Positions 1-64,000 of a DNA stretch of 64,000 nt are shown in pieces; within the stretch, counting starts at the first letter, position 1; each line of letters opens with the position of its first letter. The position numbers were made by a program, and so were the translations under genes. Under the pieces are notes generated by a model. That model was not told the DNA's origin. It ran no database searches and saw nothing but the letters and a program-made list of their open reading frames with translations. The DNA lies in the NCBI RefSeq assembly GCF_000739655.1, contig NZ_BATR01000010.1:62001-126000 (forward strand), in the 5' to 3' direction. Source of the DNA: Verrucomicrobium sp. BvORR106 (GTDB lineage: Bacteria > Verrucomicrobiota > Verrucomicrobiia > Verrucomicrobiales > Verrucomicrobiaceae).

Positions 1-3000
1 GGCAATGCTCGAGCCTTTCTCCAAAGAAGAGCGTCGGCCCGCGGCGTCGTAGCCATTGGTCAGATGGCGGATGACCGTGCCATCCAGAGAGACCGTCTCC
101 GAGGTGACACGGGTTTGCGCGTCGTAGTCCCGGTGCACGATGGTGTAGCCATCTCGAGTGTCCTCGCGGAGATCGGTGACCAGGCTGCGCGGGTCATCGT
201 AGGTGAAGGTGCGCACGACATGGTCGTCCTGACCGGAGGTGCCACAGGTGTAGGTCTGGACGCGACGCCACTCATCATAGACATAAACATGGCTGCGGAA
301 GCCACTTGTTGTGACCTGCTGCTGATAAGACTGCAGGAGCCCGGCGTCCTTGCCCGCATTCGCCGGGAAGTAGACGTAGTTTGTCTGCTCCCGTGTGGAG
401 GTGCCGTCACCTGCCTTGATCGATTTGGTGACCAAGCGTCCTGAAGAGTCGAGACGCTGATACTCAATGAAGCCCCCTTGCACCGGAGCCAGTGCACTGC
501 TGGCAGCCGGGCTGGGCATGCGTTTCTCCACCACCGTACCGAGAATGACATCCGCAGGCGACGGGGAAACCACCACACCACTCCCCTGAGTGACATAGGC
601 ATAGTGCATGGTCACCTGAGCCCCATCCGGCAACACGGTGGTGCGGGGCCGATTGGCCCCATCATACGAGGTGGTGGTGGTCGTTGTCTCGAACCCGGCC
701 ACGCCATTGAGATTGGCCGCAGTGTGTGCAGCCACAGCATTCCCCGCAGCATCGTATTCTGTGCGACTGAATGAGCCACCAGGATTGATGGCCAGTACAC
801 CCTTGCCCGCGTTGTCGGTATAAGCCGTCGAACTGATGGCCGTGGCGGTATTGGCCACGCCCGAGGTGGTCGTCACCCCATGCTGTCCCGCAAGATAGAC
901 GATGCTGGACTCCTGCACGACGGTCTGATTGGCCTCACGCACCTGGGTGCGCACGGGGCGACCGAGCGCATCATGCTCCGTCACCGTACGCTGGCCCAGA
1001 GCATTCTCTGCGATCGCCACCACACCCGCGGCGTCATAGATCTGGCGGGAGGCCAGAAGCGCTGGGTTGGGATCACTGGCGGCCTTGGGTTGGAAGGCCT
1101 CCAGCGGACGCCCCACCTGGTCATAGGTGCTGGTCACAATGTTGCCGGCTGCATCCGTGGCGCTCACCACCTGACCGCGGCTGTTGGCGGTAGTCACCTG
1201 GGGCTGCCCCAGAACATTGCCAGCGTAGTTCTTCAAGGTCTTGGTGACCTGACGCGTAGCGTCCTGATACTCATAGAGCACATAGGTGGAGGGACTGACC
1301 GGTTCTTTTTTGGTCCGACCATCCAGATAGTACTCCCATCCCAGCACCGTGCCGTCCGGGTTGTCCTGCTTCCACGGCTTGCCCGCCTGGGTGTGCCAGG
1401 TGGTGGTGACGCCTCCATTCGGTGCCTTAGCGGTGACGGACTTGTCCCGCGGTATGCCCAGGCCATCCAGCTCAGAGTTGTAGCTGGTGGATGACTTGGC
1501 GAGCATCGCGCCACCGTTTTCCCAGTCCCCTTCATAGACACGGCTCTCCGTAGGACGACCGGTGGCATCGTAGAACAGGCGGGTGGTATTGCCCCGCGGG
1601 TCCATGGTCTTGATCAGATCACCAAAGAGATTGTAGGTCTTTTTGACCGTGGCGTAGAGATCCGCACCGGGCACCTCTTCCACACCCGTACCGTCCGCCT
1701 TGGCCCGGCTGCGCCACATGACCTCCTCCACCACGCGGCCCATGCCATCATAGCGGGCATAGGTGAAGTCCTCGGGGGCGTAGCGCGGGCCATCCGTCCA
1801 CTCCACCTCGCCGTTCTGGTTGTAGTACACGTAGTTCCAGCCCTTCTGGACACCAGCGGCGTCGAGCCGCTCCTCCCAGATTCTGCGACCCATGTTGTCG
1901 TAGGCATAGCGGGTCTTGCGGCCCGCGGCATCCTCGGTCTCCTCCAGTTCCTGGCGGAGGTTGTAACGATAGCGGGTGATGACGTTGGGCGCGACCGCTT
2001 GGTTGGCCCCGCTGTACTGGAGGCTCTCCGTCAACAAGCCGGAGCGGTTGTATGACATCGAGGTCATAGCCATGTCGCCATCGACCCCAACACTTGTGGA
2101 GAAAGCCAGACCGCGTGCAAAAGGCACGGAGCCTGCGCCCACGTCCCCGTAACCGGTGACCGTCTTCGTCAAGGTCGTGCCGCCCAGGCTGACCTTGATC
2201 TCCGTGGGGAGATAGGGATCTGCCGCGTAGTTGTAGGCGATGGTCGTGGCCCGCCCTGTTGCCAGCCCTGTGACTGGATCCGGTGCCACAGACTGGGTGG
2301 GCAGATTCCTGGAATTGTACGTGGTGGTGCTGGTGGCAGATTCCGTGGTGGCGGGATTGCCGTCCAGATCCCCGGTCACGGTGACTTCATTGGGATTCCC
2401 CGCCGCATCGTACTTGTACTCCGTGATCAGTCCCCGCTTGTCGATGCGCTTCTTGATGCTGCGCCGGTAACCGCCAGCGGGCTGGGTGCCGGAATCTACA
2501 TAATACTCGACACTCTCTGTGTAACCGAGAGCGTCCACCGTCTTCTCAAGGCGGTTGTCCACGAAGTGATACACTGTCTTCCGATCATAGGCATCGAAGA
2601 TCTCCACATAGCCAGTCCACTTCTTGGTGGTGGCGTTCTGGGTGAGATTGGCATAGTTGAACCGGGCGCTCAGGCGCGGCTGATAGGACTCGGCGACGGG
2701 ATCGTTCGAGTTCGCGGCCGGCACTGGCTGATCCAGCGCTGTGTTCGTGGAGGCCTTGCCGACATTGCTGAACTGGCGGGTGACCCGGCCCGAAGTGGCA
2801 TACTTCGTGGGGCTGTCCATTTCATACTCATTGATGATGACCCGGCCCTCGGGCTTGGTCTCCTTGATCATCAAGTGCGTGGAGATCCACTCCTTCTTGT
2901 TCGTCGTGGTGTTCACCACTTCCTCCTGAAGGGCATACTCGTACTTCTCCGTGCTGCCATCTGGACGGATGACCTCTGTGAGATCCCCATGATCATTGTA

Positions 3001-6000
3001 GCGGTACTGGATGCGCCGGCTGTCACTCGTAAAGATCTCTGTGACATGCCCGGTGATGTCATAGTTGAAGGTCACAAACGAACCGTTGCTGCACTGGATG
3101 CGCCGGACCTGGCCGTAATCTGATGTGCCGGATGTATTGTAGAAGGTGAATTCATAGTAGTTCCCGGCGTGATCCGACCACTTGCGAAGGTACGGTCGTT
3201 GCCGGTTGATCGTAGTGCTGCCGCTGGAAACTGGGTAGGTGCGAATCTCAAATTCACGAACGCTGCCTTCATTCCCATAAAGCCGGTAGATAGTCTTGCC
3301 ACTCTCCGTAGTTTTGAGAATGTAGTTATAGTGGAGACGTCCGTGCTCCGTGTTATTGAGCTCAGGGTTATCTTCCCATTTAACATTCCAACGATTGGTG
3401 CTGCCATCACGGGTGTAAGCAATCACATTCCCATTCATTTCGGCGGCGTAGATTTTCTGATCACTGTCGCCCTCGCTAAGCAGATAAGGCATGAGTGACA
3501 GCTTCCAGCCATAGCCAAATGAATTGTCGGCAAGATTGCGGCTGGAGTAGTTCCGACGAATCTGCAAAGGCATGGCTCCGCCCGAGAGTGAAAGGTCCAG
3601 AGTGTCCACGTAGAATTCACCTGTAAGCGCGTTCACAGGATCGCTCACCAAGTTGACATTACTGACGCCGCCATTCCCGAAATTTCCAAAATTTGTCGAA
3701 TTGATCAACAGAGTTGACTGCTGAGAAGAATTTAAGCTCCCCACGTTTGTGTTGAACACGTAATTCTGGACAGAAGCGTATTGGCGACTGTCAAGACTTA
3801 CATTGCCAAGAGCCACGCTTCCCATGTTTCGAATGGAATTGGCTAGGGATGTTGAGGCATCAAAGAAAATATCGTTGGAGACCGTTGAGATGGGATTGAA
3901 CCTAAGTGAGGCATATCCTGCTTCCTCAATGGTCAAGGTGCCGGGACGAGTCCAATTTGCCGCATTGAAATGGGTCACTGGCCCGGCGTACCCACCATTA
4001 AGACGCTTGCCGATGAGAGCCGCGGCTTCATTCCGCCCCACGATCAGGGCACCAACACCATGCCATGTATTGGCTGCGCCACTGACAGGCCCTGGAGTGA
4101 TGAACACCCTGACAAATTCACGATCCCAAGCGCCAGGAGCAAATGCCTGCTGGATGGACGCCCATTGCCCCCCTGCCCATTCACGAATTTTTCGCGTTGT
4201 GGATGTTGAATTGACGGGATGGACAAATGTCCTGTTCTCCTCGCCAATCGATTCGTAGTTTTGTGGTGTGAGCTCGACGATTTGCCCGGCAGGCGTTCGA
4301 TGAAGCAACTCCACCGTTGATATTGCATCCGTTGCCACTTCCGGGAAAAATTTTCGAATGGTCAAATGCTCGAGTGCGGAAGCGTCGAGGGTGAATAGAC
4401 CGTAAAACTCCTGGTCAAGGAGCACATGCTGGCCTCCCGCATCAGGTCTGAAAGCGCCGCCTCCGATGATGACGGAGTGGAGATTGAGCATATCCAGCAA
4501 GGGCGCCATCTGTGCTCCACCCGCTTGCGGATTAGCCGCCAGTGATCCAAAGCCAAAACTCCGGACAGAAACCCTGCTAAGTTTAAGCAGCTCCAGCATC
4601 TTGCGTTGAGATTCACCAGTCCTTTGGTGATAGGTCATTCCCATGACGTAGGCCGCCAGTTCACGTCCAAGCTGATCATTTGGCGAGGCCGCAAGATTGT
4701 TCTTCCAACTTTCCTCCAGATGGATTCGAACCATTTGCGGGGTAACCCTGCCGGCATTCGGACAAAAAGCACAAAGATCCTTTCGGTTAACACCCAATGT
4801 CTTTGTGATGACAGTACCTTCACCAATCTGCAAGAAAGTCTCAGATTGATCCCCGAGTGGGGAGGCCGTCAACAAGGGATGGATGTACCGATGACGGCGC
4901 TCAAGCACTTCAAATTGGAAGGATTCGTGAGCAGCGGATGCAGTTGAGATCGTGACCTGCTGGCGATTGATCAGCGCAGGCTCATTGGAGAAGGTGCTCG
5001 TCGTGGTAGTACCTGGCCGGAACGGTTCCAGCGTGACGGTCATCGCTGAATCCGTAGAATTAACCATCATGCGGCGATTGTGAAAATCCAGGGTGCGGAA
5101 GGGACCAATTTTTTGCAAGTTCGAGACCGCGCCCGTTGAAGGTGCAACCCCTTTGATCTGGATTTCAAATGTATCAAACACTCCTGCCATTTGGGCGAGG
5201 TTGGAGATCAATGTGGGAGTTTTGAGCAGATCGACACTCCACGGCCGCGGGAAGTCCTGCCACCGAGTGTGGTAGTGCTTACGATCGTTCGTAGAATAGC
5301 CGAACTGGGCGAACGTCTTTCCTGGGTGATTGGCCTGTAGGTGGGCTTCAAACTTGCGTTTTAGAGTCTCCATAGGAGATTCTTTGGCGCTGTTGGCGTC
5401 ATACACCGAGGAATGCTTGTAAATGTAAGCACGTATCCACTTCGAAGGTGAATTGATCGTCTCAGGCATGTAGTCCCAGAGGTTGAGCCCTTCTTTGATC
5501 TCGGTATCCTTGATCCAAGGGAACAGGTGAACCCACTCTCCATCCTTGTAGAAGGCCACCCAAGGATAGTTGACAGGAATTTCGTGAGGAACATTGGTGG
5601 TGCCATCCGACCGGAGAGCTCCTTTGACCTGGGTCCTGAGAATCTTGGACACTGTGCCATCCAGCAGGGTCAGGCTGTTGGGTGCCGGAAACACGTAGGT
5701 AGCAGGGTACCCCGCTCGACGCAGCAGGTAGACAAGCAAGGCGCACTGCTCTGCAGGAGAGCCTTGCCGTTCCAAATAAACGCCAAGAGCGCCACGGTTG
5801 ATTCCCGCAGCATTGAGAGAGGCCTCATCGTGTTGCCCGCGTTCATTGAGACCGATGGCATCTGTAAGCTCAATGTCATTGAGAACAAAGTTGGCCATGC
5901 CCATGGGATCGCCCCCCATGTCCTCCACAAAGGCATCCAGAATGGGGTGCACACGAAGCTCCGGAGAAGCATCCAGGCTCAGGAGGTCGGCCGTCTGTTG

Positions 6001-9000
6001 TTCCGCCGCCACCAACTGGTCCAGTATGGCATTGGCGCTGGCTGCGCCTTCGTGACGGCATTCCGCGAGAGCGGCATTGGCGCTGTTAATGGCGGCATCC
6101 ACAAACAGGACGGCCTGGGTGGAGGTGATGGCATCACGCAGCTTGACACCATTTTTCCAATAGCTGATGGCTCCTCCTGCGGAAGCATTCCTGCGAATCT
6201 CGAGCACATCGTCCGTGGTGTAGGGTCCGAAGTCCCCGACATCGGTGCCGGATTCATAGATGTGCAAGCGACCGGTGTTATCACCGGCGATGGCGTAGTC
6301 AAGATCAGTGCGCTTGGTGCTCTTCTTATCGGCCTCGTCTTTGCTCAGGCCGACGGCTGCATGGAGATTGGCCTGGCCAAAGCGGAACCAAAGGCGGCCG
6401 GTGCCAGGAATGACCTTCTTGCTGATGGCACCAGAGAATTGCGCTGTGGCATCGCCCGCGGCACTCGGATTACCGGTACGAGTGAGCGCTCCACCGACAC
6501 CTTCCGTGGCTCCATCATGATTGATCCAGTTGACCGGTTCGAGCCAGCCATTGACGAGATTGTTCGGGCTGGTGGCAATCGTGGCCCCGGAAATGCGGCA
6601 CTCCGATACACCTGCCGCCAGCGTGTAGATGGAAGCATCTGGAACCAACCCGCCACTGCTCGGAATGAGGGAGGTGTAGAATTTGACACCGTTCTTCCAG
6701 TAGCTCACCACAGATCCGTCCCGCCTGACTTCAAAGACGTCGGTCAGGGCATAGGATCCAAAGCTGCCGCGGTCCACGCCACTCTCATACACATGCAAGG
6801 TGTTGTCCTGCAGCGCATAGATGCCGTACTCAATGTCAGCGACCAAGGTCGAAGAGTTGTTCGTGCCGAAACCAATGGCCGCCTGCTTGGCCAGCGATTC
6901 AATCTTGAAACGCAGACCGCCGTTGGCCAGCACCACCTTCTCTCCTACTGCACCTGCATACTGTAGAGAAGCGTCGTTCTCGGCCATGGGAGCGCCGGTC
7001 TTGATCAGCTTTCCATTAGCGCTTTCCAGAGCACCGTCTTCCAGTGTCCACGTGACAGGCTCGTAAAAGCTGGCAACATCGTTGGGATTGGAGCCTTCCT
7101 GATATTCGATGAGGTTCGAGTTCCCATCTCCATCAGCGTCCCCTCCGGCCGTAAAGTTCTGCAGTTGTGTGAGGCCCGCACCAGCGCCAAGCAATGCCAA
7201 CTCCCAAGCATCGGCCATGCCGTCGTTGTCGACGTCGCCATTGTTGAATCGGCAGTAGGTGATTTCTGCATTGAGATTGAGGAAGGATGTATCAACAAAG
7301 AGTGTGCCACCCGACTTGGCCGCAGACTCATACCTCACCACACCGTCTTTACGGTATCTGACAACATTGTTGATGCGCTCAATGGAGACCACGGTACTGG
7401 CGTTCCAAGTCCCCAACGCCATCTTCAAAGTGCCAGATTCGTAGACTTCAGCCGCACCATTGGAATTGAAGAACACGCAGTAGTCGAGTTCTTCATGGGA
7501 TCTGGACGCATTGGTCTGGTTGAACCCCACCCTCAAACTGCTGCCAGCAGCAGCTTTGATAGTCAGTTTACCATTCGCCGGCATGACCGCGGTGCTGATG
7601 GCATCTGCGTCATAGGCGGAACCTGAGCCAGCTGTCTTCTTCAGTCCTCCATTGGTGCCCTGAATCGTCGTGTTGACACGCGCAGTCCAACTGACGGGTT
7701 GAGCATTGCTGAGTGCATCAAGGGGGTCGGTGCCGTCTGTGTACTCCTGGGCATCGTTGATCCCGTCGTTGTCGGTGTCTACGCTGGCGGTGTAATTCTG
7801 AAGATCCGTCGGAGTGGCACCTGCAGGCAGTTGAGCCAGCTCCCAGGCGTCACTGTAGCCATCGTTGTCGGTGTCACCGGTGCTATAGCGAGCTTCGGAG
7901 ATGGCAGTGCCTACTTGATAGAAACAGTTGTCCACGACGACAGGGCCGACACTTGGGCTTTGCGAAGTGTACATCAACACCCCGTCTTTCCGGTATTTCA
8001 CCACGGCACCTTCTCTCTCAATCGTGAAGAGCGTGTTCGCCGTGAAGATCCCCAAGTCATACACGTAGGCGCCTGATTCCACCACATAGCAGGAACCAGT
8101 GGGGTGGGGATGGATCGCATGATCGAGTTCGGTCCAATTGCGGTCTCCACTGTAGTTGTTAAAACCAACGAGGATATAGTGCCCATAGACCACTTTGAAA
8201 TTGAGTGCTCCGTCAGCGAGGATTCGCTTGTTGCTCAATGCTTCTGCATCGTAGTTGCCAGTGGCACCCGACGTCTTTGTGAGGCCTCCATTGGTTCCAG
8301 AGGAGGTGGTGTTGACGTGGGCCGTCCAGACCACTGGCTCCATTCGACTAAAGGGATTTTGAGGATTGGTACGATCGGTAAATTCCTGCAAATTGCTCAC
8401 CCCGTCACCATCCGCATCCGCACCCGGCAGGAAATTGCCCAGTTCCGTCAGCCCAGGGCTCCCAGGAAGGTTGGCCAGTTCCCACGCATCTCCCATGCCA
8501 TCACCATCGAGGTCCCCGGTTACAAACCTGGCTTCGGTGATCTCACTATTCGAATAGAACAGGGTGGTATCCACGAGGATGGGGCCTGAGCTTCTCGTGG
8601 CGGAAATATAAACCAGAGCGCCGTCTTTGAAATAGCGCACCAAGTCCCCCTTGCGCTCGATTGCCAGCACCGTATTTGCCGACCAAGTTCCGACATTGCC
8701 TTTGTGGGTGCCACTTTCGTAGATGCCCAAGGTACCATTGGATTGAGGATGCCAGGCGTAGTCCAACTCCGGCCAGTCCCGGCTGGTATTGGCATAGTTG
8801 AGCCCTACCATGAAATGGCTGCCAGCCTTGCCTTTGAAGGTAACGCGACCATCTGCAAGGATTCTTTTGTTGCTGATGGCATCCGCATCTCCCGCAGTAG
8901 CACTGCCAGCCGTCTTTTTCAGGCCACCACCAATGCCCTGACTGGTAGTGTTCACGTGAGATGTCCACACGACGGGCTGCGCGGCGCTCAATGCACTGCG

Positions 9001-12000
9001 GGGATCTGTACCATCCTCGTACTCCTGCTGGTTGGAGATCCCATCACTATCAGCATCGTCTCCAGCAAGATGCGCCTGGATGTCAGCCAACCCTGACCCG
9101 GATGGCAATAGGGCCAGTTCCCACATATCAGGCATTTCATCATTGTCGACATCGCCCGTGTCGTAGCGCGCTTCCGCTACAGCAGCATTTACCGTGTAAA
9201 AAGCAGTGTCCACCATCAGTGCACCGCTACTCGCAGTCTGAGACGTGTAGACCACCGCCCCATCTTTTCGGTACCTGACCACCCCATTTGACCGCTCGAT
9301 GGTGAAAACAGTGTTTGCATTGCATGGGCTGATATCAGCTTTCTGCACCCCCGCCTCATAGATAAGAACATTCCCATTGGGATGGGGATGGATGGCGTAG
9401 TCCAGGTCCGTATAATTGCGATCCACGTTGAACGCACTGAGCCCCAGGAGCACGTAATAGCCCGGAACCACCTTAAAATTGACAGCACCATCACCAACAA
9501 TTCTTTTGGTGCTGACTGCATCAGCATCATAGGTATTCGCCGCGCCGGCACTTTTCCGGATTCCACCATTTGTCCCCACCGTGGCGGTATTGACCAGGTT
9601 GGCCCACGCCACGTAATCCATCTTGCTGAGAGCACTGGCTGCGTTGGTGCGGTCAAGATACTCCTGGAGGTTTGAAACCAGATCCCCATCAAGATCATCC
9701 CCTGGGAGGAAATTCTGAATGTCGGCAAGTGTGGCCCCAGCGCCCAACAGGTTTTTCTCCCAACTGTCGGGCATGCCGTCAGCGTCGTTGTCACCGGTGA
9801 CGTAGCGAGCCTCCGCCACCTGACTTCCCACCAGAATGAACGCTGTGTCCACCAGCAACGGTTGTCGCGTTTTGACCGTAGACGCGTACACCAGAATACC
9901 GTCCTTGAAATAGACCACCTGATCTCCGATGCGCTGAATACTCAGCACAGTCGAAGGTGTCCAAGTCCCAGCATTGAAGACGTTGGTTCCAAATTCCCAA
10001 ACACCAAGCGCACCGTTAGACTGAGGGTGCCAGGCGTAGTCCAGATCCGTGTAGTCCCGGCTGCTGTTGATGGCATTGAACCCCAACAAGAAGTGACTAC
10101 CCGCGACCGCGCGAAACGTCACCTTGCCGTCCTCAAGTATCTTGATGCTTCCAACGGCGTCAGCATCATAGGCTGACGCACCCGCCGTCTTCGACAGGCC
10201 ACCGGAGATGCCTTGGGAAGTGGTGTTAACGTGAGACACCCATGTCACTGGCAATGCCTTGCTAAGGGTGCTGGAGGCATCCGTATTGTCAAAAAACTCC
10301 TGAAGGTTTGAAACTCCATCTCCATCAAAGTCCGCTCCAGGGGCAAACTGAGCGACTGAAGAGATTTCGTCGCTGAGATTCTTCAAGACATAGACTTCCT
10401 CCCAGACATCTTCCATGCCGTCTTTGTCCACATCTGGGTCAGTCGCCCCAAAATAGCGGGCGCTCAGAATCAGGTTTGCCACACTCAATCCCAAGGCATT
10501 CACCTGTACCCGGCCCAAACTCGGCACAGACGAGGTATGCCAAGGCTCCCCGTTTTTAAGATAGCGAACAACCACCCCATGTCTTTGGATGGAAATCACG
10601 TCGGACTCCGAGTACGAAATCTTGATGCCTGACGCTACGCCTTGTTCAACAATCTCAATCTGGTTGTTGAGCACCAGCAGAGAGTGACTGCCCGCCACAA
10701 TCGAGGAATTGGCCCCAGCTTTGAATCGAAACTGAGCAATTCCATCTCCATAGAAGACCTTTTCAGCAAGAGCGGTAGCATCCCAAGCTGAAGCACTGCC
10801 TCCGGTCTTTGACAGCTCGGTGCCTCCTGAGCCGCCCCCTGAAGTGGACATGTTAAACAGGCTGGTCCAGCGAATGCCTTCGAACAGGTTGCCGAACTCC
10901 GCAGCAAGTTCAGGCGACAGATGTTCAATCTCCTCAGCTGTTTTCCCAATGTATGAGGGCGGCAGTGGTTTCCCGTTGAACTGTGGCGCCTGCAGCAGAG
11001 TTGTCTGCCAGGGCTGAGGCTCGTCGAAGTCCACGGCGTAGGCGTAGCCGAAAGAACCCTGTGCCAGCACACTTCCGCCTCCTGGATAAAACTCCTCGCC
11101 AGTGTATGGAACAGACGTATTACCCGCGATGATGGAGCTCTTGTAGCCTACAATAAATCCATAATCTTTGCTTGCAGCGCGATGAGTCAAAAAGAGCGGA
11201 AAAGCAGACGTGTTTGACGACGGCGTGTTGAGAGCGCCCCATCTCTGCCAGTCAGCCCGGGTCGGCACATACTGGACCGAGGTTTCAAGCACGGTCTGAC
11301 CGTTGATCACCACGTTCAGGGATCGTTGAAAACCACCCTCTGCAAAGTTTTGCCACTCAGCAACATCCTCGGCTTGCTCTCCTGTTGCCGGATTGAGGCC
11401 CGAAGCATTGGGAATGTTGGGAAGATCTAGATCCGTCTGAGACACAAGCTGCCCTGTCGCTTTGTCAAAAGTAAAGATGGCAAGCTCACTATTCCCCGCC
11501 GTGTCCAAGAAAGGCGTCTGGGCGCCAGCCACAAGTGCGAATCGGTAACTTTTTCCGAGGTAAAGCGGACTCTTTTCGGAACCTGTGCCGAACGATGCTA
11601 TGGGGTACTGGTAAGGATAGTGAAGTATGCGCCAGTAGGTGCCATCACGAACAGGCCTAGCATGCATCTTTCGTGGCAGATGATGGGTTACAAGCGCAGC
11701 CTTCTTGTACCACGGATTGAGCCCACTGGGAACTTGGTCTGCCGAGAGATCGAGGCCAATCTGCCCATCTAGAGGGACAACAGTCCATCGCGTCTGTGGC
11801 GCATCCTCTTGCAATGTATACGCAACCACACGACCGGGGAGGATTAGTGTTGTTGATGATGCTGTGCACTCTGGCACGTTGGTTTTGGCCAGCGCACCGA
11901 CGAACTCGATTCGATAAACAGGATTGGGAGAAGCTCCGAACAAGGTGGCAGTCACGTTTCCATTCCCAACGGACGGAAGGGCTTGAAGCGCAGCTTGAAC

Positions 12001-12267
12001 CGCGGCAGCTGACGAAGTTACCGCCAGTTCAGGAGTTTTATGCCCTTGGAATGTTATTGAAAAGGTGGCTGCCGAAGATGCGTTCCCTTCTACACCGACA
12101 ATTTGGGTCTCGTTGAATCCTTCAATCGCATTGAACAAATCATAGTGGTAGCCGGTGACCGGTTCATCACTCCACCGGGTGAACCACTTGGAATTTGTCG
12201 ACTGAGCTTGAATGGCACCTGTCGTAAGAAGGCTGGCGATCAGGGTGGTAAGAATCCAACTTTTCAT
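1..12267 (-). CDS. Giant secreted YD/RHS-repeat protein with calcium-motif modules and a transglutaminase-like domain (C-terminus beyond window)
   Basis: The frame is open from an ATG at 12267 to base 1 (4089 codons) with no stop in the window. A signal peptide (MKSWILTTLIASLLTTGAIQA) fits export. Residues about 50-110 look like a filament-type repeat (AAAVQAALQALPSVGNGNV). About eight modules follow at residues 466-2060; the central ones are roughly 212 aa. Each begins like 'VVWTSHVNTTSQG..GGLKKTAG', contains 'VVRYRKDG' strands and several end in DxDxDG motifs (DNDADGMPDSWE). Residues about 2133-2330 resemble a transglutaminase-like core with Cys2175. A DUF6531-like entry (NALTGEFYVDTLDLSLSGGA) starts near 2872. 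YD repeats (GYDAAGRR, YDAAGNA, YDGANRP) then continue to the left edge. It is the last visible gene of the RCC1-lipoprotein-YD operon. A toxin tip or other C-terminal effector cannot be assessed because that end is missing. Export and RHS-type shell are family knowledge; the role is unknown. Confidence 0.9.
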   Translation of the reverse strand, partial: MKSWILTTLIASLLTTGAIQAQSTNSKWFTRWSDEPVTGYHYDLFNAIEGFNETQIVGVEGNASSAATFSITFQGHKTPELAVTSSAAAVQAALQALPSVGNGNVTATLFGASPNPVYRIEFVGALAKTNVPECTASSTTLILPGRVVAYTLQEDAPQTRWTVVPLDGQIGLDLSADQVPSGLNPWYKKAALVTHHLPRKMHARPVRDGTYWRILHYPYQYPIASFGTGSEKSPLYLGKSYRFALVAGAQTPFLDTAGNSELAIFTFDKATGQLVSQTDLDLPNIPNASGLNPATGEQAEDVAEWQNFAEGGFQRSLNVVINGQTVLETSVQYVPTRADWQRWGALNTPSSNTSAFPLFLTHRAASKDYGFIVGYKSSIIAGNTSVPYTGEEFYPGGGSVLAQGSFGYAYAVDFDEPQPWQTTLLQAPQFNGKPLPPSYIGKTAEEIEHLSPELAAEFGNLFEGIRWTSLFNMSTSGGGSGGTELSKTGGSASAWDATALAEKVFYGDGIAQFRFKAGANSSIVAGSHSLLVLNNQIEIVEQGVASGIKISYSESDVISIQRHGVVVRYLKNGEPWHTSSVPSLGRVQVNALGLSVANLILSARYFGATDPDVDKDGMEDVWEEVYVLKNLSDEISSVAQFAPGADFDGDGVSNLQEFFDNTDASSTLSKALPVTWVSHVNTTSQGISGGLSKTAGASAYDADAVGSIKILEDGKVTFRAVAGSHFLLGFNAINSSRDYTDLDYAWHPQSNGALGVWEFGTNVFNAGTWTPSTVLSIQRIGDQVVYFKDGILVYASTVKTRQPLLVDTAFILVGSQVAEARYVTGDNDADGMPDSWEKNLLGAGATLADIQNFLPGDDLDGDLVSNLQEYLDRTNAASALSKMDYVAWANLVNTATVGTNGGIRKSAGAANTYDADAVSTKRIVGDGAVNFKVVPGYYVLLGLSAFNVDRNYTDLDYAIHPHPNGNVLIYEAGVQKADISPCNANTVFTIERSNGVVRYRKDGAVVYTSQTASSGALMVDTAFYTVNAAVAEARYDTGDVDNDEMPDMWELALLPSGSGLADIQAHLAGDDADSDGISNQQEYEDGTDPRSALSAAQPVVWTSHVNTTSQGIGGGLKKTAGSATAGDADAISNKRILADGRVTFKGKAGSHFMVGLNYANTSRDWPELDYAWHPQSNGTLGIYESGTHKGNVGTWSANTVLAIERKGDLVRYFKDGALVYISATRSSGPILVDTTLFYSNSEITEARFVTGDLDGDGMGDAWELANLPGSPGLTELGNFLPGADADGDGVSNLQEFTDRTNPQNPFSRMEPVVWTAHVNTTSSGTNGGLTKTSGATGNYDAEALSNKRILADGALNFKVVYGHYILVGFNNYSGDRNWTELDHAIHPHPTGSCYVVESGAYVYDLGIFTANTLFTIEREGAVVKYRKDGVLMYTSQSPSVGPVVVDNCFYQVGTAISEARYSTGDTDNDGYSDAWELAQLPAGATPTDLQNYTASVDTDNDGINDAQEYTDGTDPLDALSNAQPVSWTARVNTTIQGTNGGLKKTAGSGSAYDADAISTAVMPANGKLTIKAAAGSSLRVGFNQTNASRSHEELDYCVFFNSNGAAEVYESGTLKMALGTWNASTVVSIERINNVVRYRKDGVVRYESAAKSGGTLFVDTSFLNLNAEITYCRFNNGDVDNDGMADAWELALLGAGAGLTQLQNFTAGGDADGDGNSNLIEYQEGSNPNDVASFYEPVTWTLEDGALESANGKLIKTGAPMAENDASLQYAGAVGEKVVLANGGLRFKIESLAKQAAIGFGTNNSSTLVADIEYGIYALQDNTLHVYESGVDRGSFGSYALTDVFEVRRDGSVVSYWKNGVKFYTSLIPSSGGLVPDASIYTLAAGVSECRISGATIATSPNNLVNGWLEPVNWINHDGATEGVGGALTRTGNPSAAGDATAQFSGAISKKVIPGTGRLWFRFGQANLHAAVGLSKDEADKKSTKRTDLDYAIAGDNTGRLHIYESGTDVGDFGPYTTDDVLEIRRNASAGGAISYWKNGVKLRDAITSTQAVLFVDAAINSANAALAECRHEGAASANAILDQLVAAEQQTADLLSLDASPELRVHPILDAFVEDMGGDPMGMANFVLNDIELTDAIGLNERGQHDEASLNAAGINRGALGVYLERQGSPAEQCALLVYLLRRAGYPATYVFPAPNSLTLLDGTVSKILRTQVKGALRSDGTTNVPHEIPVNYPWVAFYKDGEWVHLFPWIKDTEIKEGLNLWDYMPETINSPSKWIRAYIYKHSSVYDANSAKESPMETLKRKFEAHLQANHPGKTFAQFGYSTNDRKHYHTRWQDFPRPWSVDLLKTPTLISNLAQMAGVFDTFEIQIKGVAPSTGAVSNLQKIGPFRTLDFHNRRMMVNSTDSAMTVTLEPFRPGTTTTSTFSNEPALINRQQVTISTASAAHESFQFEVLERRHRYIHPLLTASPLGDQSETFLQIGEGTVITKTLGVNRKDLCAFCPNAGRVTPQMVRIHLEESWKNNLAASPNDQLGRELAAYVMGMTYHQRTGESQRKMLELLKLSRVSVRSFGFGSLAANPQAGGAQMAPLLDMLNLHSVIIGGGAFRPDAGGQHVLLDQEFYGLFTLDASALEHLTIRKFFPEVATDAISTVELLHRTPAGQIVELTPQNYESIGEENRTFVHPVNSTSTTRKIREWAGGQWASIQQAFAPGAWDREFVRVFITPGPVSGAANTWHGVGALIVGRNEAAALIGKRLNGGYAGPVTHFNAANWTRPGTLTIEEAGYASLRFNPISTVSNDIFFDASTSLANSIRNMGSVALGNVSLDSRQYASVQNYVFNTNVGSLNSSQQSTLLINSTNFGNFGNGGVSNVNLVSDPVNALTGEFYVDTLDLSLSGGAMPLQIRRNYSSRNLADNSFGYGWKLSLMPYLLSEGDSDQKIYAAEMNGNVIAYTRDGSTNRWNVKWEDNPELNNTEHGRLHYNYILKTTESGKTIYRLYGNEGSVREFEIRTYPVSSGSTTINRQRPYLRKWSDHAGNYYEFTFYNTSGTSDYGQVRRIQCSNGSFVTFNYDITGHVTEIFTSDSRRIQYRYNDHGDLTEVIRPDGSTEKYEYALQEEVVNTTTNKKEWISTHLMIKETKPEGRVIINEYEMDSPTKYATSGRVTRQFSNVGKASTNTALDQPVPAANSNDPVAESYQPRLSARFNYANLTQNATTKKWTGYVEIFDAYDRKTVYHFVDNRLEKTVDALGYTESVEYYVDSGTQPAGGYRRSIKKRIDKRGLITEYKYDAAGNPNEVTVTGDLDGNPATTESATSTTTYNSRNLPTQSVAPDPVTGLATGRATTIAYNYAADPYLPTEIKVSLGGTTLTKTVTGYGDVGAGSVPFARGLAFSTSVGVDGDMAMTSMSYNRSGLLTESLQYSGANQAVAPNVITRYRYNLRQELEETEDAAGRKTRYAYDNMGRRIWEERLDAAGVQKGWNYVYYNQNGEVEWTDGPRYAPEDFTYARYDGMGRVVEEVMWRSRAKADGTGVEEVPGADLYATVKKTYNLFGDLIKTMDPRGNTTRLFYDATGRPTESRVYEGDWENGGAMLAKSSTSYNSELDGLGIPRDKSVTAKAPNGGVTTTWHTQAGKPWKQDNPDGTVLGWEYYLDGRTKKEPVSPSTYVLYEYQDATRQVTKTLKNYAGNVLGQPQVTTANSRGQVVSATDAAGNIVTSTYDQVGRPLEAFQPKAASDPNPALLASRQIYDAAGVVAIAENALGQRTVTEHDALGRPVRTQVREANQTVVQESSIVYLAGQHGVTTTSGVANTATAISSTAYTDNAGKGVLAINPGGSFSRTEYDAAGNAVAAHTAANLNGVAGFETTTTTTSYDGANRPRTTVLPDGAQVTMHYAYVTQGSGVVVSPSPADVILGTVVEKRMPSPAASSALAPVQGGFIEYQRLDSSGRLVTKSIKAGDGTSTREQTNYVYFPANAGKDAGLLQSYQQQVTTSGFRSHVYVYDEWRRVQTYTCGTSGQDDHVVRTFTYDDPRSLVTDLREDTRDGYTIVHRDYDAQTRVTSETVSLDGTVIRHLTNGYDAAGRRSSLEKGSSIA

Positions 12268-12311
12268 AGCGCTGGAAAATACTGACGGAATTTTTTTAGA
12301 GGGGGGATTGA

Positions 12312-12623
12312 CTATCGGGGGGCCTGATTGCGGTACTGCTCCAAGGCTTTCCGCCGGGCGGTATCACGTTGGCCAGGCGACTCCACAGGCGGATCGTCAG
12401 GCAAAACTGAGACACCCTTCTGCTCCGAAAGCGGCTCAACAGGTGATGGAGGTGCGGCAAGTGTTGGCACATCCGCTTTCACAGTTTGATCAGGGCTTGA
12501 CTGCGGTGCAGGCGGCGGAGACAGGTTCTCCTCAGGCCGTTCTTTTGAGCAACCAACGAGAAAAGTGAGCGTGAAAAGCAATGCGTGGGCAAGGAGCACC
12601 CTTAGTACGAGTGATTTACTCAT
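12312..12623 (-). CDS. Small predicted lipoprotein
   Basis: 103 residues. The N-terminus has a hydrophobic stretch ending in a lipobox, FLVGC, with Cys25 as the predicted lipidated residue. The mature part is low-complexity, rich in Pro, Ser and Glu, and ends in a short basic helix (RRKALEQYRNQ). It lies 12 bases after the stop of the RCC1 gene and 44 bases before the giant YD gene, all on the minus strand, so the three are probably co-transcribed. Nothing identifies a biochemical function. A role as a membrane-anchored partner of the YD protein is inference from position only. Confidence 0.75.
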   Translation of the reverse strand: MSKSLVLRVLLAHALLFTLTFLVGCSKERPEENLSPPPAPQSSPDQTVKADVPTLAAPPSPVEPLSEQKGVSVLPDDPPVESPGQRDTARRKALEQYRNQAPR

Positions 12624-12635
12624 GAGAAGATGGGG

Positions 12636-15398
12636 TCAGGGAACCTGAGTCCCGTTCACCGGGAAGGTGATGGAAATGTTGAGTTGACCGTGTGCTGGAT
12701 CATTCGGGCGACTGTCGCGATCATCCGGTATTCCATCACCGTCCGTGTCCTGGAGATTCGGGTTGGATTTCAGGAGGAACTCCCACTTGTTGCTCAGAGT
12801 GTCGCCATCGGATGAGTCCGAACCATTCTGCGACAGATTTCCGATATGCAAGATTTCCCACCAGTCCGGAAGACCATCGCCATTGGGGTACTCACTGTCA
12901 TAGGGAACAACTACCGTACCTGCTGAACTACGAATCGAATATGCGCCATTGGAGTCTTTGCCATAGACATTGAGAGGAAAGCTCCCCCAAGTTGTAGGAG
13001 TAAAGCTCAATACAGGGTTGACTCCGCTTACCGTCGACAGCTCCCGACCATAATGACTCAGCGTCAAAGAGCGGGAACTAGAGCTTGCTGTGTTCCACAG
13101 ATACTCCAGCTGCAACGTGCTCCCCAAGGGAAGGACTGTAGTATTGCCAACAGGAGACGATCTGGTTAGGAGTGGTGCAGGCAGCAGCAGATTGAATCCA
13201 AGCATTGGTTTTGGTGCAGTTTGCCAGGGGTTAATGCCCTCAGACAGATGGCCAGTAGGCCCATCAGCGCCATTACCATATGCGTTACCAATGACACTCA
13301 CTGTCCCATTCTCCTTCAACAAATAGGTATCGAGTCCGCCAAAGACACCAACCACACCACGCTCGATTGGCTCCGCATTTTGATCCAAATTCGCATCTCG
13401 GCCCCACCTGACCAACTTGCCGCTTTTTAGAAGTGCAAATGCAGATGAACTTCTTGGTATAATCATCTCCACCCCGTCGCCACCTGCTATCTCGCGCGGC
13501 AATGTTATGACGTCATAGGTTCCAGCATCAATTGCGCCATGATAGTTGCTCCCCCACCCATACAGCCCCCCATCCGAGGTCTTGCAAATCACTTGGCCTG
13601 AACTTACCGAAATCTGTACAGCCGCCTTTCCTTCGGGAAGTTGCGCTTTCACGGGCAGACTGCTAGCAGTAAGTGTTCCATCGCCGAGTTGACCTAAATT
13701 GTTCCTTCCCCAACTCCACACAGTCCCATCGGACTTCAACGCCACACCGAATCCATCTCCCGCTCCAATCGCAACATTAGATGACCCAAGAGAAGGCATA
13801 TGTTGAGGCGTCGATGAAACTTCAGCGGAAGGGTATTCACCCATACTTCCCCACCACCACACGGTCCCATCGGACTTCAATGCCATCGAAGTGACACCTT
13901 CAGCGCAAATTTCTTTCACGTTGATAATTCCATCTAAAATGGTCGGCGAGGGACTTAGGAGGAGATCGTCGTTTCCAAGTTCGCCATGCTCACCAAGCCC
14001 CCAACTGTGGACTCTTCCGTTGCTGCCCAGAGCCAAGCAATGGGTTGTGCCTGCTGCAATTTGGTCAATCGAACTGATGCCAGAAATCTGCGTCGGAATC
14101 GGTCGCCCGCCATCCCCCCCAATCCCCATGTCATAAAACGTGTTAGCCCCCCAAGAGCAAACAGTGCCATCAGTCCTTAAGACTATAGTAGCGCCTATAG
14201 ATTGGGCGATCGATTTTACACCTTCCAAACCTGTAATTTGAATTGGATTCTCATGCGTCAATGTGGAATAACCGATCATATCGTCCACATCAAACCCCAG
14301 GTCACTCATACTGAGAAATCCCGCCAGACCATATCCATTGAAGCCCCATCCTTGAACTGTCCCATCTGCCATGGCAACAATACAATGGAAGCGCCCAACG
14401 GCCACCGATGCTGGCGAGGAGATTCCTTCAACCACCTGAGGCGGCGTTCTTGTTGCCACATGAGGATCTATCATTCCCCATTGCAACACTGTACCATCAC
14501 TCTTGATTGCAATGTTTTTATCATATCCACCAACTTGGATTGCCGCGATACTGGACAATCCTGGCACTTGCATTGGAGTAGAAATGTTATCGCCTTGACC
14601 CCATTGCCTATACCCCCACACCCAAACTGTACCATCCGAGGCAAGTGCACAAGAGTGCAAATAGCCTGCGGAAATCGCTATCACGAAAGGCAGACCTGGC
14701 ACCTGGGTGAAGACATTGTTATCGTGCGATGCTTGTCCATATGCATTTGACCCAGCCGCCCAAACTGTGCCATCAGACTTAAGTATGAGGGTATGCGACT
14801 CACCTGCGGCGCAAGCAATTGCATCGGCGAGATCTGGATGTTTGAAAGGTTCGGTCGTCGGATAGGCCGTCGTTCCAAGTTGAAGATCCGCGTTTGCCCC
14901 CCAAAGCCAAACTTTGCCATTGGCGTCAACAGCTACAGAGTGTGCATAGCCAGCCGCAATATCAACCATGCCACTGGCTACAAGATTTGCCTGAACCGGA
15001 GTTGCCGCTACTGATCCTAACTGGCCCGACGTGTTGTCACCCCAGCTGTAGACATCCCCAGTATTAGTCATCGCCAAGGAATGCAGCCTCCCAGCAGCAA
15101 CTTTCGTGACTCCTGTGATTCCTGCAACTTGCCCTGGAGAATCCGAAAACACGTATCCCCCATTGCCCAGTTGTCCACTTCCGTTATCACCCCAGGCCCA
15201 GACGGTGCCATCAGGCTTTACCGCCAATGAATGCGAGTAATAGGTGCCAAGTTGCTTCTGTGCAGCTGGTGGAATTTGCGCATTGCCTGGAGTGGGGAAA
15301 ACTAATATTCCCAACGTGAACAATCCCAATACACAACCAAGCAATCCGTTCTGTTTCCGTGGACCATTAGCCTGAATGAGCATGTCTATGATACGCAT
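12636..15398 (-). CDS. Secreted RCC1-repeat (beta-propeller) protein
   Basis: 920 residues. Fourteen RCC1-type repeats can be counted between about residues 55 and 690, each carrying a variant of DGTVWAWGDNGSGQLG; the best copies are DGTVWSWGRNNLGQLG and TGDVYSWGDNTSGQLG. Fourteen repeats would make two seven-bladed propellers. An Ig-like segment follows, then a calcium-binding tail with DTDGDGIPDDRD. The N-terminus has a hydrophobic segment ending in GNAQ after a basic stretch, which fits a signal peptide. A second in-frame ATG at 15383 is an equally good start. Bacterial exported RCC1 proteins are usually interaction scaffolds. It is first in the operon with the lipoprotein and YD gene. Specific role unknown. 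Confidence 0.88.
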   Translation of the reverse strand: MRIIDMLIQANGPRKQNGLLGCVLGLFTLGILVFPTPGNAQIPPAAQKQLGTYYSHSLAVKPDGTVWAWGDNGSGQLGNGGYVFSDSPGQVAGITGVTKVAAGRLHSLAMTNTGDVYSWGDNTSGQLGSVAATPVQANLVASGMVDIAAGYAHSVAVDANGKVWLWGANADLQLGTTAYPTTEPFKHPDLADAIACAAGESHTLILKSDGTVWAAGSNAYGQASHDNNVFTQVPGLPFVIAISAGYLHSCALASDGTVWVWGYRQWGQGDNISTPMQVPGLSSIAAIQVGGYDKNIAIKSDGTVLQWGMIDPHVATRTPPQVVEGISSPASVAVGRFHCIVAMADGTVQGWGFNGYGLAGFLSMSDLGFDVDDMIGYSTLTHENPIQITGLEGVKSIAQSIGATIVLRTDGTVCSWGANTFYDMGIGGDGGRPIPTQISGISSIDQIAAGTTHCLALGSNGRVHSWGLGEHGELGNDDLLLSPSPTILDGIINVKEICAEGVTSMALKSDGTVWWWGSMGEYPSAEVSSTPQHMPSLGSSNVAIGAGDGFGVALKSDGTVWSWGRNNLGQLGDGTLTASSLPVKAQLPEGKAAVQISVSSGQVICKTSDGGLYGWGSNYHGAIDAGTYDVITLPREIAGGDGVEMIIPRSSSAFALLKSGKLVRWGRDANLDQNAEPIERGVVGVFGGLDTYLLKENGTVSVIGNAYGNGADGPTGHLSEGINPWQTAPKPMLGFNLLLPAPLLTRSSPVGNTTVLPLGSTLQLEYLWNTASSSSRSLTLSHYGRELSTVSGVNPVLSFTPTTWGSFPLNVYGKDSNGAYSIRSSAGTVVVPYDSEYPNGDGLPDWWEILHIGNLSQNGSDSSDGDTLSNKWEFLLKSNPNLQDTDGDGIPDDRDSRPNDPAHGQLNISITFPVNGTQVP

Positions 15399-15770
15399 AA
15401 CGGAATATCGAAATTGATGTTATTAAATCTCCCCTACCGAATGGCGGGCAGCATGCCACCCTCAAAGTGAGGGACACTCCCGGCCAGGGATCTCAATTAT
15501 CGGCCAGAAAACTCTTGGATTTCAACGGTCGACCGAATAGCAGACAAAGACTCGGAGGATTTACCTTTCGCCAAGACCGACGCGCACCTGAGTTTAGCGC
15601 GAGCTGATTGTGACAAACGCCGAGGAACCGAACAAGGTTCGGAAACAGATTTCATGGGAGATTTGGCGAAGGGGGGTTATGGGGTACGCCGATCCCTGAT
15701 ATCAGACAAAACCTTACCACCGCAAGCGAAAAATCGCTAAAATATGCTTTTGCAAAATGATTATGGTTTC
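15399..15770. other. Intergenic region between the gspE 3' end and the RCC1 operon
   Basis: 372 bases with no supportable gene; the best small ORF is about 28 codons. It should hold the promoter of the minus-strand RCC1 operon and the end of the gspE transcript. Short palindromes are visible: agcgaaaaatcgct at about 15724-15737 near the end of gspE, ctgatatcag near 15696, and ccgaac/gttcgg around 15628-15642. None is strong enough to call as a terminator or operator. Confidence 0.5.
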
Positions 15771-17591
15771 TTACTCCGCCCCGTGATCCTCGCTGGTCAC
15801 GCGCACAACCTCCTCCAACGTCGTCATACCATCGAGCACCTTTTGCCAGCCGTACTCGCGCATGGAGATGAAGCCGTCGCGGCGGGCTTGTTTGAGGAGA
15901 GTGTTGGCGTTGGCCTTCTGCGCGATGAGGTCCTGGATGGCCGGGGTGACCATGACCAACTCATAAATGGCAGTACGGCCATGGTAGCCGGTGCTGCGGC
16001 AGGCGGGGCAGCCGCTCGGGGCCGCTGAATAAATGATGTGCCCGGCAGGGATAACAAAGCCTGCGGCCGAGAGCTGCTCCGCGCTGTAATTAGCTGGCTT
16101 GCGGCACTGCGGGCAGAGGGAACGCACGAGGCGCTGGGCAATGAAGGCGCGGACTGAGGAACTAACCAAGAAGGGTTCCACACCCATTTCCACGAGACGG
16201 GTGATGCCACCGACGGCGTCGTTGGTGTGGAGGGTGGAGAATACCAGGTGACCGGTGAGCGAGGCACGTACGGCGATCTCCGCAGTCTCAAGGTCGCGAA
16301 TTTCCCCCACCATGACGACGTTCGGGTCGCCACGCAGGATGCTGCGCAGACCGCTGGCAAAGGTGAGGCTGATCTCCGGTTTCACCGCGATCTGCACCAC
16401 GCCAGGAAGCTTGTGCTCCACAGGATCTTCGATGGTGACGATACGGCGGGAGATGCTGTTGAGCTGCGAAAGGAAGGTGTAAAGCGTGGTGCTCTTGCCG
16501 CTGCCGGTGGGGCCGGTCACGAGCACGATGCCGTTGGGACGCGCCAGCAGCGTGTCCACCTTGGCGCGATACTCTGCAGAAAGGCCCAGCTTGGCCAGGG
16601 TGAACCGTTCCTGACCGAGGAGACGAAGGCTGATGCTTTCCCCCTCCACACTGGGGATGCAGGCCACGCGCACGTCGATGCTCTGGTTATCCAGCTTCAG
16701 GTTGATGCGGCCATCCTGCGGCAGGCGCTTCTCCGCAATATCGAGCCGGGCCATGACCTTGATACGGGCCAGCACGGAGGCTTGCAGGGACTTGATGTTC
16801 TCCGGCACGGGCACTTCATGCAGCACGCCGTCAATACGATAGCGGATGCGCAAGTTGTCCTGCACGGGCTCCACGTGAATGTCCGTGGCACGCTGGAGCA
16901 GGGCCTCGCGGATGACCTGGTTCACGAACTTCACCACCGAGGCCTCAGCGTCGTCGGCATCGATGACGTTCGCCTCGTCCCGCAGGTGGCTGTCGTCCGC
17001 GTCCATGTCGCGGGACTTCATGATATCATCGAAGGTATCCGCACCCACGCCGTAGAAGGCCTGAATGGAGCGCAACACCTCTTCCCGCGGGGCCAGAACC
17101 CAACGAACCGGCAGGGACACGGTGCGGGCCACAGCCTGACGGGCCATGAAGTCAAAGGGATCATAACACGCCAGTACCAGCACCCGGCCGGGTGAAACAG
17201 GGGCGGCGGGCGCGCCATCCTCCGTCACAGCAGAGGCAGCGGGCGCAGTAATTTCCTTAACACCAAGCGGCAGCAACCGATGACGCAGGGCAAGCCGGGC
17301 CGGGCAAAGACGCTTCAACTCTGAAGCCTCCTCCAGCTGGGGCTGCAACAGGGGCTCCCAGGGCCAGCCCAGCTCATCTGCCAGCGGCTGAAGCATCGCC
17401 TCCTCCACCAGGCCACGTTCAAGGAAAACATCGATCAGGGAAAGCCCCGCAGCATTGGCCTCCTGCGCAGCGAGCTTCAGATCCTCAGGATCGGCCACAG
17501 TTGGAAAAGCAGCACCGAGGGCAAGGGCAGGCATGGGGGGAGATACGGGTCTGGGTAGAAGCTTTCCGGCAGAGGTCAATGCCTGCTGCAT
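15771..17591 (-). CDS. gspE: Type II secretion / type IV pilus assembly ATPase GspE (PilB family)
   Basis: 606 residues. This is the cytoplasmic hexameric ATPase that powers pseudopilus assembly. The N-terminal part (about 30-100) looks like an MshEN domain. Walker A is GPTGSGKST at about 360-368, the Asp-box/Walker B region is VVMVGEIRD at about 425-433, and the His box is STLHTNDA at about 452-459. Two CxxC pairs (Cys493/496 and 528/531) form the usual GspE zinc site. A second in-frame ATG 19 codons downstream (17534) may be the true start; neither has a clear Shine-Dalgarno. It lies 24 bases after the acidic-tail gene on the same strand and is divergent from the gspK-J run, so the ATPase is transcribed separately from the rest of the machine. 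Confidence 0.95.
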   Translation of the reverse strand: MQQALTSAGKLLPRPVSPPMPALALGAAFPTVADPEDLKLAAQEANAAGLSLIDVFLERGLVEEAMLQPLADELGWPWEPLLQPQLEEASELKRLCPARLALRHRLLPLGVKEITAPAASAVTEDGAPAAPVSPGRVLVLACYDPFDFMARQAVARTVSLPVRWVLAPREEVLRSIQAFYGVGADTFDDIMKSRDMDADDSHLRDEANVIDADDAEASVVKFVNQVIREALLQRATDIHVEPVQDNLRIRYRIDGVLHEVPVPENIKSLQASVLARIKVMARLDIAEKRLPQDGRINLKLDNQSIDVRVACIPSVEGESISLRLLGQERFTLAKLGLSAEYRAKVDTLLARPNGIVLVTGPTGSGKSTTLYTFLSQLNSISRRIVTIEDPVEHKLPGVVQIAVKPEISLTFASGLRSILRGDPNVVMVGEIRDLETAEIAVRASLTGHLVFSTLHTNDAVGGITRLVEMGVEPFLVSSSVRAFIAQRLVRSLCPQCRKPANYSAEQLSAAGFVIPAGHIIYSAAPSGCPACRSTGYHGRTAIYELVMVTPAIQDLIAQKANANTLLKQARRDGFISMREYGWQKVLDGMTTLEEVVRVTSEDHGAE

Positions 17592-17615
17592 TCAGCAACG
17601 GCAGGCAAAAAGCGC

Positions 17616-18275
17616 CTATTCCGTCACCGTGACTTCCTCTTCCTCGTCATCATCATCGTCGTCGTCATCATCCCCATTGTGGAAGCCCTGACGCTCCAGC
17701 ATGAGGCGGATGGCCTCGGAAGCCTGGCTCAGGCTCTGGCCCTTGTAATTGGCACGGTTGGTCTCCTCATCGTCCAGATTGGCTTTGATTTCCGAGAACC
17801 CTGCCGCACCGATGCTGCCGTTCAGAGCAGGGCCTTCCGCCTCGCTCTCGTCATCCGCGCTCACAGACATGCCGGTGAGAGATTTGGCCACGCGGGCATC
17901 GAGCGTGTAAGTGGGTCCGCGCACATGCACGGTATGGTTGATATCACCCATGGCCACGAGCGCGCCCATGGCGGTGCCGGCTCCGAGGCTGGCAGAGATG
18001 ACGGCTTTCTTGTCCCCATCGCCACTGATGGCGGTGAAGAGCCGGCCTCCTTCGGAAGCCTCCACGTACACGCGCTCATCGTCCGTGCTGGTCAGGAAGA
18101 AGGTGCCGCTGCCGCCCAGCAGAGGCGCCACAAAGTAGCCTCCGGTGAAGGGGTGATAGTTGATGCCCTTGTCCTTGCGGAAATCGAGCTTGTAGATGAG
18201 CACCTGCCCCTGCGCGGACGACACCGCGGCCAGGGTGAGAAGCAGAGCCAGAAAAAATGAAAGGGGGCGGATCAT
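17616..18275 (-). CDS. Exported protein with an extreme Asp/Glu C-terminal tail
   Basis: 219 residues. I do not recognise a family. A clear signal peptide ends near SSAQGQ (about residue 24). The middle is a beta-rich domain with 'LDFRKDKGINYHPFTGGYFVAPLL' features and 'TVHVRGPTYTLDARVAKSL'. The C-terminus contains nine Asp followed by four Glu, then VTVTE. It sits directly upstream of gspE on the same strand and divergently from gspK, so a link to secretion is plausible from position only. The acidic tail could bind calcium or a basic partner; this is speculation. Confidence 0.8.
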   Translation of the reverse strand: MIRPLSFFLALLLTLAAVSSAQGQVLIYKLDFRKDKGINYHPFTGGYFVAPLLGGSGTFFLTSTDDERVYVEASEGGRLFTAISGDGDKKAVISASLGAGTAMGALVAMGDINHTVHVRGPTYTLDARVAKSLTGMSVSADDESEAEGPALNGSIGAAGFSEIKANLDDEETNRANYKGQSLSQASEAIRLMLERQGFHNGDDDDDDDDDEEEEVTVTE

Positions 18276-18421
18276 TTCCCCTGAGGCTACCGGGCTGGTT
18301 TCCCGGTGTCAAACCTTGTTCCGTGGCAGTTGTGGTAAAAACAGGACTTAGATTCGTGCTTGGCACCAGGCAAACCACCGTGGAGAATGTCGCGCTGCGT
18401 TCGCCCCCCCATTTGACGCCG

Positions 18422-19381
18422 ATGCTCCGGCCCTTCCTGCCCCCCCTCACCCCACGGCGCGCCACCGGATCGGCTCTGCTGGTGGTGCTGTGGGTGATTG
18501 CCCTGCTGTCCTTTCTGGTAGTGACCACGATGATGATCACCATGCAGGATGTGGAGACCGGGATCTCACGCAAGATGGTCTTCCGGGCCCGGCAACTGGC
18601 TGAGATGGGAGTGGCCGTGGCGAGCCACCCGATGGTGAAAGCGCAGGATCCCCTCCTCAAACGCAAGGTGAGCGACACCGAGAGCTACCAGGTCAAACTC
18701 ACCACTGAGGAAGCACGGCTGAACCTCAACTCCCTGCTCACAGAGGAGAAGCGCCCCGCTCTGCAACGCGTATTCACCCGCTGGGGATTGCGGCCGGCCG
18801 ATGCCAGTGAGTTGGTGGAGAGCCTCATGGACTGGAAAGACGCGGATGATCTGAGGCGGCTGCAAGGGGCAGAGCGTCAGGAATATGAGCGTGCCGGTTT
18901 TGCCGATCGCCCCTACAACCGCCCCTTCCACACTCTGGATGAAGTGTTGCTGGTGAAGGGAATGGCGGCGTTTGCCGATGCCTATCCAGACTGGCGGGAG
19001 ATCTTCACGCTTTGGGGCGACGGCAGGGTGGATGTGAATGAAGCTTCGGCAGCCGTCATCGCAGCGACCGCAGACGTCTCCCTCTCCGTGGCAGAGACCG
19101 TGGTGTCGGTCCGGGACGGTCGTGATGGCCTGCACCAGACGGAGGACGATCAGCTCTTTGAGAATGTGGAAGATGCGCTGACGCTTCTGGGTCTGGGGGG
19201 TGAGCAGCGCACGGCGGCAGCGGCCCTCTTCAGCCTGCGGGGCAGCACCTTGCGCATTGAGAGCGTGGGGAATGTGAACGACCTTTCCCGCGGAATCGCA
19301 GTCATCTTAAAGAAGGATCCTGTGCGCCCGAAGGTGCTGGAGTGGCGCGAGTTCTCGGTCGAGCCTGATGCCCGCCGATAG
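18422..19381 (+). CDS. gspK: Type II secretion minor pseudopilin GspK
   Basis: 319 residues from the ATG at 18422. The open frame extends to 18257, but the upstream 55 codons are not GspK-like and overlap the start of the divergent gene. The N-terminus has a basic leader, a Gly-Ser processing site (RRATGSALLVVLWVIALL) and a hydrophobic helix typical of pseudopilins. The body has the GspK signatures LNLNSLL, SLMDWKDAD, YNRPFHTLDEVLLVKGM and VDVNEASAAVI (helix-hairpin-helix-like). GspK caps the pseudopilus tip with GspI and GspJ in known systems. First gene of the plus-strand gsp run, followed 82 bases later by the GspL-like gene. Confidence 0.92.
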   Translation: MLRPFLPPLTPRRATGSALLVVLWVIALLSFLVVTTMMITMQDVETGISRKMVFRARQLAEMGVAVASHPMVKAQDPLLKRKVSDTESYQVKLTTEEARLNLNSLLTEEKRPALQRVFTRWGLRPADASELVESLMDWKDADDLRRLQGAERQEYERAGFADRPYNRPFHTLDEVLLVKGMAAFADAYPDWREIFTLWGDGRVDVNEASAAVIAATADVSLSVAETVVSVRDGRDGLHQTEDDQLFENVEDALTLLGLGGEQRTAAAALFSLRGSTLRIESVGNVNDLSRGIAVILKKDPVRPKVLEWREFSVEPDARR

Positions 19382-19463
19382 TCCGGTCGCGGAATACGTC
19401 AAAAAAACCACGAAAATTAGACTCGCTCCTAATAAGAGTATCTCCTAGCTTTCCGACTACTGC

Positions 19464-20681
19464 ATGGGAACCCCCTCATCATCTCAGAGCTTGCGACTGC
19501 CCGGCGAAGAAGGCTGGGAGTGCTGGCTGCTCGATGCCCGCGGGGCATGGCAGAAGTCCTCCAAACTGGAAACGCCTGCGGGAGGTATTTTTGCCATCCC
19601 CTTGCAAAGCTTGGACAGCAGCCCTTTCTGGGTTTCACAAGCGGGTGAAAGCCGCCTGGCCGAGACGACCGATCTGCGGTGGGAGGCTCTGGGCATGGAG
19701 CCGGGTGCCGGGGGGCAGCACTGGGTGCACTGGCCCGTCGCCACCGTGGGGGACAAGCTTCTCGTGGGCAGCGTGGCCCTGGCAGATGATGCCTGTGAAG
19801 AGCTGTGGCATCGCAGCCTGCCGGATTCCTTTGAGATCAGTGCACGGCTCTATCCCATCTCGCATGATGAGGCCGCCATCTGGCGGGAGTTGGGGAGACT
19901 GGTCATGACCGTGCAGCGGAATGGCCAGCTGCTGCACACGACGCTTCTTTCTGCCCGCACCCTGGACTCAGGCGCAGCCACTGAAATCAAGGACCTGCTT
20001 CTGGCACTGGACATGCAGGGACTGCTGGCCCCGCTTCAGGCGGTGCATGTGTGGACAGAGTGCGCCCCGGGATTTACGGAGGCGTTGCAGTCAGCACTGG
20101 GGGTCAAGATCCACACCGGAGCCCGTCCCGCCCCTCACCCACCTCATGCCAGCAGCCACCTGCTGCCGGCCGCCGCCGCCGGCATTCGCCGCGATCGTGA
20201 AAAGGCACGCCGCCAGGCGCTGCTGCTCTCTGCCGGAGCACTGCTCGTGCTGCTATGTTTCGCCACCTGGGCAGGCTGGCTGACCTGGCGACAGCACAAG
20301 CTTGATGCCGCCCTGGCCATTCTTCGTGTGGATGAGCCCCGCGTGGCGCAGGTGCAGGAGGCGCAGCTCCGCTGGCGCGCCCTGGAGCCTGCCATCGACC
20401 CGGCGACCTACCCGGTGGAGGTCTTTGACCAGATCGTGGCCCTGCTCCCGGAGGAGGGCATTCGTTTCCTCGACTTTTCCATGGACCTAGAGACGCTCGT
20501 GATCAGTGGCGAGGCCACCTCACCCATCCACGCCTCGAAATTTCAGGCTGATCTGAAAGCAAGCCCGGCGCTGAACCGGTACGCGTTCAACACCCCTGTC
20601 CCCACGATCCGCCCGGACAATCGGGCCCTCTTCCGGGTGGAAGGCAGCATCAACGGCGGAGGTGAAAATGAAGCCCAGTGA
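19464..20681 (+). CDS. GspL/PilN-like inner-membrane assembly-platform protein
   Basis: 405 residues. The first ~240 residues have no signal peptide and look like a divergent cytoplasmic GspL/PilM-type domain. One transmembrane helix (ALLLSAGALLVLLCFATWAG) lies at about 253-272 after an arginine/lysine-rich stop. A periplasmic PilN/GspL-like part follows, with 'EVFDQIVALLPEEGIRF'. In known systems GspL ties the GspE ATPase to the inner-membrane platform. The identification rests on order (K-L-M-D), topology and size rather than on strong motifs. It overlaps the next gene by 14 bases. Confidence 0.75.
   Translation: MGTPSSSQSLRLPGEEGWECWLLDARGAWQKSSKLETPAGGIFAIPLQSLDSSPFWVSQAGESRLAETTDLRWEALGMEPGAGGQHWVHWPVATVGDKLLVGSVALADDACEELWHRSLPDSFEISARLYPISHDEAAIWRELGRLVMTVQRNGQLLHTTLLSARTLDSGAATEIKDLLLALDMQGLLAPLQAVHVWTECAPGFTEALQSALGVKIHTGARPAPHPPHASSHLLPAAAAGIRRDREKARRQALLLSAGALLVLLCFATWAGWLTWRQHKLDAALAILRVDEPRVAQVQEAQLRWRALEPAIDPATYPVEVFDQIVALLPEEGIRFLDFSMDLETLVISGEATSPIHASKFQADLKASPALNRYAFNTPVPTIRPDNRALFRVEGSINGGGENEAQ
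20658..20662 (+). promoter_or_regulatory. Ribosome-binding site for the GspM-like gene
   Basis: GGAGG lies five bases upstream of the ATG at 20668 and overlaps the alternative GTG at 20662. It is one of the few clear Shine-Dalgarno sites in the window. Confidence 0.65.
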
Positions 20682-21234
20682 GCGCCGGCTGCTGATGATG
20701 TTCCTCCTGTTGCTGGCCGTGATCTCCGGCCTGCTGGGCACCCGGGAACTGCTCTCCTGGCAGAAACGCCTGGCCAAGGGTGAAGACCGGCTGGAGCTGA
20801 CCCAGATGGAATCTCAGCTGTTGCTGGCTGAAGCAGAAGTGTGGAACGCTCGCAACGAATGGATCAACCAGAGCCAGCCCGTGATGAAGGATGCTCTGGA
20901 GGCCAACCAGGAGCTGACCCGCGCGGAGGAGATGGCCCGTGACCGCGGCCTGGAGACGCTCAATCGCCAGCTCCTCGAACCCGAGGCGACCGGTCTCTAC
21001 CAACAGCTGGGCTTCACCATGACGGTGAAGGGCCCGCTGCAGGAGGTCTTCCGCTGGCTGCACCGCCTGCAGGCTCCTGCCGATTTTCGTGTGATCCCCT
21101 CCTTGAAAGTGGCCCCTGACAAACAGGACCCCAATCTCGTGGTGGCCACTGTGCAGGTGTGGCGCTGGTACCGGACCGCCGGCCAGCCAGCCCCCGCATC
21201 CGGCCCGCTTACGGCCGGCTCCACCAGCCCGTGA
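20668..21234 (+). CDS. GspM/PilO-like inner-membrane protein
   Basis: 188 residues from the ATG at 20668. A GTG at 20662 is also in frame, but GGAGG at 20658-20662 sits five bases before the ATG, which decides the start. Topology is a short basic N-terminus, one membrane helix (LLMMFLLLLAVISGLLG), a coiled-coil-like segment rich in Glu/Gln, then a small periplasmic fold. This matches GspM/PilO, the partner of GspL. Its start overlaps the end of the GspL-like gene, as expected for translational coupling. Sequence identity to known GspM is not obvious, so the call depends on context. Confidence 0.75.
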   Translation: MKPSERRLLMMFLLLLAVISGLLGTRELLSWQKRLAKGEDRLELTQMESQLLLAEAEVWNARNEWINQSQPVMKDALEANQELTRAEEMARDRGLETLNRQLLEPEATGLYQQLGFTMTVKGPLQEVFRWLHRLQAPADFRVIPSLKVAPDKQDPNLVVATVQVWRWYRTAGQPAPASGPLTAGSTSP

Positions 21235-21272
21235 GGGATGGCCCTCCTTGTAAACGCCCCGCTCTTTATTTC

Positions 21273-23978
21273 ATGAATCCCCGTCTGCCCCTCCCCCGGC
21301 TGCTCCGCAGCTGCGTCGTCATCGCCAGTGCGGCGACGCTGATGGCCAGCGCCCAGACTCCCGGCCCCACGCCGCCCGTCCCGCCGCCTGCAGGCCCCGG
21401 CTCCGGCCCTACACCTGGGCCAGGTCCTGGCCCCGGCCCTGGAGCTGTCCCACCAGCCATACGTCCCCAGCCTGCCCCGGTGCAGCCTCCGGGCTCTGTC
21501 ACCAGCACGCAGCGCCCGGGCCCCCGCTCCGGTCGCGGTCACCGCATTCAGTTTACCGCCGCCCCGCTGGGAGAGGTGCTGGAGTTCTACCAGCAGCTCA
21601 CGGGCAAGCGCATCATCCGTGATCCCAAGCTGGAAAACGCCACCGTCACCATCGAGACCGCCGGTGAGGTGCCCACGGCAGAGGCGATTGAGTTCGTCGA
21701 AAAGTCCCTCCTGCTGGCGGGCTACGCCATCGTCCCCAGCGGGAACAACATGCTCAAGGTGCTGGGGTATGAAGGCGGCCGCATCCCTGCCAGCGAGGGC
21801 GTGCCCATGATCCTCTCTGACGAGGGCCTGCCGCAGTCTGACCAGGTGGTGAGTTATCTCCTGAAGCTCACCTATTTGAATTCCGAGGAGGCCGCGCAGG
21901 CCTTCGCTCAGATCATCCCGCCACACCCATACGGGAAGATCACCCCGGTGCCCAATGCCAAGGCGCTGGTCATCACGGAGAACTCCAACACCATTCGCGC
22001 CTACATCGACCTGACCCGGCAGGTGGACGTGCCGCCGGGTGAGGTGAAGCACAAGTCCATCCACCTGGAGCGTGCGGATGCGGAGGAAGTCGCCAGCGCC
22101 CTGAGCGAGCTGCTCGGTCTGGGCAGCCAGGGCGGATCCGGCGGCTCCAGTTCCGGCAAGGCTCCCCGCCCAGCTCCGGCGGCCGCAGCGGCGGTGCGCC
22201 CGGGCAATCCTCAAAACGCGGCAGCTATGGCGGCGGCCCAGGTGAATGTCACCTCACCCGTGGGCGGAACGGAAGCAGAGGCCACACCTGCCAAGATTCA
22301 GGCGATCACCCGCACGAACACCCTGCTGGTAGTGGCCCGCCCTCTGGACATCGAGTACATCGAGAGTCTGGTGGCCGAGTACGACGCCGCGTCCCCGCAG
22401 AAGACCTTTGTCTCCCGGAAACTCCGCTACCTGAAGGTGATGGATTTCCTCGACGTGGCGCGCAATGCCCTGCTGCGCGGTGCCAAGGATGATGGCGGTA
22501 GCGGCTCCAACCCCTCATCCAGCGGTGGCAACCAGACCACTTCCAGCACCTCCTCCTCCCGGAATTCCCGTAGCGGATTCGACAGCATGGGAGGCAGCGG
22601 CAGTGACAGCAGCATGACCGGCTTTGGCGGTGGGGGCGGCTTCGGAGGAGGCGGCGGCGGGGGTGGTGGATTTGGTGGAGGCGGGGGTGGCAGCAGCCAG
22701 CCAGCCGATGTGCAACCCCGCAGCGTGCTGATCGGAAAGACCCTTGTGATTGCGGATCCCTCTGCGAGCCAGTTCTACGCCAGCGGCCCTCCGGAGCAGC
22801 TACGCATGCTGATCGAGTTGGCGGATGAGCTGGACAAACGCCCGCGCCAGATCCTGCTCACCGCCGTGATCGGCGAGTTCACGCTGGGCAATGATTTCTC
22901 CTTCGGAGTGGACTGGCTGCACACGTTGGAGAGCGTTGGCAAGGACGGTCTCGTGGCCGGAGCATTGAACACGACCGGGGCAGAGCCGGTGGACTTCACC
23001 AAGTTTGGCGGCATTGAAGACTTCGTGGCACCTCAGGGCCTGGCTGTCTACGGGCACATCGGCAAGCACCTGAACGTCTTCCTCCGCACCCTGGAGCAGA
23101 ACAAGCGCTTCCACGTGTTGCAAAAGCCCACTGTGACCGCGCTGAACCATGAGGAAGCCAACATCTTCATCGGGCAGGATCTGGCAATCGCCGGACAGAC
23201 CCTCACGACGGGCGGCACCACCGTGAATGGCGCCTCCGTGGCCAGCACGACGGACTACGTCAAGGTGCGACTGGAACTGCGCATCACGCCCCACATCTAC
23301 GCCAATGATGAGGTACGGCTCGATTTCGAACAGACGAACAATGACGTCTCGGGCTTCACCGAGATCAGCGGCAACCGTGTGCCGAACCTCAGTGTGCAGG
23401 GCATGCGCAACACCATCATCGTGCCCAACAAGAGCACGGTGCTGCTGGGCGGCCTCATCACAGAACGCGACACGAAGAACAAGAGCGGCCTGCCTTTCCT
23501 GATTCGCGTGCCGGTGCTCAAGCACCTCTTTGGCAACACCTCCAATAGCAAGGAACGCCGTGAGCTGATGATCTTTGTCCAGCCGCAGATCCTGAATGAA
23601 GGCATGGACCATCTCAACACTCAGGCCAAGTGGGTGGAACAGACCCAGTCCTACCCGGTGAACAAACAATTCGCGGACGACACCATTCATGTGCCCATGG
23701 AGGTGACGCCACCTGCACCAGGGCAAGGCGTCACGACGCCCATTCTACCACTGCCGGGCTGGAATCCGGACAACGCGCCGGCCGTCGGCATGTCCAATGA
23801 TCTTCCTCCAGAAGGCGCCACCACGGTCACAACGACAGTTGAGAGGGTTGCCCGTCAGAACAACTCGATCCCGACTGCCCCGGTGGCACCAGTGGCCCTG
23901 CCGGTGGAAGAAAGCGCCCCCACCGCCCGCTCTGCCAAACAAAAGGCCAATGAGCGCACCAAGATGCTGAAAAAATAG
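21273..23978 (+). CDS. gspD: Type II secretion outer-membrane secretin GspD
   Basis: 901 residues from the ATG at 21273; the open frame begins upstream at 21159 inside the GspM-like gene, but the signal peptide starts with MNPRLPLPRLLRS. After the signal comes a Pro/Gly-rich linker (about 28-75), an N0-like domain (about 90-170), ring-building N1 and N3-type domains (about 190-410), a Ser/Gly-rich insert ending in long glycine runs (about 430-480), and the C-terminal secretin barrel (about 525-780). The barrel carries VPNLSVQGMRNTIIVPN, TVLLGGLI and PVLKHLFG, the secretin signature. The mature multimer is the outer-membrane channel. The glycine insert and the Ala/Pro tail are longer than usual for GspD. 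Confidence 0.95.
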   Translation: MNPRLPLPRLLRSCVVIASAATLMASAQTPGPTPPVPPPAGPGSGPTPGPGPGPGPGAVPPAIRPQPAPVQPPGSVTSTQRPGPRSGRGHRIQFTAAPLGEVLEFYQQLTGKRIIRDPKLENATVTIETAGEVPTAEAIEFVEKSLLLAGYAIVPSGNNMLKVLGYEGGRIPASEGVPMILSDEGLPQSDQVVSYLLKLTYLNSEEAAQAFAQIIPPHPYGKITPVPNAKALVITENSNTIRAYIDLTRQVDVPPGEVKHKSIHLERADAEEVASALSELLGLGSQGGSGGSSSGKAPRPAPAAAAAVRPGNPQNAAAMAAAQVNVTSPVGGTEAEATPAKIQAITRTNTLLVVARPLDIEYIESLVAEYDAASPQKTFVSRKLRYLKVMDFLDVARNALLRGAKDDGGSGSNPSSSGGNQTTSSTSSSRNSRSGFDSMGGSGSDSSMTGFGGGGGFGGGGGGGGGFGGGGGGSSQPADVQPRSVLIGKTLVIADPSASQFYASGPPEQLRMLIELADELDKRPRQILLTAVIGEFTLGNDFSFGVDWLHTLESVGKDGLVAGALNTTGAEPVDFTKFGGIEDFVAPQGLAVYGHIGKHLNVFLRTLEQNKRFHVLQKPTVTALNHEEANIFIGQDLAIAGQTLTTGGTTVNGASVASTTDYVKVRLELRITPHIYANDEVRLDFEQTNNDVSGFTEISGNRVPNLSVQGMRNTIIVPNKSTVLLGGLITERDTKNKSGLPFLIRVPVLKHLFGNTSNSKERRELMIFVQPQILNEGMDHLNTQAKWVEQTQSYPVNKQFADDTIHVPMEVTPPAPGQGVTTPILPLPGWNPDNAPAVGMSNDLPPEGATTVTTTVERVARQNNSIPTAPVAPVALPVEESAPTARSAKQKANERTKMLKK

Positions 23979-24027
23979 GCGCCGCGCCAGCCGCGCCCCG
24001 TGAGCAGTTCAAGGAACTCACTTCCTC

Positions 24028-25338
24028 ATGCCCGTCTTCCATTTTGAAGCTGTGAATCTGGCTGGCCAGGCGAGCTCTGGCACGCTGGAGGCGACGGACC
24101 GTGGGGACGCCCTTCGCAAGTTAACCCGACGCGGTCTGCAACCTTCCAGCGTGCGCGCTGGAGCGTCAGCCGGTGAGTCTACGGCCAAGACAGCTGCGAC
24201 ATCAGGCAGCGCCAAGGCGGGCAAACCAAAACGGGAAGCCGATGCGAGCCCCACCGCGAAAACAAGCGGCCGATCCGCAGGCGGCTCCGGCACCGGTCCC
24301 ATCAAACTTAAAAAAGCGCAGGTCATCCAGTTCACGGAGGAGCTGTGCGATCTGCTCGCCGCCGGACTCCAGCTGGAGCAGGCGCTCCATGCCATGGAGA
24401 ACCGCAGCACCGTGCTCATCCGCGATCTGGCCATCCGGCTCCGTGAAAAAGTGCGAGACGGCATTCCCTTCTCCGTCTCGCTCCAGCAGGTGTCCCCATC
24501 TTTCGGGGAGCTGTACTGCAATCTGGTGGGGGCCGGGGAGGCCAGCGGATCCCTTCCTTCCATCCTGAACCGCCAGGCCATTTACCTGACGCAGATGCAG
24601 ACGCTGCAGGCGCGCGTAACCACGGCACTGATCTACCCCGTTTTCATCATCACCTCCGGCCTGGGGCTGGCCGTGATGTTCCTCACCTATCTCCTGCCCA
24701 AGCTCGCCGTGCTGATCAAGAGCACGCACGGCGAGCTGCCGGCCATTGCGGTGGTGATGATGGCGGCGAGCGATTTCTTCATCGCCTGGTGGTGGGCGCT
24801 TCTGGGTGGCGTGGTGTTCGCGATCCTCACCATCGTGGTGCTCTTTCAAGACAAGGGCCGCCAGGCTTGGTGGGACCGCGTCCAGCTGAACCTGCCCCTC
24901 TATGGCGGAGTGCTCCGTACGCGGTTCGAGGTGCAATTCCTTGAGACCCTGGGAAACCTGCTGCACAACGGCCTGCCATTGCACCGCGCACTGGAGTTGG
25001 TGCGCAAGGCCACGGTGAATCAGTTCCTCCGCGCCCGCCTGGGCGAGGTAGAGGCCGCGGTAGCCGATGGTGGCTCGCTGAGCCGTGCACTGGAGAAGAC
25101 CACCGTGGTGCGCCCTTTGGTGATCGACATGGTGCGAGTGGGCGAACAGACCGGCGAACTTTCCACCGCCTTGCAAAAGGCGGGCACGCGGTTTGAGAGC
25201 CACCTGGCCAAGGCCATGGATCGGGCCACCGCCCTGCTTCAACCTGTCATCATCCTGGTCATGGCCAGCATGGTCGGCACCATGGCGTGGATGATGATCA
25301 ACGTCGTCTGGGCCACGCTCAACAACCTGCAACGCTGA
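24028..25338 (+). CDS. gspF: Type II secretion inner-membrane platform protein GspF (PilC family)
   Basis: 436 residues, about the usual length. Two T2SSF repeats are visible, the first starting near 'FTEELCDLLAAGLQLEQALH' and the second near 'FLETLGNLLHNGLPLHRALE'. Three membrane stretches fit the family: about 196-225, 250-273 and 398-430. Residues about 48-95 form a Ser/Ala/Lys-rich linker after a conserved N-terminal segment (FHFEAVNLAGQ). GspF sits at the centre of the inner-membrane platform. It starts 49 bases after gspD. Confidence 0.95.
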   Translation: MPVFHFEAVNLAGQASSGTLEATDRGDALRKLTRRGLQPSSVRAGASAGESTAKTAATSGSAKAGKPKREADASPTAKTSGRSAGGSGTGPIKLKKAQVIQFTEELCDLLAAGLQLEQALHAMENRSTVLIRDLAIRLREKVRDGIPFSVSLQQVSPSFGELYCNLVGAGEASGSLPSILNRQAIYLTQMQTLQARVTTALIYPVFIITSGLGLAVMFLTYLLPKLAVLIKSTHGELPAIAVVMMAASDFFIAWWWALLGGVVFAILTIVVLFQDKGRQAWWDRVQLNLPLYGGVLRTRFEVQFLETLGNLLHNGLPLHRALELVRKATVNQFLRARLGEVEAAVADGGSLSRALEKTTVVRPLVIDMVRVGEQTGELSTALQKAGTRFESHLAKAMDRATALLQPVIILVMASMVGTMAWMMINVVWATLNNLQR

Positions 25339-25407
25339 TATCCAGATCGATTGCCGATTGCCGGTCTGCCGTTTAAAATTGAACCCCTACACCTCCTCGT
25401 ACCTACG

Positions 25408-25839
25408 ATGAAAACCCAATTCCGCCCCCCTCACCGTCGCCGCGCAACCGGCTTCACCCTGATGGAGATCATGCTGGTCATGTTCATCATTGCCCTCATC
25501 ATTGGCAGCGGTGTGTTCATGATGAAGAACGTGGGTGAAAGCGCTCAGATTCAGCGAGCCGAATCCGACATCAAAACCTGGGAGACCATCCTGCTTCGCT
25601 ATCGCACCACTCATCTCTCTCTCCCCTCACAGGCACAGGGGCTGGAAGCCACGGTGCGCCGGCCAGACGGCGTGAAGAAGTGGATGCAACTGGCCACCGA
25701 GAGCGCACTCAACGATCCCTGGCAGCACAAGTACCAGTACCGCAATCCAGGTAAGAAGAATGTCGGGAAACACGACATCTTCTCTCTGGGACCCGATGGC
25801 GTGGAAGGCACGGACGACGACATCGGCAACTGGGAGTGA
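25408..25839 (+). CDS. gspG: Type II secretion major pseudopilin GspG
   Basis: 143 residues from the ATG at 25408; the frame extends upstream to 25351 without homology. The prepilin site is RRRATG/FTLMEIMLVMFII with Phe+1 and Glu+5. The C-terminus has the GspG features DPWQHKYQYRNPG and GPDGVEGTDDDIGNW; the latter is the calcium site of the family. GspG subunits polymerise into the pseudopilus. No prepilin peptidase (gspO) is present in the window, so it must be encoded elsewhere. Confidence 0.95.
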   Translation: MKTQFRPPHRRRATGFTLMEIMLVMFIIALIIGSGVFMMKNVGESAQIQRAESDIKTWETILLRYRTTHLSLPSQAQGLEATVRRPDGVKKWMQLATESALNDPWQHKYQYRNPGKKNVGKHDIFSLGPDGVEGTDDDIGNWE

Positions 25840-25878
25840 TCCTCCAGGAGCTCAGCCTTCCACCCACCGCTGCTCCTG

Positions 25879-26409
25879 ATGCGCCCGCTTGTCTCCTCCA
25901 CTGCGCGTCGTGGCGCCCAGGGCTTTACGCTTCTGGAGATCAGCATTGTCTTGTTCATCATGGTGCTGCTGGTAGGTCTGTGCATCTACAGCTTCGGCGG
26001 TCTCACCGCGGAAAGAGAGCTGCGCAAGCCGGTGTCGGAACTGCAGCGCATGACTATGGAGGCGGTCCGGCGCGCCACACTGCAGGAGAAGCCCCAGGTC
26101 ATCCTGTTTGAACCGACCGGCTTCGCCATCCGCTACCGGCAGGATCCGGACGGGCTTCGCCAGAAGGATGATGACGAGTACTACATCCGCCGCGTGAAGA
26201 TCCCGCCCGCCATGAAGTTGACGTTGCGCCGCTGGGGTTCGGAGAAGTTTGTCCCCTCCCCCGGGCAGCGCCTCATCGTGGCGGCCAGCGGCCTGTGTGA
26301 ACCTCTCACCGCGAGGTTTGAGCTGGGGTCATCCTGGCTGGAAGTGACCGTGGACCCGCTGAGCGGCCGCGTGATCGATGAGGGCCTGCACATCCCCGGA
26401 GATTCATGA
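25879..26409 (+). CDS. gspH: Type II secretion minor pseudopilin GspH
   Basis: 176 residues. Prepilin-type N-terminus RRGAQG/FTLLEISIVLFIM, then a globular beta domain (VILFEPTGFAIRYRQ). The length and position after gspG match GspH. Its stop overlaps the gspI start by four bases (ATGA at 26406), which supports translational coupling. Confidence 0.88.
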   Translation: MRPLVSSTARRGAQGFTLLEISIVLFIMVLLVGLCIYSFGGLTAERELRKPVSELQRMTMEAVRRATLQEKPQVILFEPTGFAIRYRQDPDGLRQKDDDEYYIRRVKIPPAMKLTLRRWGSEKFVPSPGQRLIVAASGLCEPLTARFELGSSWLEVTVDPLSGRVIDEGLHIPGDS

Positions 26410-26855
26410 GGTCACGAGTTCCATCCTGCATCCGGAGAAGCCAGGCCGCCTTCACTCTTCTGGAGGCGCTCATGGCGCTGATGGTTTTTAGCACGGCAGT
26501 GGTCTCCCTGGTGGCGGCCATCAACGGCATCGCGACGGCCTGGAATGACGTCCGCGAGGATCTGTCCGTGCAAACCCGGCTGGAAAGCCTGCTGGTGGAA
26601 GCCACCCGCAAGCCTGACCCCAACCAGCCCATGGGGCACATCTCGCCCGTCGAACGCAAGCTACAGGAAAATGGCGTGTCCTACCTGGTCAAGGTCGAGC
26701 CCCTTGAACTCACCAACAAAGAGGGCCACGAACTGCCGCAACTGATGCGGGTGCGTGCGGTGGCCCGGTGGAATGACGGCGGCCGAGAGCATGAAGAAAT
26801 AGCGGAGACCTGGATGTGGCCTCCCTTGTTTGCCCCCAATCTGCAACAGCCATGA
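26406..26855 (+). CDS. gspI: Type II secretion minor pseudopilin GspI
   Basis: 149 residues. The processing site is less canonical (RRSQA/AFTLLEALMALMVFS), with Ala instead of Gly before the cut; Glu+5 is retained within FTLLEA. The small globular part (VEPLELTNKEGHELPQLMRV) matches GspI size. Both ends overlap neighbours by ATGA (gspH at 26406, gspJ at 26852). Confidence 0.85.
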   Translation: MRSRVPSCIRRSQAAFTLLEALMALMVFSTAVVSLVAAINGIATAWNDVREDLSVQTRLESLLVEATRKPDPNQPMGHISPVERKLQENGVSYLVKVEPLELTNKEGHELPQLMRVRAVARWNDGGREHEEIAETWMWPPLFAPNLQQP

Positions 26856-27709
26856 CCCCTGTCCCGCTCAAGCGACGACACCAGGCGGGCTTCAGCCTGC
26901 TGGAGGTGATGATGGTCATGTTCATTCTCGTCATCCTGCTGGGCGCGGTGTTCAGCGTGGTGCGCGCCACCATCCAGTTGAGCAACGAGATGTCAGAGAC
27001 ACAGCTCGCGGAAAGCCGGGTCAACGGCTTCGCCCAGTTCTGCGAGCGTACTCTGCGGAACCTGCCCGCCAGTGCCGTCGTGAGGCATCGAGTGAAGCAG
27101 AAGGGCAACCACTACCTTTCCCAACTGACGTTCAAAGGGGCGCCGGGAGCCTTCTCCACCCAGGGCACCGGCGGCAATGAAGTGATCGTGTTGGAGTCCG
27201 AGGAACAAGTGGATGGCTATCTCACCGTCAGCCTCCGCTCCATGACCGCCGCCCAAGCCCTGGCCTGGGAGAAGGGGGACGGCCGCGTGGGTCGGCGCCT
27301 GAAGCTGCTGGAGGATGTCGCCAACTTCGAGTGGCGGTTCTACCGGGTGCAAAGCGGAGAATGGGAGCCCGTTTGGAACGAACGGCTGGAGCTCTATCCG
27401 CTCGGCGTTATCACCGCGAACCCCGCCCAGGACGATCCCTCAGGGGGCGTGCCGCCCCCGCTCCCCGGACAGCCAGGCGCTGGCCTGAACACTGCCCCCG
27501 TCATTCCCCGGAAACAGCGGCCACAGCTGATGGAACTGCGGCTGACCATGGCAGCCAGCCCCACGCAGCGCTGGACCTTCTGGGTTCCGCCCGCAGAGAC
27601 GCCCTCCGGCGGCAGCAGCCCCACCCCCCCGGTGACCCCGCCGCCGGGCACGCCCCTGGATCCAGCGCCAGATCCCATCCCTGCGCCAGCTCCGGAGCCT
27701 CCGCCCTGA
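26852..27709 (+). CDS. gspJ: Type II secretion minor pseudopilin GspJ
   Basis: 285 residues from the ATG at 26852, which overlaps the gspI stop. An in-frame upstream ATG at 26816 would add 12 residues inside gspI and is less likely. Prepilin site HQAG/FSLLEVMMVMFILV, then a beta-rich body with FEWRFYRVQSGEW, the GspJ-type strand pattern. The last ~60 residues are a Pro-rich extension (PAPDPIPAPAPEPPP) not normally found in GspJ. Confidence 0.88.
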   Translation: MTPVPLKRRHQAGFSLLEVMMVMFILVILLGAVFSVVRATIQLSNEMSETQLAESRVNGFAQFCERTLRNLPASAVVRHRVKQKGNHYLSQLTFKGAPGAFSTQGTGGNEVIVLESEEQVDGYLTVSLRSMTAAQALAWEKGDGRVGRRLKLLEDVANFEWRFYRVQSGEWEPVWNERLELYPLGVITANPAQDDPSGGVPPPLPGQPGAGLNTAPVIPRKQRPQLMELRLTMAASPTQRWTFWVPPAETPSGGSSPTPPVTPPPGTPLDPAPDPIPAPAPEPPP

Positions 27710-27792
27710 CCCGGGCTCACCCGTATTTTCCACAAAAACACTGGAACTTTGGGCCTCAGCAACGGACAGTTGGAGGCCTATTCCCCCGTGGC

Positions 27793-28584
27793 ATGATGAA
27801 ATCCCGCAATGCTCCTGCTGCCAGCACCGCCATCCCGGCGGCGAGAGGGCGTGTCGTCCAGCTTGCCTTCTGGACCGTGCTGCAAGCCGGGTTCCTGGCC
27901 GGGCTTTCCGCCTCAGAACCCTGGGCCCCTCCCTCGCCGTTTCCCGAGCAACGCTACGAAAACGGTTGGAGGAAAAACCCTTTCACGCTGAAAACCGCCC
28001 CTGTGGCCATCCAGCGGGAATCTTTTGCCAAGAACCTCGCTCTGGGCAGCATGTACGACGACGTGGACGGCGTCACCTCCGTGGTGATCGTCAACACCAA
28101 GACGCGCGAGCGTTCGCGTCTGCGCGGGCAGGAGCCGGGAGACAACGGCATGCGAGTGGAGGAGTCGGTCATCGCCGATACACGGCGTGACTCCTATGCC
28201 GTGGTGACCATGGGTGGTGAAAAGGCCACCTTGCGGTACGACGAAGCCTTTCTCAAGCAAATGGCCGCCGGCGGAGGGGCCAGCCCTACAGGGGCCGGAG
28301 CTGCCCAGCAGCGTGCTGCAAGCAACGGTGCTGAACCCTCTAGCACGGGTCAACCCGCACCACTGACCGCCATGAACGGTGCCCCTGCGACGGGCTCAGG
28401 CGGGTCTGCACCGAACGCCTCCCTGTCTCCTGGTTCAGGAAACGGCCCTGCGCCTACGCCGCCTGGAGTACGCACCCCATTCCCCACGGGGCGCCCCACC
28501 ATTGCCAACCGGCGTCGCCTGACGGCGCCACAAGGCGTGCCCCAGTCCCCTCCGGCTCCGCTGATGCCCACGGATAATCCGTAG
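27793..28584 (+). CDS. Possible GspC/PilP-like periplasmic linker protein
   Basis: About 263 residues from the ATG at 27793 (or the adjacent ATG at 27796). An open frame extends back to 27331, but that part overlaps gspJ. A hydrophobic N-terminal segment (about 22-40) is followed by a small domain (about 85-155) containing GVTSVVIVNTKTRERSRL and ESVIADTRRDSYAVVTMGG, which has the shape of a GspC/PilP homology region. The remaining ~110 residues are Pro/Gly/Ala-rich and disordered. Last of the gsp run, 83 bases after gspJ. The GspC role is inferred from this domain and from the lack of any other gspC here. Confidence 0.6.
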   Translation: MMKSRNAPAASTAIPAARGRVVQLAFWTVLQAGFLAGLSASEPWAPPSPFPEQRYENGWRKNPFTLKTAPVAIQRESFAKNLALGSMYDDVDGVTSVVIVNTKTRERSRLRGQEPGDNGMRVEESVIADTRRDSYAVVTMGGEKATLRYDEAFLKQMAAGGGASPTGAGAAQQRAASNGAEPSSTGQPAPLTAMNGAPATGSGGSAPNASLSPGSGNGPAPTPPGVRTPFPTGRPTIANRRRLTAPQGVPQSPPAPLMPTDNP

Positions 28585-28674
28585 CCCGGGTGCTGCGGCA
28601 GGTTAGGACTTGATGGAGCAGCCGGGCAACTCGGATGCAAACCCACCTGAAGCACTGCCGTCCGCACTCTTGAC

Positions 28675-28827
28675 ATTATTTCCTAGAATTAATTAATAAT
28701 TCATAGGACACCCGCTTCGCACCGGCGGATTTCCCCGCTGCCCTCCCCCTCAAACGATTGGAGGCGCGGCACCGGTTTTCACCAGCTTCCGCGCCTCCAG
28801 CAATTATTTCCTCGAATTAATTAATAA
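28675..28827. repeat. Pair of 25-bp AT-rich direct repeats around a GC-rich hairpin
   Basis: 28675-28699 and 28803-28827 read attatttcct(a/c)gaattaattaataa with one mismatch. They lie 128 bases apart and bracket a GC-rich hairpin at 28760-28798. They fall between the end of the gsp run and the 3' end of the TIGR02597-like gene. Confidence 0.75.
28760..28798. terminator. Hairpin between convergent transcripts, possible bidirectional terminator
   Basis: A perfect 10-bp stem, ggaggcgcgg (28760-28769) with ccgcgcctcc (28789-28798), and a 19-base loop. It lies between the gsp run and the convergent TIGR02597-like gene. There is no long T-tract on either side, so intrinsic termination is only likely, not certain. 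Confidence 0.5.
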
Positions 28828-28828
28828 A

Positions 28829-29833
28829 TCACAGACCGTTGTAAATGGTGTTGGGCACCATCTTGACGTTGGCAGTGACACCACGGCGCTCAAAGCTGAA
28901 GGCCGAGGGGAAGACGGTACTGCCCTTGTCCACATCCCCCTGACCCACCTGCTTCCAGCCAGCCGTCACGGATGGAGGGGAGGCTGTGGCGTAGTAGTAT
29001 TGATCCCAGCCACCGGTGGCGTTGGGGAGCCACACGATATCCGCCGTGGTCTCTGTACCTTGAAGCACCTGGGTGCTCAGACCGCTGTTGGCCAGGGTCG
29101 AGCCCGTGGGATACACGGTATTGAGAGGGAGGTTGGTCCCGTTGGCGACCGGGAAGAACGTGGGTGTGGTCCGCAGTGATCCGGTGAAGGTGATGGTCAG
29201 GTTCGTGAAGTCATTCCGGGTGATCCAGAGGCCATCCACGTGATAGACCGGTGTCCCGGCAGCATCGGCGGCACCACTGTTCACCTCCCGCCAGCCTGCG
29301 GCCGCCGTGGAGTAGAACACATACTTGTACCCACCTGCGCCATCCGGCACATAGACCAAGTCCGCGCTGCCGTTCCATGTGGCAGTAGGGCAGGGCTTCA
29401 GGCCGGCGGAGTTGGTGGCCCCGAACAGCGAGGTGATGGTGTGAGCAGCTCGAACCTCATAGGTGTCCCCTGGAGCGGAGAAACCGGAAAGGTCATCCTC
29501 TGTCGTGAGCACCCGTTGGGCGATGGCCGTAATCGGGCTGGCGATGCCCTTGTTCGTGCCACTGGTGATCTCAAGCCAGAGATTGCTCTGCCCCGCCAGC
29601 GCCACGTTGAAATCAACGTTGTTGTCGGTCAGATTGTTTGCCGCCTCCGCATCAAGTTTGCCGGAGGCCAGCACCGGACGAACAAAATTTACCCCCACCA
29701 GCGTGGTGGACCATGCGCGTGCGGTAACCTTGTGAAATCCCGCCAGCTTGGACGGAACGGTGGACGGGGCTTGCCCCATGAGGTTGGTAACAGCGGCAAC
29801 CATGGTGCCGATGAGGAAGAGTGATTTATTCAT
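28829..29833 (-). CDS. Exported protein resembling the verrucomicrobial TIGR02597 family
   Basis: 334 residues from the ATG at 29833 (MNKSLFLIGTMVAAVTNLMGQA is a signal peptide); the frame extends to 29878 without a reason to use it. The segment LWLEITSGTNKGIASPITAI, then DLSGFSAPGDTYEVRAAHTI, matches what I recall of TIGR02597, an uncharacterised exported family of Verrucomicrobiota. Later parts have repeated 'DIVWLPNATGGWDQYYYA' and 'DLVYVPDGAGGYKYVFYS' strands. The gene is divergent from the first DUF1800 gene and shares its upstream region. Function unknown; family assignment from memory only. Confidence 0.8.
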   Translation of the reverse strand: MNKSLFLIGTMVAAVTNLMGQAPSTVPSKLAGFHKVTARAWSTTLVGVNFVRPVLASGKLDAEAANNLTDNNVDFNVALAGQSNLWLEITSGTNKGIASPITAIAQRVLTTEDDLSGFSAPGDTYEVRAAHTITSLFGATNSAGLKPCPTATWNGSADLVYVPDGAGGYKYVFYSTAAAGWREVNSGAADAAGTPVYHVDGLWITRNDFTNLTITFTGSLRTTPTFFPVANGTNLPLNTVYPTGSTLANSGLSTQVLQGTETTADIVWLPNATGGWDQYYYATASPPSVTAGWKQVGQGDVDKGSTVFPSAFSFERRGVTANVKMVPNTIYNGL

Positions 29834-29852
29834 GATTTTTCTTAATAAATCA
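29822..29852 (-). promoter_or_regulatory. Start-codon hairpin of the TIGR02597-like gene
   Basis: A perfect 9-bp inverted repeat, tgatttatt (29822-29830) and aataaatca (29844-29852). The ATG (29831-29833) and the purine-rich stretch before it sit in the 13-base loop. In the mRNA the first three codons after ATG would pair with the leader. The stem is AU-rich and weak. The outer 11 bases (ttaataaatca) recur exactly at 28821-28831, over the stop codon of the same gene. Confidence 0.5.
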
Positions 29853-29997
29853 CGCTGAAAATAAGAGGGACCGCTCACGTCTGTCTACACTAAATATAAA
29901 ACGTATGGAACTGAGCAAATTGTATTGACCGGTCTAAGCAAAATTCATAGACCTAAACCCGGAATTATTTTCATTAATTCCGATAACGCGTCAACAC
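29853..29997. promoter_or_regulatory. Divergent control region between the TIGR02597-like and DUF1800 genes
   Basis: An AT-rich 145-base stretch that must carry promoters in both directions. It holds the palindrome gaccggtc (about 29927-29934) and an inverted repeat ggaatta/taattcc with a 7-base loop at 29961-29981, just upstream of the DUF1800 start. No -35/-10 pair can be called with confidence. Confidence 0.45.
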
Positions 29998-32900
29998 ATG
30001 GTTATGACACGCTTCCATACTTCAGCTAAAATCGGGATCGCTGTGGCCTTGGGGATGGCCGCTTATGATGGGCACGCTGCCACTGATTACAATAACGATG
30101 GGTATGACGACGTCTGGCAGCAACGCCATGGCATCACAGTTTCCTCATACCCCCTCACCAGCGACTACGATGGTGATGGTGTTACCAATCAGGCGGAAAG
30201 CGTCGCGGGTACGGATCCGAAGAACTCGCTGGATGTCCTGGCGGTGACCAATATTTCGGTTTCAGGGACCAACATCGTGGTCTCCACCAAGACCCAGACG
30301 GGCAAGCGCTATAAGCTACAGAGCAGCAGCGCCCCCAACGGTCCCACCTGGACGGATGAAGGCAGCCCGCTGACCGGCAACGGCACCGTGCAGAGCTTCA
30401 CGGTGGCGATGGGGTCCGGCACCGCCCCCAAGTTCTACCGGGTGCAGGCGGAGGACCAGGACACAGATGGTGACGGCATCTCCGACTGGGCTGAGGGGCT
30501 CATGGGGACCAATGCCACCCTGGCCAACTCGCCCAACAATGCGTCCGGCGGTGTCGCCTCCGACAGCGAAACCCTGCGCAGCCTGATGTCGATCACCACC
30601 AGCGTGGTCACCGCCAGCGCCTATGAGAAAGAAGCCACCACCGCGCGCGTGCGGCTGACCCGCTCCTACGGCACGATGCCACTGACCGTGTCCTACACCA
30701 CGGCAGGCAACACGGACACCCTCAAAGGCTCCGCCGCCGCGGGTGACTACACGTTGAAGGACTCTGCCAATGTGGCCATCAGCACCTCCTTCACCATCCC
30801 GGCCGCTGCCACCCAGTATGATGTGCAGATCGCCCCGGTGCTGGATACGGCCAATGAAGTACCGGAAATGCTGCGCCTCACCTTCCGCCGGGTGACAGGC
30901 AGTGTGACCACCCAGCTGGGGAACACCCAAGCGGTCCACATCCGGGATGCCACAAACACCACGGCCAACCGCAAGCTCTTCGTCGCCTATCTGGGCCGTG
31001 AAGGGGGCGCAGTCACCACCGCCACCGGTGTGGCCACCCTGCTGCTTAACGGGGACAACACTTCCGCCGAAGTGAACTCCACCTTCAACAACCTGACCTC
31101 CCTCCAGAGCGCCTCCCACCTGCATGCCGCCCCCGCTGGCACGCCGCAGGCCAGTGGCCCCATCATTGAGAGCCTCGAACTCGGTCAGGTGACGGCCCAC
31201 GTGTACCCCATCGCCGCAGAATCAGTGGCGCTCTGGAACACGGATCAGGCCACGCTGGACAACCTCTACAACGGGTACATTTACATCAACGTTCACACGG
31301 CCAACTACGGCAGTGGTGAAATTCGAGGTAACTACGCCCTCGCCAACGGATCCGTCACCCCGCCCCCGGCGCCTGCGGCACCACCCACCTACGGCAGCAC
31401 GGAGTTCCCGAACCTGGCCGCCAGTGGCGTGAACAACAACCCGGCGCTGGATCGTGACATCGCCCGCTTCCTCACCCAGGCCAGCTACGGGCCCACGACG
31501 GAAAGCATCCAGGAGGTGAAGGATCTCATCGCCGCCAATGGCAACAATGCCATCAACGGCTACACGGCCTGGATCAACAAGCAGATCGATCTGGGCCAGA
31601 CACCGTCGCCCTCCCTGACGACGCTGGTGCAGGCCGCTGATGTGGAGGAGTTCATTATCCGCAACAACAAGCCCGTCACCTACGGCAACGATCCGCAGTT
31701 CGGTGGCAACTCCACCCAATGGAACGGTACCACCCGCGCTTGGGACGCCAGCAGCATCTGGAACAACAACTACCCCTTCCAGAACAACCGCCGCCGGGAA
31801 TGGTGGACGCTGGTGCTACAGAGCAAGGACCAGCTCCGTCAGCGCTTGGCCCTTGCCCTGAATGAGATCGTCGTGATCTCTGAAAACGACGGCACGGTTT
31901 CCACCTACCACTACGGGGCGTCCAACTACTGGGACATGCTGGCGCAAAACGCCTTCGGCAAGTACCGCACCATCCTGGAGAACGTGACCTACAGCCCGAT
32001 GATGGGCATCTACCTGAGCCACCTGAAGAACCAGAAGGCGAACGGCCAGATCAGCCCGGATGAGAACTATGCGCGTGAAATCATGCAGCTCTTCTCCATC
32101 GGTCTGGTACTGCGCCACCAGGACGGCAGCCTCCAGTTGAACACGAGCGGCCTGCCCGTCTCCACCTACGACCAGACGGACATCACGGAACTGGCCCGCG
32201 TCATGACGGGGCTCAGCTTTGGCAAGCGCAACGCCACCGTGGTGGGTGCTCCCACCTACCCGACCGCCACCAACCAGGCGATCGGTGCCGTGGAAGACAA
32301 CACGAACTTCTTCCAGGGCGGCGGCCACCGCTTCTGGCAGGCCTCCTGGGTCAATCCCATGAAGATGTTCGACGCCTACCATGACTTTACCGCGAAGACA
32401 CTCTTCGCCGGCAAAGTGGGTGCCACCACCATCCCGGCCCGGACCAACAACACCACGCCGGAGTCTGAAGGGAATGCGGATGTGATCGATGCGCTCAACG
32501 TGCTGGCCGGCAACCCTGCCAGCAGCACCTACAACGGCCACCCGAACACCCCGGTCTTCATCAGCCGCCTGCTCATTCAGCGGTTTACCACCTCGAACCC
32601 CAGCGCCGGCTACCTCTACCGCGTCACGCAGAAGTACAAGGACACCAACGGCAACCTGGGTGAGGTGATCAAAACCATCCTGCTGGACTACGAAGCCCGC
32701 AGCCTCACCAACGCGGATTCCGTGGTGGCGTTCGGCAAGGCCAAGGAGCCGCTCCTGCACTTCACCGCGATGATTCGCGCCGTGAAGAGCTACACCGGCT
32801 CCCCGCTGGCCACCCTGACCACGATGCCAGTGACCTTCACCGCCACGGAGTCGCCGGTCACCACCGCCTACCCGTCCACAGAGCTGGCCAAGTTCCCGAC

Positions 32901-33672
32901 CGGTGCCGTGCGGTTCCGCTTCTTCGACACCCAGTCGTCCGTCACCCAGTCCCCGCAGCGCGCTCCTAGCGTGTTCAACTGGTTCCTGCCGGACTACGTG
33001 ATGCCCGGACCGCTGGCCTCCGCTGGCCTCTTCGCCCCTGAACTGCAGGTTGCGACGGAGTCCAACGTGGTGAACGTCGTCAACTCGCACTACAACATCC
33101 TCTTCACCTCGGTGCCGCCGACCGTGAAAGCGGGTCGCGGACTGGATGACTACCTGAACCTCGCCTCCTACCGCAGCGCAGCCGGGGTGCAGCTCACGGT
33201 GCCAGCCTACGCGGTGTCCTCAGGGTACTTCAGCGCGAACACCTTCGATCCTGCCGGTGCCACCACCCAGCCTGGGGACATCAACAACCAGGTGGACAAC
33301 CTGATTCCGAAATTCGACGACCTGATCACCCTGTACACCAACACCTACACCACCACGCTCGCTGCCCAGTATGCGCCTGCCGCGGTCCCGGCCACCCCGG
33401 GCACCACGCAGAAGCAGGCCGCCCATGCCGAGGCGGTGAAGGTGGTGCTGGACCAGTGCGATCTGCTCTTCTCCTCCGGCTACCTGAAGGCGAAGTTCGG
33501 CAGCGCCCCCGCTCCTAACGTCCGCCAGTCCATCATTGACGGCGTCAACCTCATCGCGGCCAACAATCGGCACACGACGGATCCGACGAACTTCACCAAT
33601 GATGTCCGCACCCGGGTGCGCAACCTCCTCTACCTGGCAGTCAGCGCCCCGCAGGCCATCGTTCTCAAGTGA
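29998..33672 (+). CDS. Exported DUF1800 protein with Calx-beta-like and CHRD domains (module copy 1)
   Basis: 1224 residues. Order: signal peptide (about 1-28); TSP3-type calcium motifs (SDYDGDGVTNQAES near 55, QDTDGDGISDWAE near 155); Calx-beta-like domain (about 200-318); CHRD domain (about 323-450, with ASHLHAAP and YINVHTANYGSGEIRGNYAL); DUF1800 (about 486-1224, with FLTQASYGPT, RREWWTLVLQSKDQLRQRLA and PDENYAREIMQLFSIGL). DUF1800 genes almost always pair with DUF1501 genes, as here; the biochemical role is not established. It is followed 57 bases later by the DUF1501 gene. A second ATG two codons in is an alternative start. Confidence 0.93.
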   Translation: MVMTRFHTSAKIGIAVALGMAAYDGHAATDYNNDGYDDVWQQRHGITVSSYPLTSDYDGDGVTNQAESVAGTDPKNSLDVLAVTNISVSGTNIVVSTKTQTGKRYKLQSSSAPNGPTWTDEGSPLTGNGTVQSFTVAMGSGTAPKFYRVQAEDQDTDGDGISDWAEGLMGTNATLANSPNNASGGVASDSETLRSLMSITTSVVTASAYEKEATTARVRLTRSYGTMPLTVSYTTAGNTDTLKGSAAAGDYTLKDSANVAISTSFTIPAAATQYDVQIAPVLDTANEVPEMLRLTFRRVTGSVTTQLGNTQAVHIRDATNTTANRKLFVAYLGREGGAVTTATGVATLLLNGDNTSAEVNSTFNNLTSLQSASHLHAAPAGTPQASGPIIESLELGQVTAHVYPIAAESVALWNTDQATLDNLYNGYIYINVHTANYGSGEIRGNYALANGSVTPPPAPAAPPTYGSTEFPNLAASGVNNNPALDRDIARFLTQASYGPTTESIQEVKDLIAANGNNAINGYTAWINKQIDLGQTPSPSLTTLVQAADVEEFIIRNNKPVTYGNDPQFGGNSTQWNGTTRAWDASSIWNNNYPFQNNRRREWWTLVLQSKDQLRQRLALALNEIVVISENDGTVSTYHYGASNYWDMLAQNAFGKYRTILENVTYSPMMGIYLSHLKNQKANGQISPDENYAREIMQLFSIGLVLRHQDGSLQLNTSGLPVSTYDQTDITELARVMTGLSFGKRNATVVGAPTYPTATNQAIGAVEDNTNFFQGGGHRFWQASWVNPMKMFDAYHDFTAKTLFAGKVGATTIPARTNNTTPESEGNADVIDALNVLAGNPASSTYNGHPNTPVFISRLLIQRFTTSNPSAGYLYRVTQKYKDTNGNLGEVIKTILLDYEARSLTNADSVVAFGKAKEPLLHFTAMIRAVKSYTGSPLATLTTMPVTFTATESPVTTAYPSTELAKFPTGAVRFRFFDTQSSVTQSPQRAPSVFNWFLPDYVMPGPLASAGLFAPELQVATESNVVNVVNSHYNILFTSVPPTVKAGRGLDDYLNLASYRSAAGVQLTVPAYAVSSGYFSANTFDPAGATTQPGDINNQVDNLIPKFDDLITLYTNTYTTTLAAQYAPAAVPATPGTTQKQAAHAEAVKVVLDQCDLLFSSGYLKAKFGSAPAPNVRQSIIDGVNLIAANNRHTTDPTNFTNDVRTRVRNLLYLAVSAPQAIVLK

Positions 33673-33729
33673 TCGAGTACCAAATGGTGTTGTTTCAATT
33701 ATCCTCAAACCTTTTCAAAGCTTCCAAAC

Positions 33730-35346
33730 ATGAATCTTCTGTTTCGTCGCAAAAATGAGCCCAGCCGCCGCCAGTTCCTCGTCAAGACGGGCTGCTCCGC
33801 CATGGGCATCACCAGCGTGGTGAACACGCTGGCCCACCTCAAGCTCATGCAGGGGGCGCTCAATGCGCAATCCTCCGGCGGCGGCTACAAGGCCCTGGTC
33901 TGCGTCTTCCTCAACGGAGGCAACGACTCCAACAACATGCTGATGCCCTTCACAGGCACCGCACGCACGGACTATGAAGCGGGACGCGGGGTGCTCACCA
34001 TCCCCACGGCCAATGCCAACGCTGCGCTGAATGCGCTCCAGATCAATGCCACCAACGTCGCCGAGAGCGATCCCCTGGGCGGCTATCTGGGCACCTTCGG
34101 CGTACATCCCAAGTTCAACCATGTGAAGACCATGTTCGACACCGGGGAACTGGCCTTCGTGTCCAACGTGGGCACCCTCACCCAGCCCGGTGTGACACGA
34201 GCCAACTACTCCACGGCCTCCAAGCCGCCGCAGTTGTTCTCACACTCCGACCAGCAGGTGCAGTGGCAGAGTTCCATCCCGGACAAGCCCTTCACGAGTG
34301 GTTGGGGTGGCCGTATTGCGGACCTGCTGGACCCGATCCACAATCCAAGCACGGGGAACGCCTCCATGTCGGTCTCCATTTCCGGCGTGAACAGTTTCCA
34401 GGTCAGCCCCACGGGTGTGGTGGCCCCCTATGTGATGACGAGCAGCGGGGTGGTGAGCTTCGGAGGTTACGGCACGAACTACGCGAGCGCCGTGAACAAC
34501 CCGAGCCTCCTCTTCCAGGCCGCCAACTACAAGACCGGTGAGCAGGGCCGACGCCTGCAGGCCTTTGAGAACATCCTCCAGATGACTCATGCCAGCCTGA
34601 TCGAAAATGCCTACAACGGTGTGGTCATGAATGCCCGCGTCACGGAAGGCATGGTGGGCACGGCCCTCCAGACCACGGCTGGCTCCACCGCCGGCACCAG
34701 CACGTTGGACACGGTCTTCAACGATGCGTTCGTGGGTTCAGGGTTTAACGCCAACAACGACTTCACCAACCAGATGAAGCTCGTGGCCCGCCTCATCGCC
34801 GGCCGGTCCTCCCTCGCCAACACCCGCCAGATCTTCTTCGTGCAACAGGGCGGCTTCGACACCCACACGACGCAGATCCCGGCTGGCAGCAACACGGGCG
34901 GCCATACCGGTCTGATGAACAACCTCAATTGCACGCTGAAAGGCTTCCGCGATGCCCTCACCTCCATGGGTGTGTTTGACAACGTGGTCACCTTCACCGC
35001 CTCCGACTTCACCCGCACGTTCACGGCGAACAAAGGCGACTCCTCTGCCGGCAGCGACCATGCCTGGGGCGGCCACGCCATCGTCATGGGCGGTGCAGTC
35101 AAGGGTCAGCGGGTGTACGGAAAGTTCCCCGTGCTCAAGCTCGGCGCCGCCACGAACAGCATCGACTCCACCGGCGCCAGTGGCCGCTGGATCCCGAGTT
35201 CCAGTGTGGACCAGTACGCCTCCGTGCTGGCCAAGTGGCTGGGTGTCGGCGATGCCCAGCTCGCGAACATCTTCCCGAACCTGAGCCGGTTTAACAGCCC
35301 CTACAGCACGGCGGCCAACCTCGACTTCCTGGACTTCAACGTCTGA
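33730..35346 (+). CDS. Tat-exported DUF1501 protein (module copy 1)
   Basis: 538 residues. A twin-arginine motif SRRQFLVK at about 12-20, followed by a hydrophobic stretch, predicts Tat export. DUF1501 is placed in the alkaline phosphatase/sulfatase superfamily; the expected metal-site motifs are visible: LNGGNDSNN (about 61), GGFDTH (about 374), SDFTRT (about 426) and GSDHAWGGH (about 442). Substrate unknown. It sits between the DUF1800 gene and a strong terminator, with the pseudopilin-tail gene just beyond. Confidence 0.93.
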   Translation: MNLLFRRKNEPSRRQFLVKTGCSAMGITSVVNTLAHLKLMQGALNAQSSGGGYKALVCVFLNGGNDSNNMLMPFTGTARTDYEAGRGVLTIPTANANAALNALQINATNVAESDPLGGYLGTFGVHPKFNHVKTMFDTGELAFVSNVGTLTQPGVTRANYSTASKPPQLFSHSDQQVQWQSSIPDKPFTSGWGGRIADLLDPIHNPSTGNASMSVSISGVNSFQVSPTGVVAPYVMTSSGVVSFGGYGTNYASAVNNPSLLFQAANYKTGEQGRRLQAFENILQMTHASLIENAYNGVVMNARVTEGMVGTALQTTAGSTAGTSTLDTVFNDAFVGSGFNANNDFTNQMKLVARLIAGRSSLANTRQIFFVQQGGFDTHTTQIPAGSNTGGHTGLMNNLNCTLKGFRDALTSMGVFDNVVTFTASDFTRTFTANKGDSSAGSDHAWGGHAIVMGGAVKGQRVYGKFPVLKLGAATNSIDSTGASGRWIPSSSVDQYASVLAKWLGVGDAQLANIFPNLSRFNSPYSTAANLDFLDFNV

Positions 35347-35362
35347 GATTTCTGAACTCTTC

Positions 35363-35405
35363 AAGGCTCCGGCAAACAAAGGTTGCCGGAGCCTTTTCTT
35401 TTCTT
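35363..35405 (+). terminator. Rho-independent terminator after DUF1501 (copy 1)
   Basis: A perfect 13-bp stem, aaggctccggcaa (35363-35375) with ttgccggagcctt (35383-35395), a 7-base loop, then a T-rich run. It lies 17 bases after the DUF1501 stop. The next gene therefore probably needs readthrough or its own promoter. Confidence 0.9.
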
Positions 35406-35418
35406 TCTACTAGCTGCC

Positions 35419-35946
35419 ATGTCCTCCCCTCAAAAATCGCGGAGCACGCTTTTACTAACCCTCGCGGGCATCGGCGTCGCTACGGCGGTGCTGGTGTGGG
35501 TGATGCGCACATCTGAAGATGCGCCTGCCTCCCACACCTCCAGCAACCCGACCGCGGAAGCCCCGAAGCCGGCCCAGCCCGTCGTGGAACTGGGGCCCGT
35601 CACTGTCCATCAGTCCGCCCCTGAACTGGCCGCCCAGCTCACCCGGAATGATCTGGACTCCATGGCCCGCATTGAAGCAGTAAACCAGGTCCTCTATGTG
35701 TATCGGCAGGGATTTGGCGGCAATCCCTCCGGCCAGAATGAAGACATCGTGGCCGCGATTCTCGGTGAAAACGAAAAGCGCACCGCCTTGCTTCCCAAGG
35801 ACTGCCCGGCCATCCAGGGCGGGAAGCTGGTGGACGAATGGGGCACCCCCTACTGGTTCCACTCCATCACTGCAAAGGTCATGGAGATCCGCTCCGCCGG
35901 ACCTGATCGCGATCTCTTCACCAATGATGACGTCTTCGTCCAGTAG
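35419..35946 (+). CDS. Membrane-anchored protein with a pseudopilin-like tail (module copy 1)
   Basis: 175 residues from the ATG at 35419. One N-terminal membrane helix (LLLTLAGIGVATAVLVWVM), a Pro/Ala linker, then a domain ending DEWGTPYWFHSITAK and IRSAGPDRDLFTNDD. This tail copies the layout of GspG C-termini (D-x-W-G...Y then GPDG...TDDD), but the protein lacks the prepilin G/FTLxE processing site. Paralogues follow or precede the other two DUF1501 genes in the window. Probably a periplasmic, calcium-binding accessory of the module; function unknown. Confidence 0.85.
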   Translation: MSSPQKSRSTLLLTLAGIGVATAVLVWVMRTSEDAPASHTSSNPTAEAPKPAQPVVELGPVTVHQSAPELAAQLTRNDLDSMARIEAVNQVLYVYRQGFGGNPSGQNEDIVAAILGENEKRTALLPKDCPAIQGGKLVDEWGTPYWFHSITAKVMEIRSAGPDRDLFTNDDVFVQ

Positions 35947-35956
35947 CAGCGTGTCG

Positions 35957-38065
35957 ATGCTCTTTGCACGTCTCAAGCTGACCCCGGCCATTCTCTGCTG
36001 GGGGGCAGGTCTGCTCGTCTCCCCTGCTGCCGAGCCCCCTCCCGCCTGGCGCTGTCTCTCCGCCATGGCGTGGCAGCGGGAGCAGGAGTTTCAAAAACCC
36101 GCCAATGAAGAGCAGGCCTTTCGCAACGGCCCGTTCGATCTGCCGGTGATCCCTGATCCCGGTCCGCGCGCGGCTTTTCTGCCTTGGGCCGCCTCCGGCG
36201 TCTCTGCGGAAGTGAAGGCGCGCCTCGTGGAGGGCGTACGGCACCTCCATGCGCTGGACGACACGGCGGCAGAGCGTTGTTTCCGCGATGCCGCGCGGCT
36301 GGATGCGAAATGCGCCGCCGCCTGGCTGGGGCTCGCCATTGCCAATGAGAAGCTGCCCTCCCGTGCCCTCTATTTCCTGGAACAAGGAGCCGCCGCGGTG
36401 GAGGGCAGCCCGGAGGCGGCCTGGTACGATCTCTACCGCGCCTTTTTCCAGACTGTGCAGTCTCGTGATCTTTCAGATAGGCTCCTCACGCTGGCCGATG
36501 GCATTGAAGCCACGCAGCAGAAGGGCAAGGCTCTGCCAGGAGCCCTGGCGATGGCACTGCGCTACCGCATGCTCGCCTCTTATGTCTCTGGGCTGCCGAT
36601 GAAAAATGTGGAGTCAGCCGATGCCCAGTTGCTAACCTGGACCAAGCAACCTGGGGGCGATATCCTGCTGCCCTACACCGTGCTCCTGTGGACCAAGACG
36701 GATCCCGCCCGCGCCTCAGCACGGGTGGAGGCGCTGGTCCAGAAATGGCCGCAGCCGGCCATGCAGCGGCTTGCCGCCGACCCGTTGCTTGCAGCCGGGA
36801 ATCTCCGCGGGGCGATGAGCCATCTTGAGGTCGCCTATCAGGCGAAGGAACCGTACGAAGCTCTGGCGCTGGAGACGCCATCGCAGCTCCAACAACGGTG
36901 GGACCGAGGAGCCGCTCTGGCCTGGACGCTCTATCACGCAGGAGAGTGTGTTCCTGCACTGGACGCCGCCACCCGTCTCCTCAACCAGGCTCGTAAACCC
37001 GGCTTCACCGGCCTGGAGGCTGTGGATGACGATCCATCTGGCATCTACTTGGAAGGCGTCAAACTACGGGCCCAGCTCCTGATGGCCACTGGCGATTGGG
37101 CGGGTCTGGCGGCATGGATGCAGGAAATCACCATCCAGTCGGACGGGCTGGTGCAGAAGCTGCACAGCCAGTACTTCAGCATGCTCGCCGCCGCCGGTTC
37201 TGGCCAGCGGGAGGCTCTGGTCAAGCTGCGCCCGTCTTTGAAGCAGACAGCCGATCTCGTGCAGGCCACCCCCTATCTCAACCGCCACGGCCCCCTTGCG
37301 ATACGCATGGTTCGCGGGGCCGATGCTTTCGCAGATTTGTGCCAGGGCCGGGTGTCCCCGTTCTTGAAGGATGCGGTGGACGTGCCTGCCGTGGTGCTGG
37401 CACCGAAGGTGGCTGCCGCCGGGGCCAAAGACGGTGCCATTGCCATGCTGGAGGAGGCACTGGGGAAACAACCCGGCTCCAAGCCCGTACTGGCAGCCCT
37501 GGAGAGCCTCAAGACGTCGGGTGCGGCACAGACACCTGCCGAGCGAGTCGACGCGCCAGCGACCGCTGGAAGTGCTGTGACAGCGACGCTAGCACCGATG
37601 GCTCCCGCTCTCTCCCTGCCTGACAAGAACGGCTCCGTCGTGGATCTGACGGCCTACCGTGGTCGGCCTGTGTTGGTCATCTTCTTCCTCGGCGGTGGCT
37701 GCCCCCATTGTGTGGAGCAGTTGCAGAAGTTCCGGCCCCATGTGCCGTCCTATCATCTCGCAGGCATTTCGTTGCTCACCGTCAGCACCGATCCCGTGGC
37801 CGACCTGGCGTTGACGCTGGGAGGGAAGTCCGAGCTGGATCCTGATCTTCCGTTTCAGATCCTTTCTGACTCCGGCCTGAGCACCTTCAAGGCGTGGAAG
37901 TGCCATGATGATTTCCTGAACAAGCCCATGCACGGCACCTTCCTGCTGGATGGCGAAGGGCGGGTGCTATGGAGCGACATCAGCCACGACCCGTACGTGC
38001 AGGCGGGTTATCTGCTGGGTGAGTGCCGGCGGTTGTTGAAGGTGGGTGGCGGGCAGGGTAGTTAA
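35957..38065 (+). CDS. Exported TPR-like protein with a C-terminal thioredoxin-fold (AhpC/TlpA) domain
   Basis: 702 residues from the ATG at 35957; a GTG at 35951 is also possible, and the frame extends upstream inside the previous gene. A signal peptide ends near VSPAAEP. Residues about 90-540 are helical and Ala-rich like TPR/SEL1 arrays (LHALDDTAAERCFRDAARLD). The C-terminal ~150 residues are an AhpC/TSA-TlpA-type domain with SLPDKNGSVVDLTAYRGRPV and a CPHC motif (GGGCPHCVEQ, about 580). CPHC predicts thiol-disulfide exchange in the periplasm. It begins 10 bases after the pseudopilin-tail gene and is probably co-transcribed. Copies 2 and 3 of the module lack it. Confidence 0.88.
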   Translation: MLFARLKLTPAILCWGAGLLVSPAAEPPPAWRCLSAMAWQREQEFQKPANEEQAFRNGPFDLPVIPDPGPRAAFLPWAASGVSAEVKARLVEGVRHLHALDDTAAERCFRDAARLDAKCAAAWLGLAIANEKLPSRALYFLEQGAAAVEGSPEAAWYDLYRAFFQTVQSRDLSDRLLTLADGIEATQQKGKALPGALAMALRYRMLASYVSGLPMKNVESADAQLLTWTKQPGGDILLPYTVLLWTKTDPARASARVEALVQKWPQPAMQRLAADPLLAAGNLRGAMSHLEVAYQAKEPYEALALETPSQLQQRWDRGAALAWTLYHAGECVPALDAATRLLNQARKPGFTGLEAVDDDPSGIYLEGVKLRAQLLMATGDWAGLAAWMQEITIQSDGLVQKLHSQYFSMLAAAGSGQREALVKLRPSLKQTADLVQATPYLNRHGPLAIRMVRGADAFADLCQGRVSPFLKDAVDVPAVVLAPKVAAAGAKDGAIAMLEEALGKQPGSKPVLAALESLKTSGAAQTPAERVDAPATAGSAVTATLAPMAPALSLPDKNGSVVDLTAYRGRPVLVIFFLGGGCPHCVEQLQKFRPHVPSYHLAGISLLTVSTDPVADLALTLGGKSELDPDLPFQILSDSGLSTFKAWKCHDDFLNKPMHGTFLLDGEGRVLWSDISHDPYVQAGYLLGECRRLLKVGGGQGS

Positions 38066-38613
38066 GGGGGGAGGGCTGGCGACGGCGGCGAGGCACTTGA
38101 AATTGTATTCGCCAGGCGAAAGCGGCGTCAAGCCGCACGCACTCCAAGACGCTGACGCGTTTATTGACCATGCCAGACAGGACTTGTTTACCCCATCACC
38201 GGCGAACTTCGCGAAGCGTCTTGGAGTACGGTGGCTTGACACCGTTTTGGCGGCTCTTGTGATCGCCTAGAACCACAGCGACTCAACAGTGCTGGCCACG
38301 TCCACATTCCGTTCAGCTTGCCTACGCTTGCAACGGCCCCAGCCCTCACCTTCTTCCACAGAGCTCCCAAACCCGGCCGTAGTTGACGACGTGAGGAGGC
38401 ACTTATTTCCCGATATGCGGCGATGCGGCAGGGAACAGGATCAAGGGGCCAAGGCATGCGCTGGGGAGGTGGGTTTCCAGGTGTGGGGACGTTTCCCTGG
38501 CTTCCGATGCCGGAGAGAGCACTGAGCCGACTGAAGTCGGTACTCCAACCCGCTCCGCTCACGTGACACATTCCTCGAACCCAAAACTGACGCACTGACG
38601 CACTGACGCCCCC
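38066..38613. other. Gene-free region with repeats
   Basis: 548 bases between convergent genes. It holds the inverted repeat at 38119-38248, a short palindromic piece (gccgactgaagtcggtactcc near 38525) and three tandem copies of actgacgc at 38586-38609. I see no supportable gene. Confidence 0.6.
38119..38248. repeat. Long imperfect inverted repeat (palindromic intergenic element)
   Basis: The left arm 38119-38153 (aaagcggcgtcaagccgcac...) pairs with the right arm 38215-38248 (...gtacggtggcttgacaccg) over about 34 bases with a few mismatches. About 60 bases separate the arms. Sequences like actccaagacgc/gcgtcttggagt recur in verrucomicrobial intergenic regions as I recall; that point is memory, not shown here. 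Confidence 0.7.
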
Positions 38614-39150
38614 CTACTCCTTCACATCCGGCACCACATCATCTGCCGTGAACAACTCCCGATCCGGCCCTGCAGAGCGGACCTCCATGTCCTTGCTGGT
38701 GACGGAGTGGAACCAATAAGGGGTGCCCCATTCATCCACGAGCTCGCCTTTGACAATGGCGGGGCAGTCTTTGGGGAGGAGGGCGGCGCCTTTTTCGTTC
38801 TCGCCGAGCAGGGCGTTGACCACCAGTTCGTTGTGCCCGGTGGGGATGCCACCCAGCACCTGGCGGTACAAGTAGATCACTTTTTCCACATACTGGATCC
38901 GCTCCTCAGCGGGCTGACCGGGCTGGCAGATCAGATTGGAAAGTTCCGCGGCGGACTCATGCAAGACCACCGGAGGAGGCTGAGGCAGCACGGGGGCTTT
39001 TACCGTGGGGCTTGAAGGAGCGGGCCCCGTCTTGGACGGTCCAGCCCCGTCTTGCCTGGTGATGTACCAGATGGCGACCGCCGAGGCGGCCACCACCAGC
39101 ACCGCGATGACCGGCAAGACGCGCCCACGGGAAGGAGGAGGAGACGACAT
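38614..39150 (-). CDS. Membrane-anchored protein with a pseudopilin-like tail (module copy 2)
   Basis: 178 residues. One N-terminal helix (VLPVIAVLVVAASAVAIWYI), a Pro-rich linker and the tail DEWGTPYWFHSVTSK and VRSAGPDRELFTADD. It is closely similar to the copy 1 protein, including LLGENEK..ALLPKDCPAI. It lies 96 bases after the DUF1501 stop on the same strand. No prepilin processing site. Confidence 0.85.
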   Translation of the reverse strand: MSSPPPSRGRVLPVIAVLVVAASAVAIWYITRQDGAGPSKTGPAPSSPTVKAPVLPQPPPVVLHESAAELSNLICQPGQPAEERIQYVEKVIYLYRQVLGGIPTGHNELVVNALLGENEKGAALLPKDCPAIVKGELVDEWGTPYWFHSVTSKDMEVRSAGPDRELFTADDVVPDVKE

Positions 39151-39246
39151 GAGATTCAGGAAATGACAGCAATCACCGGCCGGCCATCGTCACGCCCTCA
39201 GGGCGGACGGTGGCCGGAATCTCCAGCAAGATGACACAGACCCGGC

Positions 39247-40866
39247 TCAGACTTCAAGGAAGTCCATGTTGCCCGAGTTGATATTGGGCAGTGTCACAAA
39301 GCGGTTCAGGTTCGGGAAGATGTCGCCCAGAGTGCTGGCGTCCACGCCGAGCCAGCGCGCCAGGATGGCGGCGTACTGATCCACCGGGGTGCTCGGGATC
39401 CAGAGGCCGCGGGTGCCCGTGGCATCGATGGAGTCCGTCACGGTGCCGAGCTTGAGCACGGGGAACTTCCCGTACACCCGCTGCCCCTTGACCGCACCAC
39501 CCATGACGATGGCATGGCCGCCCCAGGCATGGTCGCTGCCTGCGGTGTTGTCCGTCTTGTTTGGCGTAAAGGTGCGGGTGAAGTCGGAGGCGGTGAAGGC
39601 CACCACATTGTCCCAGACGTTGCCCACCTCAGCACCTTTCATCGCATCGGCAAAACCCTTCAGCGTGCAGTTGAGGTTGTTCATCAGGCCGGTGTGGCCC
39701 GCGGTGTTGCTGCCCGCGGGGATCTGGGAGATGTGGGTATCATACCCGCCATGCTGAACGAAGAAAATCTGGCGGGTGTTGCCCAGCGCCGAACGTCCGG
39801 CGATGAGGCGGGCCACGAGCTTCATCTGGTTGGCAAAGTCGTTGTTGGCGCTCAGACCGGATCCGCTGAAGGCATTGGTGAAATAACTATCCAGCGTGGT
39901 CGTGCCAGAGGCCCCGACCGTGGACTGGAGCGCGGTACCCACCATGCCCTCCGTGAGACGCGCGCTCAAGGCCACACCGTTGTAGGCGTTTTCCATGAGG
40001 CTCGCGTGCGTCATCTGCAGCACGTTCTCGAAAGCCTTGAGCCGGTGCCCCTGCTCGGTGTTCTTGTAGTTGCTGGCCTGGAAGAGCAGGCTGGGATTCG
40101 TCACCGCGCTGGCGTAGTTCGTGCCATAGCCGGTGAAGTTCACCAGACCGCCGCTGGTCATGATGTAAGGGGCCACCTGTCCCGCCGGGCTGACCTGGAA
40201 GCTGTTCACCCCGGAAATCGAGATGTTCATCGAGGCGTTGCCCGTGGAGGGATTGTAGGCGGGATCAAGCAGTTCGGCGACACGTCCGCCCCAGCCGCTT
40301 GTGAACGGCTTGTCTGGAATGGAGCTCTGCCACTGCACCTGCTGGTCAGAGTGCGAGTAAAGCTGCGGAGGCTTGGGAGCGGAGGAGTAGTTCGCCCGTG
40401 TCACCCCCGGGAACGTGAGCGTGCCCACGTTGGCGATGAAGGCGAGGTCGCCCGCATCAAACATGGACTTCACGTGGTTGAACTTCGGGTGCACGCCCAG
40501 CGTGCCCAGATAGCCACCCAGAGGATCGCACTCGGCGATGTTGGTGGCGTTGAGCTGAAGCGCATTGAGCGAAGCGGTGGCGTTGGCCGTGGGGATGGTC
40601 AGCATGCCACGGCCAGCTTCATAGTCCGTGCGGGCTGTGCCGCTGAAGGGCAGCAGCATGTTGTTGGAGTCGTTGCCCCCGTTGAGGAAGATGCAAATGA
40701 GGGCCTTGTACCCTCCCCCGGAGGACTGCGCATTGAGCGCGCCCTGCATGAGATTGAGGTGGGCCAGGGTATTCACCATGCTGGTGATGCCCATGGCGGA
40801 GCAGCCGGTCTTGACGAGGAACTGGCGGCGATTGGGCTCGTTCTTTTTCGGAAATTTAAGGTGCAT
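39247..40866 (-). CDS. Tat-type DUF1501 protein (module copy 2)
   Basis: 539 residues, close to the copy 1 protein over its whole length (by eye about four in five residues identical in the first 180). The twin-arginine motif is NRRQFLVK. Motifs LNGGNDSNN, GGYDTH, SDFTRT and GSDHAWGGH are all kept. It follows the frameshifted DUF1800 gene by 90 bases. The DUF1501 gene is intact although its partner is broken. Confidence 0.92.
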   Translation of the reverse strand: MHLKFPKKNEPNRRQFLVKTGCSAMGITSMVNTLAHLNLMQGALNAQSSGGGYKALICIFLNGGNDSNNMLLPFSGTARTDYEAGRGMLTIPTANATASLNALQLNATNIAECDPLGGYLGTLGVHPKFNHVKSMFDAGDLAFIANVGTLTFPGVTRANYSSAPKPPQLYSHSDQQVQWQSSIPDKPFTSGWGGRVAELLDPAYNPSTGNASMNISISGVNSFQVSPAGQVAPYIMTSGGLVNFTGYGTNYASAVTNPSLLFQASNYKNTEQGHRLKAFENVLQMTHASLMENAYNGVALSARLTEGMVGTALQSTVGASGTTTLDSYFTNAFSGSGLSANNDFANQMKLVARLIAGRSALGNTRQIFFVQHGGYDTHISQIPAGSNTAGHTGLMNNLNCTLKGFADAMKGAEVGNVWDNVVAFTASDFTRTFTPNKTDNTAGSDHAWGGHAIVMGGAVKGQRVYGKFPVLKLGTVTDSIDATGTRGLWIPSTPVDQYAAILARWLGVDASTLGDIFPNLNRFVTLPNINSGNMDFLEV

Positions 40867-40956
40867 GGAAGAAACAGGTTGGAATGTGAAGACTGGAATG
40901 GGACATCGGGACCCGCCGTCCGGATAGAAGCCGGGCGGCGGGTCATTCCGGTTATT

Positions 40957-41991
40957 TCATTTCAACACCACGGCCTGGGGCAGCGTGGCCAGGAGGTAGA
41001 AGGTGTTTCTCACCCGGGTGCGAGCATCGTTGGCGAAGTTCGTCGCATCCGTGGTGTGCCGGTTGTTGGCCGCGATCAGGTTCACCCCGTCGATGATGGA
41101 TTTCCTTGGGTTCGAGGAAGTCGAACTCCCGTAGGCCGACTTCAAGTAGCCGGCGGCGAGCAGGCTGTCACCGAAGTCCACGATCACCTTCACCGCCTCG
41201 GCATGGGCCGCCTGCTTCTGCGTGGTGCCCGGGGTGGCCGGGACGGCCGCAGGGGCATACTGGGCCGCGAGCGCCGTGCTGTACGTGTTCGTGTACAGGG
41301 TGATCAGCTCGTCGAACTTCGGAATCAGGTTGTCCACCTGCTTGTAGAGGCCTCCGGGCGTATTGGTTCCAGGAGTGAACTGGGTGGCCGTGAAGTATCC
41401 CTTGTCCACCGCCCACTGCGGGATGGCCAGCTGCGTCCCGCCACCGGTCTGGTAGCCAGCGATGTTGGGCAGGTCATCCAGGTTCCGTCCCGCGTTGGCT
41501 GTCGGCGGCACGGAGGCGAAGATGGTGTTGTAGTGGCCGTTGACCACGTTCACCACATTGGACTCCGTCGCCACCTGCAACTCCGGTGCCACCAGACCTG
41601 CAGAGGCCAGCGGACCAGGCATCACGTAGTCAGGAAGGAACCAGTTGAACACACTGGGAGCGCGCTGCGGAGACTGGATGATCGACGACTGGGTGTCGAA
41701 GAAGCGGAACCGCAAAGCCCCGGCCGGGAACTTGTTGTACTCAGAAACCGGATACGCCGTCGTCACCGGGGACTCCAGAGAAGTGTAGGTCACCGGCACC
41801 GTGGTGAGATTCACCAGAGGCAGGCCGGTGTAGCACTTCAGGGAACGGAGCATGGCGGTGAAGTGAAGGAGCGGCTCCTTCACCTTGCCAGAGGCCATCG
41901 TGCCATCCGCGATGGAGAGGCTGCGGGCCTCGTAGTCCAGCAGGATGGCCTTGATCACCTCACCCAGGTCGCCACAAGTGTTCTTGTACAC
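40957..41991 (-). CDS. 3' frame of the frameshifted DUF1800 gene (copy 2)
   Basis: 344 residues if started at the internal ATG at 41991. It continues DUF1800 with GDLGEVIKAILLDYEARSL, SPQRAPSVFNWFLPDYVMPG and AANNRHTTDATNFANDARTR, matching the C-terminal third of the copy 1 protein. In-frame family sequence extends upstream to about 42118, before any ATG, so this is a fragment and not a separate gene. Confidence 0.65.
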   Translation of the reverse strand: MYKNTCGDLGEVIKAILLDYEARSLSIADGTMASGKVKEPLLHFTAMLRSLKCYTGLPLVNLTTVPVTYTSLESPVTTAYPVSEYNKFPAGALRFRFFDTQSSIIQSPQRAPSVFNWFLPDYVMPGPLASAGLVAPELQVATESNVVNVVNGHYNTIFASVPPTANAGRNLDDLPNIAGYQTGGGTQLAIPQWAVDKGYFTATQFTPGTNTPGGLYKQVDNLIPKFDELITLYTNTYSTALAAQYAPAAVPATPGTTQKQAAHAEAVKVIVDFGDSLLAAGYLKSAYGSSTSSNPRKSIIDGVNLIAANNRHTTDATNFANDARTRVRNTFYLLATLPQAVVLK

Positions 41992-44606
41992 ATTGGAGAC
42001 GCGGTAGAGGTAGCCGGAGCTGGGGTTCGAGGTGGTAAACCGCTGGATGAGCAGACGGCTGATGAAGACCGGCGTGTTCGGGTGGCCGTTGTAGGTGCCG
42101 CCGGAGAGCGGTCCCGCCAGGCGTTCAGCGCATCCGTGATGTCCGCCAGGCCTTCCGACTCCGGCGTGGTGTTGTTCGTCCGCGCGGGGATGGTCACCTG
42201 ACCGGCCTTGCCGTTGAAGAGCGTCTTGGCACCGAAGTCATGGTACGCATCAAACATCTTCAGCGGGTTCATCCATGCACCCTGCCAGTAGCGGGTGGAG
42301 GTGCTGGACTGGAAGAAGTTCGTATTGTCCTGCAGGGCACCCACCGTCTGGCTGGAGGGGTTGGGGTAGGTGGGGGCCGTCACGCTCGCGTAGCGCTTGC
42401 CAAAGGCGAAGCCAGTGAAGACGCGGGCCAGTTCCGTGATGTCGGGCTGGTCATACGTGGCGATGGGCAGGCCGTTGTTGTCCAGTTTCAGGCTGCCATC
42501 CAGATGGCGCTGTACCAGACCGATCGAGAAGAGCTGCATCACCTCACGGGCATAGTTTTCATCCGGCCGGATGTTGCCCGTGGCTTTCTGATTGCGCAGG
42601 AAGCTCAGGTAATACGCCATCACCGGGCTCTGGCTCACGTTGGAGAGGATCTGCCGATAGCGGCCGAACGCCCCCTGGGCCAGCATGTCCCAGTAGTGAG
42701 CCATCCCGTAGTGGTTGGTCTGCAGGGTGGAGTCGTTTTCCGAGACCACAGCGATTTCACTCAGGGCCAGGGCCATGCGCTGGCGGAGCTGGTCCTTGCT
42801 CTGCAGCACCAGCGTCCACCATTCGCGCCGGCGGTTGTGATAGTTCGGGTAGTTGTTCTGATGGATGGTGCTGGCCACCCAGGCCGTGCCGTTCCAGGAG
42901 AACGAGGTGCCTCCGAACTGCGGATCATTGTTGTAGTTGATCGGCTTGTTGCCCCGCAGGTAGAAGTCCTCCACATCCGCGGCCTGCACCAGAGTGGTGA
43001 AGGATGGCGAAGGGGTCTGCCCCAGGTCGATCTGCTTGTTGATCCAGGCAGCATACCCGGCCTGCACGTCGTTGCCGTTGGCGGCAATGAGGTCCTTGAT
43101 TTCCTGAATGCTCTCCGGCGTGGGCCCATAGGTGGCCTGATGCAGGAAGCGGACAATGTCGCGATCCACATTGGATCCGGTGAGGGTCGGCCAGCCCGTG
43201 CTGCCATACACCGGCGGGGCAGGCGGAGCAGGGGGCTCGGCCACGGAGCCGTTGGCGAGGGCATAGTTTCCACGAATCTCACCGCTGCCGTAGTTGGCTG
43301 TGTGCACGTTGATGTACACGTACCCGTTGAAGAGGGCGTTCAGCGTGGCTTGGGAGGTGTTCCAACCACCAACGGGCTCCGGCGTAATGGTGTAGACGTG
43401 GTCTGTCACCTGGCCGAGCTCCAGGCTCTCCACGATCGGCCCGCTCGCCTGCGCATCCGTCGCCGGTGCGGCATGCAGGTGGGAAGCGCTCTGGAGGGAA
43501 GTCAGGTTGCCAAAGGATGAGTTGACCGTTGCTTGGGTGTTGTCCCCGTTCAACATGAGGGTGGCCAGACCCGTGGCGGTGGTGATAGCCCCGCCCTCCC
43601 GGCCTAGATAGGCCACGAAGAGGCGGCGGTTGGCTTCGGTATTGGTGGCATCACGAATGTCCACCTGCGCGTTGCCCAGGGGCGTCGTCACACCACCAGA
43701 GACCGACTGGAAGGTGAGGCGGAGCACCTCAGGCACCTCGTTGTTGGTGTCCGTGGTGGGTGTCACCCGCACATCGTACTGCGCCGTTCCTGCCGGAATG
43801 GTGAAGCTCGAACCCGAGATGGTGCTTCCGGCACCATTCTTGAGCACATAATCAGACGCGGAGGCGGAACCGAGCGTGGCATCAGAATTACCGGCAACTG
43901 TGAAGGATACCAAAAGCGGCATGCTGCTGTCACTGCGGGTCAACCGCACCACGGCAGCAGTGTTCTCTTTCTCATAGGCACTGGGGGTCACCACGCTGGC
44001 GGAGATCGAAAGCAGGCTGTTCAGCGTCGCGCCATCCGTCCCCACCCCGCCGGAGGCATTGTTGGGAGAGTTGGCCAGCGTCGGGGACGTGGTCATCTGA
44101 TCCTCCGCCCAGTCGGACACACCATCTCCATCCGTGTCCTGGTCACCCGCGATCACCCGGAAGAACTTGGGCGCCGTGCCAGATCCGAGTGGCACGGTGA
44201 AGCTTTGTGACACTCCCGTGCCCGTCAGCGGAGATCCTTCCGCTGTCCAGGTGGGGCCATTGGGCGCGGCGCTGCTCTCCAGCACATAGCGCTTCCCGGT
44301 CTGGGTCTTGACCGACACCTGGAAGTTGCCTCCTGAAGCGCCGACCTCCCCTACCTTCAGCACATCCAGCGGATCGTTCGGGTTCGTCCCCGCAACACTC
44401 TCCGCTTGGTTGGTTGCCCCATCACCGTCAGCATCCTCTGCAAGAGGATGTGATGCCACGGTGATGCCGTAGCGGTTCTGCCACACATCGTCGTAGCCGT
44501 CGTTATTGCTGTCGGTGGCTCCATGAACCAACGACACTGACGTGGCGGCCAGTCCCAATGCCGCAGTCATTCCTTTTATTTTGCACAGTGAGGAGGGGCG
44601 CATCAT
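41955..44606 (-). CDS. 5' frame of the frameshifted DUF1800 gene (copy 2)
   Basis: 883 residues. It carries a signal peptide (GLAATSVSLVHGA), calcium motifs, a Calx-beta-like domain, CHRD (ASHLHAAP, YINVHTANYGSGEIRGNYAL) and the first half of DUF1800 (FLHQATYGPT, PDENYAREVMQLFSIGL). The last ~50 residues are out of frame. If translated alone it would lack the C-terminal third of DUF1800. Confidence 0.7.
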   Translation of the reverse strand: MMRPSSLCKIKGMTAALGLAATSVSLVHGATDSNNDGYDDVWQNRYGITVASHPLAEDADGDGATNQAESVAGTNPNDPLDVLKVGEVGASGGNFQVSVKTQTGKRYVLESSAAPNGPTWTAEGSPLTGTGVSQSFTVPLGSGTAPKFFRVIAGDQDTDGDGVSDWAEDQMTTSPTLANSPNNASGGVGTDGATLNSLLSISASVVTPSAYEKENTAAVVRLTRSDSSMPLLVSFTVAGNSDATLGSASASDYVLKNGAGSTISGSSFTIPAGTAQYDVRVTPTTDTNNEVPEVLRLTFQSVSGGVTTPLGNAQVDIRDATNTEANRRLFVAYLGREGGAITTATGLATLMLNGDNTQATVNSSFGNLTSLQSASHLHAAPATDAQASGPIVESLELGQVTDHVYTITPEPVGGWNTSQATLNALFNGYVYINVHTANYGSGEIRGNYALANGSVAEPPAPPAPPVYGSTGWPTLTGSNVDRDIVRFLHQATYGPTPESIQEIKDLIAANGNDVQAGYAAWINKQIDLGQTPSPSFTTLVQAADVEDFYLRGNKPINYNNDPQFGGTSFSWNGTAWVASTIHQNNYPNYHNRRREWWTLVLQSKDQLRQRMALALSEIAVVSENDSTLQTNHYGMAHYWDMLAQGAFGRYRQILSNVSQSPVMAYYLSFLRNQKATGNIRPDENYAREVMQLFSIGLVQRHLDGSLKLDNNGLPIATYDQPDITELARVFTGFAFGKRYASVTAPTYPNPSSQTVGALQDNTNFFQSSTSTRYWQGAWMNPLKMFDAYHDFGAKTLFNGKAGQVTIPARTNNTTPESEGLADITDALNAWRDRSPAAPTTATRTRRSSSAVCSSSGLPPRTPAPATSTASPMCTRTLVATWVR

Positions 44607-45192
44607 GGCGGGTTAAGCGTTGAGAATTAGTCTCTTGGCTGAAGTCGAAGTCCTCGCGAGGCTGCCAATTTGCGAAAAAACAATCAACGAAAAATTGCAC
44701 CCATTATAATTTATATATTTCCATTAAGTCATTAAATAGCACCTCAGCTAATCCTTCGGAAAAATCATTTAAATACACGCACTAGTGGAACGCATGCTGC
44801 GCCGTGCCTTTGTTTATGCGGCAGGACGCGTGATCACCGTCGGTTCCGACCCTCAACAATTCCGGGCGGCAGCCGCGTTTGCTGGCGATCTGGATCAGGT
44901 GGTGTTCTCTAAAAAGTAGAAAAATCTTAATTCCTACCTTGCCTATATACATTGGATGAGATAAGCATGGAAATAGTCTCGAATTGCCACTCTGGCATTC
45001 GCTAGACCGGTCCGACCAGAAGTCTGGAGGTTACCAGCTCCTTCTGCCTACCGCGTTCCGCACGGCGGCTCTTCACGCCTGATCCTTTGCCGGAAAGGGC
45101 ACGTCATTCAAACCGCCGGCTCACTGGGATGGCCTCTGCCACCTCACGCCCCCTTTTTGCCCGGCGTTGTCGCACGCGAACCCTAATCCAAC
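44607..45192. other. Intergenic region between the copy 2 and copy 3 DUF1800 genes
   Basis: 586 bases between divergent DUF1800 genes. An AT-rich core (about 44690-44780, with tataatttatatattt) fits promoter DNA for the minus gene. A 41-codon ORF lies at 44794-44919. A second AT-rich stretch (44920-44970) and gaccggtc (about 45006-45013) precede the plus gene. No other gene is supportable. Confidence 0.5.
44794..44919 (+). CDS. Possible small ORF of 41 codons
   Basis: MLRRAFVYAAGRVITVGSDP begins a 41-residue frame that ends in KK and a stop. It is GC-rich with strong third-position bias inside otherwise AT-rich intergenic DNA, which suggests real or formerly real coding sequence. No clear ribosome-binding site and no family recognised. 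It may be a remnant of a larger gene. Confidence 0.25.
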   Translation: MLRRAFVYAAGRVITVGSDPQQFRAAAAFAGDLDQVVFSKK

Positions 45193-48100
45193 ATGATATC
45201 CCGTACCCTAAGGCGGCATCTCGCCGCATGGATGGCCCCTGCCCTGTCGGCGGCCTTTGTCATCACCACCCAGGCAGCTCCCAAGTATGAGAGCGGCGTG
45301 GTCAACAACGCCCAGGCCAATGCCACCACGTGGCACACGGTCACCTTCACTACTCCGTTCTCCGCTCCGCCCGTCGTGGTGCTGGGAGCGCCAACGCAGA
45401 CGGATACGCAGGCCATCACCACCCGGGTGAGGAATGTCACGGCGACCAGCTTCCAGTACCAGCTGGACGAGTGGGACTATCTGGACGGCGTGCATGGTGC
45501 GGAAGCCGTACAATACCTCGCCCTCGAGCCGGGGGTGCACACCATCGGCGGCATCACGTGGCAGGCAGGTCGCAGTTCCAGCATCACCAAGTCCGCCTCG
45601 ACGGTGAACTTCACCTCTGCCTTCGGCGCCGCTCCGGTGGTGCTGGCGCAGGTGGAGAGCGCGGTCAACGCCAAGGCGCTCACCTCCCGGGTTCGGCTGG
45701 TGACTACCTCGAACTTTGAGCTGAAGCTCATCACCCAGGAGTCGGACACGGCAGCCGTGTCCGGGGAATCGGTGGGCTGGATCGCCGTGGCGACCGGCAC
45801 GGGCACCGTAGATGGTGCCACCTTCCAGTCGGCTCGCACAGGCACCACGGTCACCCAGGCCTGGACCGCGCAGCTTTTCACCGGGACCCACCGGCAGCCG
45901 CTGTTCTTTGCCCAAGCCCAGACGGTGAACGGAGCAGATCCCTTCACCATCCGCCGGCGCAATCTGAGCACCACCGGGGTGGAGATCTTCCTGGAGGAAG
46001 AACAGTCCGCCGATGCGGAAGTGAATCACGTGGCGGAGGACGTGGGCTACCTCGTCTTTGCCGAGAGCACCGGGGAACTGCGCGCCAAACTCGATCTCGT
46101 GGAACTGGTGCAGAACCAGAGCAGCGCGACGACGTGGCATGCGGAGACCTTTGCCCGCAGCTACACCAATCCTGTGGTGGTCTTTGGCCCCCTCACCCAG
46201 AACGGCGCTGACCCGGTCCGCGTGCGGGTGCGCAACGTCACCAGCACCGGCTTTGAGTGGCAGCAGGATGAGTGGGACTCCCTCGATGGCAGCCACGGGT
46301 CAGAGACCGTGCACTATCTCGTCGCCGAAGAAGGCTCCTACCAGATCGGCGGTCTGCGCTGGCAGTTCGGCCGGTCCACAGGCGTCACCCATACCGCAGC
46401 CACCAAGACGTTTGCCGAGGCCTTCCCGGTAGCGCCAGTGGTCTTTGGCCAGGTGGTCACCACCAATGAGGCCAGCGCGGTGTCCCCCAGGGTCAGCGCT
46501 GTCACCACCACCGGCTTCAGCCTTCGTCTTCAGGAGGAAGAAGCCGCGAACCAGACTCACACAGGTGAGACCGTGCACTACGCCGCTGTCGAGAAGGGCA
46601 GCGGTCGCATCGTCACCAGCCAGTTCGTTGTCGAAGCTGGCAGCTCTGGCGCCAACGTCACGAATGCGTTCAAGACCGTGAACTTTGCCCGCAAGCTGGC
46701 GGACCCGTTTGTCCTGGGTGAGGCCCAGACCCTCAATGAGGCCGACCCCATCGTGGTGCGCCAGCGCAACCTGGGGCCCACCAAGGTGGACCTGCGGGTT
46801 CAAGATGAAACCTCCGCCAACAGCGAGACCACTCATGCTGCCGAGAACGTGGCTTACCTCGTGGTCTCCGGCTCGCTGGACCTGGATGAAGACGGCCTGC
46901 CCGATGCCTGGGAAACTTCCGTGGGCCTGAACCCGGCAGACCCGAATGACGCCGGACTCGACGGCGACGGTGACGGCATCACCAATCTCAATGAATATGC
47001 CTATAGCACCAGCCCGAGCACCTTTGACTCCGGCGGCACGGTCACCGTGGCCGCAAGCGTTTCCGACGGTTATGAGAAAGAAGGCATCCCGGCGCGATTC
47101 ACCGTCAGCCGCACGGGTGGAACCGTGCCCGTAACGGTGTCCTACACCCTCTCCGGCCGCGCCACTGCCCCCGGCACCAGCGGTGCCGACTACGCCACCA
47201 ATAACAACAGCGGTGGCACGCTCAATGGCTCTGTGACCATCGGCTTCAACGCCACCTCTGCGGATGTGGTGATCCAGCCTGTGGTGGATACGGTGAACGA
47301 GTACCCGGAAACGGTCGTGCTCACCCTAAGCAGTGGCAGCACCTACACGGTGGGTTCCGCCTCCAACAGCACCGCCCAGGTGAATGACGCCACGGCTACC
47401 ACGGCCAATGAAGAGCTCTTCGTCGCCTTCCTGGGCCGCCAGGGCTCCGCCCAGACCTATGCGTCCGGCTTTGCCACCATCCACCTGAATGGCCCCAAGA
47501 ACGCCGCCCGGGTGAACCTGAGCTTCAGCGGTTTGACCTCGAACCAGACCAATGCGTATCTCCGCTACGGCGTCGCCTCCGGTGTCGGACCCGAGCTGCG
47601 CCCCACCCTGCCCATCGGCCAAGTGGTGAACGAGCCCTGGACCATCATTCCCGTGGGGGCGCTCACCGGCCAGAACATCGTGGATTCGCTCTACCAGGTC
47701 GGTGGAAAATGGGTGTACCTCAACATCGGTACAGGATCCTACCCTGCCGGTGAGATCACCGGGATCGCAGGTCGCCAGACGGGCTCCAGCACCTTCACCC
47801 CGCCACCCGCACCGCCCGCCATCACCGCGCTCACGGGAGATGCGCTGAAGCAGGATGTGGCCCGCTTCCTCACCCAGGCCACCTTTGGCCCCACCAAGGC
47901 AGACATCGACGCGCTCGTGACCCAGATCAACACGACGCACGCCGGCAACCGGATCGCGTCGTACAACGCCTGGATCGACGCCCAATACGCCCTGGATGCG
48001 ACCAAGCTGCTGGCCTACACCGAAGCCGCTGACGCCCACGAATGGACCCTGCGCGGGGCCAGCCCGAGCAACTTCGTCAACAACAACGAGCCCCGGCACC

Positions 48101-49653
48101 ACAACCGGCGTCGCGGCTGGTGGACCCTCTCCGCCAAGGCCCACGACCAGCTCCGCCAACGCGTTGGATTCGCCCTCAGCGAAATCCTGGTGACCTCTGA
48201 TGAACTCAACATCCTGCGCACCCGCCACTATGGCCTGGCCAACTACTACGACCTCCTGGCGGCGGCGGCGGACGGCAACTATCGCACGCTGCTGGAGAAC
48301 GTGAGCAAGAGCCCCGTCCTGGGCAAGTACCTCAGCCACCTGCAGAACCAGAAAGCCATCCTCGATGGCAACGGCAACGTGCTGGTGAGCCCGGATGAGA
48401 ACTACGCCCGTGAAATCCTGCAACTGTTCTCCATCGGCCTGGTGCATCGTCACCCCGATGGCAGCCTCAAGCTGGGCCCAGACGGCCTCCCCATCCAGAC
48501 CTACAACAATGACGACATCACGAACCTGGCCCGGGTCTTTACCGGCTGGAGCTTCAGCAAACGTCATGGAGCAGCAGCGGATGGCTATCCGGTGGTGGAC
48601 AACACCAACTTCAACCAGGGGAACGGCCCGGCCTACTTCCAGGCCTCCTGGACGAATCCGCTGAAGAACTTCGTCACCCACCATGACACAGGCGCGAAGA
48701 CGGTGCTCGGCAGCAACATCGCCTCCGGTCTCAACGGACAGCAGGACCTGACGGCGGCGCTGAACATCATCTTCGCCCACCCCAATGTCGGCCCCTTCAT
48801 CAGCCATCTGCTCATCCAGCGGCTTGTCACCTCGAACCCCAGCGCCGGCTACATCCACCGCGTGACACAGAAGTTCGAGGACAACGGCTCCGGTGTGCGC
48901 GGCGACTTGAAGGCCGTCATCAAGGCAGTCCTGCTGGACTACGAGGCCCGCAGCCTGGACGTGGTGAACAATATCGGCTACGGCAAGCCCAAGGAACCCA
49001 TCGTCCGCTACGTGCAGCTGCTGCGCGCGCTCGGAGCCTGGTCTGACCTGCCGCTGAGCACCCTCTCCAGCCACGGTTATCCCGCGGGCCAGCTCAACAA
49101 CTTCCCCTCCGGGACGACGCTGCTGCGCTATCCGAACACGGACGCCCGCCTGGCCCAGACTCCGCAGAGCGCACCGAGCGTGTTCAACTGGTTCCTCCCC
49201 GGTTACAATCCCGGCGGTGCCACGGGTGCCGCCGGCCTGGTGGCCCCCGAGCTGCAGCTGAGCACGGAGACGAGCGTGGTTCAAGCCATCAACTACCACT
49301 ACACCGTCGCCCAGGTGAACAACGGCCAGGGGGTGGACGCCCTCTACGGAGCCACGGTTGCCCTGGACGACAACGTCCGGCTGGACCGCACCCCCTATGA
49401 GACGCTCTACGACGCGGAGATCACCGCCGGCAAAACCGTGCCCCAGGCCCTGGCCACCGTGCTGGACGCCCTGGATCTGGTGCTGACCTCCGGCAATCTC
49501 AAGGCCCGCTACGCCAGCGCCGCCGCGCCCAACCCACGCAGTGTCATCATCGACTCCGGGGCCTCCCTGGCCGCCGGCACCACCACCGCAGTGCGGGTGA
49601 AGGAGCTGCTCTACCTCATCGCCACCTCGCCGGAGTTCGTCATCCAGAAGTGA
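45193..49653 (+). CDS. Exported DUF1800 protein with lectin-like N-terminal repeats (module copy 3)
   Basis: 1486 residues. After the signal peptide, residues about 30-560 hold at least four related modules of about 105-130 aa with the theme 'ppVVvlg..tqng.dp..vRvrnvt.tgF', an acidic Glu-rich strand and 'H..E.VgYLav'. These resemble H-type lectin/discoidin-like domains. Then TSP3 calcium motifs (DLDEDGLPDAWE, about 562), Calx-beta-like (about 616-733), a CHRD-like domain (about 738-861) and DUF1800 (about 883-1486; FLTQATFGPT, RRGWWTLSAKAHDQLRQRVG, PDENYAREILQLFSIGL). It differs from copies 1 and 2 mainly by the lectin-like array. The DUF1501 gene starts 40 bases later. Confidence 0.92.
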   Translation: MISRTLRRHLAAWMAPALSAAFVITTQAAPKYESGVVNNAQANATTWHTVTFTTPFSAPPVVVLGAPTQTDTQAITTRVRNVTATSFQYQLDEWDYLDGVHGAEAVQYLALEPGVHTIGGITWQAGRSSSITKSASTVNFTSAFGAAPVVLAQVESAVNAKALTSRVRLVTTSNFELKLITQESDTAAVSGESVGWIAVATGTGTVDGATFQSARTGTTVTQAWTAQLFTGTHRQPLFFAQAQTVNGADPFTIRRRNLSTTGVEIFLEEEQSADAEVNHVAEDVGYLVFAESTGELRAKLDLVELVQNQSSATTWHAETFARSYTNPVVVFGPLTQNGADPVRVRVRNVTSTGFEWQQDEWDSLDGSHGSETVHYLVAEEGSYQIGGLRWQFGRSTGVTHTAATKTFAEAFPVAPVVFGQVVTTNEASAVSPRVSAVTTTGFSLRLQEEEAANQTHTGETVHYAAVEKGSGRIVTSQFVVEAGSSGANVTNAFKTVNFARKLADPFVLGEAQTLNEADPIVVRQRNLGPTKVDLRVQDETSANSETTHAAENVAYLVVSGSLDLDEDGLPDAWETSVGLNPADPNDAGLDGDGDGITNLNEYAYSTSPSTFDSGGTVTVAASVSDGYEKEGIPARFTVSRTGGTVPVTVSYTLSGRATAPGTSGADYATNNNSGGTLNGSVTIGFNATSADVVIQPVVDTVNEYPETVVLTLSSGSTYTVGSASNSTAQVNDATATTANEELFVAFLGRQGSAQTYASGFATIHLNGPKNAARVNLSFSGLTSNQTNAYLRYGVASGVGPELRPTLPIGQVVNEPWTIIPVGALTGQNIVDSLYQVGGKWVYLNIGTGSYPAGEITGIAGRQTGSSTFTPPPAPPAITALTGDALKQDVARFLTQATFGPTKADIDALVTQINTTHAGNRIASYNAWIDAQYALDATKLLAYTEAADAHEWTLRGASPSNFVNNNEPRHHNRRRGWWTLSAKAHDQLRQRVGFALSEILVTSDELNILRTRHYGLANYYDLLAAAADGNYRTLLENVSKSPVLGKYLSHLQNQKAILDGNGNVLVSPDENYAREILQLFSIGLVHRHPDGSLKLGPDGLPIQTYNNDDITNLARVFTGWSFSKRHGAAADGYPVVDNTNFNQGNGPAYFQASWTNPLKNFVTHHDTGAKTVLGSNIASGLNGQQDLTAALNIIFAHPNVGPFISHLLIQRLVTSNPSAGYIHRVTQKFEDNGSGVRGDLKAVIKAVLLDYEARSLDVVNNIGYGKPKEPIVRYVQLLRALGAWSDLPLSTLSSHGYPAGQLNNFPSGTTLLRYPNTDARLAQTPQSAPSVFNWFLPGYNPGGATGAAGLVAPELQLSTETSVVQAINYHYTVAQVNNGQGVDALYGATVALDDNVRLDRTPYETLYDAEITAGKTVPQALATVLDALDLVLTSGNLKARYASAAAPNPRSVIIDSGASLAAGTTTAVRVKELLYLIATSPEFVIQK

Positions 49654-49693
49654 CCCTCCTCAGAAAGTTACAACCTAGAACTTCTTTTGAACC

Positions 49694-51208
49694 ATGAAAA
49701 AGAATGATCGTGAATTGCTCGCCACCCGCCGCCGCTTTCTGCGCCAGTCCACCTGCTCGGCGCTGGGCATCACCGGCGTGGTGAACACCCTGGCGCACCT
49801 GCGCCTGGTGAACTCCGCCCTGGCCCAGGCCGCCCCCCTGCCGGATTACAAGGCCCTGGTGGTGATCTTCCTCTTCGGAGGCAATGACTCCAACAACCTG
49901 CTCATCCCGCAGAAGAACCATCCGGCCTATGCCGACTACAAGAGCGCCCGCGGAGTGCTGAAGATCCTGGACCCCACCGACAGCGCCTACGTGTCTGGAG
50001 ATCCTGCCTCCATCCCGCTCACCACCACGAGCGGCGACTATGGGGTGCACCCGTCCGCCCAGGGGCTGGCCACCTTGTTCAACACCGGCGAGCTGGCCTT
50101 CGTCTCCAATGTCGGCACGCTGCTGTATCCCACCACGCGAGCCCAGTTCCAGGCCGGTTCCGTGCCGCTGCCGCCGCAGCTCTTCTCCCACTCGGACCAG
50201 CAGGTGCAGTGGCAGAGCTCGGTGCCAGACCAGCCGTTCACCAGTGGCTGGGGCGGCCGCGTGGCAGACTTGCTGGCGGCGCAAAGCTACGCGCAGGGGC
50301 AGGTCTCCCTCTCCGTCAGCCTCGCCGGCATCAACAGCCTTCAGGTAGGCAACCAGGAGGTACAGTATGCCCTCACGCCAGACGGAGCAGTGCCTCTCAC
50401 CGGATACAGCGATGCCACCGGGCCCTATGGACTGGCGTTAAACACCAACGGCACGTACAAGAACTCGCTGCAAGGCAAGCGGCTCAAGGCGTTCGATGAC
50501 ATAACCCACTACACCTACCAGCATCTGCTGGAGGACTCCCATGCCGGAGTGGTGAAGCGCGCCCAGGCCAATGAAGGTCTCGTAGGTGCCGCCTTCACCG
50601 AGGCCGCCGCCTCCGGGGTGGACTTCGACACGCTCTTCACCAATGCCCAGACCACTCTGGGCGACCAACTCAAGGCCATTGCCAAGCTCATCGCCGGGCG
50701 CAACAGCCTGGGGAACCGCCGGCAGATCTTCTTTGCCAGCATTGGGGGCTTTGATACGCACCAAGACCAGCTCGATGCACAGGTGAACTTGGTCGGGGAG
50801 CTCAGCGGAGCCTTCAAGGCCTTCCGTGATACTCTGGTGGCGCTGGGTGTCTATGACAACGTGCTCTCGGTGACGCACTCCGACTTCACGCGCACGCTCA
50901 CCCCCAATGGTCAAGACCCGAACACCGCCGGCTCCGACCACGGCTGGGGCGGTCACCAGATCGTCTTTGGCGGTCCGGTGAATGGCGGCCAGGTCTACGG
51001 CACCTTCCCCAGCCTGAAGCTGGGGCAGGACCAGGATGCTGGCTCCAGCAACCGCGGTCGCTGGATACCCACCACCTCTGTGGACCAGTACGCGGCGGTG
51101 GCGGCGAACTGGCTGGGCGTCAGCAGCGGGGACCTGGGCACCATCTTCCCCAACATTGGTCGTTTCAATGATCCCTTCGCCGGCAGCGCCAACCTTGGAT
51201 TTGTATGA
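49694..51208 (+). CDS. Tat-exported DUF1501 protein (module copy 3)
   Basis: 504 residues. Twin-arginine signal TRRRFLRQSTCSALGITG with an Ala-rich cut region (NSALAQAA). Motifs FLFGGNDSNN, GGFDTHQDQ, SDFTRT and GSDHGWGGH are kept. More diverged from copies 1 and 2 than they are from each other. Its stop overlaps the start of the pseudopilin-tail gene by four bases (ATGA at 51205), which argues that the two are made together. Confidence 0.92.
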   Translation: MKKNDRELLATRRRFLRQSTCSALGITGVVNTLAHLRLVNSALAQAAPLPDYKALVVIFLFGGNDSNNLLIPQKNHPAYADYKSARGVLKILDPTDSAYVSGDPASIPLTTTSGDYGVHPSAQGLATLFNTGELAFVSNVGTLLYPTTRAQFQAGSVPLPPQLFSHSDQQVQWQSSVPDQPFTSGWGGRVADLLAAQSYAQGQVSLSVSLAGINSLQVGNQEVQYALTPDGAVPLTGYSDATGPYGLALNTNGTYKNSLQGKRLKAFDDITHYTYQHLLEDSHAGVVKRAQANEGLVGAAFTEAAASGVDFDTLFTNAQTTLGDQLKAIAKLIAGRNSLGNRRQIFFASIGGFDTHQDQLDAQVNLVGELSGAFKAFRDTLVALGVYDNVLSVTHSDFTRTLTPNGQDPNTAGSDHGWGGHQIVFGGPVNGGQVYGTFPSLKLGQDQDAGSSNRGRWIPTTSVDQYAAVAANWLGVSSGDLGTIFPNIGRFNDPFAGSANLGFV

Positions 51209-51840
51209 GTCACGCAGCAACATCCTTAACTTTGTCCGGAAGCGGTCGGGTGGCCGTGGCAGGAGCGTTCGGTCTGGCACTGCTGGGCGGAGTGGCCACC
51301 ATCTGGCTGCTCACCCGGCATGTGCCGGACGGTTCGGCTCAAACGAGCGTGTTTCGCGACACGTTCACGCCACGGCCCACTGCATCGCCTCTCCCTGCGC
51401 CTCCGCTTCCAGCAACACCTGTGCTGGCCAAAGCCGCGCCTCATATCGATGGCCGCATCCTTGCCACGCGCAAGGACGGCCTGGTGGTGGTGCCGGACCT
51501 CGCCGCCGAAGCCGCAGAGCTCAACGCCAAGGAGTCCACCATCCAAAGGGATCTCGAGATCCTCGAAACTCTGGTCGGTTTCTTCCGGAGCTTTCAGTAC
51601 GGGGAGAACCCCTTCGGAGGGGAGAACGATGAAATCGTGGCCCAGCTCTCTGGTCGCAACCCCAGGAATCTGGCGGTGATCCTTCCAGAGAGCCCGTCGA
51701 TCGACAGCCGCGGACGGCTGCTGGACCGGTGGGGCACCCCCTTCCACTTCCACCCGGTGACCCATGAGGTTCTGGAAATCACTTCCGCAGGGCCCGATGG
51801 AAAACTCTGGACGGCCGATGACGTGAAGAGCGTGCCGTGA
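51205..51840 (+). CDS. Membrane-anchored protein with a pseudopilin-like tail (module copy 3)
   Basis: 211 residues. N-terminal helix (VAVAGAFGLALLGGVATIWLL), Pro/Ala linker, then a helical segment and the tail DRWGTPFHFHPVTHEVLEIT and AGPDGKLWTADD. It retains GENPFGGENDEIVAQLSGRN, matching the copy 1 and 2 pattern (GGNPSGQNEDIVAAILGEN). Translationally coupled to DUF1501 through ATGA. No prepilin cleavage site. Confidence 0.85.
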   Translation: MSHAATSLTLSGSGRVAVAGAFGLALLGGVATIWLLTRHVPDGSAQTSVFRDTFTPRPTASPLPAPPLPATPVLAKAAPHIDGRILATRKDGLVVVPDLAAEAAELNAKESTIQRDLEILETLVGFFRSFQYGENPFGGENDEIVAQLSGRNPRNLAVILPESPSIDSRGRLLDRWGTPFHFHPVTHEVLEITSAGPDGKLWTADDVKSVP

Positions 51841-51920
51841 GGCCGTGGTCGACGGGCAATTTGTCAGTCAGTCAGTGATAGTGTGAGTATGAAGTGTGTT
51901 AGTGCGCGTTGGTGAAAAAG

Positions 51921-51960
51921 AGAAGCCCATTCCCAGGGTTGGGGATGGGCTTCTTCTTTT
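51921..51960. terminator. Rho-independent terminator after module copy 3
   Basis: The stem agaagcccattccc pairs with ggggatgggcttct, followed by ttcttctttt on the plus strand; the minus side also has T-rich sequence. It lies about 80 bases after the pseudopilin-tail stop and probably ends the copy 3 operon. Confidence 0.85.
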
Positions 51961-52106
51961 GAGGGTGGGATGAAGCGGTGTCGAGACAACGCCGAGAAGC
52001 GACAAGCGCACCGGCCATTAAAAGGAGCGAGGGACATTCATACCCCGGTCCCGGCCAACTTCCCATGAAGACTCCTCGTCCTCTCAAACCAAAACACTCT
52101 GAACTT

Positions 52107-52175
52107 CTGTGGGGCGACCACTCCGATTGCCTCCGTCAGGAGCCGCTCACAGCAAGCGGAGCGCTTGCCCTCCAG
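52107..52175 (+). repeat. 69-bp element with terminal inverted repeats (copy a)
   Basis: It starts ctgtggggc and ends gccctccag, near-perfect terminal inverted repeats. It matches, in reverse, the 69-bp element at 63918-63986 (ctgtagggc...gccctacag). Degenerate partial copies lie around 52340-52383 and 52587-52650. Confidence 0.75.
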
Positions 52176-52535
52176 TACTTATAACCGACTGCTATCGAAA
52201 CAGCGAGGCGGATTGTTGAATGCCGGAGGCATCACAGCCATTAGCCGAGGGTTGAGCGTAGCGACATCTCCGGAGAGCTAGATTTTTGTGTTCACCCTGA
52301 AGGGGTGACAGCGACGTCCGCCTGCAAATGGAAATCATCGACTCCAGGAGTCGCTCACGGCAATCGGGGCCCTTGCCCTGCAGTACTTATAACTGACTAA
52401 GATCGAAACAGCGAGGCGGATTGTTGGATGCCGGAGGCATCACAGCCATTAGCCGGGGGTCGAGCGTAGCGACACCCCCGGAGAGCTAGAATTTTGTTCT
52501 CACCCTGAAGGGGTGACAGCAACGTCCGCCTGCAA
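52137..52535 (+). repeat. Two 191-bp direct repeats with a 208-bp period
   Basis: 52137-52327 and 52345-52535 align without gaps, with roughly nine in ten bases identical. Each holds the small palindromes tgccggaggca and caccctgaaggggtg and the phrase cagccattagccg. An inverted copy of the core lies at about 52786-52850. Confidence 0.85.
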
Positions 52536-52688
52536 TGGATCTCGCTGGCATCCACTCCTTGGCGCTCGGCTACTCCCAAAAAATGGACATCCACTCCGAT
52601 TGCCTTCTTCATGGGCCGCCCACGGCAATCGGGGCGCTTGCCCTACAGCGTCAATAACCGATTATAATCGGAACAGTGTGGAGGGGAA

Positions 52689-52742
52689 GTTGGGTGCCGA
52701 GGCGACGTTGAGTGCCGAGGCGACGTTGAGTGCCGAGGCGAC
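52689..52742 (+). repeat. 18-bp tandem repeat, three units
   Basis: Units 52689-52706, 52707-52724 and 52725-52742 read gttg(a/g)gtgccgaggcgac. The first unit differs from the others at one base. Confidence 0.85.
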
Positions 52743-52773
52743 GTCGCTGGCATCCACTCCGGGATGCAATACT

Positions 52774-52880
52774 GAATCTGATCTTCCGGAGGTGTCAGTC
52801 GCTACGCTCCTTCAACCATCCGGCTAATGGCTATGATGCCTCCGGCATCGGACCATCCGGGCCGGACAAGATCAGATCGG
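52774..52880. repeat. Large palindrome around an inverted repeat core
   Basis: The left arm near 52775-52790 (aatctgatcttccgga) is complementary to the right arm near 52862-52880 (ccggacaagatcagatc), with a small offset. Between the arms lies the inverted copy of the gccggaggcat...cattagccgg core seen in the 191-bp repeats. Confidence 0.65.
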
Positions 52881-52923
52881 CGACCTAACTTCCCGATGAG
52901 CGTGCTGCGTGATGAGACCTAAG

Positions 52924-52978
52924 CCAATCGCTCCGTTCACCATCGGCGGTTGTGCAAGCACAAACCGCCGCTCCTTGG
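52924..52978 (+). repeat. 55-bp element (copy a)
   Basis: It starts ccaatcgctccgttcaccat. It is the reverse complement of 63826-63880 with one mismatch in 55 bases. The centre is itself palindromic (gcggttgtgc...gcacaaaccgc). The downstream sequence (cacaaaggcaggctaaagcccg) also matches the other copy after a gap. Confidence 0.9.
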
Positions 52979-53065
52979 GGGATTCGCGTAATCCTCGTCA
53001 CACAAAGGCAGGCTAAAGCCCGCCACCATTTTCAACGTCGCAGCACTCGCCACCACCTCATCATC

Positions 53066-53103
53066 ACAAAAAAAGTGCCCCGTCCGAAACCGGACGGGGC
53101 ACT
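53066..53103 (-). terminator. Rho-independent terminator of the first inverse autotransporter gene
   Basis: A perfect 13-bp stem, agtgccccgtccg (53074-53086) with cggacggggcact (53091-53103), and a 4-base loop. On the minus strand it is followed by a run of seven T. It lies about 53 bases after the stop at 53156. Confidence 0.92.
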
Positions 53104-53155
53104 CTCGTTTTTACAATGCAATCAAGTCAACTACCACTGAGTGGCGATCCACACA

Positions 53156-56100
53156 TCAATCGATGTGCCAACCGTTCAGACGGAAGTCGTAGGACGGGTT
53201 GCCCCAGATGTCGAGACGGTCGTCGGAGTTGTACACACGGTTCGAGGAACCGAAGCCGAAGACGCGAAGGTCGCTGCCCCAGCCTTCCCACAACAGGATG
53301 CCGCGGTCGGAATCACCGTAGATGCGGTTGTTGTTGAAGCGGTACACGTTCAGCTCGCCATCGTCCTTGCTGCGGAAGGTGATGCCCGTGCGGTCGAAGT
53401 CGCCGGAGAGGCGGTTGTTCTGCACAAACGCCTTCACTTCAGCGCGGTCTTCGGCCTTGATGTAGATGCCGTTGTTGAAGTCGCCGCTGAGGGTGTTGCC
53501 GTCGATGTTCACTTCCAGCTCCGAACGGTAGCCGGAGTCGGAGCCCACCACGAGAATGCCGTACTCGTCGAACTCGCCGCTCAGGCGGTTCTTCTTGATC
53601 GTGACATCCGCGTTGGAGCGGCCTTCCTTGTGCACCGCGATACCAGCTTCATCGAAGTCGCCGGAAAGGGTGTTGTAACCGATGAAGGCGTTGAGCTCAG
53701 CATAGTCGTCGCTGTTCACTTCAATACCGGTGTCAAAGTCACCGGCAAGGACGTTGCCGATCACCTTGGCATTCAGCTCGGAGCGGGACCAGGAGCTGTC
53801 TTCGCTCGTGAGGCGGATGCCCACTTCGTAGTTGTCACCACGACGGCGGTCGCTCAGCAGCAGATTGTGGTAGATGCCCACTTCCAGCTCGGAACGGTCG
53901 TGCTTGCGCACGTCGATGCCTGCGTCTTCGAAGTAACCGGTGAAACGGTTGCCAGCGATGACCGCGTGGAGTTCGGACTCGTCATAGCTGTTGAGACCGA
54001 TGCCGTCGTTGCCGAAGTAGCCGGAGAAACGGTTGCCCGTCACGGTGGCGATCAGCGCGGAGTCATCGTCTTCGTCGTCGCGGCTCACGAGGTCCACACC
54101 ACGATTGTCAAACTCACCGGTGAACCAGTTGCGCTCGATGTTGATTTCCAGGACGGAATCGCCTTCCTTCTCGGCATAAACACCGGAGTTGTCGAACTCA
54201 CCGCTGAAGAGGTTGCGCTCGATGTCAGCCTGGAGCGAGGAGTGGTCGTCGCTCTTCACTTCAATGCCATTGCTGTCGAACTCACCCACCAGGTAGTTGC
54301 CCTTGATGGTGGTCCACAGGTCAGCGCCATCGGAGCTCTTCACCTCGATACCGGCGTCATCAAAGTCACCGCGAAGCACGTTGCCCTTGATGTAGGTGTA
54401 CATGGAGGAACCATGGGAGGCGTCTAGCTCGATGCCGGAGTCATCATAGTCACCACGAAGGGTGTTGCCGATGATGCCAGCGAACAGGGAGGAGCCATGG
54501 AAGCTCTCCACCAGGATGCCGGAGTTGTCGAACTCACCGCGAAGGGTGTTGCCCTTCACAAGAGCCCAGAGACCGGAGTTGTCGTCATCAGAGCCGAAGC
54601 TTGCCAGGCGGATGCCTGCGTCTTCGAAGTCGGAGCGGCGACCACCAATGATGTTGTTGGTGATGAAAGCGACGACCTTGGAGTCTTCTTCTTTCACGAT
54701 GTCGATGCCGTAGTCGTAGTCGCCGTAGAAGCGGTTGGAGTCGATCTCCACCTTCACGAAGGAGTCGTCGTCGCTGTTGACTTCCACGCCAGCGTCACGG
54801 AAGTCGCCAGCGAAGAGGTTGCCGATGATGGTGGCGAACACCTTGGAGCGGTCTTCGGTCTCGATGTCGATGCCAGCGTTGTCATAGTCACCGAAGAAGC
54901 GGTTGTCTTCGATGTTGGCGATGATCTTGGAGCGGTGCTCGCTGGAGAGCTTCACACCAGCGTCATCGACATCACCTGCGAAGGTGTTGCCAGCCACATT
55001 GAGGTCCAGCTTGGAGCGCCAGAAGCTGGCAGCGTCCACACCGGCGTCGAAGTCGCCGCTGAAGCGGTTGTCAACCACGTCAACAAGAAGGTTGGAGCGA
55101 CCGTGGGTGTGGAGTTTCACACCTGTGTTCACGTCATCAAACGTGTTGTTGCTGACGAGAGCGGAGGCTTCGATGCCACCCTTGGTCTCAATGACCACAC
55201 CGCGACGCATGTCGTCGAAGGTGTTGTCCTGCACGACGACCTTGGTCACGTTTTCAGCCTTGATGCCGTTGCCGCGGTTTTGCCACCAGCCGGAGTCATA
55301 GCCGTTGATGAAGGAGTAGCCGGTCACGCCGAAGAAGCCGACGTCTTCTGCACGGATGCCGCCATCCACAACGGGACGGCTGGTGTCGCCACCGAAGATG
55401 TAGCCGTTCAAGCCGTTGAGCGGGTTCGCGGAGCTGATGAAGTTGGTGCTGCCCACCAGTTTCACACTTTCCTCATAGTTGAGGCCGGTGTTGCCCTGGG
55501 TGTACACGTTCCACACGCGGCCCAAGGTGTTGCTGTTGGTGCCTGCGGCAAATGAACCTTCCGTGAGCGTGTCGAACGGACGTTCAGCCGTACCATTGGC
55601 ACCTTCGCCGAGGGCGGAACCCTCCTGGATGCCATTGCCCACAGCACCGCCGTTGTTCACGAAGATGATGTCATCCGTCAGGATCACCTGACCCTGCTTC
55701 TGCGCGACCACACGGTTCACACGCTGCACGTTGGTGGAGGTGCTGACTTTCTTCTGTTCCACAGTGCTGGCCAGTTTGACCGCCGTGTTCTGGCGATAAA
55801 CGTTCTGCGCCATGCGCTCTGCCAAGTGACGGCGGCGGGACTTGAAGGAGTCGCCAATGCGGCCCCAGAAGCCTTTGCCATCGCCCAGATCACCCATTTC
55901 AAAGGGAAGCTGAAGCTGCACACCAGCGGTCCAGTCGCTGCCGGTGAGACGGTCGTCTTCATACCAGGTGCCAGTCAGCACCACGGCAGGGACGGGACGT
56001 ACTTCGAGGCCGGCCTTCCAGCCTTCCACATTACCCGTGCCACCCGTCTGTGGGCCGAAGGGCTGGTTGTCGAAGCTGTAGTAGCCGCCGATCACGCGCA

Positions 56101-56893
56101 GATCGAAGTACTTGTCCAGCCCGGGAACAAGCAGGGCCACCTCGGCGTCCCAGCCTTCCATGCCTTCTTCATAACGGCGGAACAGGCGCTCGATCGTCGT
56201 CGTGCTCGTGGTCGTGGTGCGGGTCGTGGCGAAGAGCGCGTCCTGGGTGATCGTGTTGCCAGAGGCATACGGATCATTGATCGGAGTCACGCTGTTGGCC
56301 GTGCTCGTGCGGGAGCTCTGGCGGGTTTCCGTGGTGCGGAATTCGTCAGCGAGCTGCTTGTCGGAAAGGGGTATGTAGTAGTTGCCTCGTACTTCCAGGT
56401 AGCGGGTGCCGAACTCCACGCCGACGCCGAGCTGCCAGAACTGGTTGTTGGCCTCCGTGTCCAGCATGTCCACGAAGAGGTTGCCACCCACGAAGAAGCC
56501 TTCCTCAAGGAAGCCAGCCTGTCGGGCGTCCTTGCTGGAAAGCGCCGAGACCGGCTGCGATCCAAACAGGTAACGGTAGCCCAAGCCCAGGGAGGAGGCG
56601 ATTTCACCGCCCTCGCCATAGGAGACGTAGGGCTCAAGGAACAACACGCCGCCGCTCAGGGTGGCGTCTGCGCCAAGAGTGCTCCATACGGGAGCGAGAA
56701 CGCTGAAGTTGCCCTCAGTGTACCTGTCGTTGACTTTGATCCCGGTGTTGACGGTCCCCAAATACATGGGGTGCGTCTCGGGAGTGACAACTTCCGGGGT
56801 TTTATCCTTGGTACCGCCAAATGAGGCGGTCACCGCGAATCCAGCCGCGCAAGCAGAGGCGCGTAATATCTGGTGTATGCTGCGTGTCATCAT
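53156..56893 (-). CDS. Inverse-autotransporter-like outer-membrane protein with a regular Asp-rich beta-helix passenger
   Basis: 1245 residues. A signal peptide (about 1-25) is followed by a barrel-type domain (about 40-345) with DMLDTEANNQFWQLGVGVE, RYLEVRGNYYIPL and VIGGYYSFDNQPFGPQTGG, the intimin/invasin inverse-autotransporter pattern. After a linker, a parallel beta-helix entry segment (about 400-570) leads to about 22 coils (575-1215) of mostly 28 residues, consensus GNxLxGDFDxxGIEVxSxDxSxLxAxI. Such proteins sit in the outer membrane by the N-terminal barrel and expose the C-terminal passenger. The usual Ig-like passenger domains are absent. The protein at 60311-63193 is a paralogue with a near-identical barrel. 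Divergent from the 57472 gene; ends at a strong terminator. Confidence 0.88.
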   Translation of the reverse strand: MMTRSIHQILRASACAAGFAVTASFGGTKDKTPEVVTPETHPMYLGTVNTGIKVNDRYTEGNFSVLAPVWSTLGADATLSGGVLFLEPYVSYGEGGEIASSLGLGYRYLFGSQPVSALSSKDARQAGFLEEGFFVGGNLFVDMLDTEANNQFWQLGVGVEFGTRYLEVRGNYYIPLSDKQLADEFRTTETRQSSRTSTANSVTPINDPYASGNTITQDALFATTRTTTTSTTTIERLFRRYEEGMEGWDAEVALLVPGLDKYFDLRVIGGYYSFDNQPFGPQTGGTGNVEGWKAGLEVRPVPAVVLTGTWYEDDRLTGSDWTAGVQLQLPFEMGDLGDGKGFWGRIGDSFKSRRRHLAERMAQNVYRQNTAVKLASTVEQKKVSTSTNVQRVNRVVAQKQGQVILTDDIIFVNNGGAVGNGIQEGSALGEGANGTAERPFDTLTEGSFAAGTNSNTLGRVWNVYTQGNTGLNYEESVKLVGSTNFISSANPLNGLNGYIFGGDTSRPVVDGGIRAEDVGFFGVTGYSFINGYDSGWWQNRGNGIKAENVTKVVVQDNTFDDMRRGVVIETKGGIEASALVSNNTFDDVNTGVKLHTHGRSNLLVDVVDNRFSGDFDAGVDAASFWRSKLDLNVAGNTFAGDVDDAGVKLSSEHRSKIIANIEDNRFFGDYDNAGIDIETEDRSKVFATIIGNLFAGDFRDAGVEVNSDDDSFVKVEIDSNRFYGDYDYGIDIVKEEDSKVVAFITNNIIGGRRSDFEDAGIRLASFGSDDDNSGLWALVKGNTLRGEFDNSGILVESFHGSSLFAGIIGNTLRGDYDDSGIELDASHGSSMYTYIKGNVLRGDFDDAGIEVKSSDGADLWTTIKGNYLVGEFDSNGIEVKSDDHSSLQADIERNLFSGEFDNSGVYAEKEGDSVLEINIERNWFTGEFDNRGVDLVSRDDEDDDSALIATVTGNRFSGYFGNDGIGLNSYDESELHAVIAGNRFTGYFEDAGIDVRKHDRSELEVGIYHNLLLSDRRRGDNYEVGIRLTSEDSSWSRSELNAKVIGNVLAGDFDTGIEVNSDDYAELNAFIGYNTLSGDFDEAGIAVHKEGRSNADVTIKKNRLSGEFDEYGILVVGSDSGYRSELEVNIDGNTLSGDFNNGIYIKAEDRAEVKAFVQNNRLSGDFDRTGITFRSKDDGELNVYRFNNNRIYGDSDRGILLWEGWGSDLRVFGFGSSNRVYNSDDRLDIWGNPSYDFRLNGWHID
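53250..55171 (-). repeat. Coding repeat: about 22 coils of about 84 bp
   Basis: This is the passenger of the inverse autotransporter. Most units are exactly 28 codons; a few are 26-37 codons where an acidic or basic loop is inserted (for example GGRRSDFEDAG, LVSRDDEDDDSA). Asn-x-phi then G(D/E)(F/Y)D is the most constant part. The unit length suits one rung or more of a right-handed beta-helix. Confidence 0.8.
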
Positions 56894-57471
56894 GGATGTC
56901 TTGTTTGCTGAGGCCCTGCCAGTTCAATGGGAGGAAGAGTGCGGACCGGCGTTTCTAATTTCTATGGCAAACGCATGGATGCAAATAGTTGTTTCCATTA
57001 ACAAAGAAAATGCAGGCAAATCCCCTACCCCCTAAGATGTACGTAGTTTTATGCACGCGCATTCACAACGCGTTTGAACGCATCCGTTCCGTCGGGGTCA
57101 CACGTTCATGAAACCCTCAGCGTGCGGGAGTTGCAGATCGCACGGGGGTCCCTTCCGGTTGCTTCGACCTGTCAAGCTGAAGAGGGCCGGATGCGGCAAT
57201 TTGTCGCAATATCGAGCAAAAAAGTTATTGTATCCAACCGGGTACAATTGTCTTGGTTTTGCGACAATTGGACAAAATTCATCCGCCAAACCGGCTCCGT
57301 CAGGCTTTTTTGCCAACTTGACGTCAAGCTGAGAAGGAGGGCGGATTCGTTGCCGGAGCGATTTTGGCCGTCACTTTCGCCTTCCAGTATCGTCACAACG
57401 CGTCCGTTGCCCGATCCCCCGGGTGCAGCCACAGGTCGCGCAAGCGCCGGAGGACCGGTGCCCGCCCCCTC
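56894..57471. other. Divergent control region between the inverse autotransporter and the small exported protein
   Basis: 578 bases without a supportable gene. AT content rises at 56950-57050 (upstream of the minus gene) and at 57195-57300. The second stretch holds nested inverted repeats described separately. Promoters for both directions must lie here, but no consensus pair is clear. Confidence 0.5.
57195..57275. promoter_or_regulatory. Cluster of nested inverted repeats, candidate operator
   Basis: Three perfect pairs interlock: ttgtcgcaa (57201-57209) with ttgcgacaa (57259-57267); caattgtc (57245-57252) with gacaattg (57263-57270); attgta (57227-57232) with tacaat (57244-57249). The arrangement suggests a protein-binding array or an RNA switch in the leader of the 57472 gene. 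No regulator is encoded nearby. Confidence 0.5.
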
Positions 57472-58227
57472 ATGAAAGCCAGCGCCCTCCTCCTGGTCTG
57501 TCCTCTTCTCATGCTCGGTCTCTGCGGCTGGATGTCGCTAGGCCGGGATACCGCGACTCCAGGCAGCGCGTCATCACCCACTGCGCCTTCCCCGTCAGCC
57601 GTTGCCCTGACCCCAGTCCCGACACCGGCGAGCCCGCAGCCGCCGCCCTCATTGGAGCCGACCGTGGCAGGGACCTACGAGACCCTGGCGTTTCAGGAAA
57701 TCTTCGTCAGCCCCGTGGGCCCGCGCGGCCTGGAGTACACCGCCAAGTCCCAGCGTCTGGCCGGGCAGAAGGTGAAGATGACCGGTCACATGGTGCGACA
57801 CTACCACGATGACCCACGTGTCTTCCTCTTCACCGCGACGCCCAATACGCATGACCAGCGGGAGTACATGCTGGCCGACAGCCTGCCGGTGAGCCTGGTC
57901 CATGTCTTCCTGGAGGCACGGCCCGGTCAGGCCCCCGACTGGCGGCCCCGGTCCATCACCGTGTACGGCACCCTGGAGACCGGTCCTCAGCAGGAGGTGG
58001 ACGGCCGGATCTCCCACGTACGGCTCCACGCCGAGCATGTGACGGAGGGCACCACGACCACTCTCCTCGAACTGCGCCGCCCCATCGTCCTACAGCGCAG
58101 CCGAATGAAGGCCGCCCAGGCCACCGCCACGACGAACTCAGGCGAGCGCCAGCCACACCTGCGGCCCCGTACGGACGCCCCTTTCCCCCAAAGCAAACCC
58201 ACCCAAACGCCCTCATCCTCCTCATGA
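57472..58227 (+). CDS. Small exported protein coupled to alkaline phosphatase
   Basis: 251 residues from the ATG at 57472; the frame reaches back to 57364 without a reason to use it. A hydrophobic N-terminus (ALLLVCPLLMLGLCGW) is followed by a Pro/Ser-rich linker and a compact beta domain (about 70-195) with LAGQKVKMTGHMVRHYHDDP and PRSITVYGTLETGPQ, which looks like an OB-type fold. The C-terminus is basic and Ser-rich. The stop overlaps the alkaline phosphatase start (ATGA at 58224), so the two are probably co-produced. I do not recognise the family. Confidence 0.8.
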   Translation: MKASALLLVCPLLMLGLCGWMSLGRDTATPGSASSPTAPSPSAVALTPVPTPASPQPPPSLEPTVAGTYETLAFQEIFVSPVGPRGLEYTAKSQRLAGQKVKMTGHMVRHYHDDPRVFLFTATPNTHDQREYMLADSLPVSLVHVFLEARPGQAPDWRPRSITVYGTLETGPQQEVDGRISHVRLHAEHVTEGTTTTLLELRRPIVLQRSRMKAAQATATTNSGERQPHLRPRTDAPFPQSKPTQTPSSSS

Positions 58228-60221
58228 CTCCCAAGTTCCTTCAAAAGATCACCCTTGCCGCCGGCGGGCTTCTCGCCTGTGCCGCACCGGCCCTCCACGC
58301 CGCGCCGACCGTGACCCGTCTGAACCCACCGAGCCTGCTCTTCAGCTTCGGTGACGCCCAGCCTCCGTACATCTCTCGCTTCGCCCAGGGGCAGCGCTTT
58401 GACCTTCAGGCCACCGTAACTGCGGATGCCGGCCAGACGATCACCAGCGCCTCCTTCAAGGTGAACAACGTCACCGTCCCGGGCACCGTGACCGTGACCC
58501 CCACGGGCAATCCGAACCAGTTCAGCATGGTGCTGCGCGCTTATGCCGATGCCATCCCCGGCGTCAAGACGCTCTCCGTGACTGCCAACCAGACCGGCGG
58601 AGCCACCGCCACGGCCAATGGCAACTTTGAAATTGTGGCTACGACGCCCTCCGGCGGAGCCAGAAAGGCCAAGAACGTCATCCTCTTTATTGGGGACGGC
58701 ACCGGCATTGCCCACCGCACCGCGGCCCGCATTGTCTCCAAAGGCGTGCAGATGGGCAAGGCCATCGAACCCATGTCCATCGACAAGCTGCCGTACACCG
58801 GCATCGTGATGACCCCGTCCTTGAACTCCATCGTCACGGACTCCGCTCCCGGCGCAGCCTGCTACTCCACCGGCAACAAGTCCAACAACAACCAGGAAGG
58901 CGTCTTCCCGGATGACACGACGGACAAATGGGACAACCCACGAGTGGAACACCTGGGCACCTACCTCGCCCGCGTGCAAGGCAAGGCCCTCGGGATCGTG
59001 ACCACCGCAGATGTGGAAGACGCCACCCCTGCCTCCTTCGGCACCCACACCCAGGACCGCGGCGCCGGCACCGGCATCTGCGACATGTTCCTGGATGAAG
59101 CGACCGTGAAGTCCAACCTCCGCGTGCTCATGGGCGGCGGCCGCAAATGGTTCCTCCCTAGTGGCACCGCCGGTTCCGCTCGCGTGGGCAATACCACCGC
59201 CACGGGTGCAGACTACGTGTTGTCCCAGGAGCTCGCCACCGGATGGGGAGTGCCCGTGGGCCAGGCCGATGCAAGCCGCGATCTGATCAGTGCCTTCCAG
59301 TCCGCTGGTTTCGCCTATGCCCCCGACGCCACCACTCTGGGCAGCATCCCGGGCAACACCACCAAGCTGCTGGGTCTCTTCAACAACGGCAACATGGACG
59401 TGGCACTGGACAAGATCACCGAGCGCCGCGGTGGCGCCTCCGTGGGAACCGTCGCCGACTTCCCTGACCAGCCCATGCTGGACGAGATGACGGAGAAGGC
59501 CCTCCAGGTGCTCAATCAGAACACGAAGGGTTTCTTCCTCATGGTAGAAGCCGCCTCCGTGGACAAGCAGGCCCACAACATGGACAGCGAACGCTGGATC
59601 CTCGAAGCCATCGAGCTTGACCGCGCCGTCGCCAAGGCCGTGGCCTTCCAGCAGGCCAATCCGGACACCCTCATCGTGGTGACCGCCGATCACGAGTGCG
59701 CCGGCATCAACATCATCGGTGCCAGCACCCTCACCAACGCCCAGCTCACGGGTCTTTCCGATGACAAGGGCACGGACGGTGTGAACGGCGCCATCAACGG
59801 CGCTTCCGGCAATTCCACGGACGGACAAGCCAAGCTGCGCACCGGCGTGGTGGGCACCTATGACGCCGCCCGCTTCCCTGAGTACCACCTCGAGAGCGAT
59901 GGCTTCCCCACCACCATGGATGTGGACTACCGCGTGCTTATCGGCTACGCCGCCAACGGTGATCGCTTCGAAGACTGGCGCACCAATCCCCTGCCCAATG
60001 TGAGCCCCGCCACCCGCGACGTGGACGGCGACTTCTTCATCGCCGGCCAGGCCAGCGGCGCCGGAGCCTCCAGCGCCGTGCACACCGCCTCAGACATTCC
60101 CCTCTCCGCAGGCGGCCGCGGATCCAGCATCTTCACCGGCGTCATGGATAACACGGACGTGTTCTTCAAGATGGTCCAGGCGGCCATCGCAGGGGTGAAG
60201 CTCACCTCCCTGGAAGACTAA
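58224..60221 (+). CDS. Secreted PhoA-type alkaline phosphatase with an N-terminal Ig-like domain
   Basis: 665 residues. Signal peptide, an Ig-like N-terminal domain (about 30-140), then the alkaline phosphatase fold. Visible active-site elements: metal ligand Asp158 in FIGDGTG, nucleophile Ser207 in TDSAPGA, ATPASFGTHT, the metal-binding VEAASVDKQAH, TADHE, and a C-terminal HTASDIPLSA corresponding to the last His ligand. All expected metal and nucleophile positions are present, so it should be active as a phosphomonoesterase in the periplasm or outside the cell. Coupled to the upstream gene by ATGA, and ends at a strong terminator. A phosphate-starvation promoter was not recognised. Confidence 0.92.
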   Translation: MTPKFLQKITLAAGGLLACAAPALHAAPTVTRLNPPSLLFSFGDAQPPYISRFAQGQRFDLQATVTADAGQTITSASFKVNNVTVPGTVTVTPTGNPNQFSMVLRAYADAIPGVKTLSVTANQTGGATATANGNFEIVATTPSGGARKAKNVILFIGDGTGIAHRTAARIVSKGVQMGKAIEPMSIDKLPYTGIVMTPSLNSIVTDSAPGAACYSTGNKSNNNQEGVFPDDTTDKWDNPRVEHLGTYLARVQGKALGIVTTADVEDATPASFGTHTQDRGAGTGICDMFLDEATVKSNLRVLMGGGRKWFLPSGTAGSARVGNTTATGADYVLSQELATGWGVPVGQADASRDLISAFQSAGFAYAPDATTLGSIPGNTTKLLGLFNNGNMDVALDKITERRGGASVGTVADFPDQPMLDEMTEKALQVLNQNTKGFFLMVEAASVDKQAHNMDSERWILEAIELDRAVAKAVAFQQANPDTLIVVTADHECAGINIIGASTLTNAQLTGLSDDKGTDGVNGAINGASGNSTDGQAKLRTGVVGTYDAARFPEYHLESDGFPTTMDVDYRVLIGYAANGDRFEDWRTNPLPNVSPATRDVDGDFFIAGQASGAGASSAVHTASDIPLSAGGRGSSIFTGVMDNTDVFFKMVQAAIAGVKLTSLED

Positions 60222-60232
60222 GCCCTCTCCCG

Positions 60233-60267
60233 GCGCAGGGGCCTCAACACGGCCCCTGCGCTTTTTT
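60233..60267 (+). terminator. Rho-independent terminator of the alkaline phosphatase operon
   Basis: A perfect 11-bp stem, gcgcaggggcc (60233-60243) with ggcccctgcgc (60251-60261), a 7-base loop and tttttt. It lies 11 bases after the stop. Confidence 0.93.
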
Positions 60268-60310
60268 CTGACCGGATATTTCCTCCATCCTCTTCCCCGT
60301 CCCTCTCGAA

Positions 60311-63193
60311 ATGAAGACTCCCATTTTCAGTCAGCTGCCGCAGTTCGCCGTCGGCATGCTTCTCACCACGGCCCTGGCCCCCGTCCTGAAAGCAGGCGAG
60401 CCAGCCAATGCGCCGGACAAGAACCCCAAGGCCGTCACCATCCAGGACCAATGGAGCCTGCCCGGCATCCTGGGCGGCGGCGTTAAAACCACCGGTGACT
60501 ATACCGATGGCAATCTCTTCCTCGTGGTGCCGCTCTACAGCAGCCTGGGCCACGACAACGTCCTGGGCGGAGACGTCCTCTACATTCAGCCCTACTCCTC
60601 CTGGGGTGAGGGCGGCGAGGTAGCCGCGAGCCTCGGCCTCGGCTGGCGTCACCTCTTCAATGAGCAGCCCGTGACCGCCATCACCCGCCACGACGGACAC
60701 CAGGCCGGTTTCATGGAAGAAGGCGCGTTTATTGGCGCGAACCTCTTCATCGACATGCTCGACACGGAGGCCAACAACCAGTTCTGGCAGCTTGGATTCG
60801 GCCTGGAGGCCGGCACGCGTTACATCGAAGCCCGGGCCAACTACTACCTCCCCCTCTCCGACCGCCAGCTCGCTGAGGAGTTCCGCACTCGCGAGACCTT
60901 CCAGAACAGGCGCAACAGCACGAGCAACAGCGTCACCCCGCTGAACGATCCTTTTGCGACAGGCAACTCCATCCAGCAGGACGCCCTCTTCGCCACCCGT
61001 CAGACCACGACGACGACCACCACCACCATCGAGCGGCTCTTCCAGCGCTTCGAAGACGGTATGGAAGGCTGGGACGCGGAGGTGGCCGTGCTGGTCCCCG
61101 GTCTGGACCGCTACTTCGATCTCAAGGTGATCGGCGGCTACTACAGCTTCGACAACCAGCCCTTCGGCCCGCAGACCGGCGGCACGGGCAATGTCGAGGG
61201 CTGGAAGGTGGGGGCCGAGCTGCGCCCCGTGCCCGCCATCGTGCTCAACGCCACCTGGTATGAGGACGAACGTTTCGTGGGCGATGACTGGCTCTTCGGC
61301 TTCCGCATGGAAGTGCCCTTTGAGATGGGCGATCTGGGTGATGGCAAGGGCTTCTGGAGCCGCATCGGCGATGCCTTCCGCCCACGTCGCCGCCACTTGG
61401 CCGAGCGCATGGCCGAGCCCGTGCACCGCCAGAACGCCGCGATCAAGATCGCGAGCGAGACGGAGAAAGCCGAGGAAAACGTCAGCACCCAGGTGAAGCG
61501 CGTAACCCGCGTGGTTTCCCAGAGCTCCCGGCGCCTCGTGCTCGCGGATGACATCGTCTTCGTGAACAATGGCTCCGCAACCGGCAACGGCATCCAGGCT
61601 GGCAGCAACGTCGGCGATGGCACGGCTGAGAAGCCGGTGGACACCGTCCAGAGCGGCGCGAACCTCGCCCAGGCCAGGAGCAACTCCAGCACCCGCGTCT
61701 GGAACGTGTACACCCAGGGCACGGCCACCGGCTATGCGGAGAGCGTGGAAGCAACAACTGGCAGCGTGAACTTCATCGGCAGCGGCAAGCTGATTCAGGG
61801 CGTGGGCAACACCACCTTCGGCACCGGACCGGCTCCGCTGGTCAACGGCGGCTTCTACGCCACGAACATCGGCTTCTTCGGCCTCAACGGATATGAAGTG
61901 ACCGGTGGCTTCCAGTCCCAGATCGAGAACCTGAACGGCGTGCGTCTCTACAATGTGAGCCAGTTCGTGATCGACAGCAACTTCATCCACGATGTGGAAG
62001 TGGACGCGATCAATGTGGAGACCGATGCCGACGTGGTCTCGGTGGGTGACATCACCAACAACACGATTGAGAATGCAGGCAGCTACGGCCTGCACCTCGA
62101 TTCCTACGGCGCTTCCTGGCTGGACGTCCTGGTGGAAGGCAACTCGTTTGGCGGTTCCGTTTCGGACCACGTGAACGCCACCAGCCACGATGTGTCCACG
62201 TTCGACCTCTACATCACAAACAACTCGTTCAGCGGCGGCTCCGCCAATGCCCTCAGCATTGGTTCCACGAACCTGTCCGAGTTCTACTTCACCGGCGGTG
62301 GCAACATCATCGACGGCGGCGTGAGTGGGTACTATTTCCTCGCTGACGCCGGTTCCTTCATGGACGCCGCCGTTTTCGGCGATCAGATCCTGAATGTCAG
62401 CGACGACGGCGTCTATGCAGAGTCCAACTCTACCGACGACACCGAGTTCGCCACCCTCTGGCTGACGCTCGAAGGCAACACCTTCAACGGTGCTGGCAAC
62501 AACTACGTCGAGACCAACGCCTACGGCTTCTCCGTGATGGACTTCACCGCCACGGCCAACCAGTTCAACAGCGCCACGGGCGATGCCATCCGGGTGACCG
62601 CAGACGGCCAGTCTGACGTGACTTTCACGGCTGACAGCAACATCATCCGGGATCAGCTCGGCAACGGCATCCACGTGGTGCACACCACTGCTGCCAACAT
62701 GATCGCGACGATCACCAACAACGTGATCAGCAACAGCGCCCAGAACGGCATCCTGGTGGAGAGCATCAGCATCTACTTCGGCGTGGGTCCGATCCCCACT
62801 CTGAATGTGACGATCACGGGCAACCAGATCAACGGCACCTCCGGCGGTTCCGCCCTGGTGTTGAGCACCGTGGACGCCGGTAACATCCAGGGGACCATCA
62901 GCAACAACACCATCACCGATGCCGCCTCCCACGGGGTGGAAGTGCTGGTGGACAACTTTGTTGAAGGCACCGGGGTGAACGTCCTGTTCGACTCGAACGT
63001 CATCCGCAACAGCTTTAGCGACGGCATCAACCTCACGAACAACAGCGATGGCGTGCTGAACTTCAGCGGCAGCCTCAGCAACACTGTGACGGGTTCTGGA
63101 GACAACACCCTGCGTTCCACCGGCACGCTGACCACGCCCTCCGGCATCCTGTTCATCAACGGGAGCCAGGTGAACCTGCCGGCCAGCTTCTGA
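60311..63193 (+). CDS. Second inverse-autotransporter-like protein with a beta-helix passenger
   Basis: 960 residues. The barrel domain (about 45-350) is almost the same as in the 53156-56893 protein (DMLDTEANNQFWQLGFGLE, IGGYYSFDNQPFGPQTGG, FEMGDLGDGKGFW). The passenger (about 440-955) is a parallel beta-helix with less regular coils, rich in Asn/Thr/Ser (DITNNTIENAGSYGLHLDS, ITNNVISNSAQNGILVES) and not Asp-rich. Surface exposure is inferred from the family. It lies between the alkaline phosphatase terminator and its own terminator, so it is probably a single-gene unit. Confidence 0.87.
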   Translation: MKTPIFSQLPQFAVGMLLTTALAPVLKAGEPANAPDKNPKAVTIQDQWSLPGILGGGVKTTGDYTDGNLFLVVPLYSSLGHDNVLGGDVLYIQPYSSWGEGGEVAASLGLGWRHLFNEQPVTAITRHDGHQAGFMEEGAFIGANLFIDMLDTEANNQFWQLGFGLEAGTRYIEARANYYLPLSDRQLAEEFRTRETFQNRRNSTSNSVTPLNDPFATGNSIQQDALFATRQTTTTTTTTIERLFQRFEDGMEGWDAEVAVLVPGLDRYFDLKVIGGYYSFDNQPFGPQTGGTGNVEGWKVGAELRPVPAIVLNATWYEDERFVGDDWLFGFRMEVPFEMGDLGDGKGFWSRIGDAFRPRRRHLAERMAEPVHRQNAAIKIASETEKAEENVSTQVKRVTRVVSQSSRRLVLADDIVFVNNGSATGNGIQAGSNVGDGTAEKPVDTVQSGANLAQARSNSSTRVWNVYTQGTATGYAESVEATTGSVNFIGSGKLIQGVGNTTFGTGPAPLVNGGFYATNIGFFGLNGYEVTGGFQSQIENLNGVRLYNVSQFVIDSNFIHDVEVDAINVETDADVVSVGDITNNTIENAGSYGLHLDSYGASWLDVLVEGNSFGGSVSDHVNATSHDVSTFDLYITNNSFSGGSANALSIGSTNLSEFYFTGGGNIIDGGVSGYYFLADAGSFMDAAVFGDQILNVSDDGVYAESNSTDDTEFATLWLTLEGNTFNGAGNNYVETNAYGFSVMDFTATANQFNSATGDAIRVTADGQSDVTFTADSNIIRDQLGNGIHVVHTTAANMIATITNNVISNSAQNGILVESISIYFGVGPIPTLNVTITGNQINGTSGGSALVLSTVDAGNIQGTISNNTITDAASHGVEVLVDNFVEGTGVNVLFDSNVIRNSFSDGINLTNNSDGVLNFSGSLSNTVTGSGDNTLRSTGTLTTPSGILFINGSQVNLPASF

Positions 63194-63243
63194 TCGTCAT
63201 CGCCGCGATCGTTCTAGAATTCCACCCAAACGGAAACACCACT

Positions 63244-63285
63244 GCGCCCCCGGGAGGCTCTGCCTTTCCCGGGGGCGCTTCTTTG
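63244..63285 (+). terminator. Rho-independent terminator of the second inverse autotransporter gene
   Basis: A perfect 11-bp stem, gcgcccccggg (63244-63254) with cccgggggcgc (63268-63278), a 13-base loop, then ttcttt. It lies about 50 bases after the stop. Confidence 0.9.
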
Positions 63286-63340
63286 TGGAGGCCTCCATTT
63301 TGTCATCGCCAAGAGGGGACCAGAGGGGGATGATGGCGGC

Positions 63341-63724
63341 ATGACGGCCGGACGAATCTTCACCAAACACTTTGTGGTGCGCCCTCAGGACCTGAACCAC
63401 GCCGGCACCGCCTTTGGCGGCACCATGATGGCCCATGCCGATGAGCTCGCTTTCATCGCCGCCACCCTGACTTATCCCGGCTGCACTTTTGTGACCAAGG
63501 TCTTCCGCGAGTTCAATTTCATCCACGGCGCGGTCGAGGGGGACATCGTCCAGATTGAGGCCGAAGTGCTCCAGAAGGGCCGCAGCTCTGTCAGGGTCGG
63601 AGTGAAGGCCAGTCATGCCATCACCCACCGCGAGTTGTTTCAAACCGAGGCCGTGCTGGTGAATGCGCGCGGCGGGAAGAGCGTGACGATTCCGGAGGGG
63701 GAGGGCAGCAGTAACCCAAAGTAG
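63341..63724 (+). CDS. Hot-dog-fold acyl-CoA thioesterase
   Basis: 127 residues, one hot-dog domain. Motifs fit the YciA/acyl-CoA hydrolase group: VVRPQDLNHAGTAFGGTMMAHADELAF, with the catalytic Asp/Glu in HADELA, and a C-terminal strand VQIEAEVLQKGRSSVRVGVKA. It would hydrolyse acyl-CoA to the acid and CoA in the cytoplasm; chain length cannot be told. The start is the ATG at 63341; nearby upstream ATGs lead to an early stop. It is the only clearly cytosolic metabolic gene of the window apart from gspE. Confidence 0.88.
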   Translation: MTAGRIFTKHFVVRPQDLNHAGTAFGGTMMAHADELAFIAATLTYPGCTFVTKVFREFNFIHGAVEGDIVQIEAEVLQKGRSSVRVGVKASHAITHRELFQTEAVLVNARGGKSVTIPEGEGSSNPK

Positions 63725-63825
63725 TGCCGGGCTTCAGCCTGCCTTTGTATGACGTAGATGGCGCGAATGAACAGGCTGAAGCCTGTGACTACTTTGCTTC
63801 GCGAGAGTATGCGTCCACCACTCGA

Positions 63826-63880
63826 CCAAGGAGTGGCGGTTTGTGCTTGCACAACCGCCGATGGTGAACGGAGCGATTGG
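63826..63880 (-). repeat. 55-bp element (copy b, inverted relative to 52924-52978)
   Basis: Reads ccaaggagtggcggtttgtg... and equals the reverse complement of 52924-52978 with one mismatch in 55. The flank towards 63724 also matches copy a (acaaaggcaggct...agcccg in reverse), with about 60 extra bases between the two matching parts. Confidence 0.9.
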
Positions 63881-63917
63881 TGAGCCATTGCGATACCGCA
63901 CCTCACCGCCCACCACG

Positions 63918-63986
63918 CTGTAGGGCAAGCGCTCCGCTTGCCGCGAACGGCCCCTGACTGAGGCAACCGAGGCGGTCGCCCTACAG
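63918..63986 (-). repeat. 69-bp element with terminal inverted repeats (copy b)
   Basis: Starts ctgtagggc and ends gccctacag, perfect 9-bp terminal inverted repeats. It is the reverse-orientation partner of 52107-52175, with the same length and about four in five bases shared by eye. Confidence 0.8.
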
Positions 63987-64000
63987 GAGCCTTAAGTGTG

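What the first reader, a model, noticed from the sequence alone, without database searches (positions are those of the whole stretch)
29998..51840. Three-copy module: DUF1800, Tat-type DUF1501 and a pseudopilin-tail membrane protein
Each DUF1800/DUF1501 pair is accompanied by a small one-helix protein whose tail (D-x-WGTP-Y/F...AGPDxxxxTxDD) mimics GspG but lacks the prepilin site. The pairing of DUF1800 with DUF1501 is known; a constant third partner, in one case joined by ATGA (51205), is not something I know to be described. Three independent copies in 22 kb make chance unlikely.
Basis: partly seen in the sequence, partly recalled or inferred. Interest (0 to 1): 0.78.

Follow-up and report, generated by a model that had tools for sequence, protein, structure and literature searches.

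The report
Tethered pseudopilin beside DUF1800–DUF1501 genes
Many verrucomicrobial bacteria carry, directly after a pair of exported proteins of unknown function, a gene for a small membrane-tethered protein whose outer part is predicted to fold like the main filament protein of the type II secretion machine, which suggests a dedicated helper for exporting that pair.

Summary
Three DUF1800–DUF1501–third-protein sets lie at 29998–51840; copies 1 and 2 stem from a duplication, copy 3 and a fourth copy elsewhere in the genome are separate lineages. Members have an N-terminal hydrophobic helix, a mostly proline-rich linker and a tail that AlphaFold2 folds confidently; its best solved matches are GspG major pseudopilins. 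The prepilin cleavage site is absent, but the acidic loop (GspG's calcium site, recalled) is invariant. Most sets have no T2SS genes nearby. Best reading: a substrate-dedicated, membrane-tethered T2SS helper, working like LipB/CpaB chaperones but built from a pseudopilin head. Linkage and predicted fold are shown; secretion, binding and helper role are inferred. The papers searched do not describe it.

The parts
29998..33672 (+). DUF1800 protein, copy 1 (long type: TSP3 repeats, CHRD domain, C-terminal DUF1800 domain)
   Evidence: Pfam PF08811 E 5.7e-66, CHRD 1.1e-14, TSP3_bac 7.8e-7
33730..35346 (+). DUF1501 protein, copy 1, twin-arginine (Tat-type) N-terminus
   Evidence: PF07394 E 7.1e-26; RRQFL in the sequence
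35419..35946 (+). third protein, copy 1: membrane helix, linker, pseudopilin-fold tail (an earlier TTG start at 35383 is possible)
   Evidence: AlphaFold2 model and fold matches; no Pfam match
35957..38065 (+). TPR plus AhpC/TSA redoxin protein between copies 1 and 2; recurrent neighbour of the third gene in relatives
   Evidence: Pfam AhpC-TSA 9.9e-15; start; neighbours
38614..39150 (-). third protein, copy 2
   Evidence: T2SSG E 0.0021, 18.5 bits, below the 21-bit cut-off
39247..40866 (-). DUF1501 protein, copy 2
   Evidence: PF07394 E 3.3e-24
40957..44606 (-). DUF1800 protein, copy 2, read in two frames (883 aa and 344 aa); intact in two same-genus relatives
45193..49653 (+). DUF1800 protein, copy 3 (H-type lectin domains, CHRD, DUF1800)
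   Evidence: Pfam H_lectin 1.5e-17, 3 stretches; CHRD 3.9e-5; DUF1800 1.8e-72
49694..51208 (+). DUF1501 protein, copy 3, Tat-type
   Evidence: PF07394 E 7.5e-28
51205..51840 (+). third protein, copy 3, start overlaps the DUF1501 stop (ATGA)
   Evidence: T2SSG E 0.017, 15.6 bits, below cut-off
15771..17591 (-). T2SS ATPase GspE
   Evidence: PF00437 E 2.7e-131
18257..21234 (+). T2SS GspK, GspL-like (PilN), GspM
   Evidence: T2SSK_1st 8.8e-15; PilN 1.0e-4 and T2SSM_b 3.3e-4, both just under their cut-offs
21159..25338 (+). T2SS secretin GspD and platform protein GspF (the GspD ORF as listed overlaps GspM at its start)
   Evidence: Secretin 4.2e-40; T2SSF 1.6e-45
25351..27709 (+). T2SS pseudopilins GspG, H, I, J
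   Evidence: T2SSG 8.5e-24 for 25351-25839; N_methyl for G and J; prepilin motifs for all four; H, I and J named by position
27793..28584 (+). unnamed protein of the T2SS cluster; its relatives lie between GspM and GspD in other genera, and a paralogue follows the fourth third-protein copy
   Evidence: no Pfam match

Best explanation
The third protein is a substrate-dedicated accessory factor of the type II secretion system. An N-terminal membrane helix and a flexible, mostly proline-rich linker tether a GspG-like pseudopilin head in the periplasm. It serves its operon partners, the Tat-exported DUF1501 protein and the DUF1800 protein with its lectin/CHRD/TSP3 modules: it holds or checks them after inner-membrane export and hands them to the T2SS, probably by letting its pseudopilin head dock on the pseudopilus or platform. 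It is unlikely to be a normal filament subunit, because the cleavage site and the unbroken helix into the head are missing. Shown: gene order, family conservation, helix/linker/head architecture, predicted pseudopilin fold, absence of a prepilin site, recurrent T2SS linkage. Inferred: that DUF1501/DUF1800 are T2SS substrates, that the head binds them or the T2SS, and the hand-over step.
For: DUF1501 just upstream: 64 of 67 (51 of 54 outside the genus) and 69 of 74 testable, where 'upstream' means same strand within about 1.5 kb; for the 46 genes measured, 44 lie within 100 bases, median 13.5, 12 overlapping, on start codons I chose. Fold: AlphaFold2 mean pLDDT 89.7, 96 or more in every block from residue 61 on; the four best Foldseek rows (three entries) are all GspG, E 2.2e-3 to 3.4e-2, the next row 4.5; VIA Z 7.5 to 6.0 for seven GspG/PulG/EpsG entries, other pilins and a pseudopilus model 4.8 to 3.3, best non-pilin 2.7. 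Profile comparison with GspG from the same phylum E 3.7e-6, probability 87%. Pfam T2SSG hits 20 of 43 members at E up to 1, best 2.6e-6. D163, D170 and D171 of the acidic loop identical in 43 of 43. T2SS cluster next to copy 1. Two or more T2SS genes beside the set in 7 of 63 and 9 of 80 loci, against 0 of 30 compact-pair loci and 0 of 9 long-pair loci without the third gene. In opitutal genomes GspG is the next same-strand gene; in L088 GspE, F, G and H follow the third gene on the same strand. A paralogue of a T2SS-cluster gene follows the fourth copy and its orthologues in two other genomes of the genus. Of 44 genomes with strong third-family matches all 44 have GspG (compared by hand).
Against: No experiment. 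Most sets are not beside T2SS genes in the stretches fetched: 56 of 63 and 71 of 80 have fewer than two recognised T2SS genes. The T2SS search models were built from the window and third-gene loci, which favours finding T2SS genes there; the window itself is the discovery locus and 64 kb long while other stretches are at most 20 kb; several positive loci share a genus. Counting any single T2SS gene the contrast shrinks: 11 of 63 and 11 of 80 against 2 of 30 and 1 of 9, and prepilin-like genes are not enriched at all (6 of 63 loci against 3 of 30). GspG is so common in the phylum (330 of 387 genomes) that genome co-occurrence says little. Seven fetched long-type DUF1800-DUF1501 pairs outside the own genome, and one in it, lack a recognisable third gene, so if the pair is secreted the helper is not always needed. 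Window copies 2 and 3 score below the Pfam T2SSG cut-off and copy 1 does not match. The VIA Z values lie under 8, where the tool warns that a match may mean only a common arrangement, although here they stand well above the unrelated rows.
Confidence: 0.5

Rival explanations
1. The third protein is an inner-membrane anchor or scaffold for a periplasmic DUF1501-DUF1800 complex that has nothing to do with type II secretion. The pseudopilin fold is only its ancestry, and T2SS neighbours are a by-product of cluster conservation.
For: Close operon partnership without T2SS neighbours at most loci; the pilin-type head lacks the features for filament entry.
Against: T2SS genes (two or more) recur beside the set in several genera of at least two orders and are absent from 39 comparison loci (see the caveats on that control). 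The two DUF1800 proteins scanned carry lectin, CHRD or TSP3 modules, which suggests a place outside the cell (inference).
Confidence: 0.22
2. The third protein is a machine part of the T2SS rather than a substrate helper: an uncleaved pseudopilin-like cap, primer or regulator of the pseudopilus, and DUF1501/DUF1800 sit in the operon as its main users or as surface parts of the machine.
For: GspG-like head with the invariant acidic loop; direct position before GspG in opitutal genomes.
Against: Several copies per genome (up to six matches), each read so far mostly with its own DUF1501/DUF1800 pair. Most genomes with GspG show no strong third-family match: 330 of 387 have GspG, 44 of 387 have strong third-family matches.
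Confidence: 0.15
3. A degenerate pseudopilin that hitch-hikes with the operon and has no function of its own.
For: No prepilin site.
Against: Ten invariant columns besides the start methionine across 43 members at 26-85% identity to copy 1; several of them (N107, G116, H148) are not conserved in GspG of the same phylum by the profile alignment; strong matches in several families of the phylum.
Confidence: 0.04

Closest known systems
GspG/PulG/EpsG, major pseudopilin of the T2SS (PF08334)
   Same: Predicted fold of the tail; D-x-W-G...Y/F and S-x-G-P-D...T-x-D-D loop; membrane helix at the N-terminus.
   Different: No prepilin cleavage site, no glutamate at the start of the helix, helix and head separated by a linker of median 38 residues, own signature PxGxN...LxGxN...FH; on the other side of a supported branch in the tree.
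Membrane-associated T2SS chaperones: LipB and CpaB (PMC4713064, abstract and section list read), foldase LipH (PMC13381987, passages read)
   Same: N-terminal transmembrane helix, flexible linker (LipH), periplasmic domain, gene adjacent to the exported partner.
   Different: The head is a pseudopilin fold here; dependence of secretion on it is untested; the partners are two proteins (DUF1501 and DUF1800), not a lipase or protease.
DUF1800-DUF1501 operons beside bacterial chitin synthase genes (PMC5122149, passages read)
   Same: The same two families paired, with a Tat signal on DUF1501.
   Different: No third pseudopilin-like gene is named in the passages read; the authors link the pair to chitin synthase, which was not looked for here.
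Mitochondrial GspG (PMC8134430, passages read)
   Same: Membrane helix followed by a pseudopilin domain.
   Different: It keeps the maturation features, including glutamate +5, and is treated as a filament subunit; the present family lacks them.

Membership tests
GspG major pseudopilin | Prepilin-type cleavage site with glutamate at +5 | tested here: not met
   1 of 46 regex hits in the first 40 residues, and that one lies at the end of the helix; E/D in the membrane 19-mer in 2 of 43, at its end
GspG major pseudopilin | Unbroken N-terminal helix running into the head | tested here: not met
   Model of copy 1: helix 9-31, then no helix until 67; linker median 38 residues, median 21% proline, 15% or more in 36 of 43
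GspG major pseudopilin | Pseudopilin fold of the head | tested here: met
   on one predicted model only
GspG major pseudopilin | Acidic C-terminal loop (calcium site, recalled) | tested here: met
   Sequence only: D163, D170, D171 in 43 of 43, T168 in 41 of 43; aligned with 3g20. Calcium binding not testable.
GspG major pseudopilin | Pfam T2SSG gathering score, 21 bits | tested here: not met
   Window copies: none, 18.5 and 15.6 bits
Membrane-associated T2SS chaperones (LipB/CpaB kind) | N-terminal transmembrane domain and periplasmic head | tested here: met
   Hydrophobic 17-mer near the N-terminus in 46 of 46, Kyte-Doolittle sums 31-61; N-terminus net positive in 36 of 43. The side of the membrane is inferred from this.
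Membrane-associated T2SS chaperones (LipB/CpaB kind) | Encoded next to the exported partner | tested here: met
   that the partner is T2SS-exported is not shown
[quoted passage not shown]
   Needs a mutant
Membrane-associated T2SS chaperones (LipB/CpaB kind) | Homology to a known foldase | tested here: inconclusive
   No foldase in the sequence or fold lists; absence from a list does not exclude it
DUF1501 and DUF1800 | Pfam gathering score | tested here: met
   DUF1501 in all three copies; DUF1800 in copies 1 and 3 and in both pieces of copy 2

The most novel reading that the evidence does not exclude
A pseudopilin head has been taken off the filament and put on a membrane leash to become a substrate-specific adaptor: it recognises one Tat-exported DUF1501 protein and its DUF1800 partner and plugs them onto the T2SS by pilin-type head contacts. 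It would be a class of secretion adaptors used across Verrucomicrobiota, with several paralogues per genome, each for its own partner pair.
Probability: 0.33. Interest if true: 0.82.

Novelty: new variant of a known kind. Interest (0 to 1): 0.62.

Why it matters
How the T2SS picks its substrates is, from general knowledge (recalled), still poorly understood. A gene that nearly always follows one exported pair and carries a GspG-like head would give a genetically addressable handle on that question. It also gives a mechanistic lead for DUF1501 and DUF1800, which Pfam still names as of unknown function; DUF1501 alone has 60 matches in this genome.

Tried and rejected
Rejected: that the third protein is an ordinary GspG. 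There is no cleavage site, the helix is broken from the head in the model, and the tree separates the two. Not counted: weak third-family matches in the phylum search. Of the 20 of 64 genomes with best E above 1e-20, 14 match only by profile positions from about 125 on, as ordinary GspG would; the other six may be divergent members (sorted by hand). Rejected: that the unnamed protein at 27793-28584 is a proven GspC. No Pfam match; only its place between GspM and GspD in relatives suggests it. Rejected: lipoprotein anchoring in general; a lipobox-like string occurs in 2 of 43, inside the hydrophobic stretch. Rejected on recheck: that copies 1 and 2 are sisters in the tree; they share a subclade only.

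Led nowhere: the DUF1800 domain models well (pLDDT 81.5, pTM 0.87), but Foldseek finds no solved look-alike (best E 1.7) and the profile search gives only weak rows (best E 0.016). A single DUF1501 sequence finds nothing in the PDB at E up to 1. Prepilin-like genes as a T2SS proxy did not separate third-gene loci from controls; multi-gene T2SS clusters did. The second structure job went to DUF1800, so DUF1501 has no model here.

Counting notes: 40 regions were picked by me from the listed best matches; they hold 42 third genes, 9 of them from two same-genus genomes. 20 more come from strong matches outside the order. 40 come from the DUF1800 matches; three of its matches were left out (two of them neighbouring pieces) besides those already held. 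The 67 genes are these 42 and 20, one found from the DUF1800 side (L155) and the 4 of the own genome. Some named loci repeat unnamed ones (L167 and L089, L242 and L109, L221 and L088), so the two samples overlap and must not be added. In one search six of 80 loci have too little sequence upstream to test; of the 74 others 64 have DUF1501 and DUF1800, 5 have DUF1501 with the contig start close behind, and 5 (L167, L180, L185, L188, L220) have no DUF1501 upstream; L185 has a DUF1800 gene just downstream instead. Two same-genus loci are masked upstream of DUF1501 and are untestable for DUF1800; L077 has DUF1501 but no DUF1800 upstream. Compact and long DUF1800 types were told apart by score against my own model of the long type. 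Of the 30 compact loci three (L126, L127, L132) end too close to DUF1501 to test, as do two further long-type loci (L151, L157).


Full report
What is there. The window is G000:C200:62001-126000 of an 8.69 Mb draft genome. A near relative of the third protein is in Verrucomicrobium sp. BvORR034 (85% identity), so the genus is probably Verrucomicrobium (inference). Copies 1 and 2 face each other around a TPR-redoxin gene and are 75% identical in DNA over 5333 aligned columns. Both are present in two same-genus genomes (L063, L066). In the tree of third proteins they share a subclade of ten rows (100/97), but copy 2 groups with genes of other genera (97/78), so the duplication may be older than the genus. 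Copy 3 belongs to another branch, as does a fourth third-protein gene on contig C199, which follows another DUF1800-DUF1501 pair. The DUF1800 gene of copy 2 is split by a frame change here and intact in the two same-genus genomes.

The third family. A profile of the four own-genome copies finds matches in 157 of 288 genomes of the order (E up to 1e-5); 16 of the 157 are weak (best E above 1e-20, my count). A 43-member profile finds strong matches (best E up to 1e-20) in 44 of 387 genomes of the phylum and weaker ones in 20 more, 14 of which match by the end of the tail alone, as ordinary GspG does (sorted by hand). A motif scan of one genome per species found 262 relatives; the 80 shown all have titles that name Verrucomicrobiota groups, one of them Kiritimatiellia and one, a lake-type bin, labelled Akkermansia muciniphila. 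All 46 members of the first sample have a hydrophobic stretch near the N-terminus. In 43 aligned members the linker has a median of 38 residues and 21% proline (15% or more in 36), and ten columns besides the start methionine are invariant.

Is it tied to DUF1501? Yes. Sixty of the 67 also have DUF1800 upstream in the same stretch. Of the other seven, the own C199 copy has its DUF1800 in a neighbouring stretch, two are masked there, one (L077) has DUF1501 only and three (L089, L094, L119) are orphans. The three orphan genomes do hold DUF1800 genes elsewhere. In named genomes 69 of 74 testable loci have DUF1501 upstream. Spacing is tight: of 46 genes measured, 44 lie within 100 bases of DUF1501, median 13.5, 12 overlapping. 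The reverse is weaker. Among stretches drawn from the DUF1800 matches of 145 phylum genomes, none of 30 compact-type loci shows the third gene (three of them end too close to test), and seven long-type pairs (L149, L152, L154, L156, L158, L159, L162) and one pair of the own genome lack it. DUF1501 is twin-arginine type in 98 of 108 genes by a strict pattern; at least five of the ten exceptions are cut or misread ends or carry a near-miss motif.

What it looks like. AlphaFold2 with the 43-row alignment gives mean pLDDT 89.7: a membrane helix at 9-31, a linker, and a head from about residue 62. Foldseek's first four rows in the PDB (three entries) are GspG/PulG/EpsG (E 2.2e-3 to 3.4e-2); the fifth is unrelated at E 4.5. 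VIA-align gives Z 7.5 to 6.0 for seven GspG-type entries, 4.8 for a pseudopilus model, 4.3 to 3.3 for type IV pilins and at most 2.7 for unrelated chains. Z under 8 alone would be weak, but the ranking and the sequence evidence agree: Pfam T2SSG in 20 of 43 members at E up to 1, best 2.6e-6, a profile comparison with phylum GspG at E 3.7e-6, and 3g20 as the top PDB sequence match at E 0.037, not significant by itself. The acidic loop SAGPDxxxxTxDD is the best conserved part: D163, D170 and D171 are the same in 43 of 43. Calcium stabilises T2SS pseudopilins (PMC5131608, passages read, citing Korotkov 2009, which I did not read); that this loop is the site is recalled. What makes a pseudopilin a filament subunit is missing: no prepilin site and no unbroken helix into the head. 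In a tree of 46 third proteins from the order and 14 GspG-type sequences the two groups lie on either side of a supported branch (100/98), though long branches meet there.

The neighbourhood. The finding's coordinates begin at 29998. Directly upstream, 15771-28584, lies a T2SS cluster: GspE, GspK, a PilN/GspL-like protein, GspM, GspD, GspF, GspG, H, I and J, then an unnamed protein whose relatives sit between GspM and GspD in L071, L072 and L088. A paralogue of it directly follows the fourth third-protein gene and its orthologues in two same-genus genomes. This control has limits: the T2SS models were built from the window and third-gene loci, the window is longer than the other stretches, several positives share a genus, and any single T2SS gene occurs in 11 of 63, 11 of 80, 2 of 30 and 1 of 9. 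Single prepilin-like genes are not enriched: 6 of 63 against 3 of 30. The strongest linkage is the order itself. In opitutal genomes by title, or in the same family handle, GspG follows the third gene on the same strand: L109, L110, L199, L218, L219, L230, L232, L233, L234, L237, L240 (L242 repeats L109), with further pseudopilins after it in L109 and L110. In L088 GspE, F, G and H follow it. All 44 genomes with strong third-family matches have GspG (compared by hand); because 330 of 387 have GspG, this is only consistent, not strong.

How it most likely works. T2SS substrates cross the inner membrane by Sec or Tat, and pseudopilus assembly is believed to push them out (PMC8134430, passages read). 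Some need a membrane-associated chaperone with an N-terminal transmembrane domain, encoded next to the substrate, whose disruption abolishes secretion of that substrate (PMC4713064, abstract read). The foldase LipH of P. aeruginosa has a membrane helix and a 41-residue linker with 11 prolines (PMC13381987, passages read). The third protein has this layout and this gene position, but a pseudopilin head. The best reading is therefore a dedicated, tethered T2SS helper for the DUF1501/DUF1800 pair, whose head could dock on the pseudopilus or platform. The docking is a guess; substrate status and binding are inferred.

Novelty. DUF1800-DUF1501 pairing and the Tat signal are published (PMC5122149, passages read), and DUF1501 has been cited as a conserved module in compartmentalised PVC species (PMC4960237, passage read). 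A 2026 paper on an Opitutales isolate reports 67 homologues of a pulG-like pseudopilin in one genome (PMC13274419, passages read); whether these relate to the third family was not tested. In the listings of searches, and in the passages read, I saw no description of the third family, of a T2SS link of the pair, or of an uncleaved GspG-like partner; the library holds only open-licence papers. I file it as a new variant of a known kind: it would work like a membrane-associated T2SS chaperone but is not shown to be one, and it is not a GspG because defining features fail.

Noticed in passing
window 40957-44606: DUF1800 copy 2 is split by one frame change; the relative's protein matches both pieces at 96-97% identity. 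It could be a real mutation or an assembly error.
   Followed up: partly
window 31438-33669 (DUF1800 domain of copy 1): The DUF1800 domain gives a confident mostly helical model (pTM 0.87) with no solved look-alike by Foldseek; its fold may be undescribed.
   Followed up: partly
window 28829-29878; L016 8564-9601: A protein of unknown family on the opposite strand beside copy 1 has relatives beside other DUF1800-DUF1501 pairs.
   Followed up: no
window 35957-38065: A TPR-redoxin protein is a recurrent neighbour of the third gene in several genera; a thiol step in maturation of the pair is conceivable.
   Followed up: no
window 53156-56893 and 60311-63193: The first has an inverse-autotransporter barrel and NosD-type repeats by Pfam; the second has a similar start by eye.
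   Followed up: no
whole genome G000: 60 DUF1501 matches in one genome, against 7 DUF1800 matches at 6 gene pairs.
   Followed up: no
genus g12: The listed genomes of this genus (2-3.5 Mb) show no third family, no DUF1800 and no GspG match; by size and family this may be Akkermansia (inference), although one bin titled Akkermansia muciniphila (L208) holds the third gene and may be mislabelled.
   Followed up: no
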